NCBI GenBank assembly: GCA_905235575.1
Contig: CAJOLZ010000009.1
Location: 20,155 to 84,154, forward strand
DNA length: 64,000 nucleotides
Direction of reading: 5' to 3'
DNA from: an uncultured Bacteroidaceae bacterium
GTDB taxonomy: Bacteria > Bacteroidota > Bacteroidia > Bacteroidales > Bacteroidaceae
Positions 1 through 64,000 of this stretch are shown here, piece by piece (the stretch's first letter is position 1; each line of letters opens with the position of its first letter). Position numbers and translations under genes: made by a program. Below the pieces are notes generated by a model. That model was not told the origin of the DNA, searched no databases, and saw only the letters and a list, made by a program, of their open reading frames with translations.

Positions 1-468
1 GTCGATGATGCCGTGTTCGTCGACCGATGGCGCTGTTTGCTGTTCATCTTCGGGCGCAGTCTGCAGAAGATAGCTTATGTAGTCTTGTGTGGCATCGACA
101 GCTATTGGACGATGAGAGGGCTGGGGTTCTTCGGGTACTGTGTTGAGGAAAGTGTCGATGAGTTGCTCGGCTGTGTCGTCGGTTTGTTTGTCCTCGTCAG
201 CTATCGTATAGCGGAGGCGTGCAGGATCGTTCTGATAGTTCTTCTCTTCGATGAGACGGAAGATGGCTTGCCGGTTAGGCACGAGGGGGGCGCTGCGACG
301 CAGTTCGGCATCGAAGGTGGTGTCGTGCTGACGGTGCAGAGCCTGGAGCAGGAGGATTCGGGCCGAGTGATTGTAGGGGTACCGCTGTACGGCGGTGCGC
401 AGCTGCGCGATGGCTTGCTGGTCCATCGTGTCGGGCTTGCGGATGTATTCGGTCAGTCGGCGTTGCAT
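1..468 (-). CDS. Hypothetical protein, cut by window edge
   Basis: An open frame of 156 codons starts at an ATG at 468 and runs off the left edge without a stop, so the C-terminus is missing. The N-terminal half reads like a short helical repeat (residues about 15-70, rich in Leu, Arg and Gln) and could be TPR-like. The rest is acidic and Pro/Gln-rich. It starts 23 bases after lptE ends, on the same strand, so it is probably the next gene of that operon. From memory, Bacteroides genomes often carry a TPR-like gene after this lptE, which fits. The function is unknown. Confidence 0.7.
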   Translation of the reverse strand, partial: MQRRLTEYIRKPDTMDQQAIAQLRTAVQRYPYNHSARILLLQALHRQHDTTFDAELRRSAPLVPNRQAIFRLIEEKNYQNDPARLRYTIADEDKQTDDTAEQLIDTFLNTVPEEPQPSHRPIAVDATQDYISYLLQTAPEDEQQTAPSVDEHGIID

Positions 469-491
469 TGTCTTCCTCGGGCTATATGTGC

Positions 492-1010
492 TTACCAGTT
501 TGCGACGGTAGCATTGAAGATTTGTTCGGTGATGTCTTTCGACATCTGGTTTACGAGTTCCTCTTGTACGGCTGTCAACTGTTGCGAAGCTTCGTAGTCT
601 GCTGTTGCGGAGAACTGTCTCTCGAAGTCTTCATCGTGGTTCGCGTTGTTCACAAAACGCACGTTTACGGTGAGTTTCAGCTGTACCTGACTGCTGTATC
701 CGTCGCTTGAAATGGATTTGTTGAACTGGTCGAAGCCAACGATCTCGCCTGCCAGTTGGAGGTCGCCGTTTTTCTTCACCTGCCGCAGTTTGGTCTGATG
801 CGCGTAGATGTCGGTGAGCTTTGTCTGGAATATGCTCTGCATGGGCGGCCATACGTAGGCACTGCGGATGGGGAAGTTGTCAATCTGTATGGTTTTGGTC
901 TTTGTATAGTCGATGCTGGCACCATTGAAACGGTACTCCACCTTGCAGGCGGCCAGCAGGCACAGGACAGTGAGGCTGGCAAGAACGATAATCTTACTCC
1001 TCGATGCCAT
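492..1010 (-). CDS. lptE: LptE family lipoprotein (LPS assembly)
   Basis: A 172-aa protein with a lipoprotein signal: a hydrophobic stretch ends in LLAAC, with the lipidated Cys at residue 22. The mature part begins KVEYRFNGASIDY and continues into the IQIDNFPIRSA region seen in Bacteroidetes LptE-like proteins. The family is thought to plug and support LptD at the outer membrane. The gene overlaps the end of the sigma-54 activator gene by 17 bases, so the two are probably translated from one message. An LptD homologue lies far away at 37449-40298. Assignment rests on the N-terminal pattern and on gene order. Confidence 0.85.
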   Translation of the reverse strand: MASRSKIIVLASLTVLCLLAACKVEYRFNGASIDYTKTKTIQIDNFPIRSAYVWPPMQSIFQTKLTDIYAHQTKLRQVKKNGDLQLAGEIVGFDQFNKSISSDGYSSQVQLKLTVNVRFVNNANHDEDFERQFSATADYEASQQLTAVQEELVNQMSKDITEQIFNATVANW

Positions 1011-2250
1011 AGTCCTTGATTTTCCGATAAAGTGTACGTTCGCTGATGCCTAGGTCTTCGGCTGCTGCCTTCCGACGATAATGTGAGCGTTGCAGTGCCT
1101 TGATGATGTTGCGTTTTTCCATCTCGAAGAGGTTCAGATTCTCGTCTTCGACTATCTCCTCTGCGGTCTGTATCTCCTCTTCCACAGGGCGCGCCTGATT
1201 TTCTTCTGTGGGTTGTACAGTCCGGCTGGTCACGGTGAAGGTGGCAGGTGGTGTGGGCGAAGTCTTGATGGCTGGCGGCAGTGGTGTGGTCTTCTGTGGA
1301 ACGTCGGCCTGAACAATGGCCTTCAGTTCGTTCACCTCGTTTCGCAGTTCCATCACGGCTCGTGCCAGCCACTTTATCTCGTTCTCGTAGTCATGGCCTC
1401 CCGTGTTGCTCTTTCCTGTGGCGATGGGGGCGATGCTTGTATCCTCGTCGGAGTTCGGAACGATGCCGAGCTTTGCAAGTACTTCGGGTGTGATGCTTCG
1501 TTCTTGGGAGAGAATGTTCAGCTGTTCCGTGACGTTTAGCAACTGTCGGATGTTTCCGGGCCATTTGTAGTGGTTCACCACTTCCTCTGCCTTCGTGGTC
1601 AGGCGGATGGGCTCGGGAATGTTGTATTTGGCAGCTGTGTCGAGCGCAAACTTCTTGAACAGCAGGACGGCATCTCCGTGGCGGTCGCGCAGTGGCGGCA
1701 GCTTGATGTTGATGGTGCAGAGACGATAATAGAGGTCTTCGCGGAAACGTCCTTCGCGGATTGCGCTGGGGATGTCAACGTTGGTGGCAGCCACGATGCG
1801 TGCATTGGTATGACGAGGCTCGTTGCTCCCGACGCGAATGTATTCGCCGGTTTCCAGTACGCGCAGCAGTCGGGCTTGGGTGCTCAAGGGCAGTTCGCCT
1901 ACTTCGTCCAGAAAGAGTGTGCCGCCGTCGGCTGCTCCGAAATATCCTTCGTGCTCACCGATGGCACTGGTAAAAGCACCCTTTTCATGTCCGAAGAGTT
2001 CGCTGTCGATGGTCCCTTCGGGAATGCTTCCGCAGTTGATGGCAATGTATCGTTTGTTCTTTCGCAGACTGTTGTCGTGGATGATTCGCGGAATGACCTC
2101 TTTTCCTACGCCGCTCTCACCCTGAATGAGCACAGAGAGGTCTGTGCGGGCCACCTGTACGGCGGTGCTCAATGCCTCGTCGAGCGCTTCGTCGCGCCCT
2201 ACGATGCCATAGCGTAGTTTCAGTTGTCTTAGGTCGATATCGTTTCTCAT
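994..2250 (-). CDS. Sigma-54-dependent transcriptional activator without receiver domain
   Basis: A 418-aa protein. The AAA+ domain starts almost at the N-terminus, with Walker A GESGVGKE at residues 44-51 and Walker B LFLDEVGEL at 112-120. The C-terminus is a Fis-type helix-turn-helix (about 380-418, RRKAAAEDLGISERTLYRKI). There is no response-regulator or other sensor domain ahead of the AAA+ core. A charged, Pro/Thr-rich linker occupies roughly 270-360. The sigma-54 contact loop reads GAFTSA (residues 91-96), where GAFTGA is usual. The protein should activate RpoN promoters, constitutively or through an unseen partner. A -7 element lies just upstream at 2280-2287. Confidence 0.9.
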   Translation of the reverse strand: MRNDIDLRQLKLRYGIVGRDEALDEALSTAVQVARTDLSVLIQGESGVGKEVIPRIIHDNSLRKNKRYIAINCGSIPEGTIDSELFGHEKGAFTSAIGEHEGYFGAADGGTLFLDEVGELPLSTQARLLRVLETGEYIRVGSNEPRHTNARIVAATNVDIPSAIREGRFREDLYYRLCTINIKLPPLRDRHGDAVLLFKKFALDTAAKYNIPEPIRLTTKAEEVVNHYKWPGNIRQLLNVTEQLNILSQERSITPEVLAKLGIVPNSDEDTSIAPIATGKSNTGGHDYENEIKWLARAVMELRNEVNELKAIVQADVPQKTTPLPPAIKTSPTPPATFTVTSRTVQPTEENQARPVEEEIQTAEEIVEDENLNLFEMEKRNIIKALQRSHYRRKAAAEDLGISERTLYRKIKDYGIEE

Positions 2251-2279
2251 TCCATGTACAGATGTGTCTCTTCGGCGTG

Positions 2280-2287
2280 CAAAGTTA
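2280..2287 (-). promoter_or_regulatory. Promoter -7 element for the sigma-54 activator gene
   Basis: TAACTTTG on the minus strand matches the Bacteroidetes -7 consensus TAnnTTTG and lies 29 bases before the start codon. I do not see a good TTTG at the -33 spacing, so this is a half-match. Confidence 0.5.
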
Positions 2288-2360
2288 CGCCTTTTTCCCG
2301 ATATTCAGTGCTTTGTGGACCTTCTTTCTTGGGGAAAGCCTGTGTGTCCTTGACTTAAAT

Positions 2361-3356
2361 CTATTCCGCAGGTGCACTTCGTCGGTTGTCTTCGCGCTTG
2401 TCGTGGAAAAGTTTGGGCAGAGGGTTGGCATGTGCTTCGTCATAGTCTTGACGATTGCGCAGAATGTCGGTAACCGTATATATGGCATTGCAGAACGATG
2501 TGATGTTTGCCTCGCCCTTACCTGCTTTGGCAAGTTCGGCATCCTGTACTGGGGCTGATGTCAGTGCGTCCCCCGAAATGTGAAGCTTGACAGCAAAATC
2601 CGATGTGAGCAACTTGAAGGGTACATAGCCCTGGTCGTGATAGAGTGCCAGTATGGCATCGTAGTGGCTGTAGGCTTCTGTACCGAAGATGGATTCGGCC
2701 GAGAGCGGTCCCATGGCCAGAATGTGCTTCTCGGAAGCCTTGGCAATGACAGGCTTCAGTATTTCCTCTTCTTCGTGTCCGGGTTCGGGATTGAGGGCGA
2801 GCACGGCGATGCGCGGTCCCGAGATGGCGAAGTCACGCTTCAGAACCTTGTCCAGCGCCTCCAGTTTTGCGGTCAACAGTTCTTCGGTGATGTTCTTCCC
2901 AACCTCATTCATAGGCTGCTGATCTGTAACAAACGCAATCTTCATGCGTTCGTTTATGAGCAGGGTCAGTCCGTCGCTTTCTGCGATGTCATCACCAGGA
3001 GCCATCACTTGGGCATCGAAACATTTTTCGGCATAGTCACGTCGTGCTGCTTCTATACTGATGGTCGTCGCGTTGTCTGCTTCTGGTGTTTTCTGTCCGA
3101 GTTCCACCTTCACTTCATCCTGAATACATTCCATCAGGTTGAGTCGTCCGTCCTGAGCGTCCTCGGCTTTCTGGATGGTGGCGAAGTTGGTGGTCAGACC
3201 CATCGACTTGCGATGGTACGAGGCCACTTTGGGACTTCCGTAAACGATGGGAGTGCACATTTCGAGCAGTGTGGGTTCTTCAAATGCTTTCAGTATCACT
3301 TCGTAGCCCACGCCGTTTGTGTAGCCGTGTGTGATTCCTATTTTAATCTTTTCCAT
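2361..3356 (-). CDS. PdxA-family protein with degenerate active site
   Basis: A 331-aa protein whose start at 3356 was chosen because the homology begins there (MEKIKIGITHGYTNGVGYEV). It aligns along its length with 4-hydroxythreonine-4-phosphate dehydrogenase, the NAD-dependent enzyme of pyridoxal-phosphate synthesis. The motif YHDQG (239-243) with the third metal His is kept. The first metal His, normally in TTHLPL, is replaced (TDQQPM, 144-149). The second, normally in LNPHAG, is replaced by Glu (LNPEPG, 188-193). The substrate motif GHTE is missing. The C-terminal loop RTSPDHGTA is scrambled. Metal binding and catalysis are therefore doubtful. It sits four bases after the DUF4837 gene, in the rlmN operon. 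No other pyridoxal gene is visible nearby. Confidence 0.8.
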   Translation of the reverse strand: MEKIKIGITHGYTNGVGYEVILKAFEEPTLLEMCTPIVYGSPKVASYHRKSMGLTTNFATIQKAEDAQDGRLNLMECIQDEVKVELGQKTPEADNATTISIEAARRDYAEKCFDAQVMAPGDDIAESDGLTLLINERMKIAFVTDQQPMNEVGKNITEELLTAKLEALDKVLKRDFAISGPRIAVLALNPEPGHEEEEILKPVIAKASEKHILAMGPLSAESIFGTEAYSHYDAILALYHDQGYVPFKLLTSDFAVKLHISGDALTSAPVQDAELAKAGKGEANITSFCNAIYTVTDILRNRQDYDEAHANPLPKLFHDKREDNRRSAPAE

Positions 3357-3360
3357 TGCG

Positions 3361-4413
3361 TTATTGTTTTGTATCTGTTTCGGTTTTCTTTTCTTCGTCC
3401 ACGCCAGTCTCAATTTCCAGAGAGTATTGCTCCTCTGGCAGTTGCAGTGTATAGAGTGAACCTTCGAGTCGGCGCATCAGTCCGCGTTTCATCTTTTCGG
3501 GGGCATACACAAAGCCTTCCACCACTACTACGCGGTTGCTTTCCTTGTCCACACGGCTGTGGCTCACGAAGGGACCTCCCATGCCATCGTTCCGCATTAT
3601 CCACAGTCCGCGTATTTCCAATGCGTAGTCGCCGTGTACTACGATAGGCTTCACGTCGGTATAGAGCGTGTCGGTCTGCATATACATCCCTTCCCGCTCG
3701 CCAGGCAGGTTCTCGCGCATCACTGAGTCGCGCTTGTTCAGCACATACTCTTTTGTGAATGTCTGCGGACCTTCGTATTCGTAGCTGTACATACAGATGT
3801 TTTCGAGGCCCGATGCTGTGTTGTTGCTGGTCCAGAAGAAGTTCTCGCCAGTTTTATAGCTTTTCAGCTCGTCGGGCGCAAACATCCGGCATGCGAATTT
3901 CTGCCATGCCAGGTCGTTTGTCACCTTCGAGTGTTTCTTCTCCAGTTGCTTGATGAGTCGGTTCATCTCGGTCTTCGTCAGGAAGTCCACGATGTCTTGC
4001 CTGTGGTCTACACAGTATTGCCGCAGGTCTTCCTCGCTCGGCGAGTTGAATGTCAGCACAATCTGGTCTTTGGCATACTTGTCGCGCATGAACTTCAGTC
4101 GTGTCTGCGTGAATTGTTTCGGGTCGATGTTTATCATAATCAGGTTGCGGAAGATGCGCAGTGCCTGGTCGAATCTCCGAGGTTCGGCTTGCGATATGCG
4201 GAAGGAGCGTTCCGATTGCGGCAGGCCGGGTACGTCGGTATCCAGCACGTCGAAGAGGGCTCTTCCGGCGGGAGCCTCCCACAGTTTGTTGTCTATGATT
4301 ACCAGCACTTCATAGGGACGTCCGCTGGCCATCGGATAAATCATGCCTTTCTGGCAACTGCTGGCCATGCAGAGTAGCAATGCCAGTCCGAGGATTGTCT
4401 TTGAGGCTTTCAT
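3361..4413 (-). CDS. DUF4837 family lipoprotein
   Basis: A 350-aa protein. The start at 4413 is preferred because a lipoprotein signal follows directly (GLALLLCMASSC, Cys at 20). Its ATG overlaps the rlmN stop in the four bases ATGA, a sign of coupled translation. The mature part begins with the GRPYEVLVIIDNKLWE pattern of DUF4837, a Bacteroidetes family of unknown function. The protein should sit in the periplasm or be membrane-anchored. The C-terminus is acidic and Lys-rich (about the last 20 residues). The operon is rlmN, this gene, then the PdxA homologue. Confidence 0.88.
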   Translation of the reverse strand: MKASKTILGLALLLCMASSCQKGMIYPMASGRPYEVLVIIDNKLWEAPAGRALFDVLDTDVPGLPQSERSFRISQAEPRRFDQALRIFRNLIMINIDPKQFTQTRLKFMRDKYAKDQIVLTFNSPSEEDLRQYCVDHRQDIVDFLTKTEMNRLIKQLEKKHSKVTNDLAWQKFACRMFAPDELKSYKTGENFFWTSNNTASGLENICMYSYEYEGPQTFTKEYVLNKRDSVMRENLPGEREGMYMQTDTLYTDVKPIVVHGDYALEIRGLWIMRNDGMGGPFVSHSRVDKESNRVVVVEGFVYAPEKMKRGLMRRLEGSLYTLQLPEEQYSLEIETGVDEEKKTETDTKQ

Positions 4414-5462
4414 ATTATTTTGTTTTCTTGTTTCTTTGCAGTATTCAGCAGTCCGCAGGCAGCCATGATATCTTCGCCGCGGCTGGTGCGTATGGTGGTG
4501 GTCACTCCGTGGGCTGTCAGGTAGTCTCTCATCCACGTCATCTTCTCTTCCGAGGCCCCCTTGTAGGGCGTGTCGGGGATGGTGTGGAAGCGTATCAGGT
4601 TCACGCGGCAAGCCATTGCGCCCAGCAGTCGTGCCAATTCACGGGCATGTCGCGGCATGTCGTTCAGCCCTTCGAAGACGATATATTCGAAGCTCAGCCG
4701 TCGTTGGTGGCTCCAGTCGTGTTTCTTCAGCAGTGCGATGAAGTCTGTCAGACTGTAAGCATTCTCGGCTGGCATGGCAGCACGTCGCTCGTCGGGGAAG
4801 GGGTTGTGCAGACTTATGGCCAGGTGACATTCGCTCTCTGCGAGGAAGCGTTCCAGTCCCGGTGCCACACCCACTGTCGATACGGTGATGCGTTTCGGGC
4901 TCCACGCCCATCCATATTCGGCTGTCAGCAGTCGCGTGGCCTTGAGCACAGCATCCAGATTGTCCATCGGTTCGCCCTGACCCATGAAGACCACGTTTGT
5001 CAGTCGTTCGCGTTCGGGCAGCGAATAGAGTTGGTTCAGTATGTCGCGTACGCTCAGGTTTCCTTCGAAGCCTTGGCGTGCTGTCATGCAGAAGCGGCAT
5101 CCCATTCGGCATCCTATCTGCGAACTCACGCAGAGGGTGCCTCGTTCTCCGTCGGGGATGAACACCGTCTCCACGGTTCTCCCGTTTTCGGTGGGGAAGA
5201 GGTATTTCACCGTTCCGTCCGTGCTGCGTTGGCAGTCCGTGGGGGCGGCCATGCCCACTTCGTATAGTGTAGCCAGCGTCTCGCGGCCTTTCTTGGGCAG
5301 GTCGGTCATCATCCCGATGTCGTTCACTCCGCGCACATACAGCCACCGCGCCATCTGCTTTCCGGCATAGGCAGGCAACCCCACCTCTGCGGCAACGTCT
5401 TTCAGCTCGTCTACTGTCAGACCCAGCAGTGCTTTCTTCGTCTTCAAATCTTTCACGCCCAT
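4410..5462 (-). CDS. rlmN: 23S rRNA (adenine(2503)-C(2))-methyltransferase RlmN
   Basis: A 350-aa radical-SAM enzyme that methylates A2503 of 23S rRNA, and A37 of some tRNAs in studied species. The cluster motif CRMGCRFC gives the expected CX3CX2C pattern. The C-terminal GEDIMAACGLL carries the second catalytic Cys that forms the methyl-transfer intermediate. Length is normal for the family. It heads a three-gene minus-strand operon and ends in an ATGA overlap with the DUF4837 gene. A TATTTTTG -7 element lies just upstream near 5465-5472. Confidence 0.96.
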   Translation of the reverse strand: MGVKDLKTKKALLGLTVDELKDVAAEVGLPAYAGKQMARWLYVRGVNDIGMMTDLPKKGRETLATLYEVGMAAPTDCQRSTDGTVKYLFPTENGRTVETVFIPDGERGTLCVSSQIGCRMGCRFCMTARQGFEGNLSVRDILNQLYSLPERERLTNVVFMGQGEPMDNLDAVLKATRLLTAEYGWAWSPKRITVSTVGVAPGLERFLAESECHLAISLHNPFPDERRAAMPAENAYSLTDFIALLKKHDWSHQRRLSFEYIVFEGLNDMPRHARELARLLGAMACRVNLIRFHTIPDTPYKGASEEKMTWMRDYLTAHGVTTTIRTSRGEDIMAACGLLNTAKKQENKII

Positions 5463-5574
5463 TTATCATGCAAAAATACTCTTTTTTGTCGAATAAGACG
5501 GCCTCGTCGCTCCGAAAAACGCATTTTTAAGGTTTATTCACACTCGCCCGGATGCGGCTTTCGCTTATAAATGT

Positions 5575-5582
5575 TAACTTTA
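5575..5582 (+). promoter_or_regulatory. Probable -7 element for the GH109 gene
   Basis: TAACTTTA is one base off the TAnnTTTG consensus and lies 43 bases before the ATG at 5626. No convincing -33 TTTG is seen. The 163-bp gap 5463-5625 holds this promoter and the opposing rlmN promoter, and nothing else that I recognise. Confidence 0.4.
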
Positions 5583-5625
5583 CGTCGGAAAAACAATCAA
5601 AACGGAATACTTATATTTTCAGACT

Positions 5626-7206
5626 ATGAAACAGCTTTCTTACATTATCTCCGTCGTACTCCTGCTTTTGTGTGGTGCCTGTCTGCTTTTGGCTCAGAGC
5701 CATTCTCCTTCCACACAGTGGCACTGGGACGAAGGCACCATCGTCATCGATACGCCCTCCCGTCCTGCCGGTCAGCAACACGCCGTGGGTCTCACAGCCC
5801 CGCGCCTCTCCACCGTGCGTGTGGGTTTTGTCGGATTGGGTATGCGTGGACCCGGTGCAGTGAGTCGTTTTACCTACATACCGGGCGTTCAGATTGTGGC
5901 ACTCTGTGACTACGAGGAAAAGCGTGCCCAGGCTTGCCAGCAATACCTGCGCAAGGCAGGTTTGCCACCTGCCGTCGTATATAGCGGTGCCGACGGATAC
6001 AAGGCGCTCTGCAAACGTGACGACATCGACCTCGTATATGTGGCTACCGACTGGATGCATCATTTCCCCGTGGCTAAGTGTGCGCTCGAGAACGGCAAGC
6101 ACGTGGCGGTGGAAGTGCCCAGTGCCATGAACCTCGAGCAGTGCTGGGCGTTGGTGAACCTCTGCGAGTCGACCCGCAAGCACTGCATGATACTCGAGAA
6201 CTGCTGCTACGACTGGTACGAGATGACGGCACTCAACATGGCCCAGCAGGGCGTTTTCGGAGAGATACTGCGTGCCGAAGGTGCCTATATCCATAACCTC
6301 TCGCCTTTCTGGGACGCCTATTGGAAGAACCCCGACGGCAGCGACCCCGACCGCCTCGGATGGCGACTGAAATACAACATGGAGAACCGCGGCGACGTGT
6401 ATGCCACACACGGGCTGGGGCCTGTGGCACAGGCCATGAACATACACCGTGGCGACCGCTTCACGACACTGGTGGCCATGGATACGAAGAGCGTGGTGGG
6501 ACGACAGTTGGTGGAGGAGCGGACGGGCCGCGACTGCCCTGAGTTCCGCAACGGAGACCACACCACCACCCTCATACGTACGGCTCAAGGCAAGGTGGTG
6601 GAAATTCAGCACGACGTCCTGACCTATGCGCCCTACAATCGCCTCTACAAGCTCTATGGCTCGAAGGGCTACGCCACCAAGTATCCCGAACCGCACTATG
6701 CCCTCGCCGGCAGTGCCATGAAGAGTACGGGCATCCCGCAGATCGACCAGCTGGACACACACACTTTCATGTCCGACGCACAACAGGCCGAACTCGAGGC
6801 CAAGTATCAGCATCCCATACTGAAATACTACGGCGAGGTGGCGAAGCAGGTGGGTGGCCACGGCGGAATGGACTTCATCATGGACTCGCGCCTCGTCTAT
6901 TGCCTCCAGAATGGCCTGCCGCTCGACATCGATGTCTATGACCTGGCCGAGTGGTGTGCTCTGGCCGAGCTGGGTGCTCTCAGCATGGACCATAATAATG
7001 CCGCCGTGCAGTTCCCCGACTTCACCCGTGGATATTGGGACCTTCAGAAGCAGTTTTCGCATGCCTACGCCTCGGCCGAAGATGAGGCTGCATCAAGGGC
7101 GGCCGCTGAAGCCAGCACCGAGGCCCAGAAGGCGATGACGGCCCAGCAGAAACTGTGGGAGAAATACGATAAGGAACGCGCTCGCGTGCAGAAAAAGAAA
7201 AAATAG
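5626..7206 (+). CDS. Secreted GH109 family (Gfo/Idh/MocA-fold) glycosidase
   Basis: A 526-aa protein with an N-terminal signal sequence (about 1-24). The NAD-binding Rossmann motif GFVGLGMRG lies at 67-75. The central part carries the strongly conserved GH109 stretches ENCCYDWYEMTALNMAQQGV and DVYATHGLGPVAQ, and HGGMDFIMDSRLVYC follows. GH109 enzymes cleave alpha-N-acetylgalactosamine by an NAD-dependent oxidation/elimination route. That substrate is the known family activity and is not shown here. The last 40 residues are Ala/Glu/Lys-rich and end in a Lys run, an extension beyond the usual domain. The gene stands alone and is transcribed away from rlmN. Confidence 0.9.
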   Translation: MKQLSYIISVVLLLLCGACLLLAQSHSPSTQWHWDEGTIVIDTPSRPAGQQHAVGLTAPRLSTVRVGFVGLGMRGPGAVSRFTYIPGVQIVALCDYEEKRAQACQQYLRKAGLPPAVVYSGADGYKALCKRDDIDLVYVATDWMHHFPVAKCALENGKHVAVEVPSAMNLEQCWALVNLCESTRKHCMILENCCYDWYEMTALNMAQQGVFGEILRAEGAYIHNLSPFWDAYWKNPDGSDPDRLGWRLKYNMENRGDVYATHGLGPVAQAMNIHRGDRFTTLVAMDTKSVVGRQLVEERTGRDCPEFRNGDHTTTLIRTAQGKVVEIQHDVLTYAPYNRLYKLYGSKGYATKYPEPHYALAGSAMKSTGIPQIDQLDTHTFMSDAQQAELEAKYQHPILKYYGEVAKQVGGHGGMDFIMDSRLVYCLQNGLPLDIDVYDLAEWCALAELGALSMDHNNAAVQFPDFTRGYWDLQKQFSHAYASAEDEAASRAAAEASTEAQKAMTAQQKLWEKYDKERARVQKKKK

Positions 7207-7253
7207 GGGCGAGGTTTTGTTCTGAATTCGGAAGATGGGAGACTTCTTTCGCT

Positions 7254-7546
7254 TGCGAGGGGTGTCTCGGACGGGCATGAGATGCAGTGAGAATGGATGG
7301 CCTACGCTGCGTTGCTGTGAAGTGTGGATTTCGACAGAATTCTAAGCGTCTGATTTACAGCGCTCCGATTTTCTGCATCATTTTCCTCTCGCCCGACATT
7401 TTCCCTCCGAAATGCACTTCTTCCGAAAACGCAGCGTGCTGCGACGGGCGTCGCAACGTGGTGCGACAGTCTGCGGAACACACCGAATTGCCGTTTCTCG
7501 AACTTCGGAACGAAATACGACAAACTGGGTGTAAGGATTATTTGCG
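7254..7546 (+). repeat. Dispersed intergenic element, long form, copy A
   Basis: This is the most diverged of four long copies of a repeat of about 290 bp in the window. Shared landmarks are a TGCGAGGGG-like left end, GTGAGAATGGATG at 7287, the 36-nt hairpin core at 7430-7465 and the right end GTAAGGATTATT. From 7287, 85 codons stay open and line up without indels with the other long copies. I treat it as a repeat and not as a gene. It lies between the GH109 gene and the riboswitch promoter. Confidence 0.7.
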
Positions 7547-7632
7547 TCCTCAGGCATCCGTCGAAGTGGAAGGCCTGCCGCTTAAATCCGCAGAAAAAGT
7601 GTCGCATGCTTGGCATTCTCGTCGAAATGGAG

Positions 7633-7640
7633 TAACTTTG
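7633..7640 (+). promoter_or_regulatory. Promoter -7 element driving the cobalamin riboswitch
   Basis: TAACTTTG matches the Bacteroidetes -7 consensus. A CTTG that resembles the -33 TTTG lies 20 bases upstream. Transcription would begin a few bases before the riboswitch, so this leader appears to be expressed on its own. Confidence 0.6.
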
Positions 7641-7644
7641 CATC

Positions 7645-7812
7645 GCAATTGGTTCGCTCCCCAGGGAGTGATTAAAAGGGAATGGGGTGAGAGTCCCCAA
7701 CTGTCCCGCAGCTGTAAGTCGTCCGTCGCAGAGATGGCAAACACAACGTCACTGAGATTTTTCGGGAAGACGTTTGCTACATCGACGACAAAGTCAGAAG
7801 ACCTGCCTTTTG
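7645..7812 (+). promoter_or_regulatory. Cobalamin (B12) riboswitch, orphan
   Basis: The leader shows the hallmarks of the cobalamin class in order. TTGGT lies near the 5' end and AAAAGGGAAT at 7674-7683. The sequence GGGGTGAGAGTCCCC follows. The B12 box ACTGTCCCGCAGCTGTAA is at 7700-7717. A variable arm comes next, and the closing GTCAGAAGACCTGCC is at 7793-7807. The family binds adenosyl- or other cobalamins and usually controls BtuB-type receptors or B12 genes in Bacteroidetes. No such gene follows. The next plus-strand frame is only 67 codons, and the next gene (8110) runs the other way. Confidence 0.9.
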
Positions 7813-7840
7813 CAGCGCTTCCACGCCTCTGGGGTTAGGC

Positions 7841-7856
7841 TAAGTCGCGCGACTTA
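7841..7856. repeat. 16-bp perfect palindrome after the riboswitch
   Basis: TAAGTCGCGCGACTTA is perfectly self-complementary and lies about 30 bases after the riboswitch. It is not followed by a T-run, so it does not look like an intrinsic terminator. It could be the expression-platform hairpin or a protein-binding site. Confidence 0.5.
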
Positions 7857-7885
7857 ACGAAAACAAATTGAAGAAAGAACCGCCG

Positions 7886-8089
7886 ATGGAGCTGACGTGC
7901 GCCGTCCCGTCCACTTTTTTCTGCGGTTCGCGGTGTAATTATCTCGATGCCGACCTCGCCGACTATGTCCTTCCTGTGCGTAGGACAAAACTATCTGCCT
8001 TTTTCGGCGAGCGGGCATCGGGATATTTTTCAAGCCATATCGGTACCCAGTACACTCATGTAAACCGGCTCATCGGGCTTGTCTGGAGA
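7886..8089 (+). CDS. Doubtful small ORF downstream of the riboswitch
   Basis: An ATG at 7886 opens 67 codons ending at a TAG at 8087-8089. The product is Cys- and aromatic-rich, has no signal peptide and resembles nothing I recognise. It overlaps a long imperfect stem (7946-7962 paired with 8003-8019). The open frame may be incidental to RNA structure, or a relic of a lost B12-regulated gene. It is listed because it is the only plus-strand frame the riboswitch could control. Confidence 0.2.
7946..8019 (+). ncRNA. Branched stem-loop behind the riboswitch
   Basis: GATGCC...CTCGCCGA (7946-7962) pairs with TCGGCGAG...GGCATC (8004-8019), leaving a small internal bulge. Inside it a second stem forms between GTCC (7967-7970) and GGAC (7983-7986). 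A short T-rich stretch (ATTTTT) follows the outer stem. It could end the riboswitch transcript, or belong to a regulatory RNA fused to the aptamer. No known RNA family was recognised. Confidence 0.4.
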
Positions 8090-8109
8090 TAGAACTTGGA
8101 TGTCAGTGC

Positions 8110-8844
8110 TCAGAGTATCTGCTTGATTTCGTGCAGCGAGCGTATTTCGTAGTCGACGATACCCTCGGTGTCGTGCTGCTCGTCGGGGTATCGGTTGAAG
8201 TAGATGGTGGCGATGCCGGCTTGATGGGCACCGCGTATGTCGGTCTCCAGGTTGTCTCCAATCATGATGGTGTCTTGTGGTGTGGCGCCTGTCTGGCTGA
8301 AAGCGTAGCGGAAGAAATCGGGGTGCGGCTTGTTGACGCCGGCGTCCTCCGAGAGGATGACGCTGTCTACGCGTCGCAGGATGTCGGATGCGGCGCGTAA
8401 CTTGCTGTATTGCACCTCGTGAAATCCGTTGCTGCAGATGTGTATGCGGTAGCCTCGCTGTCGCAGGTAGTCTGTCACTTCGTGGGCACCCTCAACGACA
8501 CCTGGCTTCACCTTGCAGAGGTCGAGAAAGCGGTCGCTCACCTTCAGACAGTAGTCCTCCGTGGCTGTGAGACCCTTGCCGTGTGAGAGTGGACGTCGGA
8601 AACGCTCCACAATCAGGTAGGGGCGTGTGATGTGGCCTTGTGCGTACTGTGTCCACAGGTCTATGTTCGTCTCCCAGTAGGGGACGGTGAAATCCTCCAG
8701 TCGCTCGAAGTAGCGACTCCATTCGAACTCGTCGAATAGTTCCCGAAGCGCTATGTTGGCATTGCCGAGCGTGTCGTACAGCGTATCGTCAAAATCGAGG
8801 AAGATGTTTCTTATCTCCGTACCTTTGTGCTCCATCGTCATCAT
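8110..8844 (-). CDS. HAD-family pyrimidine nucleotidase, YjjG type
   Basis: A 244-aa HAD phosphatase. Motif [10 protein letters not shown] lies near residue 16, motif II is the Ser in CSNGFHE, motif III the Lys in NKPHP, and motif IV is [12 protein letters not shown] helical cap lies between motifs I and II, as in YjjG/YfnB enzymes, which remove phosphate from (often non-canonical) pyrimidine nucleotides. The start at 8844 was chosen because it overlaps the upstream stop as TGATG, which suggests coupled translation with the Gfo/Idh gene. Two other in-frame ATGs follow within nine bases. Confidence 0.88.
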
Positions 8845-9839
8845 CACATCTTTCCTAAAATACGGTCCATCACCCAGTTGACGCTGGTCGAGCTGACGCT
8901 GTCGACGGTACATTCGGCGATGCCCTGGAGGTGTTCCACGACGTTGCGGATGAGCGGCATCTGTACGTAGGGCGGATTCGGCACTACTATCTGTTCTTCT
9001 CCTGCCGAGGTGTGCAGCGTGATGGGCTCGTAGGTATAGACGGAGAAGTGGAGCTGTCCGCGGTCGCCGGTGAGCACGATGCGGTCGGTGCGTGCGCTCT
9101 CGTGGCTGACGAAGCACCAGGAGCCGCTGCCGGGGAGGCCGTTGTGGAACTGGAAGCAGGCGCTGACACTGTCCTCGGTCTGATAGAGTCCGCCCAGGTT
9201 GGTGGAGTATCCTCGGGCACGTACGATGGGACCGAAGATGTTCTGCAGGATGTCTATCTGATGAGGCGCGAGGTCGTAGAAGTATCCTCCGCCGGCAATG
9301 TCACGCTGCACGCGCCAAGGCTGGCTCGTCTGGTTGTAGTCGAGGTCGCGCGGCGGGGCTGAGAAGAGCACCTGCACGCTGATGACGTTGCCGATGGCTC
9401 CCTGGCGTACAAGTTCTTTCACGCGCAGGAAATAGGGGAGCATGCGGCGGTAGTAGGCGACGAAGCAGGGGATGCCGGTCTGCTGACTGACGCGGTTGAT
9501 GCGTTGGCAGTCGAGGTAGCTGCTGGCGAGGGGTTTCTCGACGTAGACAGGTTTGCCGGCTTTCATGGCCATGATGGCATATGTGGCGTGCGACGAGGGC
9601 GGCGTGGCGATGTAGACGGCGTCCACCTGTGGGTCGTCGATGAGCTGTTGGGCATCGGTGTACCATCGGGGGATGTTGTGCCGCTCGGCATACGACTGTG
9701 CCTTTTCCCTGTTACGGCTCATGACGGCGCTGACGCTGGAGCCGGCAATCTGCGTGAAAGCAGGTCCGCTCTTCTTTTCGGTGGCTTCGCCGCAACCTAT
9801 GAAGCCCCAGTGGATGTGTCGGAGGTGAGTGGGTGTCAA
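8844..9839 (-). CDS. Gfo/Idh/MocA family oxidoreductase
   Basis: A 331-aa cytoplasmic protein without signal peptide. The N-terminal Rossmann motif is [10 protein letters not shown] (about 12-21). [12 protein letters not shown] and [11 protein letters not shown] follow, the conserved nucleotide-site and Lys-Pro motifs of the family. The C-terminal alpha/beta domain is complete. Substrates in this family are mostly sugars and cyclitols, and the sequence does not tell which. It is the first gene of a two-gene operon with the HAD nucleotidase. It is only distantly like the GH109 enzyme at 5626. Confidence 0.9.
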
Positions 9840-10181
9840 GGTGTGAGTGTTTTTTTATGATGGCGGATGATGTTTCGTATCTTATGAGGCTGGCTGACAG
9901 GCGCATCGGTGACGGTCGGAAGGAGACCGATGTGGGCAGCGCAGTTGTAGCACTGTGGAAGTACGTCTGTCGCACCGTGGTGCGAAGCCCGTCGCAGCGT
10001 GGTGCGCAGCCTGTCGCAGCGTGGTGCATTTCGCAGCCTGCCAAATTCGGCGAAACGGTTCGGGGAAAAGACGTCTTTTTTCATGCGTAATAATATATAA
10101 TGTAGGGCTCCGTCGGTTGACTTTGTCATCCTCTGTCGCGACTCGGCCGTTCAGACACGTTTTATTGCACTCGCAGCTCCA
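9840..10181. other. Gene-free gap with one hairpin repeat
   Basis: This 342-bp stretch between the Gfo/Idh start and the porin stop holds the hairpin repeat at 9971-10006 and its flanking half-copies up to about 10038. I see no other gene, no tRNA and no clear promoter in it. Confidence 0.6.
9971..10006. repeat. 36-nt hairpin repeat, copy b
   Basis: The left arm CGCACCGTGGTGCGAA and right arm GTCGCAGCGTGGTGCG are separated by GCCC, for 36 nt in total as at the other sites. Two further partial arms (CTGTCGCAGCGTGGTGCA) follow up to 10038. The stem has more mismatches than copies D, j and k. Confidence 0.7.
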
Positions 10182-12422
10182 TCAGTTGAAGAAATTCCAG
10201 CTCAGTCCGAAGTGGAACGTCAGTGGGTCGATGGGGTAGTGGGGTGCCCAGAAGGAGTGGCCGTCGCCTTCGTTGACATGGTTCACCGACAGGTAGAGAC
10301 GGCAGTGTTTCAGGAACATGTTCACATAGACATTCACGATGGGGTAGTTGCCTATCTTCACACGGGCGTAATTGGCATCCTGCGTGGCAAACTGTCCGAT
10401 GCTGGGCGCGTAGTCGGGTGCGTAGTACGATGTGAAGTAGCGCATGTCGCCTCCCACCTGCACCCGCAACACTTTGGCGACGTGGAACAGGAGGTATAGG
10501 TTGGTGTAGGCCGAGAAGTCGGGCAGCGGCAGCACGGTCTTCTCGGACGTCTTCTGATAGGTGAGCTCGTTGTCCCAGTGTACGGGACCGAATTTGAGGT
10601 TCTGTTCCAGTGTCGCGCTGAACACCTGTACGCTTCCGCTCTCCTGCATGACAGCCACGTCGTGGGTGTAGTCGGCAGTCAGCGTGCTCGTCGGTTCGGC
10701 TCCGTTCCTGAGTGTGTTACGTATTCCGAAGTAGGTGTAGTTCGTCATGTTCTCCACGCCGACCGTAAGGCGTGTCTTGGTGCGCCGCAGGTTGAGCGAC
10801 CCCATGAAGCGGGTGCGCAGTTCGCGGTCGAGGCCGGTATTGTCCCACCACGTGGCCTGGTTGTGATAGTGACGCAGATAGAACTCGGGCTTCTGGTGGT
10901 GGACATAGGCCTGCAGCTCCACGAGCAACGTGTCTTTCTTCCCGAGTTTCAGGTCGAGGTCGGCCTTTCCGTCGATGTTGAAGTCACCGACCTTCGGTCC
11001 CACCAGCCAGAACTCGCTGTCGGCCGTATAGTGGAACAGGCGTCCCTGCAGTCGGCTCAGCGTACCTCCCACGGAGATGTCGTTCTCTACGTATTTATGG
11101 TCCTTCATGATGTCCTCGCCGAGCATCTGGGGCAGTGTGTAGGTGTTCAGCTGATGTGTGCCGTAGATGGAGATTCCCGACTGTGCCCACTTGTTGAATC
11201 CCTCGCTCAGCGCCACGCCCACGGTGTTACGCAATCTCAGTGCGCGCGTCTCGTCCTTGACATCGTTCCACGAGCCGTAGTAGTGGTTCGTGTAGAAGTT
11301 CGAAGGCGTGTTGTGCGAGAGGTAGCCGTGTGTCAGGTGATAGACCTGCATGGTGTGGATGAAACTCGTCACCGGCACAAACTCCTGTGGGGTGTATAGC
11401 GAGTTGCGCCACTCCTGACGCAGCGAATCGACGGCCGCAGCCATGGCCACGCTGTCCTGACGCAGCACGGTGCGGACGCTGTCCGGGAGGTCGAGCAGCA
11501 ACGTGCTTGCGCTCGGTTCCTGAGGTTTGAGCGAGTCAGGCACTTCTATGTCGCGATAGAATCCCAGATTGTAGCGATGCGTCAGATAGTAGGTCTGTTC
11601 GTGGTTTCGGTTCCACGTGTCGGAGAGCGTTACAGGGATGTCCTTCGAACTGTATCGTTGCTGAAAGCTCTGCGGGTCTTCGATGTATCGGTCGTCTTCG
11701 ATACCTCCGTTCTCGCTCATCTTCAGGTGATTGATATTCAGATAGGCATGAATGTTGTATCGGTCGCCGCGATGATATCCGTAGAGTGTGCCCCCAAACT
11801 GGCTGTTGGCTTGGTTGTTGTAATAGCCGCGTCCGTAGAGGTAGTCCAGTTTGAAACCGATTCCGGCCAACTTGTTTATGTTGGTGGCAAAATAGGCCCT
11901 CACACGGTCCTGCCCGTTCTCGCGGTTTCCGCATTTGTGATAGGCGAGATTGGTGATGGGGCTCAGTGTGTTGGTGAAACGGAAATCGCTCAGCGAATGG
12001 CGGAAGTAGCTGTATGGTTCAACGAAGAAGATGTCGTCTGTCTTTTCGCGGAACAGGAAGATGCGGTTCAGACGCGGCGCACCCAGATTGCCCAGGAAGT
12101 TATACTGTCCAGTGTATCCCTCAGTGAGGGGAAAATTCTGGAAGTTGTGCACCACCGTGTCGTTGTTCTCTGCATCGATGACGGAGCCCAGTCGCGGTTC
12201 GATGCACCATTGGAACTGCCCGACGGGGATATTGCTCACCTCGCTGGTGTCGTTGCCCACCAGAAATCGGTCGCTGCCTCGTTTCTCGCCCCGGGAAGAA
12301 CGGTTGAAATCGTCCGACTGAAAGTCGTCGCCATAGTTATCAGCCCCATTGTATATCTGGGCTTGTGCGGAAAGGCACAGGCCGACACACAGGAAACCGA
12401 GGAGACGTAGGCGATTCTTCAT
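10182..12422 (-). CDS. Putative outer-membrane porin (Porin_10 family)
   Basis: A 746-aa protein with a signal peptide (cleavage after about residue 21, AQA). The first 60 mature residues are Asp/Ser-rich. The rest alternates polar and aromatic residues as in beta-barrels. It ends in a terminal Phe (LSWNFFN), the usual barrel C-terminal signal. This matches the Bacteroidetes putative-porin family, of unknown substrate. It begins 12 bases after the oxidoreductase gamma gene on the same strand, so it may be the last gene of that operon. Confidence 0.85.
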   Translation of the reverse strand: MKNRLRLLGFLCVGLCLSAQAQIYNGADNYGDDFQSDDFNRSSRGEKRGSDRFLVGNDTSEVSNIPVGQFQWCIEPRLGSVIDAENNDTVVHNFQNFPLTEGYTGQYNFLGNLGAPRLNRIFLFREKTDDIFFVEPYSYFRHSLSDFRFTNTLSPITNLAYHKCGNRENGQDRVRAYFATNINKLAGIGFKLDYLYGRGYYNNQANSQFGGTLYGYHRGDRYNIHAYLNINHLKMSENGGIEDDRYIEDPQSFQQRYSSKDIPVTLSDTWNRNHEQTYYLTHRYNLGFYRDIEVPDSLKPQEPSASTLLLDLPDSVRTVLRQDSVAMAAAVDSLRQEWRNSLYTPQEFVPVTSFIHTMQVYHLTHGYLSHNTPSNFYTNHYYGSWNDVKDETRALRLRNTVGVALSEGFNKWAQSGISIYGTHQLNTYTLPQMLGEDIMKDHKYVENDISVGGTLSRLQGRLFHYTADSEFWLVGPKVGDFNIDGKADLDLKLGKKDTLLVELQAYVHHQKPEFYLRHYHNQATWWDNTGLDRELRTRFMGSLNLRRTKTRLTVGVENMTNYTYFGIRNTLRNGAEPTSTLTADYTHDVAVMQESGSVQVFSATLEQNLKFGPVHWDNELTYQKTSEKTVLPLPDFSAYTNLYLLFHVAKVLRVQVGGDMRYFTSYYAPDYAPSIGQFATQDANYARVKIGNYPIVNVYVNMFLKHCRLYLSVNHVNEGDGHSFWAPHYPIDPLTFHFGLSWNFFN

Positions 12423-12434
12423 ACGGAACGGGTG

Positions 12435-12983
12435 TCAGTCGTTTATCAGTTCGATGATTTCCATGCCCTTACGCAGCGCTTTCTCATTCATGGGAATGAG
12501 ATGATGGTGGCGTTCTGGCAATGTCTTGCGCAGTCCTTGCAGTACGTTCTCGATGGTTACGATGGGGCGCACTTTGAGCAATCCGCCCAGCACAAGCATG
12601 TTGAAAGCCTTCACGTTCTCCATCTCAGCAGCTGCGTCCATAGCGTTGATGCGATAGATGTTGAGGTCTTTCCGCGTGGGGGGCTTGCAGATGCCGTACT
12701 CGTCGTAGATGAGTGTACCGCCCGGACGAATGGTCGGTTCGAAGCGCTCGAGCGAAGGCTGGTTCAGAATGATGGCTGTGTCAAATGTGCTCAGGATGGG
12801 ACTCGATATGGATTGGTCGCTGATGATGACGGTCACGTTGGCCGTACCGCCGCGCTGTTCCGGACCGTATGCAGGCATCCACGAAACTTCGCGACCCTCC
12901 ATCAGGGCGCTGTAGGCCAGAATCTTTCCCATCGAGAGTACACCCTGTCCGCCGAATCCGGCTATGATAAGTTCTTCTTTCAT
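12435..12983 (-). CDS. 2-oxoacid:ferredoxin oxidoreductase, gamma subunit
   Basis: A 182-aa protein starting at 12983, where homology begins (MKEELIIAGFGGQGVLSMGKIL). The GFGGQG motif and YGPEQRGGTANV are typical of the gamma domain of 2-oxoglutarate or branched-chain 2-oxoacid ferredoxin oxidoreductases. With the alpha, beta and ferredoxin subunits next to it, it forms a KorABCD/VorABCD-type complex that decarboxylates a 2-oxoacid to the acyl-CoA and reduces ferredoxin. The substrate cannot be told from the sequence. It follows the beta gene by 22 bases. Confidence 0.92.
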   Translation of the reverse strand: MKEELIIAGFGGQGVLSMGKILAYSALMEGREVSWMPAYGPEQRGGTANVTVIISDQSISSPILSTFDTAIILNQPSLERFEPTIRPGGTLIYDEYGICKPPTRKDLNIYRINAMDAAAEMENVKAFNMLVLGGLLKVRPIVTIENVLQGLRKTLPERHHHLIPMNEKALRKGMEIIELIND

Positions 12984-13005
12984 TGTGTGAAAGGGCTTGT
13001 GTAGT

Positions 13006-13779
13006 TTATCTTTCAATATCTTTCTTCTTGATGTCACCAAGGGGATAGTTGGCAAACATCTCCTCTTCCATCCAGTTGTTGGCCTCGACTGGTGTCTTTT
13101 TCCAGCCGCTGCTGCAGGTGCTGACAACTTCTACGAGCGATGCACCGCGATGCTCCATGCAGTTCTGGAATGCCTGACGGATGGCTCGTTTTGTACGATT
13201 GATGGCAGCCACGGTGTGCACAGCCTGACGTGTTACGTAGCATGTGCCGTTGAGTGTGGCAGCAATCTCCGTTATCTTCAGCGGGAATCCGTGCAGGTCG
13301 GCCTGACGTCCATAAGGACATGTGGAGGTCTTCATGCCCATCAATGTTGTCGGGGCCATCTGTCCGCCCGTCATGCCGTAGATGGCATTATTGATGAAGA
13401 TGACTGCAATGTCATCACCACGGTTCAGACTGTGAATGGTCTCTGCGGTGCCTATACAGGCAAAGTCGCCGTCGCCCTGATAGGTAAACACTAAGTGATC
13501 GGGATTGAGACGCTTGGCGGCACAGGCTACAGCCGGTGCACGTCCGTGGGCAGCTTCTATCCAGTCGATGTCGATATAGTTGCAGGCAAAAACGGCACAA
13601 CCCACAGGACAAATGCCTGTCGTGCGGTCTGCCAATCCCATTTCCTCCACCACTTCGGCAATCAGTTTATGCACTACGCCGTGACTGCAGCCCGGGCAAT
13701 AGTGCATGGGCACATCGTTCATCAACGTGGGTTTATGATATACCAGATTGGAGGGCTGTATGATTTCTTCTCTTGTCAT
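13006..13779 (-). CDS. 2-oxoacid:ferredoxin oxidoreductase, beta (thiamine-diphosphate) subunit
   Basis: A 257-aa protein. MHYCPGCSHG near the N-terminus and the thiamine-diphosphate/Mg site GDGDFACIG...NN (about 102-134) are plain. It holds the cofactor that attacks the 2-oxoacid. It is encoded between the small membrane protein gene (13804-14043) and the gamma subunit gene in the same operon. The start at 13779 leaves 24 bases after the upstream gene. Length is normal for this subunit. Confidence 0.93.
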   Translation of the reverse strand: MTREEIIQPSNLVYHKPTLMNDVPMHYCPGCSHGVVHKLIAEVVEEMGLADRTTGICPVGCAVFACNYIDIDWIEAAHGRAPAVACAAKRLNPDHLVFTYQGDGDFACIGTAETIHSLNRGDDIAVIFINNAIYGMTGGQMAPTTLMGMKTSTCPYGRQADLHGFPLKITEIAATLNGTCYVTRQAVHTVAAINRTKRAIRQAFQNCMEHRGASLVEVVSTCSSGWKKTPVEANNWMEEEMFANYPLGDIKKKDIER

Positions 13780-13803
13780 TTCCTTATTCTTATTCAGTTT
13801 TCT

Positions 13804-14043
13804 TCATCCCATGAAGCGTACGAAGAACTCCACGATTTTCAGTACCATGCCCAACGCAATAACCGAAAGTGCAGCCAGGTGATGTTGCCCGTCGGCATAG
13901 TACCATACGATGCCGACAAAGGCCAGCAACAGGAATGCGATGTTGAGCATGCGACGCACTCCGTCGTTCGAACCACGTTTCTTGCGCTTACGACGTATCT
14001 GTTCCACTTGTTCTTCCAAGGTGAGTTCTTCCGTTTTGCTCAT
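13804..14043 (-). CDS. Small two-helix membrane protein in the oxidoreductase operon
   Basis: A 79-aa protein. A highly charged N-terminus (residues 1-30, with a KRKKRG patch) is followed by two hydrophobic segments (about 32-50 and 56-76). It sits between the alpha and beta subunit genes, with gaps of 5 and 24 bases, and so is translated with the complex. The family is unrecognised. It could tether or modulate the ferredoxin-reducing complex at the membrane, but nothing in the sequence proves that. Confidence 0.8.
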   Translation of the reverse strand: MSKTEELTLEEQVEQIRRKRKKRGSNDGVRRMLNIAFLLLAFVGIVWYYADGQHHLAALSVIALGMVLKIVEFFVRFMG

Positions 14044-14048
14044 GAAGT

Positions 14049-15140
14049 TCAGAATTTAACGGTCAGTTTGTTCTTTATTACCTCCACAACTTCTTCGGGC
14101 GTGGGCACCATACCTCCCATGCGTCCGTAGTGTATTACGGGGCATCGTCCCATGACGCTCAGCCGCACATCGTCCACCATCTGCCCGGCGTTGATTTCCA
14201 GACAGAGTATGGCCTTCATGCGTTCCGAGAGAGCCTGAATCTGATGTGCGGGGAAAGGCCATAGTGTAATGGGGCGCAACATGCCGATGCGCAGGCCTTC
14301 CTGACGGCAAATCTCGATGGCTTTCTGAGCGATGCGTGCTGCACTGCCAAAGGATACTATCAGATATTCGGCATCTTCGGTAAGATATTCTTCATAGCGC
14401 ACCTCGTTTTCGCGAATGGTGCGGAATTTCTCTTGCAGGTGTTGGTTGTGTCGTTCCATCCATGCAGGGTCCAGACTGAGCGAGGTGAGCACGTTGTTCT
14501 TGCGTCCTTTGCATCCATTGGCTGCCCATGGGCATTCGCGTCGTATCTCTTCTTCGGTGCGACGTGGTTTGTAGGGTGGCAGCACCACTTTCTCCATCAT
14601 CTGCCCGATAACTCCGTCGGAGAGAATCATAGTCGGCATGCGATAACGGAATGCGAGCGTGAAAGCCAAATCCATAAAATCGGCCATCTCCTGCACACTG
14701 GCCGGTGCCAGCACGATGACGTTGTAGTCACCGTTGCCTCCGCCGCGTGTGCTCTGATAATAGTCGCTTTGACTGGGCTGGATGGTACCCAGTCCTGGAC
14801 CTCCGCGCTGTACATTGACTATGACACCTGGTATCTCGGCACCAGACATATAGGTGATGCCTTCCTGCATCAGTGCTACGCCAGGACTGCTCGACGATGT
14901 CATCACTCGTTTTCCTACTGCACCGCCGCCGTAAACCATATTGATGCTGGCCAACTCGCTCTCGGCCTGCACCACCACCATGCCGGTGGTCTCCCAAGGC
15001 TTCTCAAGCGCCAGTGTTTCCAAAATCTCGCTTTGTGGCGTGATGGGATAACCGAAGAAACCATCACACCCGCAGCGGATGGCTGCGTGGGCGATGGCCT
15101 CGTTACCTTTCATTAAAACAATTTCTTTCTCTTGTGCCAT
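14049..15140 (-). CDS. vorB: 2-oxoacid:ferredoxin oxidoreductase, alpha subunit (VorB-like)
   Basis: A 363-aa protein. LMKGNEAIAHAAIRCGCDGFFGYPITPQSEI is the pyrimidine-binding domain start of the alpha subunit. VQAESELASINMVYGG and TSSSSPGVALMQEGI are further conserved blocks. It resembles the subunit usually named VorB (3-methyl-2-oxobutanoate), though KorA (2-oxoglutarate) annotation is possible. It lies 18 bases after the ferredoxin gene. The complex would link amino-acid catabolism to low-potential electrons in an anaerobe. Confidence 0.9.
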   Translation of the reverse strand: MAQEKEIVLMKGNEAIAHAAIRCGCDGFFGYPITPQSEILETLALEKPWETTGMVVVQAESELASINMVYGGGAVGKRVMTSSSSPGVALMQEGITYMSGAEIPGVIVNVQRGGPGLGTIQPSQSDYYQSTRGGGNGDYNVIVLAPASVQEMADFMDLAFTLAFRYRMPTMILSDGVIGQMMEKVVLPPYKPRRTEEEIRRECPWAANGCKGRKNNVLTSLSLDPAWMERHNQHLQEKFRTIRENEVRYEEYLTEDAEYLIVSFGSAARIAQKAIEICRQEGLRIGMLRPITLWPFPAHQIQALSERMKAILCLEINAGQMVDDVRLSVMGRCPVIHYGRMGGMVPTPEEVVEVIKNKLTVKF

Positions 15141-15158
15141 GGCTAAATTGTAGTTGGC

Positions 15159-15389
15159 TTAGGCTTCTTTCGTACGATAAACACTGATGCATCCGTCTGG
15201 ACATACGATGGCGCACGAAGTGCAACCATTGCATGATGTCCAGTCCTCCTGCACAGCATACGAATAACCTTTCATGTTGACGGACTTTTCCGCAAGGTGT
15301 ATTATGTGCAGTGGACAGGCTACTACGCACAGGCCGCAGCCTTTGCATCGTTCTGTGTCCACCACTATGGCACCTCTTGTCTTGCCCAT
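15159..15389 (-). CDS. 2x[4Fe-4S] ferredoxin subunit of the 2-oxoacid oxidoreductase
   Basis: A 76-aa protein. Two CX2CX2CX3C cluster motifs are visible: Cys 15, 18, 21, 25 and Cys 53, 56, 59, 63. It is the delta subunit (VorD/KorD type) that passes electrons from the thiamine site to free ferredoxin. It lies directly upstream of the alpha gene. The 143-bp stretch before it holds no recognisable gene. Confidence 0.93.
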   Translation of the reverse strand: MGKTRGAIVVDTERCKGCGLCVVACPLHIIHLAEKSVNMKGYSYAVQEDWTSCNGCTSCAIVCPDGCISVYRTKEA

Positions 15390-15532
15390 AATCTTTTTAC
15401 CTCTTTTTTATGCCCGACGGCAGTGACCGGAGGCTGATGTCTGAAGTCTTCAGTTTCAGTCCTCGGATTGCCAACAGGGCTTTGTGTTAAACATTGATTA
15501 TTTAATTATTTCTCTCAGACGCAGTCAGTCGT

Positions 15533-15712
15533 TTAGGGATTGTATATCGCACGGCAACGATAGTCCAGAATGTTGAGCAGCATTTCGCGTGCCTTGGCTG
15601 CTGGACTCTCAGGGTTCAGCGCGATAGCCTCGGCATAACATTCCAGTGCATTTTTCCAATCACCTTGGCGTCGGAAATCATTGCCTCGGCGATAATACTC
15701 TTCGTCGCTCAT
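15533..15712 (-). CDS. 59-aa TPR-motif protein at the head of the oxidoreductase operon
   Basis: ATG at 15712, TAA at 15533-15535, 59 residues. The sequence YYRRGNDFRRQGDWKNALECYAEAIALNPES is one good tetratricopeptide repeat, followed by a short helix. It lies between the DUF4468 gene and the ferredoxin gene on the same strand. A tiny TPR protein in this spot is, as I recall, common in related genomes, which supports it being real. It may help complex assembly, but this is inference. Confidence 0.75.
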   Translation of the reverse strand: MSDEEYYRRGNDFRRQGDWKNALECYAEAIALNPESPAAKAREMLLNILDYRCRAIYNP

Positions 15713-15723
15713 TCCTGCGGTTC

Positions 15724-16350
15724 TTATTCGATGACGGTTGTAGCACGTTTCCTCTGCGTGGGCTGTGCTGGCTCCTCAAAAGCGTTCATTGCACTCTCGA
15801 AGATGGCTTCCACGCGGTCGACAGTCTTTATGCGGAACTTACCGCTTCGGGGATACAGTTTTGTGTTCTTCTTGTTCACTGCCTCCTTGTCGGAGATCCA
15901 TTCTTCGGCTTTGTAGTTCTCGCCACGCATACCGTCCATGTCCTCGTTGTAGTAATAGGTGATACGAGTCAGCATCATGTTCACCTGTCCTTCTGTCACC
16001 GTGGCAGAGAGTTGGTAGCGGAAGCGTGTGCGGTCAAGCAGCAATGGCAATTTGCGGAATGTCATGTACTCTTCGTTGCGCACTGAGATGATACCATCCT
16101 CCTTGCCGTCAGAAACGATACTTGTGCGTTCGCCTGGGATGCCTTTTGCCAGAATGGAATCCTGCATGAAGCGATACATCACATCGTATATCTCCTGCTT
16201 GCTCTTGCCGGGCACGGCAAAGGTCTTGCTGAACGTAACAATTCCGTTCACCTCAGGCACAGCGCCTTTGAGATACTTCGCATCGGTCTTTCCCTTGGCT
16301 GTCAGCAACAGAGGGAAAGCGATGAATACTGCGAAAAGAATTTTTTTCAT
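15724..16350 (-). CDS. DUF4468 domain-containing exported protein
   Basis: A 208-aa protein with a cleavable signal (MKKILFAVFIAFPLLLTAKG). The central part (about 35-130, GIVTFSKTFAVPGKSKQEIYDVM...) fits DUF4468, a Bacteroidetes domain with a TBP-like fold and no known function. The C-terminal 25 residues are polar and Arg/Thr-rich. It lies 38 bases after the permease gene on the same strand and 11 bases before the small TPR gene. It could belong to either neighbouring operon. Confidence 0.85.
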   Translation of the reverse strand: MKKILFAVFIAFPLLLTAKGKTDAKYLKGAVPEVNGIVTFSKTFAVPGKSKQEIYDVMYRFMQDSILAKGIPGERTSIVSDGKEDGIISVRNEEYMTFRKLPLLLDRTRFRYQLSATVTEGQVNMMLTRITYYYNEDMDGMRGENYKAEEWISDKEAVNKKNTKLYPRSGKFRIKTVDRVEAIFESAMNAFEEPAQPTQRKRATTVIE

Positions 16351-16388
16351 GTCGCTATTAATTATTTTGTGTGTTTGTTATTCTTGTC

Positions 16389-17612
16389 TTATTCGTATCT
16401 GAGTGCTTCTATTGGATCCATGCGAGCTGCCTTGCGAGCCGGAACGTATCCAAAGAAGATGCCGATGAAGGCACAGACGCTGAAACTCAGGCCCACGCTC
16501 CAAAGGGGCACACTGCTGGGTAGCATGAAGAAGTTCTTCGCCAGCCAACTTCCGCCGTACCCCAGGGCAATGCCAAGAAAGGCGCCAGTCAGACTTATCA
16601 TGATGCTCTCGATGAGGAATTGGCTCATGATGTCGATGCCGCGTGCGCCGACAGACATGCGCAGACCGATTTCTTTAGTACGTTCAGTAACGCTCACCAG
16701 CATGATATTCATGATGCCGATACCTGCCACCAGCAACGAGAATGCTGCTGCCACCACCAGGATGATAGTGATGGTGTCCATCGTGCTGCTCATGGTTTCC
16801 ATCATTTCCTGCTGCGATCGGATGGTGAAGTCGTTCTCCATATCTTCTTTCAGCTTATGGTTGCGTCGCAGGATTCCTGTCACCTCTTCGATAGCTTCGT
16901 CGCTAAGTTCTTCCGTCAGTGCGCTCACCACAATGCTGTTGAAGTATGTTTGGGCTGCTATTCGCTTCATAACGGTGGTGTAGGGCGCAATAATCACGTT
17001 GTCCTGGTCCATACCCCACGAGTTATAGCCTTTGGCTTTCAGCACTCCTACAATACGGAAAGGGATGCTCTTGAAGCGGATTGTCTTGCCGACGGCATCG
17101 AAGTTCTTGTCGCCGAAGAGTTGTTCTACGACGGTCTTTCCAACGATGCACACCTTGGCGCTCTTCTTCACGTCTTCTTCGGTGAAGCATTCGCCGTTCT
17201 CTACGCTCCATAGCTTTATGTCGAGATATTCGGGACTTTCGCCGTAGAGTGATGAGGTGGTGTTGTTGGCTCCGTAGATTACTTGTCCGCTGCTTGTTAC
17301 CTCGGGACTTGTGTGGCTCACCAGTGTTGCTTCGTCGACGATGCTTTCATAGTCGCTCTGCTTGAGAGTCTGCATTTCGCTCGGGTCACGGCGTACACCG
17401 CCTCGCATGTCGGCTCCGGGACGGATGGTCAGCAGGTTTGTGCCCATCTTGCTCAGGTCGGCGCGCACGCTCTGCTTCGAGCCTTGACCGATGGCCATCA
17501 TGATGATGACAGCTGCGACGCCTATGATGATGCCGAGCATGCTCAGGAAAGAGCGGAACTTATTGCTCAGTATGGCCGTGAAGGCCACTTTCAGAAGGTT
17601 CTTTATGCTCAT
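16389..17612 (-). CDS. MacB-type ABC transporter permease
   Basis: A 407-aa protein. One transmembrane helix lies at about 17-45 (SFLSMLGIIIGVAAVIIMMAIGQG), then a periplasmic MacB-PCD domain, then three helices at about 275-395 (FtsX/MacB fold). Unlike E. coli MacB, the ATPase is a separate protein, encoded just upstream. With the adaptor and TolC-like genes it would form a tripartite exporter for a peptide, lipid or drug. The cargo is unknown. Confidence 0.93.
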   Translation of the reverse strand: MSIKNLLKVAFTAILSNKFRSFLSMLGIIIGVAAVIIMMAIGQGSKQSVRADLSKMGTNLLTIRPGADMRGGVRRDPSEMQTLKQSDYESIVDEATLVSHTSPEVTSSGQVIYGANNTTSSLYGESPEYLDIKLWSVENGECFTEEDVKKSAKVCIVGKTVVEQLFGDKNFDAVGKTIRFKSIPFRIVGVLKAKGYNSWGMDQDNVIIAPYTTVMKRIAAQTYFNSIVVSALTEELSDEAIEEVTGILRRNHKLKEDMENDFTIRSQQEMMETMSSTMDTITIILVVAAAFSLLVAGIGIMNIMLVSVTERTKEIGLRMSVGARGIDIMSQFLIESIMISLTGAFLGIALGYGGSWLAKNFFMLPSSVPLWSVGLSFSVCAFIGIFFGYVPARKAARMDPIEALRYE

Positions 17613-17652
17613 GTTGTTCTTGTCTTAATTCGCCGGTTCGCGTGGTTCACTC

Positions 17653-18411
17653 TCAGTCGTTGTCTTTGGGAAGTGCTGCCAGCGCTTTGCGGGCGTCTTG
17701 AATGTTTTCGTTCAGACGGTCTTCGCAGATGACGCCGTCGCGCAGCATGATGTTGCGGCTGCTGTATTGTGCAATCTCGGGATTGTGGGTCACGAAGATG
17801 ATGGTGCGTCCTTGGCGGTGGAGGTCTTGGAAGAGGCAGAGAATCTCGAAACTGGTACGGGTGTCCAGGTTACCTGTAGCCTCGTCAGCCAGCACCACGG
17901 CGGGGTTGTTGACCAGGGCGCGTGCGATGGCCACACGTTGCATCTGTCCACCTGACATCTGGTTGCTCTTGTGCTCCAGACGGTCACCCAGCCCCACGGC
18001 TTTCAGTGCTTCTATGGCAGCCTGCTTGCGTTGCTTGGCCGAGTAGTTCTTGTTATACATCAGTGGCAACTCTACATTCTCCACGGCAGTGGTCTTTGCC
18101 AGCAGATTGTAGTTCTGGAAGATGAATCCAATCTTTCGGTTGCGCAGGATGGCCCGTTCGCTGCGGCGCATCTGGCGTACCGGTGTGCCGTCCAGGATGT
18201 ATTCGCCGCTGGTGGGCGTGTCCAGGCATCCCAGTTGGTTCAGCAGCGTACTCTTTCCGGAGCCCGATGTGCCCATGATGGTCACGAACTCGCCTTCGTG
18301 AATCTTGAAGCTCACGCCGCGCAAGGCTTTCACCACCTCGCTGCCCACGATGAAATCGCGTTTCACGTTTTGCAGTTCTATGACTACTTTGTTTTTCTCG
18401 TAGTTCTCCAT
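17653..18411 (-). CDS. ABC transporter ATP-binding protein (MacB/LolD type)
   Basis: A 252-aa ATPase. Walker A GTSGSGKST, Q-loop NYNLL, signature MSGGQMQRVA, Walker B VVLADEATGNLD and the switch His in FVTHNPEIA are all intact. It falls in the MacB/LolD subfamily, which drives mechanotransmission-type exporters. It lies between adaptor and permease genes in a tolC-macA-ATPase-permease order on the minus strand. The C-terminal 25 residues extend slightly beyond the core. Confidence 0.94.
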   Translation of the reverse strand: MENYEKNKVVIELQNVKRDFIVGSEVVKALRGVSFKIHEGEFVTIMGTSGSGKSTLLNQLGCLDTPTSGEYILDGTPVRQMRRSERAILRNRKIGFIFQNYNLLAKTTAVENVELPLMYNKNYSAKQRKQAAIEALKAVGLGDRLEHKSNQMSGGQMQRVAIARALVNNPAVVLADEATGNLDTRTSFEILCLFQDLHRQGRTIIFVTHNPEIAQYSSRNIMLRDGVICEDRLNENIQDARKALAALPKDND

Positions 18412-18435
18412 AAGTGAAGCGGATGGCCCAGAGGC

Positions 18436-19632
18436 TTACCTCCTGTTGTTATTGTTGTTTCGGTTGTTGTTGTTGTTGTTACCGTTGTTGCGGTTTCTCG
18501 GACGTGGCATGAAGGGGTTGCTGTTCTGCTGTTCTTCCACTTCGGGCATGCTGCTCACGGCCTCGGTGATGACCATCGTTCCCGGGTCTATTCCGCCCGT
18601 CACTTGTGTGAGCGTGCCGTTGGTGATGCCTATGGTGATGGGATATGCTTTCAGCTCAGAACCGTTCTTCACCCACACTTTCAGCTTGGAATCGGTGCCT
18701 ACGATGGTCTCGCCCTTGTTGAGCATGGCTTCGCTGGGATTGAAGCGCAGTGCCTTGTTGGGTACTGCAAGCACGTCTTTCATCTCCAATGTATAGATGG
18801 TTACGTTGGCTGTCAGTCCGGGTTTCAGCTTCAGGTCTTCGTTGGGGGCACTGATGACCACTTCATACGTCACGACGTTGCTCTCGGTGGTGGCTTGCTG
18901 GCGCACCTGTGTCACCATTCCGTTGAAGACATCGTCGGGGTAGGCATCAACGGTGAATGTCACGCGCTGTCCGTCTTTCACTTCGCCTATGTCAGCCTCG
19001 TCCACGTTGGCTATCACGCGCATGTTGGTCAGGTCCTGTGCGATGGTGAACAGTGTGGGGGTGTTGAAGCTCGAAGCCACGGTCTGTCCTTCCTCCACTT
19101 CCTTACTCAGCACCACGCCGTCAATGGGGCTTGTGATGGTTGCATAGCCCAGGTTGGTCTGTGCCTTCTTCACGTTCTCCTTCTGTGTCGTCACGGTCTG
19201 TTCGGCACGGATATACGAGAGGCGTGCCTGCTCGTAGTCGTTGGCGCTGATGAGGCCTTTGTCGTAGAGTGTCTTGTAGCGTTCGTAGTTTGTCTTCTGA
19301 TACTCCAGCTCGCTCTGTGCGCTCTTCAGGTTGGCTTGTGTGCTGCTCAGTTCGCTCAGCAGATTGGTGCGGTCCAGCTCTGCTATCACGTCGCCGGCCT
19401 TCACGATGCTGTTGTAGTCAACGTACAGTTTGCTCACGATGCCGCTCACCTGTGTACCCACGTCGACGCTGGTCACCGGTTCTATGGTTCCGGTGGCTGT
19501 CACGCTGGTGGTGATGTCCTGCTTCTGGACTTCCACTTCGGTGTATGTGAGGTTGATTTTCTTGCCGCAGCTGCTTGCTATTCCTGCAGCGAGCAGGATG
19601 GCAGCCAGTTTGGTGAGATTCTTCGCTTTCAT
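18436..19632 (-). CDS. MacA-like periplasmic adaptor lipoprotein
   Basis: A 398-aa protein. The start at 19632 places a lipoprotein signal at the N-terminus (AGIASSC, Cys 22). A lipoyl/barrel-sandwich half, an alpha-helical hairpin with long Gln/Ser/Asn coils (about 95-165) and beta-barrel parts follow, as in MacA/HlyD adaptors. The last 20 or so residues are almost only Asn and Arg, an unusual low-complexity tail encoded by a GTT-rich complement. It bridges the inner-membrane ABC unit and the TolC-like channel. Confidence 0.92.
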   Translation of the reverse strand: MKAKNLTKLAAILLAAGIASSCGKKINLTYTEVEVQKQDITTSVTATGTIEPVTSVDVGTQVSGIVSKLYVDYNSIVKAGDVIAELDRTNLLSELSSTQANLKSAQSELEYQKTNYERYKTLYDKGLISANDYEQARLSYIRAEQTVTTQKENVKKAQTNLGYATITSPIDGVVLSKEVEEGQTVASSFNTPTLFTIAQDLTNMRVIANVDEADIGEVKDGQRVTFTVDAYPDDVFNGMVTQVRQQATTESNVVTYEVVISAPNEDLKLKPGLTANVTIYTLEMKDVLAVPNKALRFNPSEAMLNKGETIVGTDSKLKVWVKNGSELKAYPITIGITNGTLTQVTGGIDPGTMVITEAVSSMPEVEEQQNSNPFMPRPRNRNNGNNNNNNRNNNNNRR

Positions 19633-19664
19633 GTTATTTTGCTTATGAATTTTCGTTTTTCTTT

Positions 19665-21002
19665 TCAAAGGTCTATCTCTTCGCCAGTGTAGAATTTCAG
19701 CAGCTGGATGTTCAACAGTGTGGTGTATTTGCTCTGCAGCAGTGCCTGTTGGGCCGAGAGCAGGTTGTCGCGTCCCTCCAGCACTTCCACCACGTTTTTC
19801 AGACCGTTGTTGAACTGCTCGTTCAGCAGGTTGTAGCTCTCCAACTGACTTTTCACGCGGGCCTGTGCTGCAACGAAGTTCTGTTGCTGCGAATTGGCGT
19901 TTATCCAGTATTGCTCGATGGTATTGCTGAGTGTATTTTTGCGGTCCTGCAGGTCGAGTTGCGAGGAGGCGCGTTGCAGCTTGGCTTGTTTCACGTTGCT
20001 GCGGGTGCGGCGGTTGTCGAAGATGGGCACGCTCACGGTCACTCCGGCACTGGCGTTCAGGTTGCGCTTCATCTGCGCCCCGGCGCTTTTCTGACTGGCG
20101 CTGTAGTGGCTGTCACCCACACCGGCACTCACGCCCACGGTGGGCAGGTAGCCGCGGCGTGCTATGTCCAGGCTCATTTCGGCTGCGTCCAGGCTCAGCT
20201 CGGCACTCCGAATCTCGGGGCGGGTGGCCAGTGCGCGTTCGTATGCTTCCTCGGCATTGGGGATGAGCGCCAGTGCTTTCTCGTCGGACGGAGCCTCGCC
20301 ACGTACGTCGAAGGGGATGCTCAGGTCCAGTTCGAGTAGCGCTTTCAGCTGACGTTTGTAGTTGGCAATCTGGGCCTCGCTGTTCGTCACGTCGTAGGTG
20401 GCCGAGCTCAGTTGGGCTTCCAGCTGCGTCAGGTCGGCGCGAGCCATCTGGCCCTGGTTCAGCATCTCCACGCCGCGGTCATACTGGCTCTGAGCCGTCT
20501 CGCGCAGCATCTCGTTCACCTTCTTTGCCTCCTTGGTATACATTATCTGCACGTACAGCTGTGCAATCTCCTCCTGGATGCTCAGCTCACTCTGCTCCGT
20601 GGCCAGTTGGCTTATCTCGTTCTGTAGTTTCTGAGCCTCGATGTTTTTCAGGTTGATGCCACCGTTCCACACGGTCCAGCTGGCGTTCAGTCCGTACGAC
20701 CCCTGGTAGGTCACTTTGTTGGAGGTATTTGTCACCTGTCCGTTCTGCACGATGGCCGTCGTTTCCTCAAAAGGACGGTAGTTCATCGACTGGTTTGTGC
20801 TGAAACTCAGGCTCGGGAACAGTGCACCCTTGTTCTGCGACAGCGTCACGTCGCCCTGCTCCTGGCTGATACGGTTTTTCTGAATCTGAATGTTGTTCTG
20901 CAAAGCGTGGTTTATGCAGTCTTGCAGGCTCCACGCCTCCTGTGCGCATGCCGGCCCCGTTGACAGAATCGCCAGCGCAAAGATGATGCTCAGTTTCTTC
21001 AT
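19665..21002 (-). CDS. TolC family outer-membrane efflux channel
   Basis: A 445-aa protein with a signal peptide (cleavage after CAQ, about residue 21). It carries the two repeated helical halves of the OEP family (WSLQDCINHALQNNIQIQKNRIS early, ATRPEIRSAELSLDAAEMSLDIARRGYLPTVGVSAG in the middle). It opens the exporter operon. A TACCTTTG -7 element lies 29 bases upstream (21031-21038, minus). The next 700 bases upstream hold no gene. Confidence 0.94.
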   Translation of the reverse strand: MKKLSIIFALAILSTGPACAQEAWSLQDCINHALQNNIQIQKNRISQEQGDVTLSQNKGALFPSLSFSTNQSMNYRPFEETTAIVQNGQVTNTSNKVTYQGSYGLNASWTVWNGGINLKNIEAQKLQNEISQLATEQSELSIQEEIAQLYVQIMYTKEAKKVNEMLRETAQSQYDRGVEMLNQGQMARADLTQLEAQLSSATYDVTNSEAQIANYKRQLKALLELDLSIPFDVRGEAPSDEKALALIPNAEEAYERALATRPEIRSAELSLDAAEMSLDIARRGYLPTVGVSAGVGDSHYSASQKSAGAQMKRNLNASAGVTVSVPIFDNRRTRSNVKQAKLQRASSQLDLQDRKNTLSNTIEQYWINANSQQQNFVAAQARVKSQLESYNLLNEQFNNGLKNVVEVLEGRDNLLSAQQALLQSKYTTLLNIQLLKFYTGEEIDL

Positions 21003-21030
21003 GAAAATAGTCTTTTATCCAATATGGCTG

Positions 21031-21038
21031 CAAAGGTA
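21031..21038 (-). promoter_or_regulatory. Promoter -7 element for the exporter operon
   Basis: TACCTTTG on the minus strand fits TAnnTTTG. I do not see a TTTG at the expected -33 distance. Confidence 0.45.
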
Positions 21039-21232
21039 CGGCTTTTTTTAGATATATGATAGTGCGCGCGTCGTTTTTTATGTTTTTTTAGTATTGAGAG
21101 GCCACTTCTGCCTTCCCCAGACCTCTGTGTTCTGCAGGCGATGGCACCGCGACCGATGTATTGTACAGCATGACTTGAAATCTTTAATATGTAATGATAT
21201 CGGAAGATGCTCTATCCTCAGCTGAAGCTGGG

Positions 21233-21510
21233 GGCATCGAAAAACTGTGTGAAGAAAAGTGAGAATGGATGAGCCTCGCTGCGCAGGAGTGAAGAGTTCG
21301 AAACGACGGATTTGCAACCTCTTGATTATCAACACTTGCAAATTTTGCATTTTCCTCGTCTCTGCCCGAAAATTCCCGTCAAAACGAGCTTCTTCCGAAA
21401 ACGCACCGTGCTGCGACACCCGTCGCACCACGTTGCGACAAGCTGCACATCGTGCCGCGCCCCGAGAAAAAGAACCTTGCGACATTCTGCGCTCAGAAAA
21501 GTGTAAACAT
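21233..21510 (+). repeat. Dispersed intergenic element, long form, copy C
   Basis: It begins around GGGGCATCGAAAAACTG and continues through GTGAGAATGGATG (21259) and the block CTTGATTATCAACA. The 36-nt hairpin core lies at 21402-21437. An 85-codon frame from 21259 aligns with the other copies without gaps. The right end (GTGTAAACATA) is more diverged. It occupies the middle of the 701-bp gap 21003-21703. The rest of that gap holds the promoters on each side and a short piece (around 21104-21120) resembling the end of the second repeat family. Confidence 0.7.
21402..21437. repeat. 36-nt hairpin repeat core, copy C
   Basis: Arms CGCACCGTGCTGCGAC and GTCGCACCACGTTGCG flank the loop ACCC. There are two mismatches in the 16-bp stem. 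Confidence 0.7.
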
Positions 21511-21628
21511 AACATCATGCGTTCTTTCCTCGTTTTTCTCATATCGATGAAATTGACTTCCTATGGAAAATTAGGACGAGAAATACAATATCAGGACAGA
21601 CGGTTTCCTCAGTTTTTCCGTGTTTCGT

Positions 21629-21659
21629 TTTGTGGTGTGACGCAAAAACTCTATCTTTG
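21629..21659 (+). promoter_or_regulatory. Promoter for riboflavin synthase
   Basis: TTTG at 21629-21632, a 19-base spacer, then TATCTTTG at 21652-21659. This is a full match to the Bacteroidetes housekeeping consensus. The start codon follows 44 bases later. Confidence 0.75.
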
Positions 21660-21703
21660 TCCTGCGAGAGAAACGAAATGAATCAAACTAAAGACGACTG
21701 CTT

Positions 21704-22309
21704 ATGTTCTCGGGTATTATAGAAGGTATGGCGCGCGTGACGGCCATCGAGAGAGATTTGGACAATGTGCACCTGACGTTGGCTTGCCCCTTTGCCGGCG
21801 AACTGAAGGTGGACCAGAGCGTGGCGCACAACGGCGTGTGTCTGACGGTGGTTTCGCTGGGCGAAGGCACCTATACGGTGACGGCCATGCGCGAGACGCT
21901 GGAGCGTTCCAACCTGGGGCTGCTGCGCGTGGGTGATGAGGTGAACGTGGAGCGCTCGATGCAGATGAACGGACGGCTGGACGGGCATATCGTGCAGGGA
22001 CATGTGGACCAGACGGCAACCTGTATCGACGTGGAGGACCAGGAGGGGAGCCATCAGTACACGTTCCAATATGAGGCGAACCGCGAGATGGTGAGTCACG
22101 GATACTTCACGGTGGACAAGGGCAGCGTGACGGTGAACGGCGTGAGCCTCACCGTATGTCGGCCTACGGAGGATACGTTCCAGGTTTGCATCATTCCCTA
22201 CACCTACGAACATACCAACTTCCATGCCATCGTTCCGGGAACGGTGGTGAACATCGAGTTTGACATCATCGGGAAATATCTGGCGCGCATGCAGAACTTG
22301 CTGTCATAA
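21704..22309 (+). CDS. ribE: Riboflavin synthase, alpha subunit
   Basis: A 201-aa protein that makes riboflavin by dismutation of two 6,7-dimethyl-8-ribityllumazines. The MFSGIIEG start and two tandem lumazine-binding halves are visible (first with VAHNGVCLTV, second with VTVNGVSLTV). The motif GHIVQGHVDQTA between them is canonical. Length is normal. The gene stands alone, with its own promoter, and converges on tamB. The flavin made here could serve the nearby flavoprotein Na+-NQR, though no regulatory link is seen. Confidence 0.96.
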   Translation: MFSGIIEGMARVTAIERDLDNVHLTLACPFAGELKVDQSVAHNGVCLTVVSLGEGTYTVTAMRETLERSNLGLLRVGDEVNVERSMQMNGRLDGHIVQGHVDQTATCIDVEDQEGSHQYTFQYEANREMVSHGYFTVDKGSVTVNGVSLTVCRPTEDTFQVCIIPYTYEHTNFHAIVPGTVVNIEFDIIGKYLARMQNLLS

Positions 22310-22383
22310 TTCATCGCCATATAGCCGATTGCACGATTTGTCAAATTGTGTAATCGACAGAATCCATGGGGCTTGCCGCCCCA

Positions 22384-25300
22384 TCATTTTTTGTTCTTCT
22401 TGCGCTTCTTCGGCAGCAACTCGCGCCAGCGGTTGAAGTCTTTCTGGAATTGTATTCCGATGCCTTGCGTGGTGAGCGACGACTGGATGAAGTATCGGTC
22501 GTTGGTCTGGTTGTATGCTTTCAGGGCTACGCTTCCCGAGCGTGTCAGAAGATAGCGTACGTCGAAATCTCCTATGAAGTTGCTGGTGGAATAGTAGCTC
22601 TCGCGGTATCCGAAGTTTCCGTTGATGAGAAGTCGGTTGTTGAGGAGACGTCCGCTCAGGATTCCTTCCACGTCGAGCTGGTCCCATCCTGTCTCTCCAG
22701 TACGCAGGTTGGCACCGAAGCTCCACTTGTCTGTACCCATGGCGTTGGAGAGGATTTGGTTGAACTGGCTGCTGAGGGAACTGCTGAGGAAGGAGTTCAT
22801 GGCGTTTGTGCTCTGGTTGTTCCCGGTGGCGTATTGCGATTCGTAGCTGTAGAATCGTCCGATGCCCAGCAGATAGATAACCTGCATGTTTCGCTCCTCT
22901 TCGGTGGTTATCATCTGCCGCACCATCTCCTTCTCGTCTTCGTTGGCGCTCGGCAGGTCGAAGTCGAACGTCACCAGCGGTGCGAGGGCATGGCCTCCAA
23001 TATTCATTATACAATCCACGCGCGTGTTGGAAAGGCCGAGACTGGTGGCCGAGAGGTCGTTCATCGAGACGTTGGGGACGGTGTATACGGCCTTCAGATT
23101 GAGGGCTGCCTGCTGTGCGTTACCTCCGAAGGATATGGTTCCACCCTCCTGGAACTGGAAGTCCTTGCGTATGACATCTTGTAGCGACAACTTATATATG
23201 CCGTCCTCGACACGATACGTGCCGTACATGCTGAACTTACCTTTGTTGTAGTAATTGGCCAGTATGTGCCCGTTGCCGTGCAGGTTGATGTAGTCGCCCG
23301 AACGTGCATCCATCAAGACGCGCAGTGTGGCATCGGAAGTGATGTTGAGGTTGAAGTTCAGCCGCATGTCGAGTGTGGTCTCTTCCTCAGTGTCGGTGGC
23401 GGTTGATAGCTCTTTCTGCCCTTCTTCCTTCGGATTTACGTAGGTGATGAAACCGGCTTCGGTGATCGTCTCTGGGCTGGTGGAATTGTAGACGATGGTA
23501 CTTCCGGGCATGGGCGAACCGCTGATGTCGGCCGTCATCTCGCCGGGCCGCCCGCTCAGTTTCACGTTTCCGGTGGCGTAGATGGTGGCGTAGAAGCTCA
23601 TGTCGCCAAAGTCACGGAAGTCGTATCCCAGCACGTTTCGCGCCTCGGCTTGCACGTCGTAGCGCAGGTTCTTCAGTGTGTTGTGCATCAAGTGGACGTC
23701 AAGGATGGCACAGTGTTCGTTCATGCCGGCACGTCCCAGATTGTCGTAGAGGCGTGCGCCGCGAATCCATATATTGTCAGGTCGCAGGATCACGCTGTCT
23801 CCAGCCATTCGGTAGTCCACTCCCAACGCATTTACGTGGGTGGATGCTTCGTCCACCACCAGGTCGCCATTCAGGTTGATGCCTTTGAAGGGACCGTATA
23901 TGCGCAGCCGTCCTGTGGCTCGGCCTTCGAGATTTGCAAAGATGTTTCGGGTGTATTTGTTCAGAAAATACAGGTTGCATCGCTGTGTGCGGATGTCGAG
24001 GTCAAGACCGTAGTTGGGGTGCGAACGGTTGGGCGTGATGGTTCCTGTCACTGTCGTCTGGTGGTTGGCGGCCGGATCGTTCATCAGCGCATCCAGATAG
24101 ATGCTTCCTTCCTGCCCGCCCCAGTTGCCGTGGACGTCCATATCGCCCATTGCACCACCGTTGAAGGTGAAGTTTTTCACCTGCAGGAACGCGTCGGCAT
24201 GAGGTTTTTCTCTCAGTCCCGAAGCATAGATGCGCCCTGTGGCCTTGCCGTCGAAGTCCACCGCGTGGAAGTTGATGAGGTCGAAGATATAAGACAGACT
24301 TATCTGATGCAGGTCGGCCACCAGCGTGTCGTTCTCGTTTTCCGATACCCGTCCATTGACGCACAGATACTTCTCAGCCTTTGATACACGGAAACTGTCC
24401 AGCTCGACGATTCCGTCGTGATAGTTGAATTTCGAAGGATGGACAGTCCAAACCGTATCGTTGATGATGAGGTTCGACTGGTTCACGTCGCCTCTGATGG
24501 CCTGTTTGCCAGCAAGGTCTTTGTAGAAATGTCCCGTGACGTCAAACTCGCCAATCTGTGTCTGTTGCCCTGTATTGTCCCAGTGGAAGCGAGTGCGCAG
24601 TTCGTCGTCGCTCGAATAGGCATTCACTCCCAACAGCACCGGAAAGCCTTTCACTTCGCGTTCCATCTGCATACTCATCTGCATGTTCTGCGCCGTACTC
24701 TGCACGTGACAGTCGATGTGTTTCATAACTTCTCCGCCATACGATATCTCGGGCACTTGCGCATTGAACGTCAGCAGTCGCAGATTGCCGTCCACTTTTC
24801 CGTCTATGGTCGATGGTTGTGGAATGCGCAGCGGCTTTCCTGTCAGTCGTTCCATGAAAGTGGTGTCTTGGATGTGGGCACTGAATGTCAGGTCGTCTGT
24901 CAGTTTTCCGCTCTGTCCATACTTGCGGAAGACGCTTGGCAGGTAGGTTTCCATGATTTCCGCCACCGTGCCGGGCAGGTTGCGCCACCGGAACTGACCG
25001 TCCAGATTGGCAGTCACGAAGGGACTTTTCACCCACAGATGCTTTTCTCCTTCGTCTGGGTTGCTCTCGATGACAATGGAGTCGGCCAGATAGTCATCGA
25101 CATCCTCCGAGTGAATGCAGAGATTTCCGATGTATATTCTTCCTGCCATGTCATCGGCCGAACTGCCTTCCAGTTCGGCATCCAGGTTGAGGGTGACGTG
25201 CTCACCTTCGAAACGGTCTGTCAGTCCCAGTTCGTGCGGATTCACTCCTACCAGTGCGGCGTAGCAGTTGAGCGTTCTCCTTCTTTCGCCCATACGTGTG

Positions 25301-26787
25301 TCGAACTGAATTTCGACATCGCCGTTCTCGTCCTGCATGCCGATGCTACCCCCCATTCTGCGACCTTCGGTGGAGGCCTCGAAGCGTATGTCGCGGTAGG
25401 TATATCCTTTGTACGAGATTGCGTCAACAGTGCCCTGTGCTCGCAGTTGCGGCCGTCCGTCGGCACCTTTCAGCCGTCCGTTTACTTTGGACGTGAGCGA
25501 CAAAGCCCCCAGGTCGTTCAGCTTTCCTTGCGGCATCAGCAGTGCGGGCTGAATATCTGTCACCTGTATGTCTCCCTCCACGTCGTTCCCTTCCGCCATT
25601 TTGCCATCCACGTTTATCGTACCGGCTGCCGTCGTCAGGTCTATCCGTGCCGATGCCGTCCCGGCTTCCCATGCCAGACGACCCTCACCGCCGATGGGGC
25701 AGAGCGATTTCGCGCGCTCCATCGTTTCGGCTCCGTCTCCATTCAGGAGTGACGCGAACATCGCTAAGTCGTTCTCTCTCAGCGCGAGTGTAAGCCCTTC
25801 TGCTCTCAGCGTGGCTTCCTTTATGGGACTTCTTCCCTCCATCTCCACCGCTGCTTTCAGCATCGTTTCGCCGCTGGCATTCGTGAGCAGCATGCTGGGC
25901 AGCGACAGGTCGGTTCCCTTTCCCTTGAAGTGCGTTCTCAGGCCGATGCCGCCCACCGCATCTTTCATTTTGGGAACGAACGGTGCCAGTTCGTTCAGAC
26001 GGAGCTGTCCTTCCAGCTCGCCCTCGTAGGTCGTCCCCCTCAGCCACACGCCGGGTTTCGTCCGCAGCGGGCTCATCTCGTGACGTGCCTCCACAAGCGG
26101 GATGCTCAGCATGGAGTGGGGGAGTGCCACTGTGAGATTGCGGATGACGGATTGTCCGTGCCCCACCTCCACCGTCGCCTCGGCACGCTCCAACTGTATG
26201 CCGCTGGCCTCGCGCAGTGAGCATTTCTTCAGTTGCACCGAAATCGAGTCGGGTGTGAATGTCCGAATCTGCGCATTCAGGCTGATATCGCTCAACGACA
26301 GATGATTGGGACTGAAGCGAGAGGCATCGGCCGAATCGCCCCAGCAATCATATCGGACGCTCGAACGTCGTACAATCAGACTGCCGATTTCAAGGTCGAT
26401 GGGTGTGCGGGCAGTGTCTTTGCTCGCGAATGCGTCGATGAGGAACTGGAAGTTGTGCGGCTCGTCGGCCGAGGGCTTATAGAGCGTTGCGTGCGCTCCG
26501 AAAAGTTGGGCGTTACGGATGCGGATGCGTTGTTTCAGCAGTGGCAGCAACTCTACTTTGGCTGCCATGCGACTCACGCGCAGCATCAGGGTATCGCTCT
26601 GGTCGTATATCAGTATGTCGTCCAGAATCAGTCGGTTGGGAAGTCCCGGTTTGATTCGTCCCACCTGCAATTCCGTCTTCAAGCGTTCGCGGAGGGCGTT
26701 GGCCACGGCATCGCCACATCCCTGCTGTACGGCGGGGATGCTGAATAGGAGCAGGATGAGCAGGTAGCAAGCCGTGAGCCCTCCCAC
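22384..26787 (-). CDS. tamB: TamB-family translocation/assembly module protein
   Basis: A 1467-aa protein. One N-terminal membrane helix (TACYLLILLLFSIPAV) is followed by a very long beta-rich, repetitive periplasmic part. The C-terminal DUF490/TamB domain covers about 1080-1460, ending LDVEGILSGRLLNNRLLINGNFGYRE... and a basic KKRKKNKK tail. The family bridges inner and outer membranes and helps lipid transport or outer-membrane protein assembly. The start is uncertain. GTG at 26787 is the only usual start codon after the upstream in-frame stop, but coding-like residues (RIKGIKRLKNIFRW) precede it in frame. An atypical start nearer 26830 is therefore possible. Confidence 0.9.
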   Translation of the reverse strand: MGGLTACYLLILLLFSIPAVQQGCGDAVANALRERLKTELQVGRIKPGLPNRLILDDILIYDQSDTLMLRVSRMAAKVELLPLLKQRIRIRNAQLFGAHATLYKPSADEPHNFQFLIDAFASKDTARTPIDLEIGSLIVRRSSVRYDCWGDSADASRFSPNHLSLSDISLNAQIRTFTPDSISVQLKKCSLREASGIQLERAEATVEVGHGQSVIRNLTVALPHSMLSIPLVEARHEMSPLRTKPGVWLRGTTYEGELEGQLRLNELAPFVPKMKDAVGGIGLRTHFKGKGTDLSLPSMLLTNASGETMLKAAVEMEGRSPIKEATLRAEGLTLALRENDLAMFASLLNGDGAETMERAKSLCPIGGEGRLAWEAGTASARIDLTTAAGTINVDGKMAEGNDVEGDIQVTDIQPALLMPQGKLNDLGALSLTSKVNGRLKGADGRPQLRAQGTVDAISYKGYTYRDIRFEASTEGRRMGGSIGMQDENGDVEIQFDTRMGERRRTLNCYAALVGVNPHELGLTDRFEGEHVTLNLDAELEGSSADDMAGRIYIGNLCIHSEDVDDYLADSIVIESNPDEGEKHLWVKSPFVTANLDGQFRWRNLPGTVAEIMETYLPSVFRKYGQSGKLTDDLTFSAHIQDTTFMERLTGKPLRIPQPSTIDGKVDGNLRLLTFNAQVPEISYGGEVMKHIDCHVQSTAQNMQMSMQMEREVKGFPVLLGVNAYSSDDELRTRFHWDNTGQQTQIGEFDVTGHFYKDLAGKQAIRGDVNQSNLIINDTVWTVHPSKFNYHDGIVELDSFRVSKAEKYLCVNGRVSENENDTLVADLHQISLSYIFDLINFHAVDFDGKATGRIYASGLREKPHADAFLQVKNFTFNGGAMGDMDVHGNWGGQEGSIYLDALMNDPAANHQTTVTGTITPNRSHPNYGLDLDIRTQRCNLYFLNKYTRNIFANLEGRATGRLRIYGPFKGINLNGDLVVDEASTHVNALGVDYRMAGDSVILRPDNIWIRGARLYDNLGRAGMNEHCAILDVHLMHNTLKNLRYDVQAEARNVLGYDFRDFGDMSFYATIYATGNVKLSGRPGEMTADISGSPMPGSTIVYNSTSPETITEAGFITYVNPKEEGQKELSTATDTEEETTLDMRLNFNLNITSDATLRVLMDARSGDYINLHGNGHILANYYNKGKFSMYGTYRVEDGIYKLSLQDVIRKDFQFQEGGTISFGGNAQQAALNLKAVYTVPNVSMNDLSATSLGLSNTRVDCIMNIGGHALAPLVTFDFDLPSANEDEKEMVRQMITTEEERNMQVIYLLGIGRFYSYESQYATGNNQSTNAMNSFLSSSLSSQFNQILSNAMGTDKWSFGANLRTGETGWDQLDVEGILSGRLLNNRLLINGNFGYRESYYSTSNFIGDFDVRYLLTRSGSVALKAYNQTNDRYFIQSSLTTQGIGIQFQKDFNRWRELLPKKRKKNKK

Positions 26788-26845
26788 CGTCCAGCGGAAT
26801 ATGTTTTTTAGCCTTTTGATGCCTTTGATGCGCTCAAATCGGGGT

Positions 26846-26876
26846 CAAAGTTACGAATAAGCGAGCAGAATGCAAA
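26846..26876 (-). promoter_or_regulatory. Promoter for tamB
   Basis: On the minus strand, TTTG (26876-26873), a 19-base spacer and TAACTTTG (26853-26846) form a perfect consensus promoter, about 60 bases before the GTG start. Confidence 0.75.
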
Positions 26877-26900
26877 ATTTATTTTAGCTTTTCACCAATT

Positions 26901-27085
26901 GTCATTCTTCAACACCCGACTTTGTCGGGCAGAAGTGGCAAAGCCGAGCGCAGAGCATAATGAAGAATCTTTAAGAGGTGGGCTTCCTGTGTGAGATTCT
27001 TCGGCCTTTGGTCGCTCAGAATTATAATTCTGTATTGTGCGCTCGGTTATGCCACTTCTGCTTCTGCAATGAGGGTTCGCGGAAT
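26901..27085. mobile_element. MITE-like repeat, family 2, copy 1
   Basis: The first 55 bp (26901-26955) recur at 59675-59729 with two mismatches. A small hairpin CCCGACTTTGTCGGG lies at 26915-26929. The segment 26930-26953 is repeated in inverted orientation at 27037-27060 with three mismatches. This gives a 131-bp unit with 24-bp terminal inverted repeats. There is no coding potential of its own. It resembles a miniature inverted-repeat element and has no transposase in the window. Confidence 0.55.
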
Positions 27086-27246
27086 TACACATTATGAATT
27101 GGGAAACGTATGCAGCCGAGGTTCGTTTTACATGTAATGTCCTTTGCAAACATTCTTTGCCACAACGAGACCGAAGAGCGTATAGAGAATTCCTGAAATA
27201 GATATTTTGTAAGGAAAAAAGATTAGTTGTTGGGCGTCGTCTCTGC

Positions 27247-27533
27247 GAGGGACATCGAAAACTGGTGTGAGGAAATGTGAGAATCGGTGACCCTCGTTGC
27301 GCTGTGGTGAGGGCTGAAAAACAACGTGCCTGCAACCCCTTGATTATCAGTAATTGCAAATTTTTCGTTTGCACTCTCGCTCCCGAGAAATTTGCGAAGG
27401 AAAACGCTTTTGGCGAAAACGCACCGTGGTGCGACGCCCGTCGCAGCACGGTGCGTCATTCATCGCAACGGCCTGCGTCATCGATTTTGGAACTCTTCGT
27501 CAAAAGAGATTCTTTGAAATGTAAGGATTATTG
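27247..27533 (+). repeat. Dispersed intergenic element, long form, copy D
   Basis: The best-preserved plus-strand copy, 287 bp, runs from GAGGGACATCGAAAACTG to GTAAGGATTATTG. Its hairpin core is 27420-27455. From GTG 27277 an 85-codon frame is open, ending in a stop at 27532-27534. The same frame is open in copies A, C and I. Against copy I, substitutions fall on all three codon positions about equally, so it does not behave like a selected gene. It lies just upstream of the nqr promoter. Confidence 0.75.
27420..27455. repeat. 36-nt hairpin repeat core, copy D
   Basis: CGCACCGTGGTGCGAC, loop GCCC, GTCGCAGCACGGTGCG. The 16-bp stem has a single mismatch at position 10. Confidence 0.8.
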
Positions 27534-27684
27534 ACCGATGTCTGATGCTTCTATTCCGTGCGTCTTGCTTCAAAAGACGGTGATTCGGCTCTGCGAAACG
27601 CCCCACAGACCTGGCCTCTTTCTGGCCTTTTTCACGCTGTCTTGCACCGAAAATTGGCTCCGTCTCGGAAAAGAACAAATAAAA

Positions 27685-27716
27685 TTTGTTTTTTCGCACA
27701 ATTTGCACTATCTTTG
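27685..27716 (+). promoter_or_regulatory. Promoter for the nqr operon
   Basis: TTTG (27685-27688), a 20-base spacer, then TATCTTTG (27709-27716), 42 bases before the nqrA ATG. Confidence 0.75.
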
Positions 27717-27758
27717 TGGCGCTTTTTAGAAACTCAATTCTTACTATCATTTCAAGAT

Positions 27759-29090
27759 ATGGCAAAAGTAATCAAATTACGTAAGGGCCTCGACGTGAAT
27801 CTGAAAGGACGGGCCACTGCGGAGATTACGTCTGTGGAGTGCCCCGGCGAATATGCGCTGGTGCCCGACGACTTCACAGGTGTGAAACCCAAGGTGGTTG
27901 TCAAGGAAGGTGACGCGGTGAAGGTCGGGGATGCGCTGTTTGTGGACAAGTTGCATCCCGAGGTGAAGTTTGTTTCCCCCGTCAGCGGCACGGTTTCGCT
28001 GGTTGAGCGGGGTGAGCGCCGCAAGCTGCTGAGCATCCGTGTGAAACCCGACGGCAAGCAGGAGGCGCGCGAGTTCGACGTGAAGGGCGACGCCAAGAGC
28101 GTGCTGATGGAGAGCGGTCTCTTCGCTTTCTTCCGCAGCCGTCCCTACGACGTGGTGGCTAATCCCGAGGACAAGCCGAAGGCTATCTTCGTGAGTGCAT
28201 TCAACAGCATGCCGCTGAGCCAGGACTTCGAGGTAGCTCTGAAGGGACAGGAGGCAGATTTCGCAGCAGGTATCGAGGTGCTGAGCCGACTGGCCAAGGT
28301 CTATCTGGGCATCAGTCCCAAGCAGACGAACGCAGCACTGACGGCAGCCAAGAACTGCGAGGTGACCATCTTCGACGGACCGGCACCGGCTGGCAACGTG
28401 GGTGTGCAGATAAATCACATCAGCCCCATCAACAAGGGCGAGGTGGTTTGGACACTCGGAGCCGAGGAGGTTATCTTCGTGGGAAGACTCTTCCGGACAA
28501 AGAAAGTGGACCTGACCCGCACCGTGGCACTGGCAGGCAGCGAAGTGAAGAAACCCTCGTACGCAAAACTGCTCGTGGGCGAGAAACTCACCACCCTCCT
28601 GCAAGGTCAGATAGATACGACGAAGAACCTGCGCATCATCAACGGAAACGTGATGACCGGTATCAAGACTACGGCCGACGGCTTCCTGGCTGCGCACGCT
28701 ACGGAGGTGAACGTGATACCCGAGGGCGATGACAACGCCGAACTGCTCGGGTGGATCATGCCGCGCCTGAAGGAGTTCTCCACCAGCCGCAGCTATTGCA
28801 GCTGGCTCTTCGGCAAGAAGAAAGAATATGTGCTGGATGCACGCGTGAAAGGCGGCGAGCGCCACATGATTATGAGCGGCGAGTATGACCGCGTATTCCC
28901 CATGGATATCTATGCCGGCTATCTGGTGAAAGCCATCATCGCCGGAGATATCGACCGCCAGGAGGCGCTGGGCATCTACGAGGTGGCTCCCGAGGACTTC
29001 GCCATCGCAGAATTTGTGGACAGCTCGAAACTCGAACTGCAGAGAATCGTTCGCGAAGGACTTGATATCCTGAGAAAAGAAAATGCATAA
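27759..29090 (+). CDS. nqrA: Na+-translocating NADH:quinone oxidoreductase subunit A
   Basis: A 443-aa subunit of the sodium-pumping NADH dehydrogenase. The start at 27759 gives MAKVIKLRKGLDVNLKG, the family N-terminus. The conserved GDAVKVGDALFVDKLHPEVKFVSPVSGTV block is present. NqrA is peripheral and contributes to the quinone site. It is the first of six genes in standard order, nqrABCDEF. Together they pump Na+ while passing electrons from NADH to (mena)quinone, and supply the sodium gradient used by transporters such as NhaD at 34542. Confidence 0.97.
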   Translation: MAKVIKLRKGLDVNLKGRATAEITSVECPGEYALVPDDFTGVKPKVVVKEGDAVKVGDALFVDKLHPEVKFVSPVSGTVSLVERGERRKLLSIRVKPDGKQEAREFDVKGDAKSVLMESGLFAFFRSRPYDVVANPEDKPKAIFVSAFNSMPLSQDFEVALKGQEADFAAGIEVLSRLAKVYLGISPKQTNAALTAAKNCEVTIFDGPAPAGNVGVQINHISPINKGEVVWTLGAEEVIFVGRLFRTKKVDLTRTVALAGSEVKKPSYAKLLVGEKLTTLLQGQIDTTKNLRIINGNVMTGIKTTADGFLAAHATEVNVIPEGDDNAELLGWIMPRLKEFSTSRSYCSWLFGKKKEYVLDARVKGGERHMIMSGEYDRVFPMDIYAGYLVKAIIAGDIDRQEALGIYEVAPEDFAIAEFVDSSKLELQRIVREGLDILRKENA

Positions 29091-29109
29091 ATACCTTATT
29101 TATTAAAGA

Positions 29110-30288
29110 ATGAAAGCGTTAAGAAATTATCTGGACAAGATAAAGCCGAACTTCGAGGAGGGCGGCAAGCTTCACGCATTCCATAGCCTGTTCGACGGAC
29201 TGGAGACCTTCGCCTTTGTGCCGAGAACCACAAGTCGGGCCGGAAGCGTGAACATTCATGATGCAATCGACAGCAAGCGAATCATGAGCTTCGTGGTCAT
29301 TGCCTTAATGCCAGCTCTGCTGTTCGGCATGTATAACATCGGCTATCAGAACGCCCTCGCAGCAGGCAAACTGAGCGAGGCTACCTGGCTGGGCATGTGG
29401 TGGTTCGGCTTCCTGGCCGTTCTGCCTAAGATTGTGGTGAGCTACGTAGTGGGTCTCGGCATCGAATTTGTGGTGGCTCAGTGGAAACACGAAGAGATTC
29501 AGGAAGGATTCCTCGTGTCGGGTATTCTCATCCCCATGATAGTGCCCGTGACCACTCCGCTGTGGATACTTGCCATCGCCGTGGCCTTCAGTGTAATCCT
29601 TGCCAAGGAAATCTTCGGTGGCACAGGCATGAACATCCTCAACCCCGCACTGGTAACCCGTGCATTCCTCTTCTTCTCCTATCCCTCGGCCATGACTGGC
29701 GACAGCACTGTTTGGGTGGAAGGTCAGAAGATACTGGGCGCAGGTTTCGACGTGACAGGAGCCGATGCCTTGTCGGCAGCTACTCCGTTGGGACAAGCTG
29801 CAGAGGCAGGCTTCAGTGGCTTTGACTGCACAACCATCACGAACGCCATCACTGGTCTCATCCCCGGTTCCGTGGGCGAGACAAGCGTGATAGCCATCGC
29901 ACTGGGTGCAGTGCTCCTGCTGTGGACAGGCGTGGCATCGTGGAAAACCATGCTGAGCGTCTTCGTGGGTGGAGCGCTGACAGGCTATCTGATGCAGGCT
30001 CTGGGCCTTTCCGAGATTCGTTGGTACGAACATCTGGTGCTGGGCGGCTTCTGCTTCGGTGCCGTGTTTATGGCTACCGACCCTGTGACGAGTGCCCGCA
30101 CCGAAGGTGGTAAGTACATCTACGGTTTGCTGATTGGTCTGGTGGCAGTGATGGTGCGCGTGCTGAATCCCGGTTTCCCCGAGGGCATGATGCTCGCTAT
30201 CCTGCTGATGAACGTCTTTGCACCGCTGATTGACTATTGCTTCGTGCAGCGAAATATTAACATGCGTGCCAAGCGTGCCGCTAAATAA
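29110..30288 (+). CDS. nqrB: Na+-NQR subunit B
   Basis: A 392-aa integral membrane protein with about ten hydrophobic segments. The motif DALSAATPLGQ contains the Thr that carries covalently bound FMN in this family. SYVVGLGIEFVVAQWK and NPALVTRAFLFFSYPSAMTGD are conserved. It holds the main ion path and the riboflavin/FMN relay. It starts 19 bases after nqrA. Its stop TAA abuts the nqrC leader. Confidence 0.97.
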   Translation: MKALRNYLDKIKPNFEEGGKLHAFHSLFDGLETFAFVPRTTSRAGSVNIHDAIDSKRIMSFVVIALMPALLFGMYNIGYQNALAAGKLSEATWLGMWWFGFLAVLPKIVVSYVVGLGIEFVVAQWKHEEIQEGFLVSGILIPMIVPVTTPLWILAIAVAFSVILAKEIFGGTGMNILNPALVTRAFLFFSYPSAMTGDSTVWVEGQKILGAGFDVTGADALSAATPLGQAAEAGFSGFDCTTITNAITGLIPGSVGETSVIAIALGAVLLLWTGVASWKTMLSVFVGGALTGYLMQALGLSEIRWYEHLVLGGFCFGAVFMATDPVTSARTEGGKYIYGLLIGLVAVMVRVLNPGFPEGMMLAILLMNVFAPLIDYCFVQRNINMRAKRAAK

Positions 30289-30302
30289 TGGAGGACCGAG
30301 CT

Positions 30303-30926
30303 ATGAATATCTCAAAGATAAAGGAAACAAATACCTACATTATCATCTATGCAGCCGTGATGGTAATCATCGTGGCTTTCCTGCTGGCCTTCATCTCTTC
30401 GGTGTTGAAGCCGACACAGGATGCCAATGTATTGCGTGACACGAAGAAGCAGATACTCACTTCGTTGAACATCGTTGGCCTCAGCGGAGAAACCATCGAC
30501 AAGAAGTATGACGAGACAATAACCGAGGAACTCTCGGAAAAGGCTGGAAAAGTTTATGTTGCAACCGTTGACGGTGCCACCAAATATGTGCTCCCCGTGA
30601 AGGGACGTGGCCTTTGGGGTGGCCTCTGGGGCTATATCTCCATCGATGAGGACAAGCAGCATGTCTTTGGAACCTACTTCGACCACGAGAGCGAGACAGC
30701 CGGTCTGGGTGCCCGCATCAAGGAACGCTGGTTCCAGGAGCAGTTCAACGGCAAGCCTCTCTTTGCGGACAACCCACAGCAGGTGGCGCTGACCGTTGTG
30801 AAGAAAGGTGCATCGAAGAGCGAAACCGAGATTGACGGTGTTACCGGTGCTACGCTCACCAGCAATGGTGTGGCTGGCATGGTAACGCAGGGTCTTCAGG
30901 CCTATATTGATTTCTTGAACAAGTAA
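30303..30926 (+). CDS. nqrC: Na+-NQR subunit C
   Basis: A 207-aa protein with one N-terminal membrane helix and a periplasmic FMN domain. The motif TGATLTS near the C-terminus holds the Thr for the second covalent FMN. The start at 30303 is preferred over an ATG at 30288 that overlaps the nqrB stop. GGAGG (30290-30294) stands at good distance from 30303, and the helix follows immediately (NISKIKETNTYIIIYAAVMV). Confidence 0.95.
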   Translation: MNISKIKETNTYIIIYAAVMVIIVAFLLAFISSVLKPTQDANVLRDTKKQILTSLNIVGLSGETIDKKYDETITEELSEKAGKVYVATVDGATKYVLPVKGRGLWGGLWGYISIDEDKQHVFGTYFDHESETAGLGARIKERWFQEQFNGKPLFADNPQQVALTVVKKGASKSETEIDGVTGATLTSNGVAGMVTQGLQAYIDFLNK

Positions 30927-30944
30927 AGAAAAGGAGGAAAGAAT

Positions 30945-31571
30945 ATGAGTAAATTGTTTTCAAGCGAGAATAAGGAAGTATTCCTGAATCCGTTAAACAA
31001 GAACAACCCCATTGCCGTGCAGGTGCTGGGCATCTGTTCCGCTTTGGCTGTGACGAGCCAGCTGGAGCCTGCCATCGTGATGGGACTGAGCGTGACGGTT
31101 ATCACCGCATTCTCTAATGTGATTATATCGCTGCTTCGCAACACGATACCCAACCGCATCCGCATCATCGTACAGCTGGTGGTAGTGGCTGCGCTGGTAA
31201 CCATCGTCAGCCAGGTGCTGAAGGCTTACTCCTACGACGTCAGTGTTCAACTCTCCGTTTATGTAGGACTTATCATTACCAACTGTATCCTGATGGGCCG
31301 TCTGGAGGCTTTCGCCATGCAGAACAGCCCGTGGCCGAGTTTCCTCGATGGTATCGGAAACGGTCTCGGCTATGCACTGATACTGGTTATCGTGGGTTTT
31401 GTACGCGAACTGCTCGGCTTCGGCACGCTGTTCGGCTATCAGGTCGTTCCGCAGTGGTGCTACGACCATGGCTATATGAACAACGGTATGATGACCATGC
31501 CTGCCATGTCGTTGATAATTGTTGGATGTGTAATCTGGGCTCATCGCTCAATAAACAAGGAGGAAAAGTAA
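30945..31571 (+). CDS. nqrD: Na+-NQR subunit D
   Basis: A 208-aa protein with six hydrophobic helices. [33 protein letters not shown] is the family N-terminus. With NqrE it forms the symmetrical membrane pair that holds an intramembrane Fe centre (a Cys at the helix break is present, NCILMGR). A strong Shine-Dalgarno (AAGGAGGAAAG) precedes it, which is rare for this phylum. Confidence 0.96.
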
Positions 31572-31572
31572 T

Positions 31573-32202
31573 ATGGAACACATGATTAGTTTGTTTGTCC
31601 GCTCCATCTTTGTGGACAATATGATATTTGCCTTCTTCCTGGGCATGTGCTCATATCTGGCCGTCTCGAAAACGGTGAAGACGGCGCTGGGGCTGGGTGT
31701 CGCAGTAACATTCGTGTTGCTGGTCACCGTTCCCGTCGACTATGCTCTTCAGACCTATGTGCTGGGTCCCAATGCCATTGTCGAGGGTGTCGACCTGACA
31801 TTCCTTGCCTTCATTCTTTTCATCGCAGTGATTGCCGCCATTGTGCAGTTGGTAGAGATGATAGTGGAGAGGTTCAGTCCCTCGCTCTATGCAGCGTTGG
31901 GCATCTTCCTGCCCCTGATTGCTGTGAACTGCGCCATCATGGGTGCCTCGCTCTTCATGCAGCAGCGTGTGCAGATGGATCCTGCCATCAGCACCCAGGC
32001 CATCGGCGGTTTTGGCGATGCCATTGCCTATGCATTGGGTAGCGGTATCGGTTGGCTGCTGGCCATCGTGGGTCTGGCTGCCATCCGCGAGAAGATGGCC
32101 TATGCCGACGTGCCCAAGCCTCTCCAGGGACTGGGCATCACCTTCATCACCGTAGGTCTGATGGCTATGGCATTTATGTGTTTCTCTGGTTTAAACATCT
32201 AA
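31573..32202 (+). CDS. nqrE: Na+-NQR subunit E
   Basis: A 209-aa six-helix protein. [35 protein letters not shown] and [18 protein letters not shown] are typical. The Cys residues in GMCSYL and VNCAIM correspond to the Fe-binding positions shared with NqrD. It starts one base after the nqrD stop, with AAGGAGGAAAA inside the end of nqrD, so the two are probably coupled. Confidence 0.96.
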
Positions 32203-32223
32203 AGCGAAGGAGGAAAGAAGACA

Positions 32224-33498
32224 ATGGATTTGAATTTGATTTTAACAAGCATCGGCGTATTCCTGACCACCATCCTCGCCTTGGTGATCATCCTGCTCGT
32301 GGCCAAGAAATACCTCTCGCCCAGCGGTAACGTCAATATCACCATCAACGGCAAACAGACCCTCTCCGTCGGTCAGGGTGCCAGCCTGCTCAGTACACTT
32401 TCACAGGAAGGCGTCTTCCTGCCCAGTGCCTGTGGAGGAAAGGGCTCCTGCGGGCAGTGCAAGGTACAGGTGCCTGAGGGTGGAGGCGAGATTCTCGATT
32501 CGGAGAAAGGCCACTTCACACGCAAGCAAATCAAGGAACATTGGCGTCTCGGATGTCAGTGTAAGGTGAAAGGCGACCTGCAGATTCACGTGGACGATTC
32601 TGTAATGGGAGTCAAGGAATGGGAGTGCGAGGTCATCGGAAACCGCAACGTGGCCACTTTCATCAAGGAATACAAGGTGAAGCTGCCCGCTGGCGAGCAC
32701 ATGGACTTCGAGCCCGGCTCCTATGCCCAGATAAAGGTGCCCGCTTTCACCATCGACTACGACAAGGATATGGACAAGAGCCTCATCGGCGACCTCTACT
32801 TGCCCGCATGGGAGAAGTTCGGCCTCTTTGGCCTCAAGTGCGTCAACCCCGCACCCACCATCCGTGCCTACTCGATGGCCAACTATCCCGACGAGGGCGA
32901 CATCATCACGCTCACCGTCCGCATCGCAACACCGCCATTCAAGCCCAAGGACCAAGGTCCCGGCTTCATGGATGTCAACCCGGGTATCGCCTCCAGCTAC
33001 ATCTTCTCGCTCAAACCGGGCGACAAGGTGACGATGAGCGGCCCCTACGGAGACTTCCATCCCGTCTACAACTCGCAGCGTGAGATGATTTGGGTGGGCG
33101 GTGGCGCCGGCATGGCACCCCTGAGAGCTCAGATCATGCACATGCTGAAGACACGCCAGTGCCGCGACCGCGAGATGCACTACTTCTACGGCGCACGCGC
33201 TATCGACGAGGTATTCTTCATGGAAGACTTCCTCGCTTTGGAGAAGGAGTTCCCCAACTTCCACTTCCATCTGGCCCTCGACCGTCCCGATCCGAAGGCC
33301 GATGCACTCGGTGTGAAATACACGGCCGGCTTCATTGCTCCCGTGATGGGCGACACCTACCTGAAGCAGCACGAGGCACCCGAAGATGTCGAGTACTACC
33401 TCTGCGGACCTCCAATGATGGCCAAGACCGTCATCGACCTTCTGCACTCGCTCGGAGTGGAAGACGACATGATACGTTTCGACAACTTTGGCGCATAG
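32224..33498 (+). CDS. nqrF: Na+-NQR subunit F (NADH dehydrogenase)
   Basis: A 424-aa protein. Domains in order are an N-terminal membrane helix (about 4-26), a plant-type 2Fe-2S domain (CGGKGSCGQC with a later Cys in GCQCK), an FAD domain (RAYSMANYPDE) and an NADH domain (GGGAGMAPLRAQI, YYLCGPPMM). It takes electrons from NADH into the complex. A Shine-Dalgarno GAAGGAGGAAAG precedes it. An intrinsic terminator follows nine bases after the stop. Confidence 0.97.
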   Translation: MDLNLILTSIGVFLTTILALVIILLVAKKYLSPSGNVNITINGKQTLSVGQGASLLSTLSQEGVFLPSACGGKGSCGQCKVQVPEGGGEILDSEKGHFTRKQIKEHWRLGCQCKVKGDLQIHVDDSVMGVKEWECEVIGNRNVATFIKEYKVKLPAGEHMDFEPGSYAQIKVPAFTIDYDKDMDKSLIGDLYLPAWEKFGLFGLKCVNPAPTIRAYSMANYPDEGDIITLTVRIATPPFKPKDQGPGFMDVNPGIASSYIFSLKPGDKVTMSGPYGDFHPVYNSQREMIWVGGGAGMAPLRAQIMHMLKTRQCRDREMHYFYGARAIDEVFFMEDFLALEKEFPNFHFHLALDRPDPKADALGVKYTAGFIAPVMGDTYLKQHEAPEDVEYYLCGPPMMAKTVIDLLHSLGVEDDMIRFDNFGA

Positions 33499-33506
33499 CC
33501 ACATAT

Positions 33507-33541
33507 AAGAAAAAGGGAGGTCAGGCCTCCCTTTTTCTTAT
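33507..33541 (+). terminator. Intrinsic terminator of the nqr operon
   Basis: AAGAAAAAGGGAGG pairs with CCTCCCTTTTTCTT around a short loop. The arm ends in a T-run on each strand, so it can work in both directions. A near copy stands at 36465-36492. Confidence 0.85.
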
Positions 33542-33936
33542 GTCCCACAGCGGTCAACTTCATCTTCGGACACTCCCGGAATGCAGATGCATCGCAACTC
33601 AACCCCATGGCGACACACACCGTTCATCCGCTGTTGTGCCGCCCTTTTTTGTCCCTTGCCGAAACGCACCGTGCTTTTCATTGTGTCGCACCACGTTGCG
33701 TTGGCCGTCGCACCACGTTGCGACAGGCGTCGCAGCACGGTGCGTTTTCAACCCGAATAGGTCTTTGGGATTTATGTTAGAGGGACAAATGTTGTGAGCA
33801 AGGCGTCGGCGGCAAGATGCCGCAAGAGTTGTTGTTATGGTATAAGAAGACTTCAAAAACAAGCGGAAAGGCACCATTGTCGGCCTAAAGACCGATTAGG
33901 GTTTATTTCACGAGGTCAAAGAAAAGTGTTTTTTCC
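33542..33936. other. Gene-free gap between the nqr terminator and the next promoter
   Basis: Apart from the 131-bp repeat (33618-33748), about 190 bases up to the promoter at 33937 show no gene or structure that I recognise. The open frames here are translations of the repeat. Confidence 0.6.
33618..33748. repeat. 131-bp direct repeat, left copy (contains hairpin repeat e)
   Basis: It is identical to 36512-36642 except for one base (T here, C there). Hairpin-family arms fill the second half, with a 36-nt core at 33709-33744. The first half (CACCGTTCATCCGCTG...) is found only in these two copies. The two copies bracket the 2.76-kb segment that carries nhaD. Confidence 0.85.
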
Positions 33937-33967
33937 TTTGCATTCTACTCCTTTTTCCGTAACTTTG
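33937..33967 (+). promoter_or_regulatory. Promoter upstream of the 148-aa ORF and nhaD
   Basis: TTTG (33937-33940), a 19-base spacer, then TAACTTTG (33960-33967). This is a perfect match, 30 bases before the ATG at 33997. Confidence 0.75.
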
Positions 33968-33996
33968 TCATTCGTAATAATGTACGATGTACTGAG

Positions 33997-34443
33997 ATGA
34001 AAGAACGTGTCATGCACTGCGGCGTGCGGCCGTTAGGTCTCTTCCTCGCCTTCTTGCTGGTGACTTTGACGAGTCGCCCTTCTGTGGCATGGAGCCGGGG
34101 AGAGGGTGCTGTCATGGTCTCTGTCGACAGTCATGCGGCTCCATTGTCCGGCCATGCCACGTTTTCGTTGCATATACGTTATGGCAACGATCGTGGTCTG
34201 CGTGCTGAGTCTCTCTTTCGCATAGCTCCATGTGCCCCGGCGTGTAGGGTGCTCACCTCACGAGTCTTGCGCCGCCTGTCGCGTGTAGAGCCGTTCGGTT
34301 CGTCTCTTGGCCATGCGCAGATTCATCGCCAGGGTCGTCACTCTCATTTTTTCATACTTCAGAAGGTCGGTTTTGGCCTTGCACATCTTTCCTCCCGCGC
34401 TTGCGATTATTATGTATATGCGTTGCGGAGGCTTTTAATTTAG
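33997..34443 (+). CDS. Hypothetical small secreted protein
   Basis: A 148-aa frame directly behind a perfect promoter. The N-terminus has a signal-peptide shape (GVRPLGLFLAFLLVTLTSRPSVAW). The rest is Arg/His/Ser-rich and ends YYVYALRRLLI. I recognise no family. It may be a true small secreted protein. Otherwise the region could be a long leader for nhaD, or a decayed gene. The compositional quality after residue 80 is poor for a folded domain. It is the first gene in the repeat-bounded cassette. Confidence 0.45.
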   Translation: MKERVMHCGVRPLGLFLAFLLVTLTSRPSVAWSRGEGAVMVSVDSHAAPLSGHATFSLHIRYGNDRGLRAESLFRIAPCAPACRVLTSRVLRRLSRVEPFGSSLGHAQIHRQGRHSHFFILQKVGFGLAHLSSRACDYYVYALRRLLI

Positions 34444-34541
34444 CGTTTTCTGCTCCTTATCGTGCCTTTTTTATGTCAGGGCATGCGGTGTCGTCCGTGT
34501 GCTCCTGTGGAGTATGAACCTAAATTCAAGAATACAAATTG

Positions 34542-35843
34542 ATGAATACCTATATATTGGTGTCCTTCTTTGTGGGCTATCTGTGTATAGCTCTCGAGGG
34601 TGTCACCCGGATTAACAAGACCGGCGTTGCTCTGCTGATGAGCGTTGTGTGCTGGTCGCTTTTCGTGGCCTCGGCAGGTTCGGGCGCTGCCGATGTCTTT
34701 TCGACTCATGTTACTGAGACCAGCGAAACCATACTTTTTCTCATGGGCGCCATGACCATCGTTGAAGTGCTGGACAGTAACGGATGTTTCAATTTTCTCA
34801 TTAGCCATCTGCGTACGCCCAGCCTGCACCGTTTGCTTTGGCGCACCGTAGTGCTCACCTTTGTCCTCTCGGCCTTGCTGGACAACATGACGACCAGCAT
34901 TCTCATGGTAATGATGTTGCGTCGCCTCATCCCGGATGTTTCCCAGCGTGCACTCTTTGCGGGCATTGTCATCATCGCAGCCAATGCCGGTGGCGCTTTT
35001 TCACCCATCGGCGATGTTACCACCATCATGCTATGGATAGGTGGACATGTGAGTACGCAGGGTATCCTGCGCGGCCTTCTGCTGCCATCGATGGTGTGTG
35101 TGCTGGTGCCGGCGCTGATGGTCATGCCTCGTCTCTCGGGAAGTGTTGCAGACCCTGTCGTGTCTCAGTCCGAGACACCCTCGGAGTTTTCGCGCCGAGG
35201 TCGCATCCTGCTTCTGCTCATTGGCGTGCTGGGGCTGGTTCTTGTGCCCGTCTTCCGCAGTCTTACCGGCCTTCCTCCCTTTGTGGGAGTCATGGGAGTG
35301 CTGGGATTGTTGTGGATATCCACCGAGGTCATGTTACGCCATCGTGTGCCCACGACGGAGGAGTGTAGCGTTCGTGTGGCCGAGACAATCAAGCGCATAG
35401 ACATGCCCACCATCCTCTTTTTCCTGGGCATTCTGTTGTCCGTGGGCGCATTGCGTGAGACTGGTTCGTTGGCAGCATTTGGCAATTGGCTGGAAGTCCA
35501 TGTCGGCAACGTCTATGCCATCGACGGTGCCATCGGTCTGTTGTCCTCCGTCGTAGACAATGTGCCGCTGGTGGCTGGTGCCATGTCCATGTATGAGATT
35601 CAGCCTGCCGGTTGTGCGCCCGACCTCGCCATGTATCAGCAGGACGGTGTTTTCTGGCAACTGCTTGCCTATTGTGCCGGCACGGGTGGCAGTCTCCTCA
35701 TCATCGGCTCGGCTGCGGGTGTCGTGGTGATGGGGCTTGAGCGCATGACTTTCGGTTGGTACCTGCGTCGTTTCTCTCTGCTGGCACTGGCCGGTTACTT
35801 GGCGGGCCTGTTTTCTTATTGGTTAATGAATTTCATTCTGTAA
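34542..35843 (+). CDS. nhaD: NhaD-type Na+/H+ antiporter
   Basis: A 433-aa membrane protein with about 12 hydrophobic segments. Motifs typical of NhaD and the wider ion-transporter superfamily are present: SALLDNMTTSILM, AANAGGAFSPIGDVTTIMLW and a second-half SSVVDNVPLVAGAM with GTGGSLLIIGSAAGV. It should exchange Na+ for H+ at the inner membrane, using or balancing the gradient made by the upstream Na+-NQR. ATG 34542 is chosen over a TTG one codon earlier. It lies 98 bases after the 148-aa ORF and 12 bases before the next gene. Confidence 0.93.
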   Translation: MNTYILVSFFVGYLCIALEGVTRINKTGVALLMSVVCWSLFVASAGSGAADVFSTHVTETSETILFLMGAMTIVEVLDSNGCFNFLISHLRTPSLHRLLWRTVVLTFVLSALLDNMTTSILMVMMLRRLIPDVSQRALFAGIVIIAANAGGAFSPIGDVTTIMLWIGGHVSTQGILRGLLLPSMVCVLVPALMVMPRLSGSVADPVVSQSETPSEFSRRGRILLLLIGVLGLVLVPVFRSLTGLPPFVGVMGVLGLLWISTEVMLRHRVPTTEECSVRVAETIKRIDMPTILFFLGILLSVGALRETGSLAAFGNWLEVHVGNVYAIDGAIGLLSSVVDNVPLVAGAMSMYEIQPAGCAPDLAMYQQDGVFWQLLAYCAGTGGSLLIIGSAAGVVVMGLERMTFGWYLRRFSLLALAGYLAGLFSYWLMNFIL

Positions 35844-35855
35844 TACCTGATAATT

Positions 35856-36404
35856 ATGAATCCCGAAATACAATATTCAATATGGGAGGTTCTGCTGCGG
35901 CAGAATCCCGAAATCGTGCGTTCGCGCGATTGGGCGAAATCCTGTTTCTATGGCGCAGAGCTCTTGGTTGGCCTGGTGCTGTGCGTAGTAGCTCGCATGC
36001 AACTCTTTGCGAACAATCTGGTCAGTGCGTTGGTGCTGCTCTTCGGCATCTGTGTCATTGGGGTGGCTGTCCTCTTCCTCATTCATGGCAGCAGCCGGTG
36101 GATATATCGCCCCACGAAGAGCCGAATCGTAGGTGGACAGACGCCTCTCAGCCTCGTGCAGTTGATGGATGTGGCATGGCTCTTTCCCTCCGCGGAAATC
36201 GAGGAATTGCGGTATCAGGCTCCTTCCGATGATTTTTTGTTCGAGTATGTATATAGTCAGGACGGCATCTTTCTGGCTGTGGGGGTGCGGCCGAAGGCAG
36301 ATTCCGTAGCGTGTGAAGTGGAGATCGTGCAGTGTTTCCAGGGCTCCGAGGCAACCGAAGCGCTGTCTCGCATGCCTCGCGATATCCTCTCATGGAGTCG
36401 ATAG
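35856..36404 (+). CDS. Hypothetical membrane protein downstream of nhaD
   Basis: A 182-aa protein with two helices (about 32-48 and 54-76) and a soluble C-terminal half without recognised motif. It begins 12 bases after nhaD, so the two are probably co-transcribed. A terminator follows at 36465. Function is unknown. A link to NhaD activity is only inferred from position. Confidence 0.8.
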   Translation: MNPEIQYSIWEVLLRQNPEIVRSRDWAKSCFYGAELLVGLVLCVVARMQLFANNLVSALVLLFGICVIGVAVLFLIHGSSRWIYRPTKSRIVGGQTPLSLVQLMDVAWLFPSAEIEELRYQAPSDDFLFEYVYSQDGIFLAVGVRPKADSVACEVEIVQCFQGSEATEALSRMPRDILSWSR

Positions 36405-36464
36405 GCTTCGCCGAACGGAACCGATGTCATTCCGAAGATATTGACGCTTGACGATGGCGGAAAA

Positions 36465-36492
36465 GGGGAGGTTATGCCTCCCTTTTTCTTAT
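36465..36492 (+). terminator. Intrinsic terminator of the nhaD cassette
   Basis: GGAGG/CCTCC stems around TTATG are flanked by an A-run and CCCTTTTTCTT. The sequence is nearly the nqr terminator again, including the TATGTC after it. That suggests it was duplicated together with the 131-bp repeat. Confidence 0.8.
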
Positions 36493-36511
36493 GTCTGCCT
36501 GCATTTCTCTT

Positions 36512-36642
36512 CACCGTTCATCCGCTGTTGTGCCGCCCTTTTTTGTCCCTTGCCGAAACGCACCGTGCTTTTCATCGTGTCGCACCACGTTGCGTTGGCC
36601 GTCGCACCACGTTGCGACAGGCGTCGCAGCACGGTGCGTTTT
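36512..36642. repeat. 131-bp direct repeat, right copy (contains hairpin repeat f)
   Basis: One mismatch against 33618-33748. The 36-nt hairpin core is at 36603-36638 and is followed by TTTT. It fills much of the 332-bp gap 36405-36736, whose remainder holds the terminator and the HD gene promoter. Confidence 0.85.
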
Positions 36643-36724
36643 TAAGCAGAGCGAATCAAGCGCATTTCTCATCCTCCGAAACCATTTTCCGACAGCAGGA
36701 TTTCCGTTTCACACCAAAAAGTAG

Positions 36725-36732
36725 TAACTTTG
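36725..36732 (+). promoter_or_regulatory. -7 element overlapping the HD gene start
   Basis: TAACTTTG ends only four bases before the ATG at 36737. A transcript from it would be leaderless or would begin inside the annotated start. This favours the in-frame ATG at 36746. Confidence 0.5.
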
Positions 36733-36736
36733 CTGC

Positions 36737-37276
36737 ATGAACCCGATGGAATTGATACACCGGTACTATGCCGACGAACCAGCTCTGGAGCACATTCTGA
36801 CGGTGCACAGCCGCCAGGTGGCGCAACGGGCGTTGCAGGTGGCTGTCTCTCACCCCGAACTGCAGCTCGACACCACCTTCCTCTACGAGGCTGCCATGCT
36901 CCACGACATCGGCATCCTCCGCTGCGACGCGCCCGGCATCGAATGTCACGGCACGGAACCATACATCCGTCACGGCGTAGAGGGAGCCGATATACTGCGT
37001 CGCGAGGGACTTCCGCGTCATGCCCGCGTGGCTGAACGTCATACCGGCACGGGTCTTACTCGCGAGATGATAGTCCGCCAGCAACTGCCACTGCCCCCGT
37101 GCGACCTCGTTCCCGAGACGACCGAGGAACGTGTGATATGCTATGCCGACAAGTTCTATTCGAAAAGCCGGCTGGAGGTGGAGAAGACGCCCGAGCAGGT
37201 GATGCGCAGCCTGGCCAAGTTCGGCGACGAATGTGCCGCGCTCTTCATGCAGTGGCACCAGATTTTCTCCATCTGA
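36737..37276 (+). CDS. HD domain-containing hydrolase
   Basis: A 179-aa protein. The HD metal motif is visible as His24, then LHDIGI with His56-Asp57 and later Asp in YADKF. Such proteins are phosphohydrolases for nucleotides or related phosphates, and the substrate here is unknown. The start may be 36737 or, because the promoter element lies so close, 36746 (MELIHRYY). It is followed 172 bases later by lptD with its own -7 element. Confidence 0.88.
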   Translation: MNPMELIHRYYADEPALEHILTVHSRQVAQRALQVAVSHPELQLDTTFLYEAAMLHDIGILRCDAPGIECHGTEPYIRHGVEGADILRREGLPRHARVAERHTGTGLTREMIVRQQLPLPPCDLVPETTEERVICYADKFYSKSRLEVEKTPEQVMRSLAKFGDECAALFMQWHQIFSI

Positions 37277-37412
37277 AAATCGGACAGCAATCGCCCTCGC
37301 CATCCACGTTCAGACCTATTCTTTCCCTGCGACATTTCCTAAAATTCATTAAAAACGGGGCGCGACGGCAAATCTCTCGCCCCGCGCCCCCGAAACTCTC
37401 AACTTTTCTTTG

Positions 37413-37420
37413 TATTTTTG
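37413..37420 (+). promoter_or_regulatory. -7 element for lptD
   Basis: TATTTTTG fits the -7 consensus. Transcription would begin close to 37427, which argues against any start codon before that point. Confidence 0.45.
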
Positions 37421-37448
37421 CACCTTGGTATATAGTGTACATCTGAGA

Positions 37449-40298
37449 TTGAAGACTAAGGCGTTAATTCTGGTGGCTGCATTGCTGGTGCCCTCGCTGC
37501 TCTTCTCGTTTGCGGGAGGAGCCCCTGCGGTGTCCCGTCCAGTAGCGTGGATGGCTGCGCCCGACACCGATTCGGTGGCCACCATACCTCAGCAACCTGA
37601 CTCTATACCTCAGAAGCCTGACACTACGGTTCAGAAACTCGACACCATTCCGCTGAAGGGATACACCATCTTACCTGACACAACCGAGACGGACACGGTT
37701 CAGACCGACTCGGTGCGCAGCAAGAGTGCGCTCGATGAGCCCGTGTCGTATTCGGCCGAAGACAGCATCACCTTCGACTACGGACGTAACCGCGCCCAGC
37801 TTTTCGGCAGCAGCAAGGTGAACTACCAGAATCTGGAACTTACGGCCGAGGAAATCGCCATCGCCCTGGACAGTAGCGTGGTGCATGCCACCGGCGCGGC
37901 TGATTCGCTGGGAAACACGTTCGGGAAACCCGTCTTCAAGCAGGGAGAAGACCAATACGAGCCCGACCGCATCAGTTATAACTTCAAGACACGTAAGGCC
38001 TTCATTTCCAACGTATATACCGAACAGGGCGAAGGTTTCATGATATCGCAGGACGGCAAGCGCGACTCGATGGGCGTGATGTATGTCCAGAACGCCAAGT
38101 ACACCACCTGCAACGCCCCACATCCGCATTTCTATCTCGCCTTGACACGCGCCAAGGTGCGTCAGGGCAAGGACGTCGTCTTCGGTCCGGCCTATCTGGT
38201 GGTCGAGGATGTCCCGCTGCCCCTCGCCATTCCCTACGGCTTCTTCCCCTTCAAGAGTTCCTATTCGAGCGGCTTCATCATGCCCACCTATGGCGACGAG
38301 ACAAACCGCGGCTTCTATCTGCGCGACGGTGGCTACTATTTCGCGATAAACGACTATGTGGACATGGAGGTGCTCGGCGAAATATACACGAAAGGCTCGT
38401 GGGGCCTCTCTACACAGAGCACCTACAGGAAACGTTACCGCTACAACGGAAGTGTCTACATAAACTATCAGAACACGAAAGAGGGCGAGAAGAATATGCC
38501 TGACTATGCTGTGCGCAAGGACTTCAAGGTGACATGGTCTCATCGTCAGGATGCCAAGGCTAATCCCACGCAGAACTTCTCGGCCAGTGTCAATTTCGCT
38601 ACCAGCAGTTTCGAACGTAACAACCTCACCAGCATGTATAACCCCGAGAGCTATACGCAGAGCACCCGCACCAGCAGTATCTCGTACAGCAAGACGTTCA
38701 ACAGCATCGGTCTGACACTCTCCGGTGGTCTCAACCTCTCGCAAAACATGCGCGACAGCATGATCTCACTCACCATGCCAACGCTCAACATCTCGCTCAA
38801 CCGCTTCTATCCTCTGAAACGCAAAAAGATGGTGGGCAAAGAACGATGGTACGAGAAGATATCGGCTTCGTACACAGGTACGCTAACCAACAGCATCAGC
38901 ACGAAAGAAGACAAGCTGATGCACAGTTCGCTGGTGAAGGATTGGAAGAACGGAATGCGCCATCAAGTGCCCATCAGCGCCACGTTCTCAGTCCTCAACT
39001 ACATCAACATAACCCCCTCGTTCAACTTCACCGACCGCATGTATACGAACAAAATCATGCAATCGTGGGACGACGAGGCACAAAAAGTGGAACGCGACAC
39101 CATCTACGGCTTCTATAACGTCTACAATTACGACATGAGCGTCAGTGCCAGCACGAAGCTCTACGGTACGTACACGCCACTCCCGTGGTTCGGTGGCAAG
39201 AAGATACAGGCCATCCGCCACGTCTTCACGCCTTCCATCCGTTTCAGCTACGCACCTGACTTCAGCCAGTCGCGTTTCGGATTCTACGACTCTTATGTCC
39301 GCACCGATGCCAGCGGAAAAGTATCCACCGTCACCTATTCGCCCTTCAGCAGTGGCAGTTACGGCACCGCAGGCTCGGGAAAGACAGGAAGCATCAGCAT
39401 GGACATATCGAACAATGTGGAGATGAAAGTGAGGACCGACAAGGATTCCACAGGAGTTCGCAAGATAAGTCTTATCGATGAACTTGGCAGCTCGCTCTCG
39501 TACAACATGGCAGCCAAGACACGTCCCTGGAGCGACCTCACCATGCGTCTCCGACTGCGCCTCACGAAGAGTAAGACTTTCTCCATGAATGCCGTCTTCG
39601 CCACCTATGCCTATCAGTTCGATGAGAACGGACGCGTCTATGTGGGCGACCGAACGGAGTGGTCATACGGACGTTTCGGTCGTTTCCAAGGCATGAGCCA
39701 GAGCTGGTCGCAGACGTTCAACAACGAGACTTTCAAGAAATGGTTCGGTTCGGAACGCAAGAAAAACAAAAATACTGCCCGCGATGATGACGAATACGAC
39801 GAAGACGAGGAGTACGAAGACGACGTGGACCCCGAGATGCAGAACGTCGACCCCGACCGTGCACGAGGACGCAATGGAGGCTCATCCAAAGGCAAGGACG
39901 AACTGGACGGAGACGGCTATCTCCGCTTCAGCCTGCCGTGGAACTTCACCGTCAGCTACAGCGTATCGATGCGCGAGAACACCTCTGCACGTATTCGCGA
40001 AAAGCGGATGCGCTATCCTTACAAACTCACACACACACTCAACTTCTCGGGCAACCTCACCATCTCCAAGGGATGGCGAATCAACTACAGCTCGGGCTAC
40101 GACTTCAACTATCACAAGCTCAGCATGACCACGGCTTCCATCAGTCGCGACCTTCACTGCTTCACCATGAGTTGCTCTGTCGTACTTCAGCCCTACACCA
40201 GTTACAACTTCACATTCCAGTGCACCGCCGGCACGCTTGCCGATGCCCTACGTTGGAAGAAACAGAGTTCTTACTCCACCAACATCGACTGGTATTGA
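37449..40298 (+). CDS. lptD: LptD-like LPS assembly outer-membrane protein
   Basis: A 949-aa protein from a TTG start at 37449, chosen because a clean signal sequence follows (KTKALILVAALLVPSLLFSFAGG) and earlier starts overlap the promoter. A Thr/Pro/Asp-rich linker with QxPD repeats occupies about 30-95. The OstA-like jellyroll begins near DSITFDYGRNRAQLFGSSKVNYQ. A long beta-barrel follows, starting near AIPYGFFPFK. An acidic Asp/Glu insert lies around 790-810. It inserts lipopolysaccharide into the outer leaflet, with LptE as partner. Confidence 0.92.
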   Translation: MKTKALILVAALLVPSLLFSFAGGAPAVSRPVAWMAAPDTDSVATIPQQPDSIPQKPDTTVQKLDTIPLKGYTILPDTTETDTVQTDSVRSKSALDEPVSYSAEDSITFDYGRNRAQLFGSSKVNYQNLELTAEEIAIALDSSVVHATGAADSLGNTFGKPVFKQGEDQYEPDRISYNFKTRKAFISNVYTEQGEGFMISQDGKRDSMGVMYVQNAKYTTCNAPHPHFYLALTRAKVRQGKDVVFGPAYLVVEDVPLPLAIPYGFFPFKSSYSSGFIMPTYGDETNRGFYLRDGGYYFAINDYVDMEVLGEIYTKGSWGLSTQSTYRKRYRYNGSVYINYQNTKEGEKNMPDYAVRKDFKVTWSHRQDAKANPTQNFSASVNFATSSFERNNLTSMYNPESYTQSTRTSSISYSKTFNSIGLTLSGGLNLSQNMRDSMISLTMPTLNISLNRFYPLKRKKMVGKERWYEKISASYTGTLTNSISTKEDKLMHSSLVKDWKNGMRHQVPISATFSVLNYINITPSFNFTDRMYTNKIMQSWDDEAQKVERDTIYGFYNVYNYDMSVSASTKLYGTYTPLPWFGGKKIQAIRHVFTPSIRFSYAPDFSQSRFGFYDSYVRTDASGKVSTVTYSPFSSGSYGTAGSGKTGSISMDISNNVEMKVRTDKDSTGVRKISLIDELGSSLSYNMAAKTRPWSDLTMRLRLRLTKSKTFSMNAVFATYAYQFDENGRVYVGDRTEWSYGRFGRFQGMSQSWSQTFNNETFKKWFGSERKKNKNTARDDDEYDEDEEYEDDVDPEMQNVDPDRARGRNGGSSKGKDELDGDGYLRFSLPWNFTVSYSVSMRENTSARIREKRMRYPYKLTHTLNFSGNLTISKGWRINYSSGYDFNYHKLSMTTASISRDLHCFTMSCSVVLQPYTSYNFTFQCTAGTLADALRWKKQSSYSTNIDWY

Positions 40299-40370
40299 GA
40301 TGTCCCGACGCTTATCTGCTTTAGAATATCTTAGAACGATAATACGTAAACAACCCCAAAAATAAAGAAA

Positions 40371-41075
40371 ATGAAAACGCTAAAAACCCTTTCCATTCTT
40401 TTCGTTGCTGCCTTTATGCTGGGCGCATGCGACAACGACAATGAACAGCACCTCCTCCAGATGGACCATCCCAAGACCTATGGACTTCTCTATGCCGACC
40501 AGACACGTGACAGCGTCGCTTTCTACACCTTCGACACCTGGAAGGTAGCGCCCGATGATACCCCATGGATAAAGGTTGATGGCGAGACGCAGATTGACAA
40601 GACCTATGGACTTCTCGTACTTTATTCCATCCCTCTCAGCCTCGAACCCAACACAACCGGGAAGACACGCCGAGGCTACGTACGCGTGAATACCTACGAA
40701 TACGAGGCCTACGCCTCCTACGTCCAGCTCGGTTTCCTCCGCATCACACGTCCGATGGCCACTCCCACCAGCTACATCTCGGAGTATAGCACCATTCCCC
40801 TCGAGGCTAATTTCACGCTTCAGGACAGTGCCTCCTTCACCGTCGACTCCCTCTCCTTCGTCACTTACAACCCCTGGACGCTTCGTTTCAAGGGCGAGTC
40901 CAACCCCACGTGGATTACACCTGCTCAGACCGAGGGTGCGGAAGGTCGCAGTCAGGTGACGCTCAACCTCGTTCCCAATACGACCGATACGCCGCGCGAG
41001 GCTACGCTCCTGCTCACCAGTGGTGCTGTAACCAGCGAGATAACCGTGCGGCAACTGGCTCGAAAGGACGACTAA
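40371..41075 (+). CDS. BACON-like domain lipoprotein
   Basis: A 234-aa protein with a lipoprotein signal (FMLGAC, Cys20). The C-terminal half looks like a BACON/Ig-type beta sandwich (WTLRFKGESNPTWITPAQTEG...ATLLLTSGAVTSEITVRQLA). Such domains are common in Bacteroidetes surface proteins and are thought to bind carbohydrate or mucin. The N-terminal half may be a second, weaker copy. It lies 72 bases after lptD on the same strand. Confidence 0.75.
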   Translation: MKTLKTLSILFVAAFMLGACDNDNEQHLLQMDHPKTYGLLYADQTRDSVAFYTFDTWKVAPDDTPWIKVDGETQIDKTYGLLVLYSIPLSLEPNTTGKTRRGYVRVNTYEYEAYASYVQLGFLRITRPMATPTSYISEYSTIPLEANFTLQDSASFTVDSLSFVTYNPWTLRFKGESNPTWITPAQTEGAEGRSQVTLNLVPNTTDTPREATLLLTSGAVTSEITVRQLARKDD

Positions 41076-41114
41076 ATCCGACGTATCTGAGTTCGTGAGT
41101 TTATAAGCTTTCCC

Positions 41115-41777
41115 ATGATCGATCTCTTCGAAGACTTCCACCCCGAGACGCCTTTCACCGACCGCGTTCTCTGTGTGCTCGGCACTTTTCGGCAGAGCCC
41201 CCGCGCCCTGCAGCAACGGCTGCGCGACATGGGAGCCGACTATAAACCCTCTACACGTCTGAGCCGAAACGTCCACTATCTGCTCCTCGGGCAAGACCCA
41301 CCGCAGGACCAGATGGATTATCTGCAGACGCTCGCTTTCAACGGCTATCATCCGCGTGTCATACGTCAGGACGAGCTCGACGATATCCTCGCCGGGCACT
41401 ACACGCCCTACCTCGTTCCCCGCGAAATCCAGAAAGACCTGCGTCTCACCGCTGCCCACTATGAGCAGCTGCACGTGGACTACACCCAGGGGCTCAATCC
41501 TCTCTACACACGCGAACTTTACGTGGCACCCGATACGCAGACGCCCCAGCGGCGTCTCTATCAGATGCTGGGCGACCGTGGCATCTACGCCAATCCGCGC
41601 ATCGACGACACCACCGACGTGCTCCTCATCAGCGAGACCACTCTCCAGAACCTGCGCCAAGGCAACCTCGACCCAGTGGCACAATACATCGAGCAGACTT
41701 ACAACGCCAGCCGCGCACAGGCCTATCGATACGTGATGACCACCGAACCCGAGTTGCTTGCTTTTCTGGAGGGCTGA
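41115..41777 (+). CDS. BRCT-like domain protein
   Basis: A 220-aa protein. Residues 15-95 (RVLCVLGTFRQSPRALQQRLRDMGADYKPSTRLSRNVHYLLLG...) follow the BRCT pattern seen at the end of NAD-dependent ligases. The C-terminal half (about 130-215) may be a second, diverged copy. No catalytic domain is present. It could bind DNA ends or phosphopeptides. It lies 39 bases after the BACON-like gene, and a hairpin repeat with a T-run follows. Confidence 0.65.
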   Translation: MIDLFEDFHPETPFTDRVLCVLGTFRQSPRALQQRLRDMGADYKPSTRLSRNVHYLLLGQDPPQDQMDYLQTLAFNGYHPRVIRQDELDDILAGHYTPYLVPREIQKDLRLTAAHYEQLHVDYTQGLNPLYTRELYVAPDTQTPQRRLYQMLGDRGIYANPRIDDTTDVLLISETTLQNLRQGNLDPVAQYIEQTYNASRAQAYRYVMTTEPELLAFLEG

Positions 41778-41837
41778 GAATACCTCTCTGCGGAGTACCA
41801 CGCTTCTACGCCCGACGCACCACGGTGCGAAGGGCAA

Positions 41838-41873
41838 CGCACCACGCTGCGACAGCCGTCGCAACGTGGTGCG
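41838..41873. repeat. 36-nt hairpin repeat, copy g, with T-run
   Basis: CGCACCACGCTGCGAC, loop AGCC, GTCGCAACGTGGTGCG, then TTTTTT. One mismatch in the stem. An extra palindrome CGCACCACGGTGCG precedes it (41816-41829). Its place between the convergent BRCT-like and phospholipase-D genes suggests it may end transcription. Confidence 0.75.
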
Positions 41874-41910
41874 TTTTTTGAATGCTTTAAATCCAAATGA
41901 ACGATTCGGG

Positions 41911-43137
41911 TTAAAGCGAGCTGCGTATGGGGGTGAACAGCCGTCCGACAAAACGTGTTCCGGTTGAAAAACGCTCCTTCCACACCTCGGGCGTGAGGAG
42001 GAAGCAGTGTCTTTCGATGTCCTGACGGAAGATTTCCTGAAGCTGGGCTGTGGTTGTCTGGTCGAAGATGAAAGCGCTCACTTCGTAGTCGTTGCGCAGC
42101 GAGCGGCCGTCCATGTTCGTGGTGCCGACGAAACAGAAGTCGTTGTCTATCATCATCTCCTTCCCGTGATGGAACCCATTCTCATAGTAGTATATCTCGG
42201 CACCGCGTTTCATCAGTTTGTGCATTTCAATGGCCTGCACGTTCTGTGCCACGGGCGCATCGCCATTGTATGAAACCATGAACTGGAGCTTCACACCACG
42301 TTGCAGCGCACGATATAGCGCCTGACGTACGGTGCGTGTGAGGGTAGAGTAGGGGTTCACAATCTGGATGCACTCTTGTGCGTTGTCGATGGCAGCGGCT
42401 ATGGCATCCCGCATGTTGCTGCTCTGTTGGTTCGGCATTCGCGACACCATGGCCATGGAAATGTCTCCGTTGGGCAGGAAGTTCGAGGCCGGAGCATCGG
42501 GCAGGAATTGCCCTGTGACGTCGTACCACATCACGTTGAAGATATGTTCGTAGCCTGCCACGATGGGACCCGAGAGTCGCATGTGCATGTCGCGCCACTC
42601 GCCGATGGAGGGTTTCCCATACAGGTAGTAGTCGGTGATGTTCATTCCGCCGGTGTAGGCGCAGTGCCCGTCGATAACAACTATCTTGTGGTGGTCGCGG
42701 TGGAAGAGGTGGTTCACCCACGGAAAGCGCATTTTGTCGAAGGGGAATATCTCTACCCCTTGGTTGCGCAGCGTGTCGAGCATCGCCCTACGCAGCGGCA
42801 GGTCGCTGTATTTGTTGCCCACATCGTCGAACAACACTTTCACGCTCACTCCCTCTTTCACCTTGCGCGCCAGCAGCAGGAAAAGCTCGCTGCAGATGCT
42901 GTCATCCTGAAATTTGAAGTAATCCATGTGGACGTACTTCTGCGCCTGACGTATCTCCTCGAAGAGTGCATCGAACTTCACCTTTGCCGTAGGCAGTAGT
43001 TCCACGCTGCAGTCTTCGTAGAAAGGCACGCCCAGCGCGCGCAATGCCACCCGGGTTTCTTGTCGGGAGCGTTGTGCGGTCAGTGGTACTGTGCCCGTCA
43101 GGAGGGCAAGGATTATGAGGAGGAGTTTGTGGCGCAT
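41911..43137 (-). CDS. Phospholipase D / cardiolipin-synthase-like protein, exported
   Basis: A 408-aa protein with two HKD motifs. The first is H149-x-K151...D156 (HHKIVVID). The second is in the C-terminal half (HGKEMMID). Both are followed by the usual GG/GT-N motifs. The two half-sites join phosphatidyl groups in cardiolipin synthases. Here the two N-terminal helices of classical Cls are replaced by one cleavable signal (MRHKLLLIILALLTGTVPLTAQ), so the enzyme should act outside the inner membrane. It begins one base after the kdsD stop. Confidence 0.9.
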   Translation of the reverse strand: MRHKLLLIILALLTGTVPLTAQRSRQETRVALRALGVPFYEDCSVELLPTAKVKFDALFEEIRQAQKYVHMDYFKFQDDSICSELFLLLARKVKEGVSVKVLFDDVGNKYSDLPLRRAMLDTLRNQGVEIFPFDKMRFPWVNHLFHRDHHKIVVIDGHCAYTGGMNITDYYLYGKPSIGEWRDMHMRLSGPIVAGYEHIFNVMWYDVTGQFLPDAPASNFLPNGDISMAMVSRMPNQQSSNMRDAIAAAIDNAQECIQIVNPYSTLTRTVRQALYRALQRGVKLQFMVSYNGDAPVAQNVQAIEMHKLMKRGAEIYYYENGFHHGKEMMIDNDFCFVGTTNMDGRSLRNDYEVSAFIFDQTTTAQLQEIFRQDIERHCFLLTPEVWKERFSTGTRFVGRLFTPIRSSL

Positions 43138-43138
43138 C

Positions 43139-44089
43139 TCAAATCATGCAGCGGAAGTTGTCCACAACGCCCATCAGCTGTCCGTTTCCGTCGGTCACCA
43201 GTACGGCATGTATCTTTCGTTCGTTGAGGATGTCAAGTATCTCGTTGACCTTTGCAGTGGGGGCCACGCAGATGGGTTTGGGTGTCATGGCCTGCTCGAC
43301 GGGCAGGTTGAAGAATCGCTCCTGCAACTTGTTCACTGCGCGGCGAATGTCACCGTCGGTGATGATGCCCAGAATTTGCTGTCCGTCGATGACGATGCCC
43401 AGTCCGAGCATGCCGTTGCTGATGCGTATGATGGCCTCTCCCAACTTCATGTGTGGGGCGAGAATGGGCAGGTCTTCGGTGCGCATCACGTCCTGTGCGG
43501 TGATGAGCAGTCGGTGTCCCAATGCGCCTCCGGGATGATAACGTGCGAAGTCGTCTGGCCCGAACTTGCGTGCTTCCATCAGAGCGCATGCCAGTGCGTC
43601 GCCGATGGCAAGTGTCGCGGTGGTGGAACTGGTGGGTGCCAGGTTGAGCGGACAAGCCTCCACTTCCACACGCACGGTGATGTGACACGTGGCATAGCGT
43701 GCCAGCAGTGACGATGCGTTGCCCGAAATGCCAATGAGTGGTATGTGTCGGTCGAGCAGGAAGGGCACGAAGCGCAGCAGTTCGTCGGTCTGGCCGCTGT
43801 TGCTGATGCCCACTACGATGTCGTTTTGTGTGATGACGCCCAGGTCGCCGTGGAAGACATCGAGCGGATTGATGTAGAACGACGGTGTTCCGGTGCTGCT
43901 CAGGGTGGCTGCTATCTTGGCTGCAATATGTCCGCTCTTGCCTACGCCGGTCAGGATTACCTTGCCCGTGCAGGCCAGGATGAGGTCTACGGCTTTGTCG
44001 AAGTTTTCGTCTAACTGGGGTATTAGGTCGAGGATGGCCTGTGCCTCGTCGCGCAGGCATTTCTCTGCAATCTGTCGGTTGGGTGTCAT
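43139..44089 (-). CDS. kdsD: KpsF/GutQ-type arabinose-5-phosphate isomerase
   Basis: A 316-aa protein. The SIS sugar-isomerase domain (GVGKSGHIAAKIAATLSSTGTPSFYINP, HGDLGVI) is followed by two CBS domains. It makes arabinose 5-phosphate from ribulose 5-phosphate, the first step to Kdo of lipopolysaccharide. Its ATG overlaps the kdsA stop (ATGA), so the two enzymes are made together. This pairing strongly supports the KdsD role over GutQ. Confidence 0.94.
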   Translation of the reverse strand: MTPNRQIAEKCLRDEAQAILDLIPQLDENFDKAVDLILACTGKVILTGVGKSGHIAAKIAATLSSTGTPSFYINPLDVFHGDLGVITQNDIVVGISNSGQTDELLRFVPFLLDRHIPLIGISGNASSLLARYATCHITVRVEVEACPLNLAPTSSTTATLAIGDALACALMEARKFGPDDFARYHPGGALGHRLLITAQDVMRTEDLPILAPHMKLGEAIIRISNGMLGLGIVIDGQQILGIITDGDIRRAVNKLQERFFNLPVEQAMTPKPICVAPTAKVNEILDILNERKIHAVLVTDGNGQLMGVVDNFRCMI

Positions 44090-44838
44090 ATAAGGGTCTT
44101 GATTACGTTTTCCAGATCGGAGAGGCGCAGCATGTTGGGGCCGTCGCTCAGTGCCACGTCGGGGCATGGATGCACCTCGAAGAAGTATCCCGTGGCACCG
44201 AAGGCTTTGCCGGCCAGGGCCATCGCTGGCACATATTCGCGGTTGCCGCCCGAGTGGTCGCCGCCGCCGCCGGGCTGTTGCACGGCATGGGTGCAGTCCA
44301 TGATTACGCGTGGACATATCTGCTTCATCTGCGGAATGTTGCGGAAGTCCACCACCAGCGTGTTGTAGCCGAACGAGTTGCCGCGCTCGGTGAGCCATAT
44401 CTCGCGTGCTCCGGCTTCGAGACATTTCTCGTAGGGATGACGCATCTCGGGCGCGCTCAAGAACTGAGCCTTCTTGATGTTCACGATGCGCCCCGTCCGC
44501 GAAGCAGCCATCAGCAGGTCGGTCTGCCTGCACAGGAAGGCCGGAATCTGCAGCACGTCGGCCACCTGCGCAACCACTTCGGCCTGATACGATTCGTGAA
44601 TGTCGGTCAGGATGGGCAGCCCGTAGCGCTCCTTGATGTCGGCGAGCACTTGCAGTCCGCGTTCCATTCCCGGACCGCGATACGAGTGGATGCTCGTGCG
44701 GTTGGCCTTGTCGAACGACGACTTGAAGTATATCTCGATGTCGTATGCCTTGCGAAGGCGTGTCAATTCGCACGCCACTTGCTGCATTATCTCGTCGGCC
44801 TCTATCACACACGGACCGGCAATGAATATGGGCTTCAT
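44086..44838 (-). CDS. kdsA: 3-deoxy-8-phosphooctulonate (Kdo-8-P) synthase
   Basis: A 250-aa TIM-barrel enzyme that condenses phosphoenolpyruvate with arabinose 5-phosphate. The start at 44838 gives MKPIFIAGPCVIEA. KSSFDKANRTS, TDIHE and DCTHAVQQPGGGG are signature motifs. It is the first gene of the kdsA-kdsD-phospholipase-D operon and has a full consensus promoter 27 bases upstream. Confidence 0.96.
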   Translation of the reverse strand: MKPIFIAGPCVIEADEIMQQVACELTRLRKAYDIEIYFKSSFDKANRTSIHSYRGPGMERGLQVLADIKERYGLPILTDIHESYQAEVVAQVADVLQIPAFLCRQTDLLMAASRTGRIVNIKKAQFLSAPEMRHPYEKCLEAGAREIWLTERGNSFGYNTLVVDFRNIPQMKQICPRVIMDCTHAVQQPGGGGDHSGGNREYVPAMALAGKAFGATGYFFEVHPCPDVALSDGPNMLRLSDLENVIKTLI

Positions 44839-44864
44839 GAAATGCTTTCTTCTTTTTTGCGGCG

Positions 44865-44896
44865 CAAAGTTACTAATAAGCGCCGAGAAAAACAAA
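44865..44896 (-). promoter_or_regulatory. Promoter for the kdsA operon
   Basis: TTTG (44896-44893), a 20-base spacer, TAACTTTG (44872-44865) on the minus strand. Confidence 0.75.
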
Positions 44897-45013
44897 CCTC
44901 GCACCCCATTTTCTAACCATAATATATTTATAGGACGAATGTGCTCATGGTCGGAATTCGTGGCAGAATAATTATTTTTTCCTCATCTTAGTGCCGTTCT
45001 CACCCAAAAGCAC

Positions 45014-45021
45014 TAACTTTG
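45014..45021 (+). promoter_or_regulatory. -7 element for the MaoC-like gene
   Basis: TAACTTTG, 39 bases before the ATG at 45061. No clear -33 match. Confidence 0.5.
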
Positions 45022-45060
45022 CAGCGAAAACATGTGTAACCATTCAAGACAAGACAGACT

Positions 45061-45528
45061 ATGAGTAAGGTCGTGATTAACTGCTACGAGGACTTCCTGC
45101 CCTTCGTAGGACAGTCGCTGGGAGTGAGCGATTATGTGGAAATTACGCAGGAACGCATCAACCAGTTTGCCGATGCCACCCTCGACCACCAGTGGATTCA
45201 TGTCGATCCCGAGCGTGCCAGCCGCGAGAGCCCCTTCGGCACAACCATCGCCCATGGCTATCTGACACTCAGCATGTTGCCCTACATGTGGGACCAGATT
45301 GTGGAGGTGAACAACCTGGAACGAATGATGAACTACGGCATGGACCGAATGAAGTTCAGCCAGCCCGTGCTGAGCGGTCAGCATATACGCATGACCGCGA
45401 AGCTGGAGGATGTGGCCAACCTGCGCGGCGCCATCAGAGTGAGCATCCGTTTCACCATCGAGGTGCAGGAGACGGGCAAGAAAACGCTCGAGGGAACTGC
45501 TACCTTCATCTACTACTTCAAGGCGTAG
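45061..45528 (+). CDS. MaoC family (hot-dog) dehydratase
   Basis: A 155-aa protein. ITQERINQFADATLDHQWIHVDPERA with FGTTIAHGYLTLSMLP is the hydratase-2 motif with catalytic Asp and His. The family hydrates enoyl-CoA or enoyl-ACP esters; the substrate is unknown. It is a single gene with its own promoter and no acyl-CoA neighbours. Confidence 0.92.
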   Translation: MSKVVINCYEDFLPFVGQSLGVSDYVEITQERINQFADATLDHQWIHVDPERASRESPFGTTIAHGYLTLSMLPYMWDQIVEVNNLERMMNYGMDRMKFSQPVLSGQHIRMTAKLEDVANLRGAIRVSIRFTIEVQETGKKTLEGTATFIYYFKA

Positions 45529-45591
45529 GTGCTGGGATGAAATGTTTACATCTCAAGCGTTCTATTTTGAAGGAAAACTCTTCGGACTCCG

Positions 45592-45644
45592 ATGCAACGT
45601 GCTTTTCGGGCTGACGCACCACGGTGCGTTGACCCGAAAAGCGT
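45592..45644. repeat. Hairpin repeat, nested variant h
   Basis: GCTTTTCGGG (45601-45610) pairs perfectly with CCCGAAAAGC (45633-45642). Inside, CGCACCACGGTGCG (45615-45628) forms a second perfect palindrome. The inner part is shared with the other hairpin repeats. The outer arms are found only here. Confidence 0.6.
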
Positions 45645-45771
45645 GCTCTTAATGTTGCGAGACGGCGATATTTCCGGGCAAACCTCGGCTTGCTCAAAAA
45701 TATACGATTCTCAGGAGTCTTGATAATCAGGTACTTAATTTCTCATCAAACCGAAAAAGGCATAAAAAAGT
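45645..45771. other. Remaining gap between the MaoC-like gene and the ligA terminator
   Basis: Between the nested hairpin and the terminator I see no gene, promoter or further repeat. Confidence 0.5.
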
Positions 45772-45805
45772 ACCCCAAAAGCATCATTTTCGATACTTTT
45801 GGGGT
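45772..45805 (-). terminator. Intrinsic terminator of ligA
   Basis: ACCCCAAAAG and CTTTTGGGGT form a perfect 10-bp stem with a 14-base loop. On the minus strand the stem is followed by ACTTTTTTATG, the T-run expected after ligA. Confidence 0.8.
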
Positions 45806-45853
45806 GCGTCTCAAAATTGTGAATCTCCTCGAATTCGGCCGAAATGTTTACGT

Positions 45854-47905
<2,052 letters not shown>

Positions 47906-47970
47906 TTACTTACATACTGCAAAAATACGGATAAATATCCAAACATCTTGCATGTTCCATGGAAAATATG

Positions 47971-47978
47971 TAATTTTG
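47971..47978 (+). promoter_or_regulatory. -7 element for dapA
   Basis: TAATTTTG with a CTTG 20 bases upstream. The ATG follows 30 bases later. Confidence 0.5.
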
Positions 47979-48008
47979 CAGCGTTTTCAGACATGACAAA
48001 ATCACAGT

Positions 48009-48896
48009 ATGGCTTCAAATAGATTTCGCGGCCTCGGCATAGCGCTCGTAACACCTTTCAAGAGCGATGGCAGCATCGATTTCGATGCACTGAACCACTT
48101 GGTGGAATATCAAATAAAGGGAGGAGCCGACTTCCTATGCATCATGGGCACCACAGCCGAGACGCCCACCCTCTCGAAACAAGAAAAACAAGCACTGAAA
48201 GAGCACCTCGTGCAGCGAGTCGGAGGCCGTGTGCCCCTGCTCATGGGCTGCGGAGGAAACAGCACATCGGCAGTGGTGGAAGAACTGCAGACAACAGACT
48301 GGAGTGGCATAGACGGCGTGCTGAGCGTGTGCCCCTACTACAACAAACCGTCGCAGGAGGGTCTCTATCAGCATTATCGCGCCATAGCTCAGGCATCGCC
48401 ACTGCCTGTGGTGCTCTACAATGTACCCGGCCGCACCGGTGTGAACATGACTGCCGAAACCACACTGCGCCTGGCACGTGACTTCCAGAACATCGTAGCC
48501 ATCAAGGAAGCCAGCGGAAACATCTCGCAGATGGATGACATTATCAAGAACAAGCCGCAGGACTTCGACGTGATAAGTGGTGACGACGGCATCACCTTCC
48601 CTCTCATCACACTGGGAGCTGTGGGTGTAATCAGCGTGATAGGCAATGCACTGCCTGCCGAAATGAGCCGTATGGTACGTCTGGCACTGAAAGGCGAATA
48701 CGAACCGGCACTCAGCATTCATCACAAATTCACAGAACTCTTCAAACTGCTCTTCGTGGACGGTAATCCTGCCGGCGTGAAGGCAATGCTTTCGGAAATG
48801 GGGATGATAGAAAACCAGCTGCGCCTGCCGCTTGTCCCCACCCGTCTGACCACCATGCAGCAGATAAGCGAAATCGTGCGCGAACTGGGATATTAA
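48009..48896 (+). CDS. dapA: 4-hydroxy-tetrahydrodipicolinate synthase
   Basis: A 295-aa TIM barrel that condenses aspartate semialdehyde with pyruvate on the way to lysine and diaminopimelate. The Schiff-base Lys166 (VAIKEASGN), Tyr138 (LYNVPGRTG) and the substrate motif GTTAETPTL are present. It is a single gene with a promoter and a strong terminator behind it. Confidence 0.97.
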   Translation: MASNRFRGLGIALVTPFKSDGSIDFDALNHLVEYQIKGGADFLCIMGTTAETPTLSKQEKQALKEHLVQRVGGRVPLLMGCGGNSTSAVVEELQTTDWSGIDGVLSVCPYYNKPSQEGLYQHYRAIAQASPLPVVLYNVPGRTGVNMTAETTLRLARDFQNIVAIKEASGNISQMDDIIKNKPQDFDVISGDDGITFPLITLGAVGVISVIGNALPAEMSRMVRLALKGEYEPALSIHHKFTELFKLLFVDGNPAGVKAMLSEMGMIENQLRLPLVPTRLTTMQQISEIVRELGY

Positions 48897-48917
48897 CCCA
48901 TACGCAGACAAACAGCA

Positions 48918-48965
48918 AGCCCCGTCTCGGTGAGGGAATCTCCCTGCGAGACGGGGCTTCTTGTT
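48918..48965 (+). terminator. Intrinsic terminator of dapA
   Basis: AAGCCCCGTCTCG pairs perfectly with CGAGACGGGGCTT around an 18-base loop, followed by CTTGTT. An inner stem GAGGG/TCCCT lies in the loop. Confidence 0.8.
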
Positions 48966-48989
48966 ATGTCACAACTTATGTCGGAAGGC

Positions 48990-51056
48990 TCAACGGCTTC
49001 GTTCGATGATGTCGTGCATCAGCTGTACGTCGTGGGTCGAGATGCCGAGCAAATGCAGATTCGGGCGAAACTCGTCGTAAGCAGCCAAGTCGCTCTGTTG
49101 GAAATAGGTAAGTGCCTCGTTCCATCGTCCCTGTGCAAAATAGATGGCACCGAACTTCAGACGTTCTTCTTTGAGCAACGGCTGTTCCATGTCGAGCCGC
49201 TTCTGAATGTACTTCTCGGCATTTTCGAAGCGTTTCACGTGAGCCGACGAAAGTGCAATCTGCGTAATCACCGACGGGTCGATGTGCTCGCTCAACTCCA
49301 CTTTGTAGAGATAGTTCAGCGCCTCGGCATGTCGTTCCTGCATTATCAGACATGCAGCCATTCGTCGTGTTATACTTTCATCCTCGGGTTGGATTCGGTC
49401 TAAGCGCTGGAGAATTTCCCACAGACGGTCGTAGCGTTTCATGTTGGCGTAGCAAATCTCCAGTTGACAGAGTGTCCATGGGTCATCCTCTTGCAGCAAG
49501 TCGGCCTGTGAAAAGTATTGCGCAGCCTTGGGCAGATCGCCTTCGCTTTGCTTGCATTGTGCTATGGCACGCAACAGTTCGGCTGATGCACCTTCTGTCT
49601 CTGCCACTTCCTGCAGAAGGTGGAATGCTGGCTTGCTCTGTTGAAAATGGATGAGGAGGTGCGCTGTCTGTGTCAGTTGTTGTGGGTTGAAGATGGGGCG
49701 CAGCAGTGGATTGTCGGACAGCAGCAAGTTCAGTTCGAATGCATTGCTGACTTCGTTGCTCAGCGGCGAGTGATTGAAGAATCGGTAGAGGTTCTGCACG
49801 AAGCCACGTATCAGCCTGCGTTCGTTTTGCACAGGGGTAAACTTCGTCTCCTCGGGTTTCTTTGGTTTGTCATCGTCGTCATCATCGTCCTCCTCGTCGC
49901 GTTGCTGCATGAATCGCAGCATCTGTTGGTCGAGCGAGGCCAGGTCCACATGTTGTTGTATGGCTTCGCAGATGGCATAGCGGTTGACGCTGCATTCGGT
50001 ACTGCGGCTGAACAGGTTGCGCAGTCCCTCGGCATACTCGCCATTCTGACGGATGAAGACTTCCTGTACCGTGGGACGACTCTCGTCGAAGGGAGCCCAC
50101 CAGTGCGATATGCTGCGCAGGAAACGCGAGCTGTGAAGCAACGATACCTTGTTGAGGTCGAGGTCGATGCCGAGCATAAGGAATTTCCCATACTTTTGCA
50201 TTGCTTCTTTCAGCGAGTTCTGGAACGCCTCGTTGCCTATCTCGCGGAAGTTCAGGCTCGCCAGTTCGTGGTTGATGGCCTTGTTCACTCGGGGACTTTC
50301 CTGCATCAATATGAGTTCGCGCTGCACTGCTTGAGCTATTCGAGCGAGTTCCTTGTCTTTTGTGTCGAGTTCCGCTTCGGGGTACAGGGCGAGTCTTTTC
50401 TCATATTTGAGTGTCAGCAACAGATAGGCCGTAACGGCTCTCGTGCGGACGGCAGGCTCTTCGCTTTCGCCAAGCAGTCGCAGTAGGGTGAGTTTCTCTT
50501 CGTCGAAATACTCCCAGAGCGATAGAATTATTCCGCCTTCGAGGTGTTGGCGTGTCAGTTCGTCCAGTCGGCTCAGGAACTCGAACCACTCGGCGGTCTG
50601 GTGCGAATCCCACATAGGCATGGTCCAGAGCAGGTCGAACAGCAGGTCTTGCGTCTCATATCGTTCCGTCATGCCCTGTTGGTTGTTCCATTGTCGTCGC
50701 AGCGCGTCGGCCAGTTCGCTCCCGAAATTGTTCCTCAGCCGCACGAATGCCTTGCTGTAGAGGTCTTCGGCTTTCTGTATTCTTATTTGTCTGACGGTGG
50801 CATCCAGTGTGCGCAGCAGATGGCGCACCAGGCTGTCCTGCACCTCCGAGTGCTTGTCATCCTGCCCACCTTGGGCCAGGAAGTCCATCATGCGTTCATA
50901 GTCCTGTGTGGCCGCTTCCGTCTCGCGTGCCAGCTGTTGGTCCTCACATTCCTGCATCAGCACACTCAGCCCTCGCAGTCCTTCGGCAATGCGAAAGTCG
51001 AGCAGCGCCTCTGTGGCCTGCTGATGGATGGCATATAGCGTGGAGATGTCAATCAT
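48990..51056 (-). CDS. Large TPR-repeat protein, function unknown
   Basis: A 688-aa soluble protein without signal peptide. The C-terminal third has clear tetratricopeptide repeats (AAQYFSQADLLQEDDPWTLCQLEICYANMKRYDRLWEIL and following). The N-terminal part is helical and unclassified. An Asp/Glu run (DEEDDDDDDDKPKKPEE) interrupts it near residue 390. It is the last gene after pgk and the solute-binding lipoprotein, 21 bases behind the latter. Role unknown; probably a scaffold. Confidence 0.85.
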   Translation of the reverse strand: MIDISTLYAIHQQATEALLDFRIAEGLRGLSVLMQECEDQQLARETEAATQDYERMMDFLAQGGQDDKHSEVQDSLVRHLLRTLDATVRQIRIQKAEDLYSKAFVRLRNNFGSELADALRRQWNNQQGMTERYETQDLLFDLLWTMPMWDSHQTAEWFEFLSRLDELTRQHLEGGIILSLWEYFDEEKLTLLRLLGESEEPAVRTRAVTAYLLLTLKYEKRLALYPEAELDTKDKELARIAQAVQRELILMQESPRVNKAINHELASLNFREIGNEAFQNSLKEAMQKYGKFLMLGIDLDLNKVSLLHSSRFLRSISHWWAPFDESRPTVQEVFIRQNGEYAEGLRNLFSRSTECSVNRYAICEAIQQHVDLASLDQQMLRFMQQRDEEDDDDDDDKPKKPEETKFTPVQNERRLIRGFVQNLYRFFNHSPLSNEVSNAFELNLLLSDNPLLRPIFNPQQLTQTAHLLIHFQQSKPAFHLLQEVAETEGASAELLRAIAQCKQSEGDLPKAAQYFSQADLLQEDDPWTLCQLEICYANMKRYDRLWEILQRLDRIQPEDESITRRMAACLIMQERHAEALNYLYKVELSEHIDPSVITQIALSSAHVKRFENAEKYIQKRLDMEQPLLKEERLKFGAIYFAQGRWNEALTYFQQSDLAAYDEFRPNLHLLGISTHDVQLMHDIIERSR

Positions 51057-51077
51057 GGTTCGAAGGAATGTAAGGTC

Positions 51078-52022
51078 TTATTGCATAAATAGGCTGTCGG
51101 TCTTCACGTCTTTAGGCATTCTCTGGCGACCCTTCAGCCATTCGATGGCCTTGTCGATGTCGGTGCGCTGTGGAGAGCCTTCCGTGTTCAGCGTGGGTAG
51201 TTGTATCGAGTCTGCCACTTCCTGCGGCAGTCCGTATTCGTCGCATAGGATGTCATTCACGAGGTCGGCCTGCACTCCCTCGTTGATTCTCTCCACAGCC
51301 ATGCGGTAGGCTTCGGTGAAGAGCGCAATCTGCTTGCTCCGTGCGGAGTCGTTCAGAGCCTCGCTTAGAGCAATCCACGCACTCAGTTGCGGGTCTTTGT
51401 CGGTCGATGTCTGCAGCAGTACGTTGCCCGTGGCAGCCATCCACATGGTGTAGGGCTCGGGCAGCATGGCGGCGTCCATCAGACCGGTGCGCAGCATGTC
51501 GGCACGCACCTTCACATTGTGCACCTGGGGCCGATAGTAGTCGGGTTGTCCGGTGCCGAGGGTGTCAATAAATTGGTCGCACCAATAGTCGGTGATGCAA
51601 AGTCGGCTGATGGCAATCATGCGTTCCTTCAGCTGATGTATTTTGCTGACGCGCTTTCCCTTGACAGCCACCAGCGTGATGGGCTCTGTCGTGGTGAAGA
51701 GGGCGCGTACGGGTGTTTCTCTGTCGTAGAGCCTCAGGGCGCGTATGAGGTCGCTGGCACCCACCTCGGCATGTCGGCCTATGAGTGCTGTGTCGATGTC
51801 TATCTGGGCTTCGTAGCGCAGCAGTCGAACGTCCAGTCCGAGTGTGTCCCACAGTCCGCTGCGGTCGGCGAAATATACGGGCAGGTTACCCAGTGTGGGC
51901 ATGACGGCAACGTGGAGTGCTGCCGAGTCGGCCCGTGCCTGCTCGTCGAGAGAAAGCATGGCCTCCTGCTTCGTACAGGAGGCCAGCCATATCATTGTCA
52001 GTATATAGACGAATCGTCTCAT
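51078..52022 (-). CDS. ABC-type solute-binding lipoprotein (SsuA/THI5-like), orphan
   Basis: A 314-aa protein with a lipoprotein signal (IWLASC, Cys16). The fold pattern (VAVMPTLGNLPVYFADRSGLWDTLGLDVRLLRY) is that of periplasmic binding proteins for nitrate, sulfonate or thiamine precursors. No permease or ATPase gene is near. Its ATG overlaps the pgk stop (TAATG), so it is tied to glycolytic gene expression. The ligand is unknown. Confidence 0.82.
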   Translation of the reverse strand: MRRFVYILTMIWLASCTKQEAMLSLDEQARADSAALHVAVMPTLGNLPVYFADRSGLWDTLGLDVRLLRYEAQIDIDTALIGRHAEVGASDLIRALRLYDRETPVRALFTTTEPITLVAVKGKRVSKIHQLKERMIAISRLCITDYWCDQFIDTLGTGQPDYYRPQVHNVKVRADMLRTGLMDAAMLPEPYTMWMAATGNVLLQTSTDKDPQLSAWIALSEALNDSARSKQIALFTEAYRMAVERINEGVQADLVNDILCDEYGLPQEVADSIQLPTLNTEGSPQRTDIDKAIEWLKGRQRMPKDVKTDSLFMQ

Positions 52023-53290
52023 TAGCCTTTGATGGCAGCGATGCCGGGCAGCACCTTACCTTCGATGGCCTCGAGCAGAGCACCACCACCAGTGGAGATG
52101 TACGACACCTTGTCGGCCAGACCGAACTTGTTCACGCAGGCCACCGAGTCGCCACCGCCGATGAGCGAGAAGGCACCTTCAGCTGTTGCTTCGGCAACTG
52201 CTTCACCCACTGCACGCGAACCGGGAGTGAACTCTTCACACTCGAAGCAGCCGGCAGGACCGTTCCACAGGATGGTCTTTGCACCCTTGATGGCCTCGGC
52301 AAACTTCTTGCGGCTCTCGGGTCCGGCATCCAGACCGTCCCAACCTGCCTCGATGGCGTTCGAGGGGAACACCTTGATTTCGGCACCCGGCTTCACGGAG
52401 AATGTGCTGAAGTCGTAACCGGTGCAGCATACCGAGTCGCTGCCCAGTACCAGCTCCACACCGTTCTTCTTGGCCATTTCCTCTACGCCCAGTGCAACGT
52501 CCAGCTTGTCCAGCTCAACGATGCTGTCGCCAATCTCGCCGCCGTGAGCCTTTGCGAAGGTATAGGTCATACCGCCGCACAGGATCAGCTTGTCCACTTT
52601 GCCCAGCAGGTTCTCGATGATGCCGATCTTGCTCGACACCTTCGAACCACCCATGATGGCCACGAAGGGGCGCTTGATGTTCGAGAGCACGTTGTCCACA
52701 GCCTGAACTTCCTTCTCCATCAGCAGACCCAGCATCTTGTTGTCGGCGTCGAAGTAGTCGGCGATGACAGCCGTTGATGCGTGTTTGCGGTGAGCCGTAC
52801 CGAAGGCATCCATCACGTAGCAGTCGGCATAGCTTGCCAGGGTCTTGGCAAATTCCTTCTGGCTCTGCTTCATAGCCTTCTTGGCATCCTCGTAGGCAGG
52901 ATCTTCCTTGTCGATGCCCACGGGCTTGCCTTCCTCCTCGGGATAGTAGCGCAGGTTCTCCAGCAGCAGAGCCTCGCCCGACTTCAGGGCTGCAGCGGCG
53001 TCGGCTGCCTTGGCGCAGTCGGGTGCAAAGGCTACGGGAACGCCCAGAGCCTCGGCAACAGCGTCCTTAATCTGACCCAGAGAGAGCTTCGGGTTCACCT
53101 TGCCCTTGGGCTTGCCCATGTGGCTCATGATGATGACGGCACCGCCGTCTGCCAAAATCTTCTTCAGGGTGGGCAGTGCACCGCGGATGCGGGTGTCGTC
53201 CGTAATCTTACCATTCTCGTCCAGGGGCACATTGAAGTCCACGCGGACAATAGCCTTCTTACCGGCAAAGTTGTACTCGTTGATTGTCAT
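52022..53290 (-). CDS. pgk: Phosphoglycerate kinase
   Basis: A 422-aa glycolytic enzyme (1,3-bisphosphoglycerate + ADP to 3-phosphoglycerate + ATP). [35 protein letters not shown] and the C-terminal [14 protein letters not shown] are diagnostic. Codon choice is more biased than in its neighbours, as expected for high expression. A full consensus promoter lies 43 bases upstream. Confidence 0.97.
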
Positions 53291-53333
53291 AGCTTTTGTT
53301 TTTTATGAATTTGGGGTTATCCTTTTCGGGTGG

Positions 53334-53364
53334 CAAAGTTACAAATAAGTGAGCAAAGCACAAA
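53334..53364 (-). promoter_or_regulatory. Promoter for pgk
   Basis: TTTG (53364-53361), a 19-base spacer, TAACTTTG (53341-53334), minus strand. Confidence 0.75.
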
Positions 53365-53489
53365 AGGAAAAACAAAATTTTTCTTTTCGTGGTTTCGAAC
53401 GAGCGTAACTTCGACGTCCCACAGAGTTACGCCCGGCTTTAGTCTACGTTAGTGGGTGTTAAAGAATGATAGTCCTTCCAGCCGCTCAA

Positions 53490-53777
53490 TAATCTTTACA
53501 TACTCCGCTTCCTGCTTCGTCCGGAAATTCAGAAAACGGTGTTGGAGCCTGTTGCGAGGCGTGACGCAGCACGTTGCGACGGGTGTCGCACCACGGTGCG
53601 TTTTCGTCAGATGCGTTTTCCTGCGCAAATTTTTCGAGGACGAGCAGCTCGATGCAAAATTTGCGATTGCTGAGAATCAAGCGGTTGCGGATGCGTCGTT
53701 TTTCGGCCTTCACCACAACGCAACGAGGGGCACCGATTCTCACTGCTTCTCACAGCGGTTTTCGATGCCCCTCGCAG
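53490..53777 (-). repeat. Dispersed intergenic element, long form, copy I
   Basis: The minus-strand long copy, 288 bp, very like copy D. Left end GAGGGGCATCGAAAACCG, right end GTAAAGATTATTGAG. The hairpin core lies at 53565-53600. An 85-codon frame (53743-53486) has the same start, length and final four residues as copy D. It sits in the 537-bp gap 53291-53827 between pgk and nth. I see no gene in the rest of that gap. Confidence 0.75.
53565..53600. repeat. 36-nt hairpin repeat core, copy I
   Basis: CGCAGCACGTTGCGAC, loop GGGT, GTCGCACCACGGTGCG. The stem carries several mismatches and the total length is again exactly 36. Confidence 0.7.
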
Positions 53778-53827
53778 ATGGGTTCAATTCGATATGGTCC
53801 GATTCTTTTACATAAACGCGATTCCTG

Positions 53828-54463
53828 TCACACGCCCACACGTCGGCATACGTCGAGCAGGAAACAGTTCTCGCATCGCGGTCGGCGTGCCTGACACACG
53901 TAGCGGCCGTGCAGGATGAGCCAATGGTGGGCGGTGGGTATGATGTCGTCGGGGATGTGTCGCACCAGTTCTCGCTCCACGCTGAGCGGTGTGGTGCATT
54001 TCTGCGAAACCAGTCCGATGCGGTGGCTCACGCGGAACACGTGGGTGTCGACAGCCATGCGCGCCTTCTGGAAGATGACGGCCTGTATGACGTTGGCCGT
54101 CTTACGTCCCACGCCCGGAAGCCGTTCCAGCTCTTCGCCTGTCGAGGGCACTTCGCCGCCGTATTCGCGCATCAGCATCTGCGCCATGCCCACCAAGTGA
54201 CGCGCTTTGTTGTTGGGGTAGCTCACGCTGCGGATGTATTCGAACAGCACTTCGGGCGTGGCCAGCGCCATGGCTTCGGGAGTGGGGTAGTCCTCGAAGA
54301 GACGTGGCGTGACCTGATTGATGCGGCGGTCGGTGCACTGCGCGCTCAGGATGGTTGCCACCAGCAACTGGAACGGGTTCTCGTAGTGCAACTCCGTCTC
54401 TGCCACGGGCATGGCTTCCTGGAAGCGTGCTATCACTTGTGCGTAAAGCTCTTTTTTTGTCAT
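53828..54463 (-). CDS. nth: Endonuclease III
   Basis: A 211-aa base-excision glycosylase/AP lyase for oxidised pyrimidines. The helix-hairpin-helix LPGVGRKTA holds the catalytic Lys, and VDTHVFRVSHR the catalytic Asp. The 4Fe-4S cluster Cys pattern CX6CX2CX5C closes the protein. The start at 54463 fits the family N-terminus (MTKKELYAQVIARFQEAMP). It lies 44 bases after the arabinofuranosidase gene on the same strand. Confidence 0.95.
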   Translation of the reverse strand: MTKKELYAQVIARFQEAMPVAETELHYENPFQLLVATILSAQCTDRRINQVTPRLFEDYPTPEAMALATPEVLFEYIRSVSYPNNKARHLVGMAQMLMREYGGEVPSTGEELERLPGVGRKTANVIQAVIFQKARMAVDTHVFRVSHRIGLVSQKCTTPLSVERELVRHIPDDIIPTAHHWLILHGRYVCQARRPRCENCFLLDVCRRVGV

Positions 54464-54507
54464 CGGTGTGTGTCTTATGCGGCTTCGTGTGGGCGTCGTC
54501 TCTACGG

Positions 54508-56058
54508 TCATTTCACTTTCAGCACCACGATGCTTCCGACGGGCATTTTCACCGTCAGTGTGCCGTTCTTCAGTCGGGCATCCTTGAACTCGACAGGTTT
54601 CACCACGTCTGTATGCTCAAAGTCGTTGAAGTCGTTCATCCGCTTGCTCGTCAGCACTTTACCTGTCACCTCGTGTGCCGTTGCTCCCTCTATGCCCACC
54701 TGTACGGTCTGTTCCTTCGTCAGGCTTGTGTTGGCCATCGCCACGACGAGTGAGCCATCCTTGGCGCGTGCTGCCGTGGCGGAGATGAGGGGTATGCTGT
54801 GGCCGTTGCTGGCCTTGACAGAATCGCATCGCAGGTCGAGCGGCAGGTGTGTGGCCTCCTGAAAATCTTTATACATTTCGAAGACGTGGTAGGTGGGTGT
54901 CAGCACCATGTGCCCGGTGCCTTTCTGGTCGGTGAGAATCATGGCCTGCAGCACATTCACCATCTGTGCGATGTTGGCCATGCGCACGCGGTCGGTGAAT
55001 TTATGATAGATGTTCAGCATCAGTGCGGCCACCATGGCGTCGCGCATGCTGTTTTGCTGGTACAGGTGTCCGGCGATGGTTCCCGGCTCTTCGTCCCACC
55101 ATGTTCCCCACTCGTCCACCATCAGTCCGATGCGTTTCTGTGGGTCGGTCTCGTCCATAATACGGCAGTGGCGGCGTATCACGTTTTCCACGTCGAGACA
55201 TTTGTCGAGTGTCAGCAGGTATTCGTCGTCGGAGAAGGCGGTGGCCTTGCCCTTGCGTCCCCAGTCGCGCACGGTGTAGTAGTGGACCGACAGTGCGTTC
55301 ATGCGCTGACCTATGTTCTGCATGAGCACCCGTGTCCAGTTGTAGTCGTAGTCGGAGGCTCCCGAGGCGATGCGATAGAGGCGGTTGCCGGGCTGGTCGC
55401 GCAGGTAGGTGTTGTATCTGCGGAACTCGTTCGAGTAGTATTCGGGCGTCATGTTTCCTCCGCATCCCCATGCCTCGTTGCCGATTCCGAAGTATTTCAC
55501 GCGCCACGGCTTCTCGCGCCCGTTCTGTCGTCTCAGGCGAGCCATGGGCGTGTCACCCTCGCTGGTCATGTATTCCACCCATTGTGCCATCTCCTGTACG
55601 GTGCCGCTTCCGACGTTTCCGCTGATGTAGGGCTCGCATCCCAACATCTCGCACAGGTTCAGGAACTCGTGTGTGCCGAACGAATTGTCCTCGATGGTGC
55701 CTCCCCAGTTGTTGTTGCGCAGCGTCGGGCGCTCGTTCTTCGGACCTATTCCGTCACGCCAGTGATAGTCGTCGGCAAAGCATCCGCCGGGCCATCGCAA
55801 CACCGGCACCTGCAGTTTCTTTAGTGCTTCCACGACGTCGGTGCGATATCCGTTGACGTTGGGAATGGGGGAGTTCTCGCCCACCCACAGGCCGCCGTAG
55901 ATGCAGCTGCCGAGGTGTTCGGCAAACTGACCGTAGATTTCCTTGTTGATTTTGTACTTGCCCTGGTCGGCATGAATGGTCACCTGGGCTTCTTGGGCAC
56001 AGACAGTCGTTGCCAGCAAAAGGCCGGCAAGCAGGGTGCTAAGTGTCTGGAGTTTCAT
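54508..56058 (-). CDS. GH51 alpha-L-arabinofuranosidase, secreted
   Basis: A 516-aa protein with a signal peptide (cleavage after CAQ, about 22). Catalytic acid/base Glu195 lies in GIGNEAWG and nucleophile Glu316 in [11 protein letters not shown], both intact. A C-terminal beta domain follows (about 400-516). The family removes arabinose from arabinoxylan and arabinan, so the bacterium probably uses plant polysaccharide. No susC/susD genes are next to it. A full promoter lies 24 bases upstream. Confidence 0.95.
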
Positions 56059-56081
56059 GGGACTAACGATATAAATGTATG

Positions 56082-56113
56082 CAAAAATACGAAGAAGTGC
56101 GCAGAATAGCAAA
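56082..56113 (-). promoter_or_regulatory. Promoter for the GH51 gene
   Basis: TTTG (56113-56110), a 20-base spacer, TATTTTTG (56089-56082), minus strand. Confidence 0.7.
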
Positions 56114-56172
56114 ACTTGCCCCGATTTTCTCGGAGTTGAAGGCCGCGTACTCAATAAAACCTCGAAAATCGT

Positions 56173-56203
56173 TTTGAAAATTGCGGAAAACGCCCTACCT
56201 TTG
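56173..56203 (+). promoter_or_regulatory. Promoter for the DUF4886 gene
   Basis: TTTG (56173-56176), a 19-base spacer, TACCTTTG (56196-56203). It rules out the ATG at 56207, which lies in the expected transcription start. Confidence 0.7.
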
Positions 56204-56233
56204 CCCATGTATAACCCCGAAACAATTCACAAC

Positions 56234-57145
56234 ATGAAACGTATTTTTTCTTTCGGACTGAGTTTCCTGCTCGTACTCTCAGCCTTTGCCGCCGACCCTG
56301 CCCATGTGCGGGTGCTCTCCATCGGCAACTCTTTCAGCCGCGATGCCTTCTCTTATGTGCCTTTCCTGATAGAAGAACTGGCGCCCGGCACGAAGGTGGA
56401 CTTCTGTATCCTTTACATCGGCGGCTGTTCGCTGGAGCGTCATTACCAGAACATGAAGAGCGGTGAAGCGGCCTACGAGTACGATATCTTCAGCAGCGAG
56501 GTGGGCCGATGGACCATGGAGCGCGACGTCTCACTGGAGAAAGGTGTCATGCAGCAGGACTGGGACATCATCATCCTGCAGCAGCAGAGCGCCCGTTCGC
56601 GCTACTACGACACGTATCAGCCCTACCTGAACGAACTGCTCTCCTACCTCGGTCGTGTGCGTCCCAACGCCACCCCGGCATGGTTGCTCACACAGGCCTA
56701 CGGCACTGGTTTCCGCGACTTGGGCGACATGCCCACCGACGAGATGTGGGCACGAATTGACGAGTCGAGCCAGCGTGTCATGGACGAGACGGCGGTGAAG
56801 ATTCTGATTCCTGCCGGCACCGCCATACAGAATGCGCGCTACACCGTGCTCGACCGTCTGGGTCAGGCCGGACATCTGGTGAACGACGGCTTCCATCTGC
56901 AGGAAGGCATACCGCCTCTCATCGAAGGTCTCGTGACTACACAGGTGGTTCTGAAGCACTACGGTATTGATATCGACGTGCAGAAGAGCCGGTTGAAAAT
57001 CACTCCCGAATGGCGTGCGGAGCGCAACACACCCCAACCCAACGGTCAGCCCGAGGAGGCGTCGGACGATGAATATCGCATCGCGCGGCAGTGTGCACAG
57101 TGGGCCATCGACAACCCGTGGCAGCTGACAGTGGTCGAGGAGTAG
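56234..57145 (+). CDS. DUF4886 SGNH-hydrolase-like secreted protein
   Basis: A 303-aa protein with a signal peptide (MKRIFSFGLSFLLVLSAFA). VLSIGNSFSRDAFSYVPFL carries the GNS block I of SGNH esterases. YIGGCSLERH is block II-like, WDIIILQQQS block III, and GHLVNDGFHLQEG may hold the final Asp/His. DUF4886 is common in Bacteroidetes and is probably a carbohydrate esterase. It diverges from the GH51 gene, which fits joint use on plant glycans. Confidence 0.87.
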   Translation: MKRIFSFGLSFLLVLSAFAADPAHVRVLSIGNSFSRDAFSYVPFLIEELAPGTKVDFCILYIGGCSLERHYQNMKSGEAAYEYDIFSSEVGRWTMERDVSLEKGVMQQDWDIIILQQQSARSRYYDTYQPYLNELLSYLGRVRPNATPAWLLTQAYGTGFRDLGDMPTDEMWARIDESSQRVMDETAVKILIPAGTAIQNARYTVLDRLGQAGHLVNDGFHLQEGIPPLIEGLVTTQVVLKHYGIDIDVQKSRLKITPEWRAERNTPQPNGQPEEASDDEYRIARQCAQWAIDNPWQLTVVEE

Positions 57146-57162
57146 TTGCATCAGATACGAAA

Positions 57163-57198
57163 CGCTCCGTGGTGCGACGCCTGTCGCAGCACGGAGCG
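57163..57198. repeat. 36-nt hairpin repeat, copy j, compensatory variant
   Basis: CGCTCCGTGGTGCGAC, loop GCCT, GTCGCAGCACGGAGCG. Where other copies have A paired with T at stem position 4, this copy has T paired with A, so both arms changed together. A further arm GTCGCAGCACGGTGCG follows up to 57221. Confidence 0.8.
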
Positions 57199-57325
57199 TT
57201 GCCTGTCGCAGCACGGTGCGTTAGCCGGAAAAGCGTGGTGCGTGGAATTTTGCCCCGAATCGGCCATTAGAATTTTCCGAATCGGCCATTCGAATTTATA
57301 TATAAAGACAGGAGCGAAAGCAAAC

Positions 57326-57367
57326 AAAAACGGTTAAGAGCATTTTCATTTGCCCTTAACCGTTTTT
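57326..57367. terminator. Bidirectional intrinsic terminator
   Basis: AAAAACGGTTAAG and CTTAACCGTTTTT form a perfect stem. It serves the DUF4886 gene from the left and the Tyr-rich lipoprotein gene from the right. Confidence 0.8.
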
Positions 57368-57388
57368 CTTTTAGCCTGAGTTGATTAC

Positions 57389-57997
57389 TTACTTCTCGCC
57401 GTTCACGCTGTTCCAGCGGTTGCCTCGGCGGACGATGCGTCCCTCGGGTTGCGGCTCTTCGCCGGCGCTGCGCGATGGAGCATAGAGGGGATATTCGTCG
57501 TAATAGTAGTAGTAATAGTCTCGCTCTCCGAGATAGTACGACCAATCGTCGTATATATCCACTTTCACGAGGTCGAATCCGGTGTGGCTGTCACCCAGTC
57601 GTCCCATGAAGTGACCGTTCCGCAGGCGATAGTCATAGATATAGGTGTCCAGCTGGCGGTCGTAGGGGTACTCCAGATAGAGGACGCCGTCTCTGACGTA
57701 CCAGTAGAACTTGTAGTACATATATTTGTAGGGACCGTATCGGTAGTAGTCACGTTGCCATCCGACACCTCTTGTGGAGAAAGATGAGTTTGGCTCGAAA
57801 TAGATATCAGACTCGGTGGAGTAGTATGTCGTGACTCGTCCCAGACGGTCTTCGTAGTCGTAGAACATGCCGAAATCTCCGAACCATTGTCCCGAGAGGG
57901 TCCATGACATTTGGGTATCTTCGTCGCACGACGTCAGGCCCGTCAGAGCCACCATCGTCATCAGCCCCCATAGCGCTTTTTGTAGTTTCTTGTACAT
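57389..57997 (-). CDS. Tyr-rich hypothetical lipoprotein
   Basis: A 202-aa protein with a lipoprotein signal (MVALTGLTSC, Cys24). The mature part starts SWTLSGQWFGDFG, which resembles lipocalin-like small barrels in Bacteroidetes. It is very rich in Tyr and Asp, with six Tyr in a row near residue 168. Function unknown. A TAACTTTG -7 element lies at 58031-58038. It diverges from radA. Confidence 0.82.
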   Translation of the reverse strand: MYKKLQKALWGLMTMVALTGLTSCDEDTQMSWTLSGQWFGDFGMFYDYEDRLGRVTTYYSTESDIYFEPNSSFSTRGVGWQRDYYRYGPYKYMYYKFYWYVRDGVLYLEYPYDRQLDTYIYDYRLRNGHFMGRLGDSHTGFDLVKVDIYDDWSYYLGERDYYYYYYDEYPLYAPSRSAGEEPQPEGRIVRRGNRWNSVNGEK

Positions 57998-58104
57998 AGT
58001 GAAATTTATTTTTAGGTTTGTTTCCATTCGCAAAGTTAGACAAAAAAAACCGTACCGCAGAGGGAAATACACAAAAGAATGTAGGGCAATCCCTATTTAT
58101 TTCG

Positions 58105-58112
58105 TAAATTTG
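58105..58112 (+). promoter_or_regulatory. -7 element for radA
   Basis: TAAATTTG, 33 bases before the ATG. No -33 match is seen. Confidence 0.4.
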
Positions 58113-58145
58113 CGCAGGAAATAATATATTATATAGGAAGCAACG

Positions 58146-59537
58146 ATGCCGAAGGACAAGACAATCTACGTCTGCGACTACTGCGGACAGGAGAGTGTGC
58201 GGTGGGTGGGCAAGTGCCCCGCCTGCGGTCGCTGGAACACCATGAAGGAGATGACCATACGTGCCGAGCGTCCCGTGGCGGCAGCCACCAAGGCCGCCCT
58301 CAAGGCGGCAGGGCAGACCGACGAGCGCAGGGCACGTCCCGTGGCGGTGGGCGAGATACGTGCCGACGAAGAGCCACGCATGGATATGCACGACGACGAA
58401 CTGAACCGCGTGCTGGGAGGCGGACTGGTGCCCGGCAGCCTGGTCCTGCTGGGCGGTGAGCCGGGCATCGGCAAGAGCACCCTCGTGCTGCAGACCGTCC
58501 TCAATCTCCCCGACCGCCGCGTGCTCTACGTGAGTGGCGAGGAGAGCGCGCGCCAGATCAAGTTGCGTGCCGACCGCCTGGGGCTGAAACCCGGTGCCTC
58601 GCTATACATCCTGTGCGAAACGTCGCTCGAGCAGATTTTCCTCCAGATAGAGGAGATGCAGCCCGACCTGGTCGTCATCGACTCCATCCAGACCATCCAG
58701 ACCGAGGGTGTCGAGTCTTCGCCCGGCAGCCTGACACAGATTCGCGAATGCGCCGCCGCCCTGCTCAAGTATGCCAAGGGTGGGGGAGTGTCCATCCTGC
58801 TCATAGGCCACATCAACAAGGAGGGCACGCTGGCAGGCCCCAAGGTGCTGGAGCACATCGTGGACACCGTGCTGCAGTTCGAGGGCGACCAACACTACCT
58901 CTACCGCATCCTGCGGAGCATCAAGAACCGCTTCGGCAGCACCAGCGAGCTCGGCATCTACGAGATGCGACACAGCGGGTTGCGACAAGTCTCTAACCCC
59001 AGCGAACTGCTGCTCACCGAAGGTCGCGACGGACTCTCGGGCGTCTCCATCGCCTGCGCCATCGAGGGTGTACGTCCCTTCCTCATCGAGACACAGGCAC
59101 TCGTCAGCACGGCCGCCTATGGCACCGCCCAGCGAAGCACCACCGGTTTCGACGGCCGCCGGCTGAACATGCTGCTGGCCGTACTCGAGAAACGTGTAGG
59201 CTTCAAGCTGGCGCAGAAAGACGTGTTCCTCAACATCGCCGGAGGTCTCCGCGTCACCGACCCGGCCATAGACCTCAGCGTGATGGCCGCCGTGCTCAGC
59301 TCCAACGGAGATATGCCCATCGAGACCGACGTGTGCATGGCCGGCGAAGTGGGCCTGAGCGGCGAGATACGTCCCGTGGCGCGCATCGAACAGCGCATTG
59401 CCGAGGCACAGAAACTCGGTTTCAGCCGCATGCTCCTGCCTGCCCACAACATGCAGGGCATCAACCCCCGAAACTACACCATCGAACTGGTGCCCGTGCG
59501 CCGCGTCGTAGAGGCTGTCCGCGAACTCTTCGGTTGA
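58146..59537 (+). CDS. radA: DNA repair protein RadA
   Basis: A 463-aa protein. The four-Cys zinc finger (Cys 10, 13, 24, 27), a RecA-like ATPase with Walker A GGEPGIGKST (Lys110), the RadA motif KNRFG and a C-terminal Lon-like domain (VFLNIAGGLRVTDPAIDLSVMAAVLSS) are all present. It helps branch migration in recombinational repair. A hairpin repeat begins 11 bases after its stop. Confidence 0.97.
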   Translation: MPKDKTIYVCDYCGQESVRWVGKCPACGRWNTMKEMTIRAERPVAAATKAALKAAGQTDERRARPVAVGEIRADEEPRMDMHDDELNRVLGGGLVPGSLVLLGGEPGIGKSTLVLQTVLNLPDRRVLYVSGEESARQIKLRADRLGLKPGASLYILCETSLEQIFLQIEEMQPDLVVIDSIQTIQTEGVESSPGSLTQIRECAAALLKYAKGGGVSILLIGHINKEGTLAGPKVLEHIVDTVLQFEGDQHYLYRILRSIKNRFGSTSELGIYEMRHSGLRQVSNPSELLLTEGRDGLSGVSIACAIEGVRPFLIETQALVSTAAYGTAQRSTTGFDGRRLNMLLAVLEKRVGFKLAQKDVFLNIAGGLRVTDPAIDLSVMAAVLSSNGDMPIETDVCMAGEVGLSGEIRPVARIEQRIAEAQKLGFSRMLLPAHNMQGINPRNYTIELVPVRRVVEAVRELFG

Positions 59538-59548
59538 GTGCCGAAAAA

Positions 59549-59632
59549 CGCACCGTGCTGCGACGCCCGTCGCACCACGGTGCGTTGCCTGTCGCAGCAC
59601 GGTGCGACGCCCGTCGCACCGCAGTGCGTTTT
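59549..59632. repeat. Hairpin repeat, copy k, tandem arms with T-run
   Basis: The core 59549-59584 is CGCACCGTGCTGCGAC, loop GCCC, GTCGCACCACGGTGCG, with one mismatch. Two more arms follow (GTCGCAGCACGGTGCGAC and GTCGCACCGCAGTGCG), ending in GTTTTTTG. It may double as the radA terminator. It occupies part of the 363-bp gap 59538-59900. Confidence 0.8.
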
Positions 59633-59674
59633 TTGTGGGGGTGTGGAGTGTGTTGAGAGGGCATTGCGTTTCTT

Positions 59675-59785
59675 GTCATTCTTCAACACCCGACGTTGTC
59701 GGGCAGAAGCGGCAAAGCCGAGCGCAGAGTGCCCATCGGGCCGATGAATCTCTAAGAAGCGAACGTCCTGTCACGAATCTCTCGC
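59675..59785. mobile_element. MITE-like repeat, family 2, copy 2
   Basis: The first 55 bp match 26901-26955 with two mismatches, including the CCCGAC/GTCGGG hairpin. A weaker match continues for about 50 bp (GAATCTCTAAGAAG...CCTGTCACGAATCT). The inverted right end seen in copy 1 is not found. Confidence 0.5.
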
Positions 59786-59833
59786 AGCCCCCCATCGGAA
59801 AAGGGGCATTCATCAAAAAAAATCCTCTAATTC

Positions 59834-59865
59834 TTTGCATAGTAGAACAATCCTTCGTATTTTTG
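59834..59865 (+). promoter_or_regulatory. Promoter for the BspA-like gene
   Basis: TTTG (59834-59837), a 20-base spacer, TATTTTTG (59858-59865), 35 bases before the ATG at 59901. Confidence 0.7.
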
Positions 59866-59900
59866 CACGAAAGTATAAATAATCTTAAAAAATAACAACA

Positions 59901-62900
59901 ATGAAAAGAACGTCATTAATGAAGATTCTTGCAGCACTCATCGCCCCTCACCATGTGGGCACAAACGCCCTACGCTGCACTTGACGGGACGACCCTCACC
60001 TTCTACTACGACACGCAGCGCAGCTCGCGCGGCACGACCTACAGTTTGTTTTTTAGCGGTTCCAGCTATCCCGGTTGGCAACAACAAAGTAGTATCTATG
60101 AAAATGTAACCACGGTTGTCTTCGATTCCTCGTTCAAGGATGCACGTCCCACTTCAACCTATCACTGGTTTTATGAAATGAAAAATCTCACCTCAATTCA
60201 AGGCATGAAGGAGAATCTCAACACAAGCAAGGTGGCGGACATGAGTTGGATGTTCCATAACTGCTCCAGTCTGACGAGCCTTGACGTGAGCGGCTTCAAT
60301 ACCGAGAACGTGACGAACATGAGAGCTATGTTCTCTGACTGCTCCAGTCTGACGAGCCTTGACGTGAGCGGCTTCAATACCGAGAACGTGAGGGACATGA
60401 GCGGCATGTTCGATGGCTGTGAGAGCCTGACGAACCTTGACGTGAGCGGCTTTAATACGGAGAAAGTGACATACATGAGCAGCATGTTCGCTGGCTGCTC
60501 CAGCCTGGAGAGCCTCGACGTGAGCGGCTTCAATACCGCCAAGGTGGAGAACATGTACAGCATGTTCGGTTACTGCTCCAGCCTGGAGAGCCTCAATACC
60601 GCCAAGGTGGAGAACATGTACAGCATGTTCGGTTACTGCTCCAGCCTGGAGAGCCTCGACGTGAGGAACTTCGACACGCAAAAGGTGACGAACATGGAAG
60701 ACATGTTCCGTGGCTGCTCCAGCCTGACGAGTCTCGACGTGAGCGGCTTCAACACGGAGAATGTGACGGATATGCATAATATGTTCTATAACTGCTCTAA
60801 TCTGACGAGCCTCGACTTGAGCGGCTTCAATAACGCCAAGGTGACGGACATGAGCAGTATGTTCAACAACTGCAGCGGCTTGACCAGCCTTAACCTAGGC
60901 GGTTTCAACACCGCCAACGTGAGGGACATGAACTACATGTTCTATAACTGCTCCAGCTTGACGAGCCTCGACTTGAGCAGTTTCAATACGGAGGAAGTGA
61001 CGCACATGAGCAACATGTTCTACAATTGTTCCAAGTTGACGAACCTCGACGTGAGCAGTTTCAATACGGAGAACGTGACGGACATGAGCAACATGTTCTA
61101 CAACTGCAGCAAACTAACCAGCCTTAACCTGAGCGGCTTCAATAACGCCAAGGTGACGAACATGAGCAACATGTTCTACAACTGCTCCAGCTTGACGAGC
61201 CTCGACTTGAGCGGCTTCAATACAGTCAAGGTGACCAACATGAGTAGCATGTTCAACAACTGCAGCGGCTTGACCAGCCTTAACCTGAGCAGTTTCAACA
61301 CCGCCAAGGTGACGGACATGAGCTATATGTTCTACAACTGCAAAAGCATGACGAGCCTCAACCTGAGCAGTTTCAACACCGCCAACGTGACGAACATGAG
61401 CTATATGTTCTACAACTGTAGCGGCTTGGCCACTCTTAACCTGAGCAGTTTCAACACCGCCAACGTGACGAACATGAGCTATATGTTCTCGGGCTGCAAC
61501 GAGCTGACGAGCGTCAACGTGAGCAGCTTCGACACGAGCCAGGTGACTACGATGAAAGGCATGTTCCAGTCGTGCTACAAGCTGACCCAATGTGACTTGA
61601 GCGGCTTCTACACCTCCAACGTGACGGACATGAGCTCGATGTTCAGTTATTGCAGACTTTTGCCCAGCATCAACATGAGCGGCTTCAACACCCTCAAGGT
61701 GACAACCATGCAGTACATGTTCCAAGGTTGCAATGCCGTGACCACCCTCGACCTGAGCCGCTTCAATACTGCCAAGGTGACCAACATGAGCTATATGTTC
61801 GACGAATGCCGCGCGCTGAACACCATCATGGTAGGTAGCGGCTGGACCACGGCAACCGTGACAAGCAGCGAAGACATGTTTGCTGCCTGCACCAACCTCG
61901 TTGGCGGACAGGGTACGTCCTATAACGTCAACCATAGAAACAAGGAATGGGCCCGCATCGACGGCGGTTATAACAACCCGGGCTATCTGACGAACCTGGG
62001 CGACCCCTACGTGGTTCTCTCTGCCGACGGTGAGACGCTGACGTTCTATGCCGACGGCAAGCGCCTGTTGCACAGCGAGACAACCTACAGCGCGCTGACT
62101 GCCCCGAACAATGAATGGGTGGATGACTACGATATCGCCGAGAACATCACCCGAGTGGTGTTCGACGAGTCGATGGCCTCGGCCCGTCCCACGTCCACCG
62201 AATTGTGGTTCGGTGGCCTGGACCATCTGACAAGTATCACGGGCATGGAGTACCTCAACACCAGTGAGGTGAAGTACATGGGCCAGATGTTCGCCGGCTG
62301 CAAGAGGCTGACGAGTCTCGACCTGAGCCACTTCAACACGTCTAAGGTGACCGACATGGAAAACATGTTCAATGATTGCAAGTTGCTGACGCGCCTCGAC
62401 CTGAGCTCCTTCAATACGTCGAACGTCGCGGGCATGGAAGACATGTTCTACGGCTGCAGCTCGCTGGTCAACCTGAACCTGAGCAGCTTCAATACCTCGA
62501 ATGTTACCACTATGTCGGATATGTTCTACGGCTGCAGCTCGCTGGTCGAACTGAACCTGAGCAGCTTCAACACGTCCAAGGTGACCGACATGGGCTACAT
62601 GTTCTACAACTGCTCCTCGCTCACCACCGTCAGCGTGGGCGAAGGTTGGGATATGACGCATGTGCAGCGTTGCGAGAAAATGTTCTATCACTGCTACAAC
62701 ATCATCGGCGAATTGGGCACGACCTTTGACTCCGATTACGATGGCGACTCCATCGGCGAGGAAGCCGCCCACTTGGACATCGACGGTTGGCCGGGCTTCT
62801 TCGTGAGTGCCGACTACCTGACCGTCCCCTATGCCCTGCTCTCTGCCGACAAGAAGACGCTGAGGCTCTATCACGACGGCAAGCGCAGCACGCGCCGCAC

Positions 62901-64000
62901 ACAAAAGACCTACTCGATCAACATGGCTGACGACGAGGAACCCGGCTGGTACCTGGATGAGAGCATGGTTGAAATCACCCAGGTGGTCATCGACCCGTCG
63001 TTTGCCGACGTGCGGCCCACCAGCATCTACTACTGGTTCGGCCAGATGAACGCGCTGAACGGCATCACCGGCATGAAGTACCTGAACACCAGTGAGGTGA
63101 CCAATATGGCCGGCATGTTTGAGGAATGCTTTGCCCTGACCTCATTGGACGTGAGCCACTTCGACACGAAGAAGGTGACGACGATGGCATGGATGTTCGC
63201 GGACTGTAATGAGCTGACGGACCTCGACGTGAGTGGCTTCGACACGCGCAACGTGACAAACATGGCCGGAATGTTCGACGGCTGTGTTGAGCTGACGGAC
63301 CTCGACCTGACCAATTTCAACACGGCGAAGGTGACCAATATGAACAGCATGTTTTTCGGCTGTTCCAGCCTGACGAGCCTCGACCTGAGCTCCTTCAATA
63401 CGTCGAACGTGACCAGCATGCAATATATGTTCGATTATTGTGAGAACCTGACGAGCCTCGACCTGAGCTCCTTCAATACGGCGAAGGTGGCCAGCATGCA
63501 ATATATGTTCGGTTACTGCTCCAGCCTGACGAGCCTCGACCTGAGCAACTTCAACACGGGGATAGTAACGGATATGAGCCAAATGTTCCATGATTGCACC
63601 AATATGCAGACTATTTACGTGGGCGACCGCTGGAGTACAGGAAAGGTGACGAAAGGAACGGGTATGTTCTACAACTGCACGAAGCTTGTGGGTGGAAGTG
63701 GTACGAGGTTTGATGCTGGCAACGTCGACCACGCCCGAGCTCACATCGACGGCGGTACGAGCAACCCGGGTTATTTCACGAGTAGAGAGGTATACGCCTG
63801 CTACACGCCGGGGAACACGACGCTGACGTTCTACTTCGACAACAAGCGCAGCAGCCGCGCGGGAACCACCTACAGTATGAACACAGGAACGAATTGTCCC
63901 AACTGGTATGGTGTATCAATCACTAAAGTTGTGTTCGATTCCTCCTTCGCCGATGCGCGCCCGACGAGTACCAATACTTGGTTTGGAGGCATGACGCAAT
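59901..64000 (+). CDS. BspA-family DUF285 repeat surface protein, frameshifted signal peptide, cut by window edge
   Basis: The ATG at 59901 starts a signal peptide (MKRTSLMKILAALIA), but this frame stops at 59982. The long frame joins one base later. Removing one C from the CCCC at 59944-59947 would give ...ALIALTMWAQTPYAALDG and restore a normal secreted protein. From 59953 the frame is open to the right edge. It consists of 26-residue DUF285 repeats (FNTxxVTNMxxMFxxCSSLTSLDLSG): about 20 in the first array (60217-61830), then shorter arrays near 62260-62690 and 63080-63690. Each array follows a header with LSADGxTLTFYxDxKR and a TxVVFDxSFADARPTST block, at 59960, 62020, 62830 and 63790. Relatives are surface adhesins. 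The frameshift may be real, phase-variable or a sequencing error. Confidence 0.85.
60532..60657 (+). repeat. 63-bp perfect tandem duplication inside the DUF285 array
   Basis: 60532-60594 is repeated exactly at 60595-60657. The copy is 63 bp, while the regular unit is 78 bp, so one repeat lacks its LDVSGF linker part. The duplication stays in frame and looks recent. Confidence 0.85.

Follow-up and report, generated by a model that had tools for sequence, protein, structure and literature searches.

Palindromic units stepped at a fixed 22-bp period occur in arrays of 2–4 between the genes of an uncultured Bacteroidales genome (G000), with one such array per gap in the sample analysed and some arrays set in a longer composite of constant block spacing, and congeners carry arrays of the same period spelled in other words. 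Our preferred, still tentative, reading is that the arrays are phase-locked cooperative docking sites for a predicted sequence-specific DNA-binding protein, which would likely mark or insulate transcription-unit boundaries. The unit is a 14-mer imperfect palindrome, CGCANC(GT/AC)GNTGCG, repeated at a step of exactly 22 bp. In many linkers the last three letters are CGT, so that CGTC is read across the junction with the first C of the following unit. A 464-kb sample of G000 held 74 arrays of 2–4 units each, or ∼1 per 6 kb, from which we extrapolate an estimated 400–500 arrays genome-wide. Searching the 2.49-Mb genome for two phased units with at most one mismatch gave 782 matches, versus 0 for a reversed control. 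Between consecutive strict units within 120 bp (n=133), the spacing was 22 bp in 126 cases and 44 bp in 5, the others being 14 and 67 bp. A looser tally gave 146 spacings at 22, 76 at 44, 16 elsewhere and 0 at 20, 21, 23 or 24. Because a unit was called only where it matched ≥10 of the 12 fixed positions, unit conservation is partly by construction.

A preliminary description of the window, by which we mean the whole 64,000-nucleotide stretch analysed, had reported ten dispersed 36-nt hairpin cores. Every one of them starts where it had been placed, and the A-T to T-A swap seen at 57163 is confirmed (CGCTCC...GGAGCG). The proposal that the 36-mer is the selected unit did not hold. It consists of two adjoining units of the 22-bp-period array, in which 96 of 132 oriented neighbouring pairs point in the same direction and 36 are inverted. 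In neighbours of the same orientation, the variable positions complement each other less than they do in shuffled units, and positions 10 and 27 of the 36-nt frame form a Watson–Crick pair in 0/10 cores. A nested variant reported at 45601 is present, as one unit within a long hairpin. Class I elements are ∼88 bp long with A-tract/T-tract ends, and class II is a 284-bp composite. The sites in the window are the following, with no strand assigned to class I:

7256..7539, plus strand: class II composite of 284 bp with a 2-unit array at 7430..7465, 94 bp before a cobalamin riboswitch, the only known RNA family in the window to reach its gathering score.
9971..10028: array of 3 units, assigned to class I because it is not class II.
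21230..21511, plus strand: class II composite of 282 bp, with 2 clear and 1 degenerate unit at 21402..21459, upstream of a riboflavin synthase-like gene that encodes two lumazine-binding domains.
27246..27529, plus strand: class II composite of 284 bp, with 2 clear and 1 degenerate unit at 27420..27477, upstream of an nqrA-like gene.
33507..33539, plus strand: separate intrinsic-terminator-like hairpin 3' of an nqrF-like gene, >100 bp before the next array.
33662..33749: class I element of ∼88 bp, with a degenerate unit, 3 units (33687, 33709, 33731) and a T-tract.
36556..36643: class I element with units at 36581, 36603 and 36625.
41794..41879: class I element lying between convergent genes, with a degenerate outer unit, 3 units (41816, 41838, 41860) and a T-tract; congener G123 has an orthologous gap of 36–45 bp without an array.
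45541..45758, minus strand: incomplete, degenerate class II copy in which a single unit (45615–45628), set in a nested hairpin, is intact.
53491..53774, minus strand: class II composite of 284 bp with a 2-unit array at 53565..53600.
57163..57220: class I array of 3 units, with the A-T to T-A double change in units 1 and 2.
59549..59628: class I array of 4 units, bounded by an A-tract and a T-tract and lying 11 nt past a stop codon.

Class II keeps its block spacing, and its variable parts share 46% mean identity over columns that we chose as variable. The distance between blocks was 73 bp in 17/17 exact matches, though 64–81 bp was allowed, and a MAFFT alignment of 15 full copies showed one single-base insertion in columns 7–281, with the words kept. 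Gapped local alignment opened gaps in class II (259 against 3176 mismatches) about as often as in other intergenic repeats (35 against 388), so the claim that class II is free of indels rests on the block spacing and the MAFFT alignment. The flanks are constant, without an evident inverted repeat at the ends. We rejected class II as protein-coding, as it had neither codon periodicity nor a common open frame, and as a structured RNA, as all 12 predicted pairs fall in the array and both-sided change was found in 0/12.

The copies had been described as lying between genes, and they do so at all ten window sites and for 69/70 placeable arrays of the 464-kb sample (4 of the 74 lay at stretch ends and were not placeable; genes are our own ORF calls), the remaining one lying inside a called gene. 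No start codon in the sample came closer to any array than 55 nt. Across the 69 occupied gaps there were 0 doubles versus 10–12 expected, with a minimum of 2–5 under four nulls. The pattern is not universal. In a survey of period-22 tandem repeats, one G000 gap carried a second array, of an unrelated word, and two or more period-22 arrays were found in 4/9 long divergent and 1/19 long tandem gaps of congener G053 and in 1/24 long tandem gaps of G123. Class I lay between convergent genes in 21/53 cases, where gap length predicts ∼12%, and between divergent genes in 9/53, compared with 7/17 for class II.

The period recurs within the genus. Period-22 tandem repeats were intergenic in 45/45 cases in G000, 42/43 in G053 and 21/21 in G123, and intergenic repeats at periods 20, 21, 23 and 24 together numbered 0, 5 and 1 in these genomes. 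Twenty further congeners yielded 13 repeats at period 22 versus 0, 3, 0 and 1 at 20, 21, 23 and 24, and 20 genomes from other genera yielded 2 versus 2, 0, 2 and 0. The G000 word, searched as a two-unit match, gave 0 hits in 40 relatives versus the 782 in its own genome. A wider shape, CGCNNCRYGNNGCG, matched 27/138 congeners with at most 45 matches each and with different words; as its reversed control matched 6/139 genomes 1–4 times each, the lowest congener counts are no evidence. An exact period with letters that change among species of one genus means that spacing and sequence evolve separately, and, because the period is the same and the letters differ, it is likely that a protein with a species-varying preference docks on the arrays. 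The 22-bp step corresponds to two turns of DNA. The predicted protein would dock cooperatively on the phased units, its preference shifting along with the words, and copies may have spread as short non-autonomous cassettes of ∼88 bp (class I) and 284 bp (class II). An extended version, in which most long transcription-unit boundaries of the genus carry an array as a 22-bp address code with an invariant period and letters forming a species dialect, and a predicted fast co-evolving protein organises or insulates the chromosome, is in our estimate unlikely.

Some considerations count against docking. One protein could hardly change its words at hundreds of sites simultaneously, and array positions are not conserved. 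Where the flanking genes are conserved, two array-bearing gaps of G000 exceed their G123 counterparts by ∼97 and 106 bp. Just 4/74 relatives have a 22- or 23-nt repeat in the 350 nt that follow their orthologue of the nqrF-like gene. Ahead of the nqrA-like gene a period-22 repeat occurs in 2/68 relatives, and lags of 21, 42 and 45 in one each. Shared ancestral array positions are unsupported by these gaps and flanks.

Dispersed bacterial palindromes are usually accounted for by a transposase or by termination. Seven of nine window stretches folded far better than shuffled sequence (z −4.2 to −6.5; about −1 in the other two), which upholds the description of a dispersed, extragenic, hairpin-capable family. 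On selection for pairing, also suggested earlier, compensating changes from one unit to another within an array outnumber those in shuffles (17, versus 6.8 expected; 12/2000 shuffles reach 17), and the lack of both-sided change in class II counts against the 36-mer; within units 2/101 deviations were compensated and pairing was not favoured, a case that the unit shuffle cannot test. Between-unit compensation and strong folding also fit a hairpin function. The arrays might be bidirectional intrinsic terminators or 3'-end hairpins, whose RNA folds and whose T-tract halts transcription from both sides, a reading that we consider quite unlikely. It would suit the enrichment of class I in convergent gaps and the 11/23 class I arrays in tandem gaps that begin ≤39 nt from the upstream stop, but not the arrays in divergent gaps, and termination has no need of a 22-bp phase. 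T-run sites had been said to lie directly after stop codons; by our ORF calls the distance is 11 nt at 59549, 38 nt for the array from 41816 and 176 nt for that from 36581. In tandem gaps, class I T-tracts were on the exit side only in 12 arrays, the entry side only in 3, both in 4 and neither in 4 (p 0.035), and over all G000 class I arrays on 36/65 exit sides versus 14/41 other sides (p 0.046). Against this, both classes pooled showed no significant bias, with 17/32 exit and 13/32 entry sides (p 0.45). G053 gave 19/38 versus 19/48 (p 0.39), and T-tracts were absent from all 38 array sides in G123. The evidence for a terminator set is mixed, with a weak orientation bias in G000 and none in two congeners. 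Ordinary terminators, moreover, coexist with arrays, at 6/22 ends at 40–120 nt versus 6.3 in matched array-free ends, and at 9/14 ends farther off. We rejected the possibility that arrays replace terminators, to which a masked count at convergent ends had pointed (class I 3/40, array-free 11/32), since it found no support once the ends were counted unmasked and matched for length.

A somewhat unlikely alternative to docking, though a weightier one than termination, is a selfish non-autonomous element of the MITE, REPIN or BrickBuilt kind, with A-tract/T-tract-ended cassettes copied between genes by a lost, unassembled or unrecognised-family transposase and serving no host function. Words restricted to a single genome among those searched fit such an element, as do the longer array-bearing gaps relative to G123 and the ends AAAACGCACC...GGTGCGTTTT, which form inverted repeats in a consensus built from 62 oriented arrays. 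Near-copies point the same way. The 139-bp stretch starting at 36512, around the element at 36556..36643, is 97% identical to 33618–33756, and copies of one G053 word family are mostly 82–94% alike across ∼85–112 bp, most alignments being gap-free. The absence of doubles across the 69 gaps argues against a selfish element, as does the lack of any target duplication evident by eye in those oriented arrays, and the widely diverged class II copies, with words and spacing retained, would be unexpected if they were dead. Also against it, a search of G000 (87.6% complete) for an autonomous partner among three families, Y1_Tnp, DDE_Tnp_1 and rve, returned nothing. Draft genomes of this sort often lack insertion sequences. 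G000 carries two tyrosine recombinases, and no close strain with empty array sites was found. A viral origin was rejected; two units in phase and close in letters occur on one IMG/VR contig. Whether protein docking or copying accounts for the arrays, they offer a testable case, of a predicted chromosome-wide protein lattice or of a new copying mechanism.

The arrays resemble REPs and BrickBuilt, yet each of these has defining features that the arrays lack. As in REP, BIME and REPIN families, in the parts of the accounts available (PMC3116915, PMC3733652), they are short, many-copy extragenic palindromes with family-specific words, often in multiples; unlike those, they have same-direction neighbours rather than inverted pairs, a rigid 22-bp phase, a class II composite and no RAYT match. 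The search for RAYT (Y1_Tnp, PF01797), positive in 19/41 genomes and 5/14 controls, gave 0 matches in G000, an 87.6% complete draft, on which we set aside RAYT-driven REPs and the earlier suggestion of REP/BIME membership. REP families carry a GTAG or CGTC tag at one end, for which the CGTC spelled at many linker–unit junctions here would be a candidate. CGTC-tagged REPs, found in five phyla including Bacteroidetes, apparently have no dedicated transposase and are predominantly head-to-head dimers with stems of 8–9 bp, according to the accessible portion of PMC3733652; the arrays differ from them in their tandem phased units and species-specific arms.

Porphyromonas gingivalis belongs to the Bacteroidales too. 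Its BrickBuilt MITE, as far as the available text of PMC4596501 describes it, comprises 19 arrays of intergenic 23-nt tandem repeats of 1 to 22.8 units, with a leader reaching 285 nt and a tail reaching 318 nt, long stem-loops by prediction and no BLASTn match outside the species. The arrays share with it the intergenic position, near-equal repeat length, predicted stem-loops and, among the relatives searched, words confined to one species, and differ in period (22 not 23 nt), unit number (2–4) and estimated copy number (400–500). They also differ in their palindromic unit, the 0 neighbours at 20, 21, 23 and 24, and the same-period arrays of other words in congeners. As for the small terminal inverted repeats of the BrickBuilt leader and tail, class II has none evident at its ends and class I has A-tract/T-tract ends. 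Our literature search, including the partly available PMC5771137, returned no description of these arrays among the matches listed.

It is highly improbable, in our view, that the arrays serve as tags by which a cell taking up or exchanging DNA recognises its own kind, with a receptor favouring its own species' word. DUS are short single words at ∼1 per kb, against phased arrays at ∼1 per 6 kb here, and we know of no phased arrays among DUS. The likeness lies in species-specific, dispersed, extragenic dialects, different words being dispersed among related species as in the Neisseriaceae dialects outlined in the available part of PMC3630211.

All ten 36-nt hairpin cores of the preliminary description were present in the window where it had placed them, and a 14-mer scan resolved them into palindromic units, CGCANC(GT or AC)GNTGCG, with one start per 22 nt and 8-nt linkers near ACRSSYGT. 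The window derives from contig C9 of its own genome, G000 (2.49 Mb, 65 contigs, 87.6% complete), across which two phased units with at most one mismatch gave 782 matches and the reversed control none. In a 464-kb sample (the window and 400 kb of G000), we found 95 sites: 21 single units, which were left out of all later counts, and 74 arrays of two (n = 10), three (n = 44) or four (n = 20) units. Extrapolation gives ∼400 arrays for G000 by density and ∼500 by pair counts. Consecutive strict units (≤120 bp apart) were spaced by 22 bp in 126 of 133 cases, by 44 bp in five, and by 14 and 67 bp in one each. Unit positions 1–4, 6, 9 and 11–14 are conserved at ≥93%, a figure partly built in because a match required agreement at 10 or more of the 12 fixed positions; positions 5 and 10 are variable, and 208/232 units have GT or AC at the centre.

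As read from a consensus of 62 arrays oriented by tract (class II arrays included, 12 of the 74 excluded as tract-less), class I appears to be a ∼88-bp cassette in which four units, the outer one at one end degenerate, are bounded by an A-tract and a T-tract. For class II, a 284-bp composite, a profile search of the sample gave 19 long matches, 14 of them with a co-directional next downstream gene. Alignment of 15 full copies and one partial copy revealed a single one-base insertion within columns 7–281, and mean identity among full copies was 46% in columns taken as variable and 60% overall. An exact two-block search permitting 64–81 bp gave 17 matches in G000, every one with a 73-bp distance; the 138 congeners had no match. 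In gapped BLAST, class II copies opened gaps at about the same rate as other intergenic repeats (259 per 3176 versus 35 per 388 mismatches), so the claim of constant spacing rests on the block distance. Class II showed no codon periodicity, and no both-sided changes were seen in its 12 predicted pairs, all of which lie inside the array. That the copies have diverged yet kept words (the letters of the unit) and spacing argues for selection in place. A 22-bp phase maintained across four units, or across a 284-bp composite, is superfluous for a hairpin but would be required by a protein lattice on the DNA. We therefore rank first, though tentatively and at less than even confidence, the reading of the arrays as a predicted protein-binding boundary array; a selfish cassette comes second and is somewhat unlikely, followed by termination.

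Spacing, unit number and place are retained, and the letters change. The word of G000 was found in none of 40 relatives. With two mismatches allowed, 22/139 genus genomes (G000 counted) gave matches, many being other words at the same period, and phased pairs of a looser shape, CGCNNCRYGNNGCG, occurred in 28/139, G000 again counted. As the reversed control of CGCNNCRYGNNGCG gave one to four matches in each of 6/139 genomes, counts of 1–4 are weak; outside G000, a sample of 392 genomes spread over the order did not contain the shape. In G259, which belongs to another genus, the reversed control matched 40 times and the pattern itself not at all. De novo search placed period-22 tandem repeats between genes in 45/45 cases in G000, 42/43 in the congener G053 and 21/21 in the congener G123, the latter two having several word families apiece; intergenic repeats at periods 20, 21, 23 and 24 summed to 0, 5 and 1, and further short periods, such as 14, were likewise found between genes. 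Twenty further congeners (349 kb) had 13 repeats at period 22 and 0, 3, 0 and 1 at periods 20, 21, 23 and 24, and 20 genomes from outside the genus (309 kb) had two each at periods 20, 22 and 23. Outside long open frames of 80 named relatives, mostly listed as Bacteroidaceae, Prevotellaceae or Bacteroidales and many ruminant-derived, period 22 occurred 27 times (a few rows overlapping), 15 11 times, 16 ten times, 21 eight times and 23 seven times. Four congeners (G017, G133, G145 and G001) carry 23-nt tandem repeats with an ATACTA core in their units (L063:8067–8143, L069:8639–8709, L066:38–126 and L064:4672–4714) and may represent another class of dialect, with a period of 23 nt. The viral contig IMGVR_UViG_3300035156_000241 (L040:5612–5647) has two units 22 bp apart with very similar letters (CGCATCACGGTGCG, CGCACCACGGTGCG), perhaps repressor operators.

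Gene calls from an in-house ORF finder (356 genes; coding fraction 88%) placed 69 arrays in gaps, four at stretch ends and one within a called gene. These 69 occupy 69 of 288 gaps with no doubles, where four random-placement nulls expected 10 to 12. Arrays occupied 18/23 convergent gaps of ≥100 bp, 16/19 divergent and 16/20 tandem gaps of ≥400 bp, and 0/23 divergent gaps of <400 bp, gap length in these counts being partly produced by the insert. The start codon closest to any array was 55 nt away. Class I, taken here as arrays outside class II matches (n = 53 placed, called-gene case included), fell into 21 convergent, 23 tandem and 9 divergent gaps, and class II (n = 17) into 1, 9 and 7. One array per gap does not hold everywhere: more than one period-22 array shared five gaps in G053, one in G123 and one in G000, where the second has an unrelated word. 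A second 22-nt tandem repeat, with the unrelated word CCGAATCGGCCATTAGAATTTT, lies at window 57254–57299, shortly after the 57163 array; a similar motif occurs one to three times per sample of congeners and of relatives and is absent from the other-genera sample.

Neighbouring units point in the same direction in 96/132 oriented pairs. At the variable positions, complementarity was below shuffled between same-orientation neighbours (6/50 versus 14.2; 8/46 versus 13.2) and not above it between opposite-orientation neighbours (8/21 versus 8.7; 2/15 versus 4.8); within one unit, positions 5 and 10 paired in 80/232 units versus 95 shuffled. Conserved positions showed 101 deviations, of which 10 were compensated in an adjacent unit (shuffles 4.2; 97/2000 reach it), 17 in another unit anywhere in the array (6.8; 12/2000) and 2 inside their own unit, which the unit shuffle cannot assess. 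The A-T to T-A swap at 57163, reported earlier as support for selection on pairing, is thus a real compensating change but one among several between-unit cases, which may reflect whole-array pairing or replication-associated inverted copying. Nine window stretches were folded (arrays at 9971 and 36581 left out); seven had z of −4.2 to −6.5, and two were unremarkable (−1.2 and −1.1).

Termination, also suggested in the preliminary description, ranks third, and we consider it improbable as the main role. With all arrays pooled, T-tracts lay on 17/32 exit versus 13/32 entry sides in tandem gaps (p = 0.45). Class I of G000 taken alone had 12 exit-only versus 3 entry-only T-tracts in tandem gaps (p = 0.035), and 36/65 exit versus 14/41 other sides carried one (p = 0.046); there was no significant bias in G053 (19/38 versus 19/48, p = 0.39), and G123 had T-tracts on 0/38 sides. 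Gene ends had their own terminator in 6/22 cases with an array 40–120 nt away (matched array-free ends, 6.3), in 9/14 with one farther off and in 0/27 with one at <40 nt, where room is scant. Termination may be a by-product in the species of G000; the data do not make it a property common to the species.

Among 29 gaps with conserved neighbours in sampled G123, two hold an array in G000, and there they measure 133 versus 36 bp and 292 versus 186 bp (tblastn ends). Downstream of an nqrF-like gene, G000 and G123 both show a terminator-like hairpin of the ordinary kind, followed by arrays whose words differ. Within 350 nt downstream of this gene, a limit just short of G123's array, 74 relatives with enough sequence had a period-22 repeat in three, a period-23 repeat in one and none at other lags from 14 to 35. 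Array positions are thus not strongly conserved. A RAYT-like Y1 transposase, raised in the preliminary description, did not turn up: Y1_Tnp, DDE_Tnp_1 and rve had no matches in G000, weak evidence of absence in a draft assembly, and two tyrosine recombinases were found. The arrays are like BrickBuilt (PMC4596501) but do not share its 23-nt period, and like REPs (PMC3733652, PMC3116915) but without a RAYT match or an inverted-doublet organisation; the literature matches listed contain no earlier description of such arrays.

Several other features lie in the window. A 139-bp direct repeat (97%) at 33618–33756 and 36512–36650 has an array within each copy and encloses a citrate-transporter-family gene and a gene without known function; in G123 the flanking genes match near one another without this segment, which looks, from sequence comparison, to have been gained beside an array. 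Another dispersed repeat (TTGTCATTCTTCAACACCCGAC...) lies at 26899–26955 and 59673–59729 (96% identical), with more copies near arrays in the sample. Two further features are:
7633–7824, + strand, cobalamin riboswitch (Rfam RF00174, 112.7 bits), preceded at a distance of 94 bp by a class II composite
59953–63999, long open reading frame containing a repeat of 78 nt (26 residues)
We take the 26-residue repeats to be putative BspA-like surface-protein repeats.
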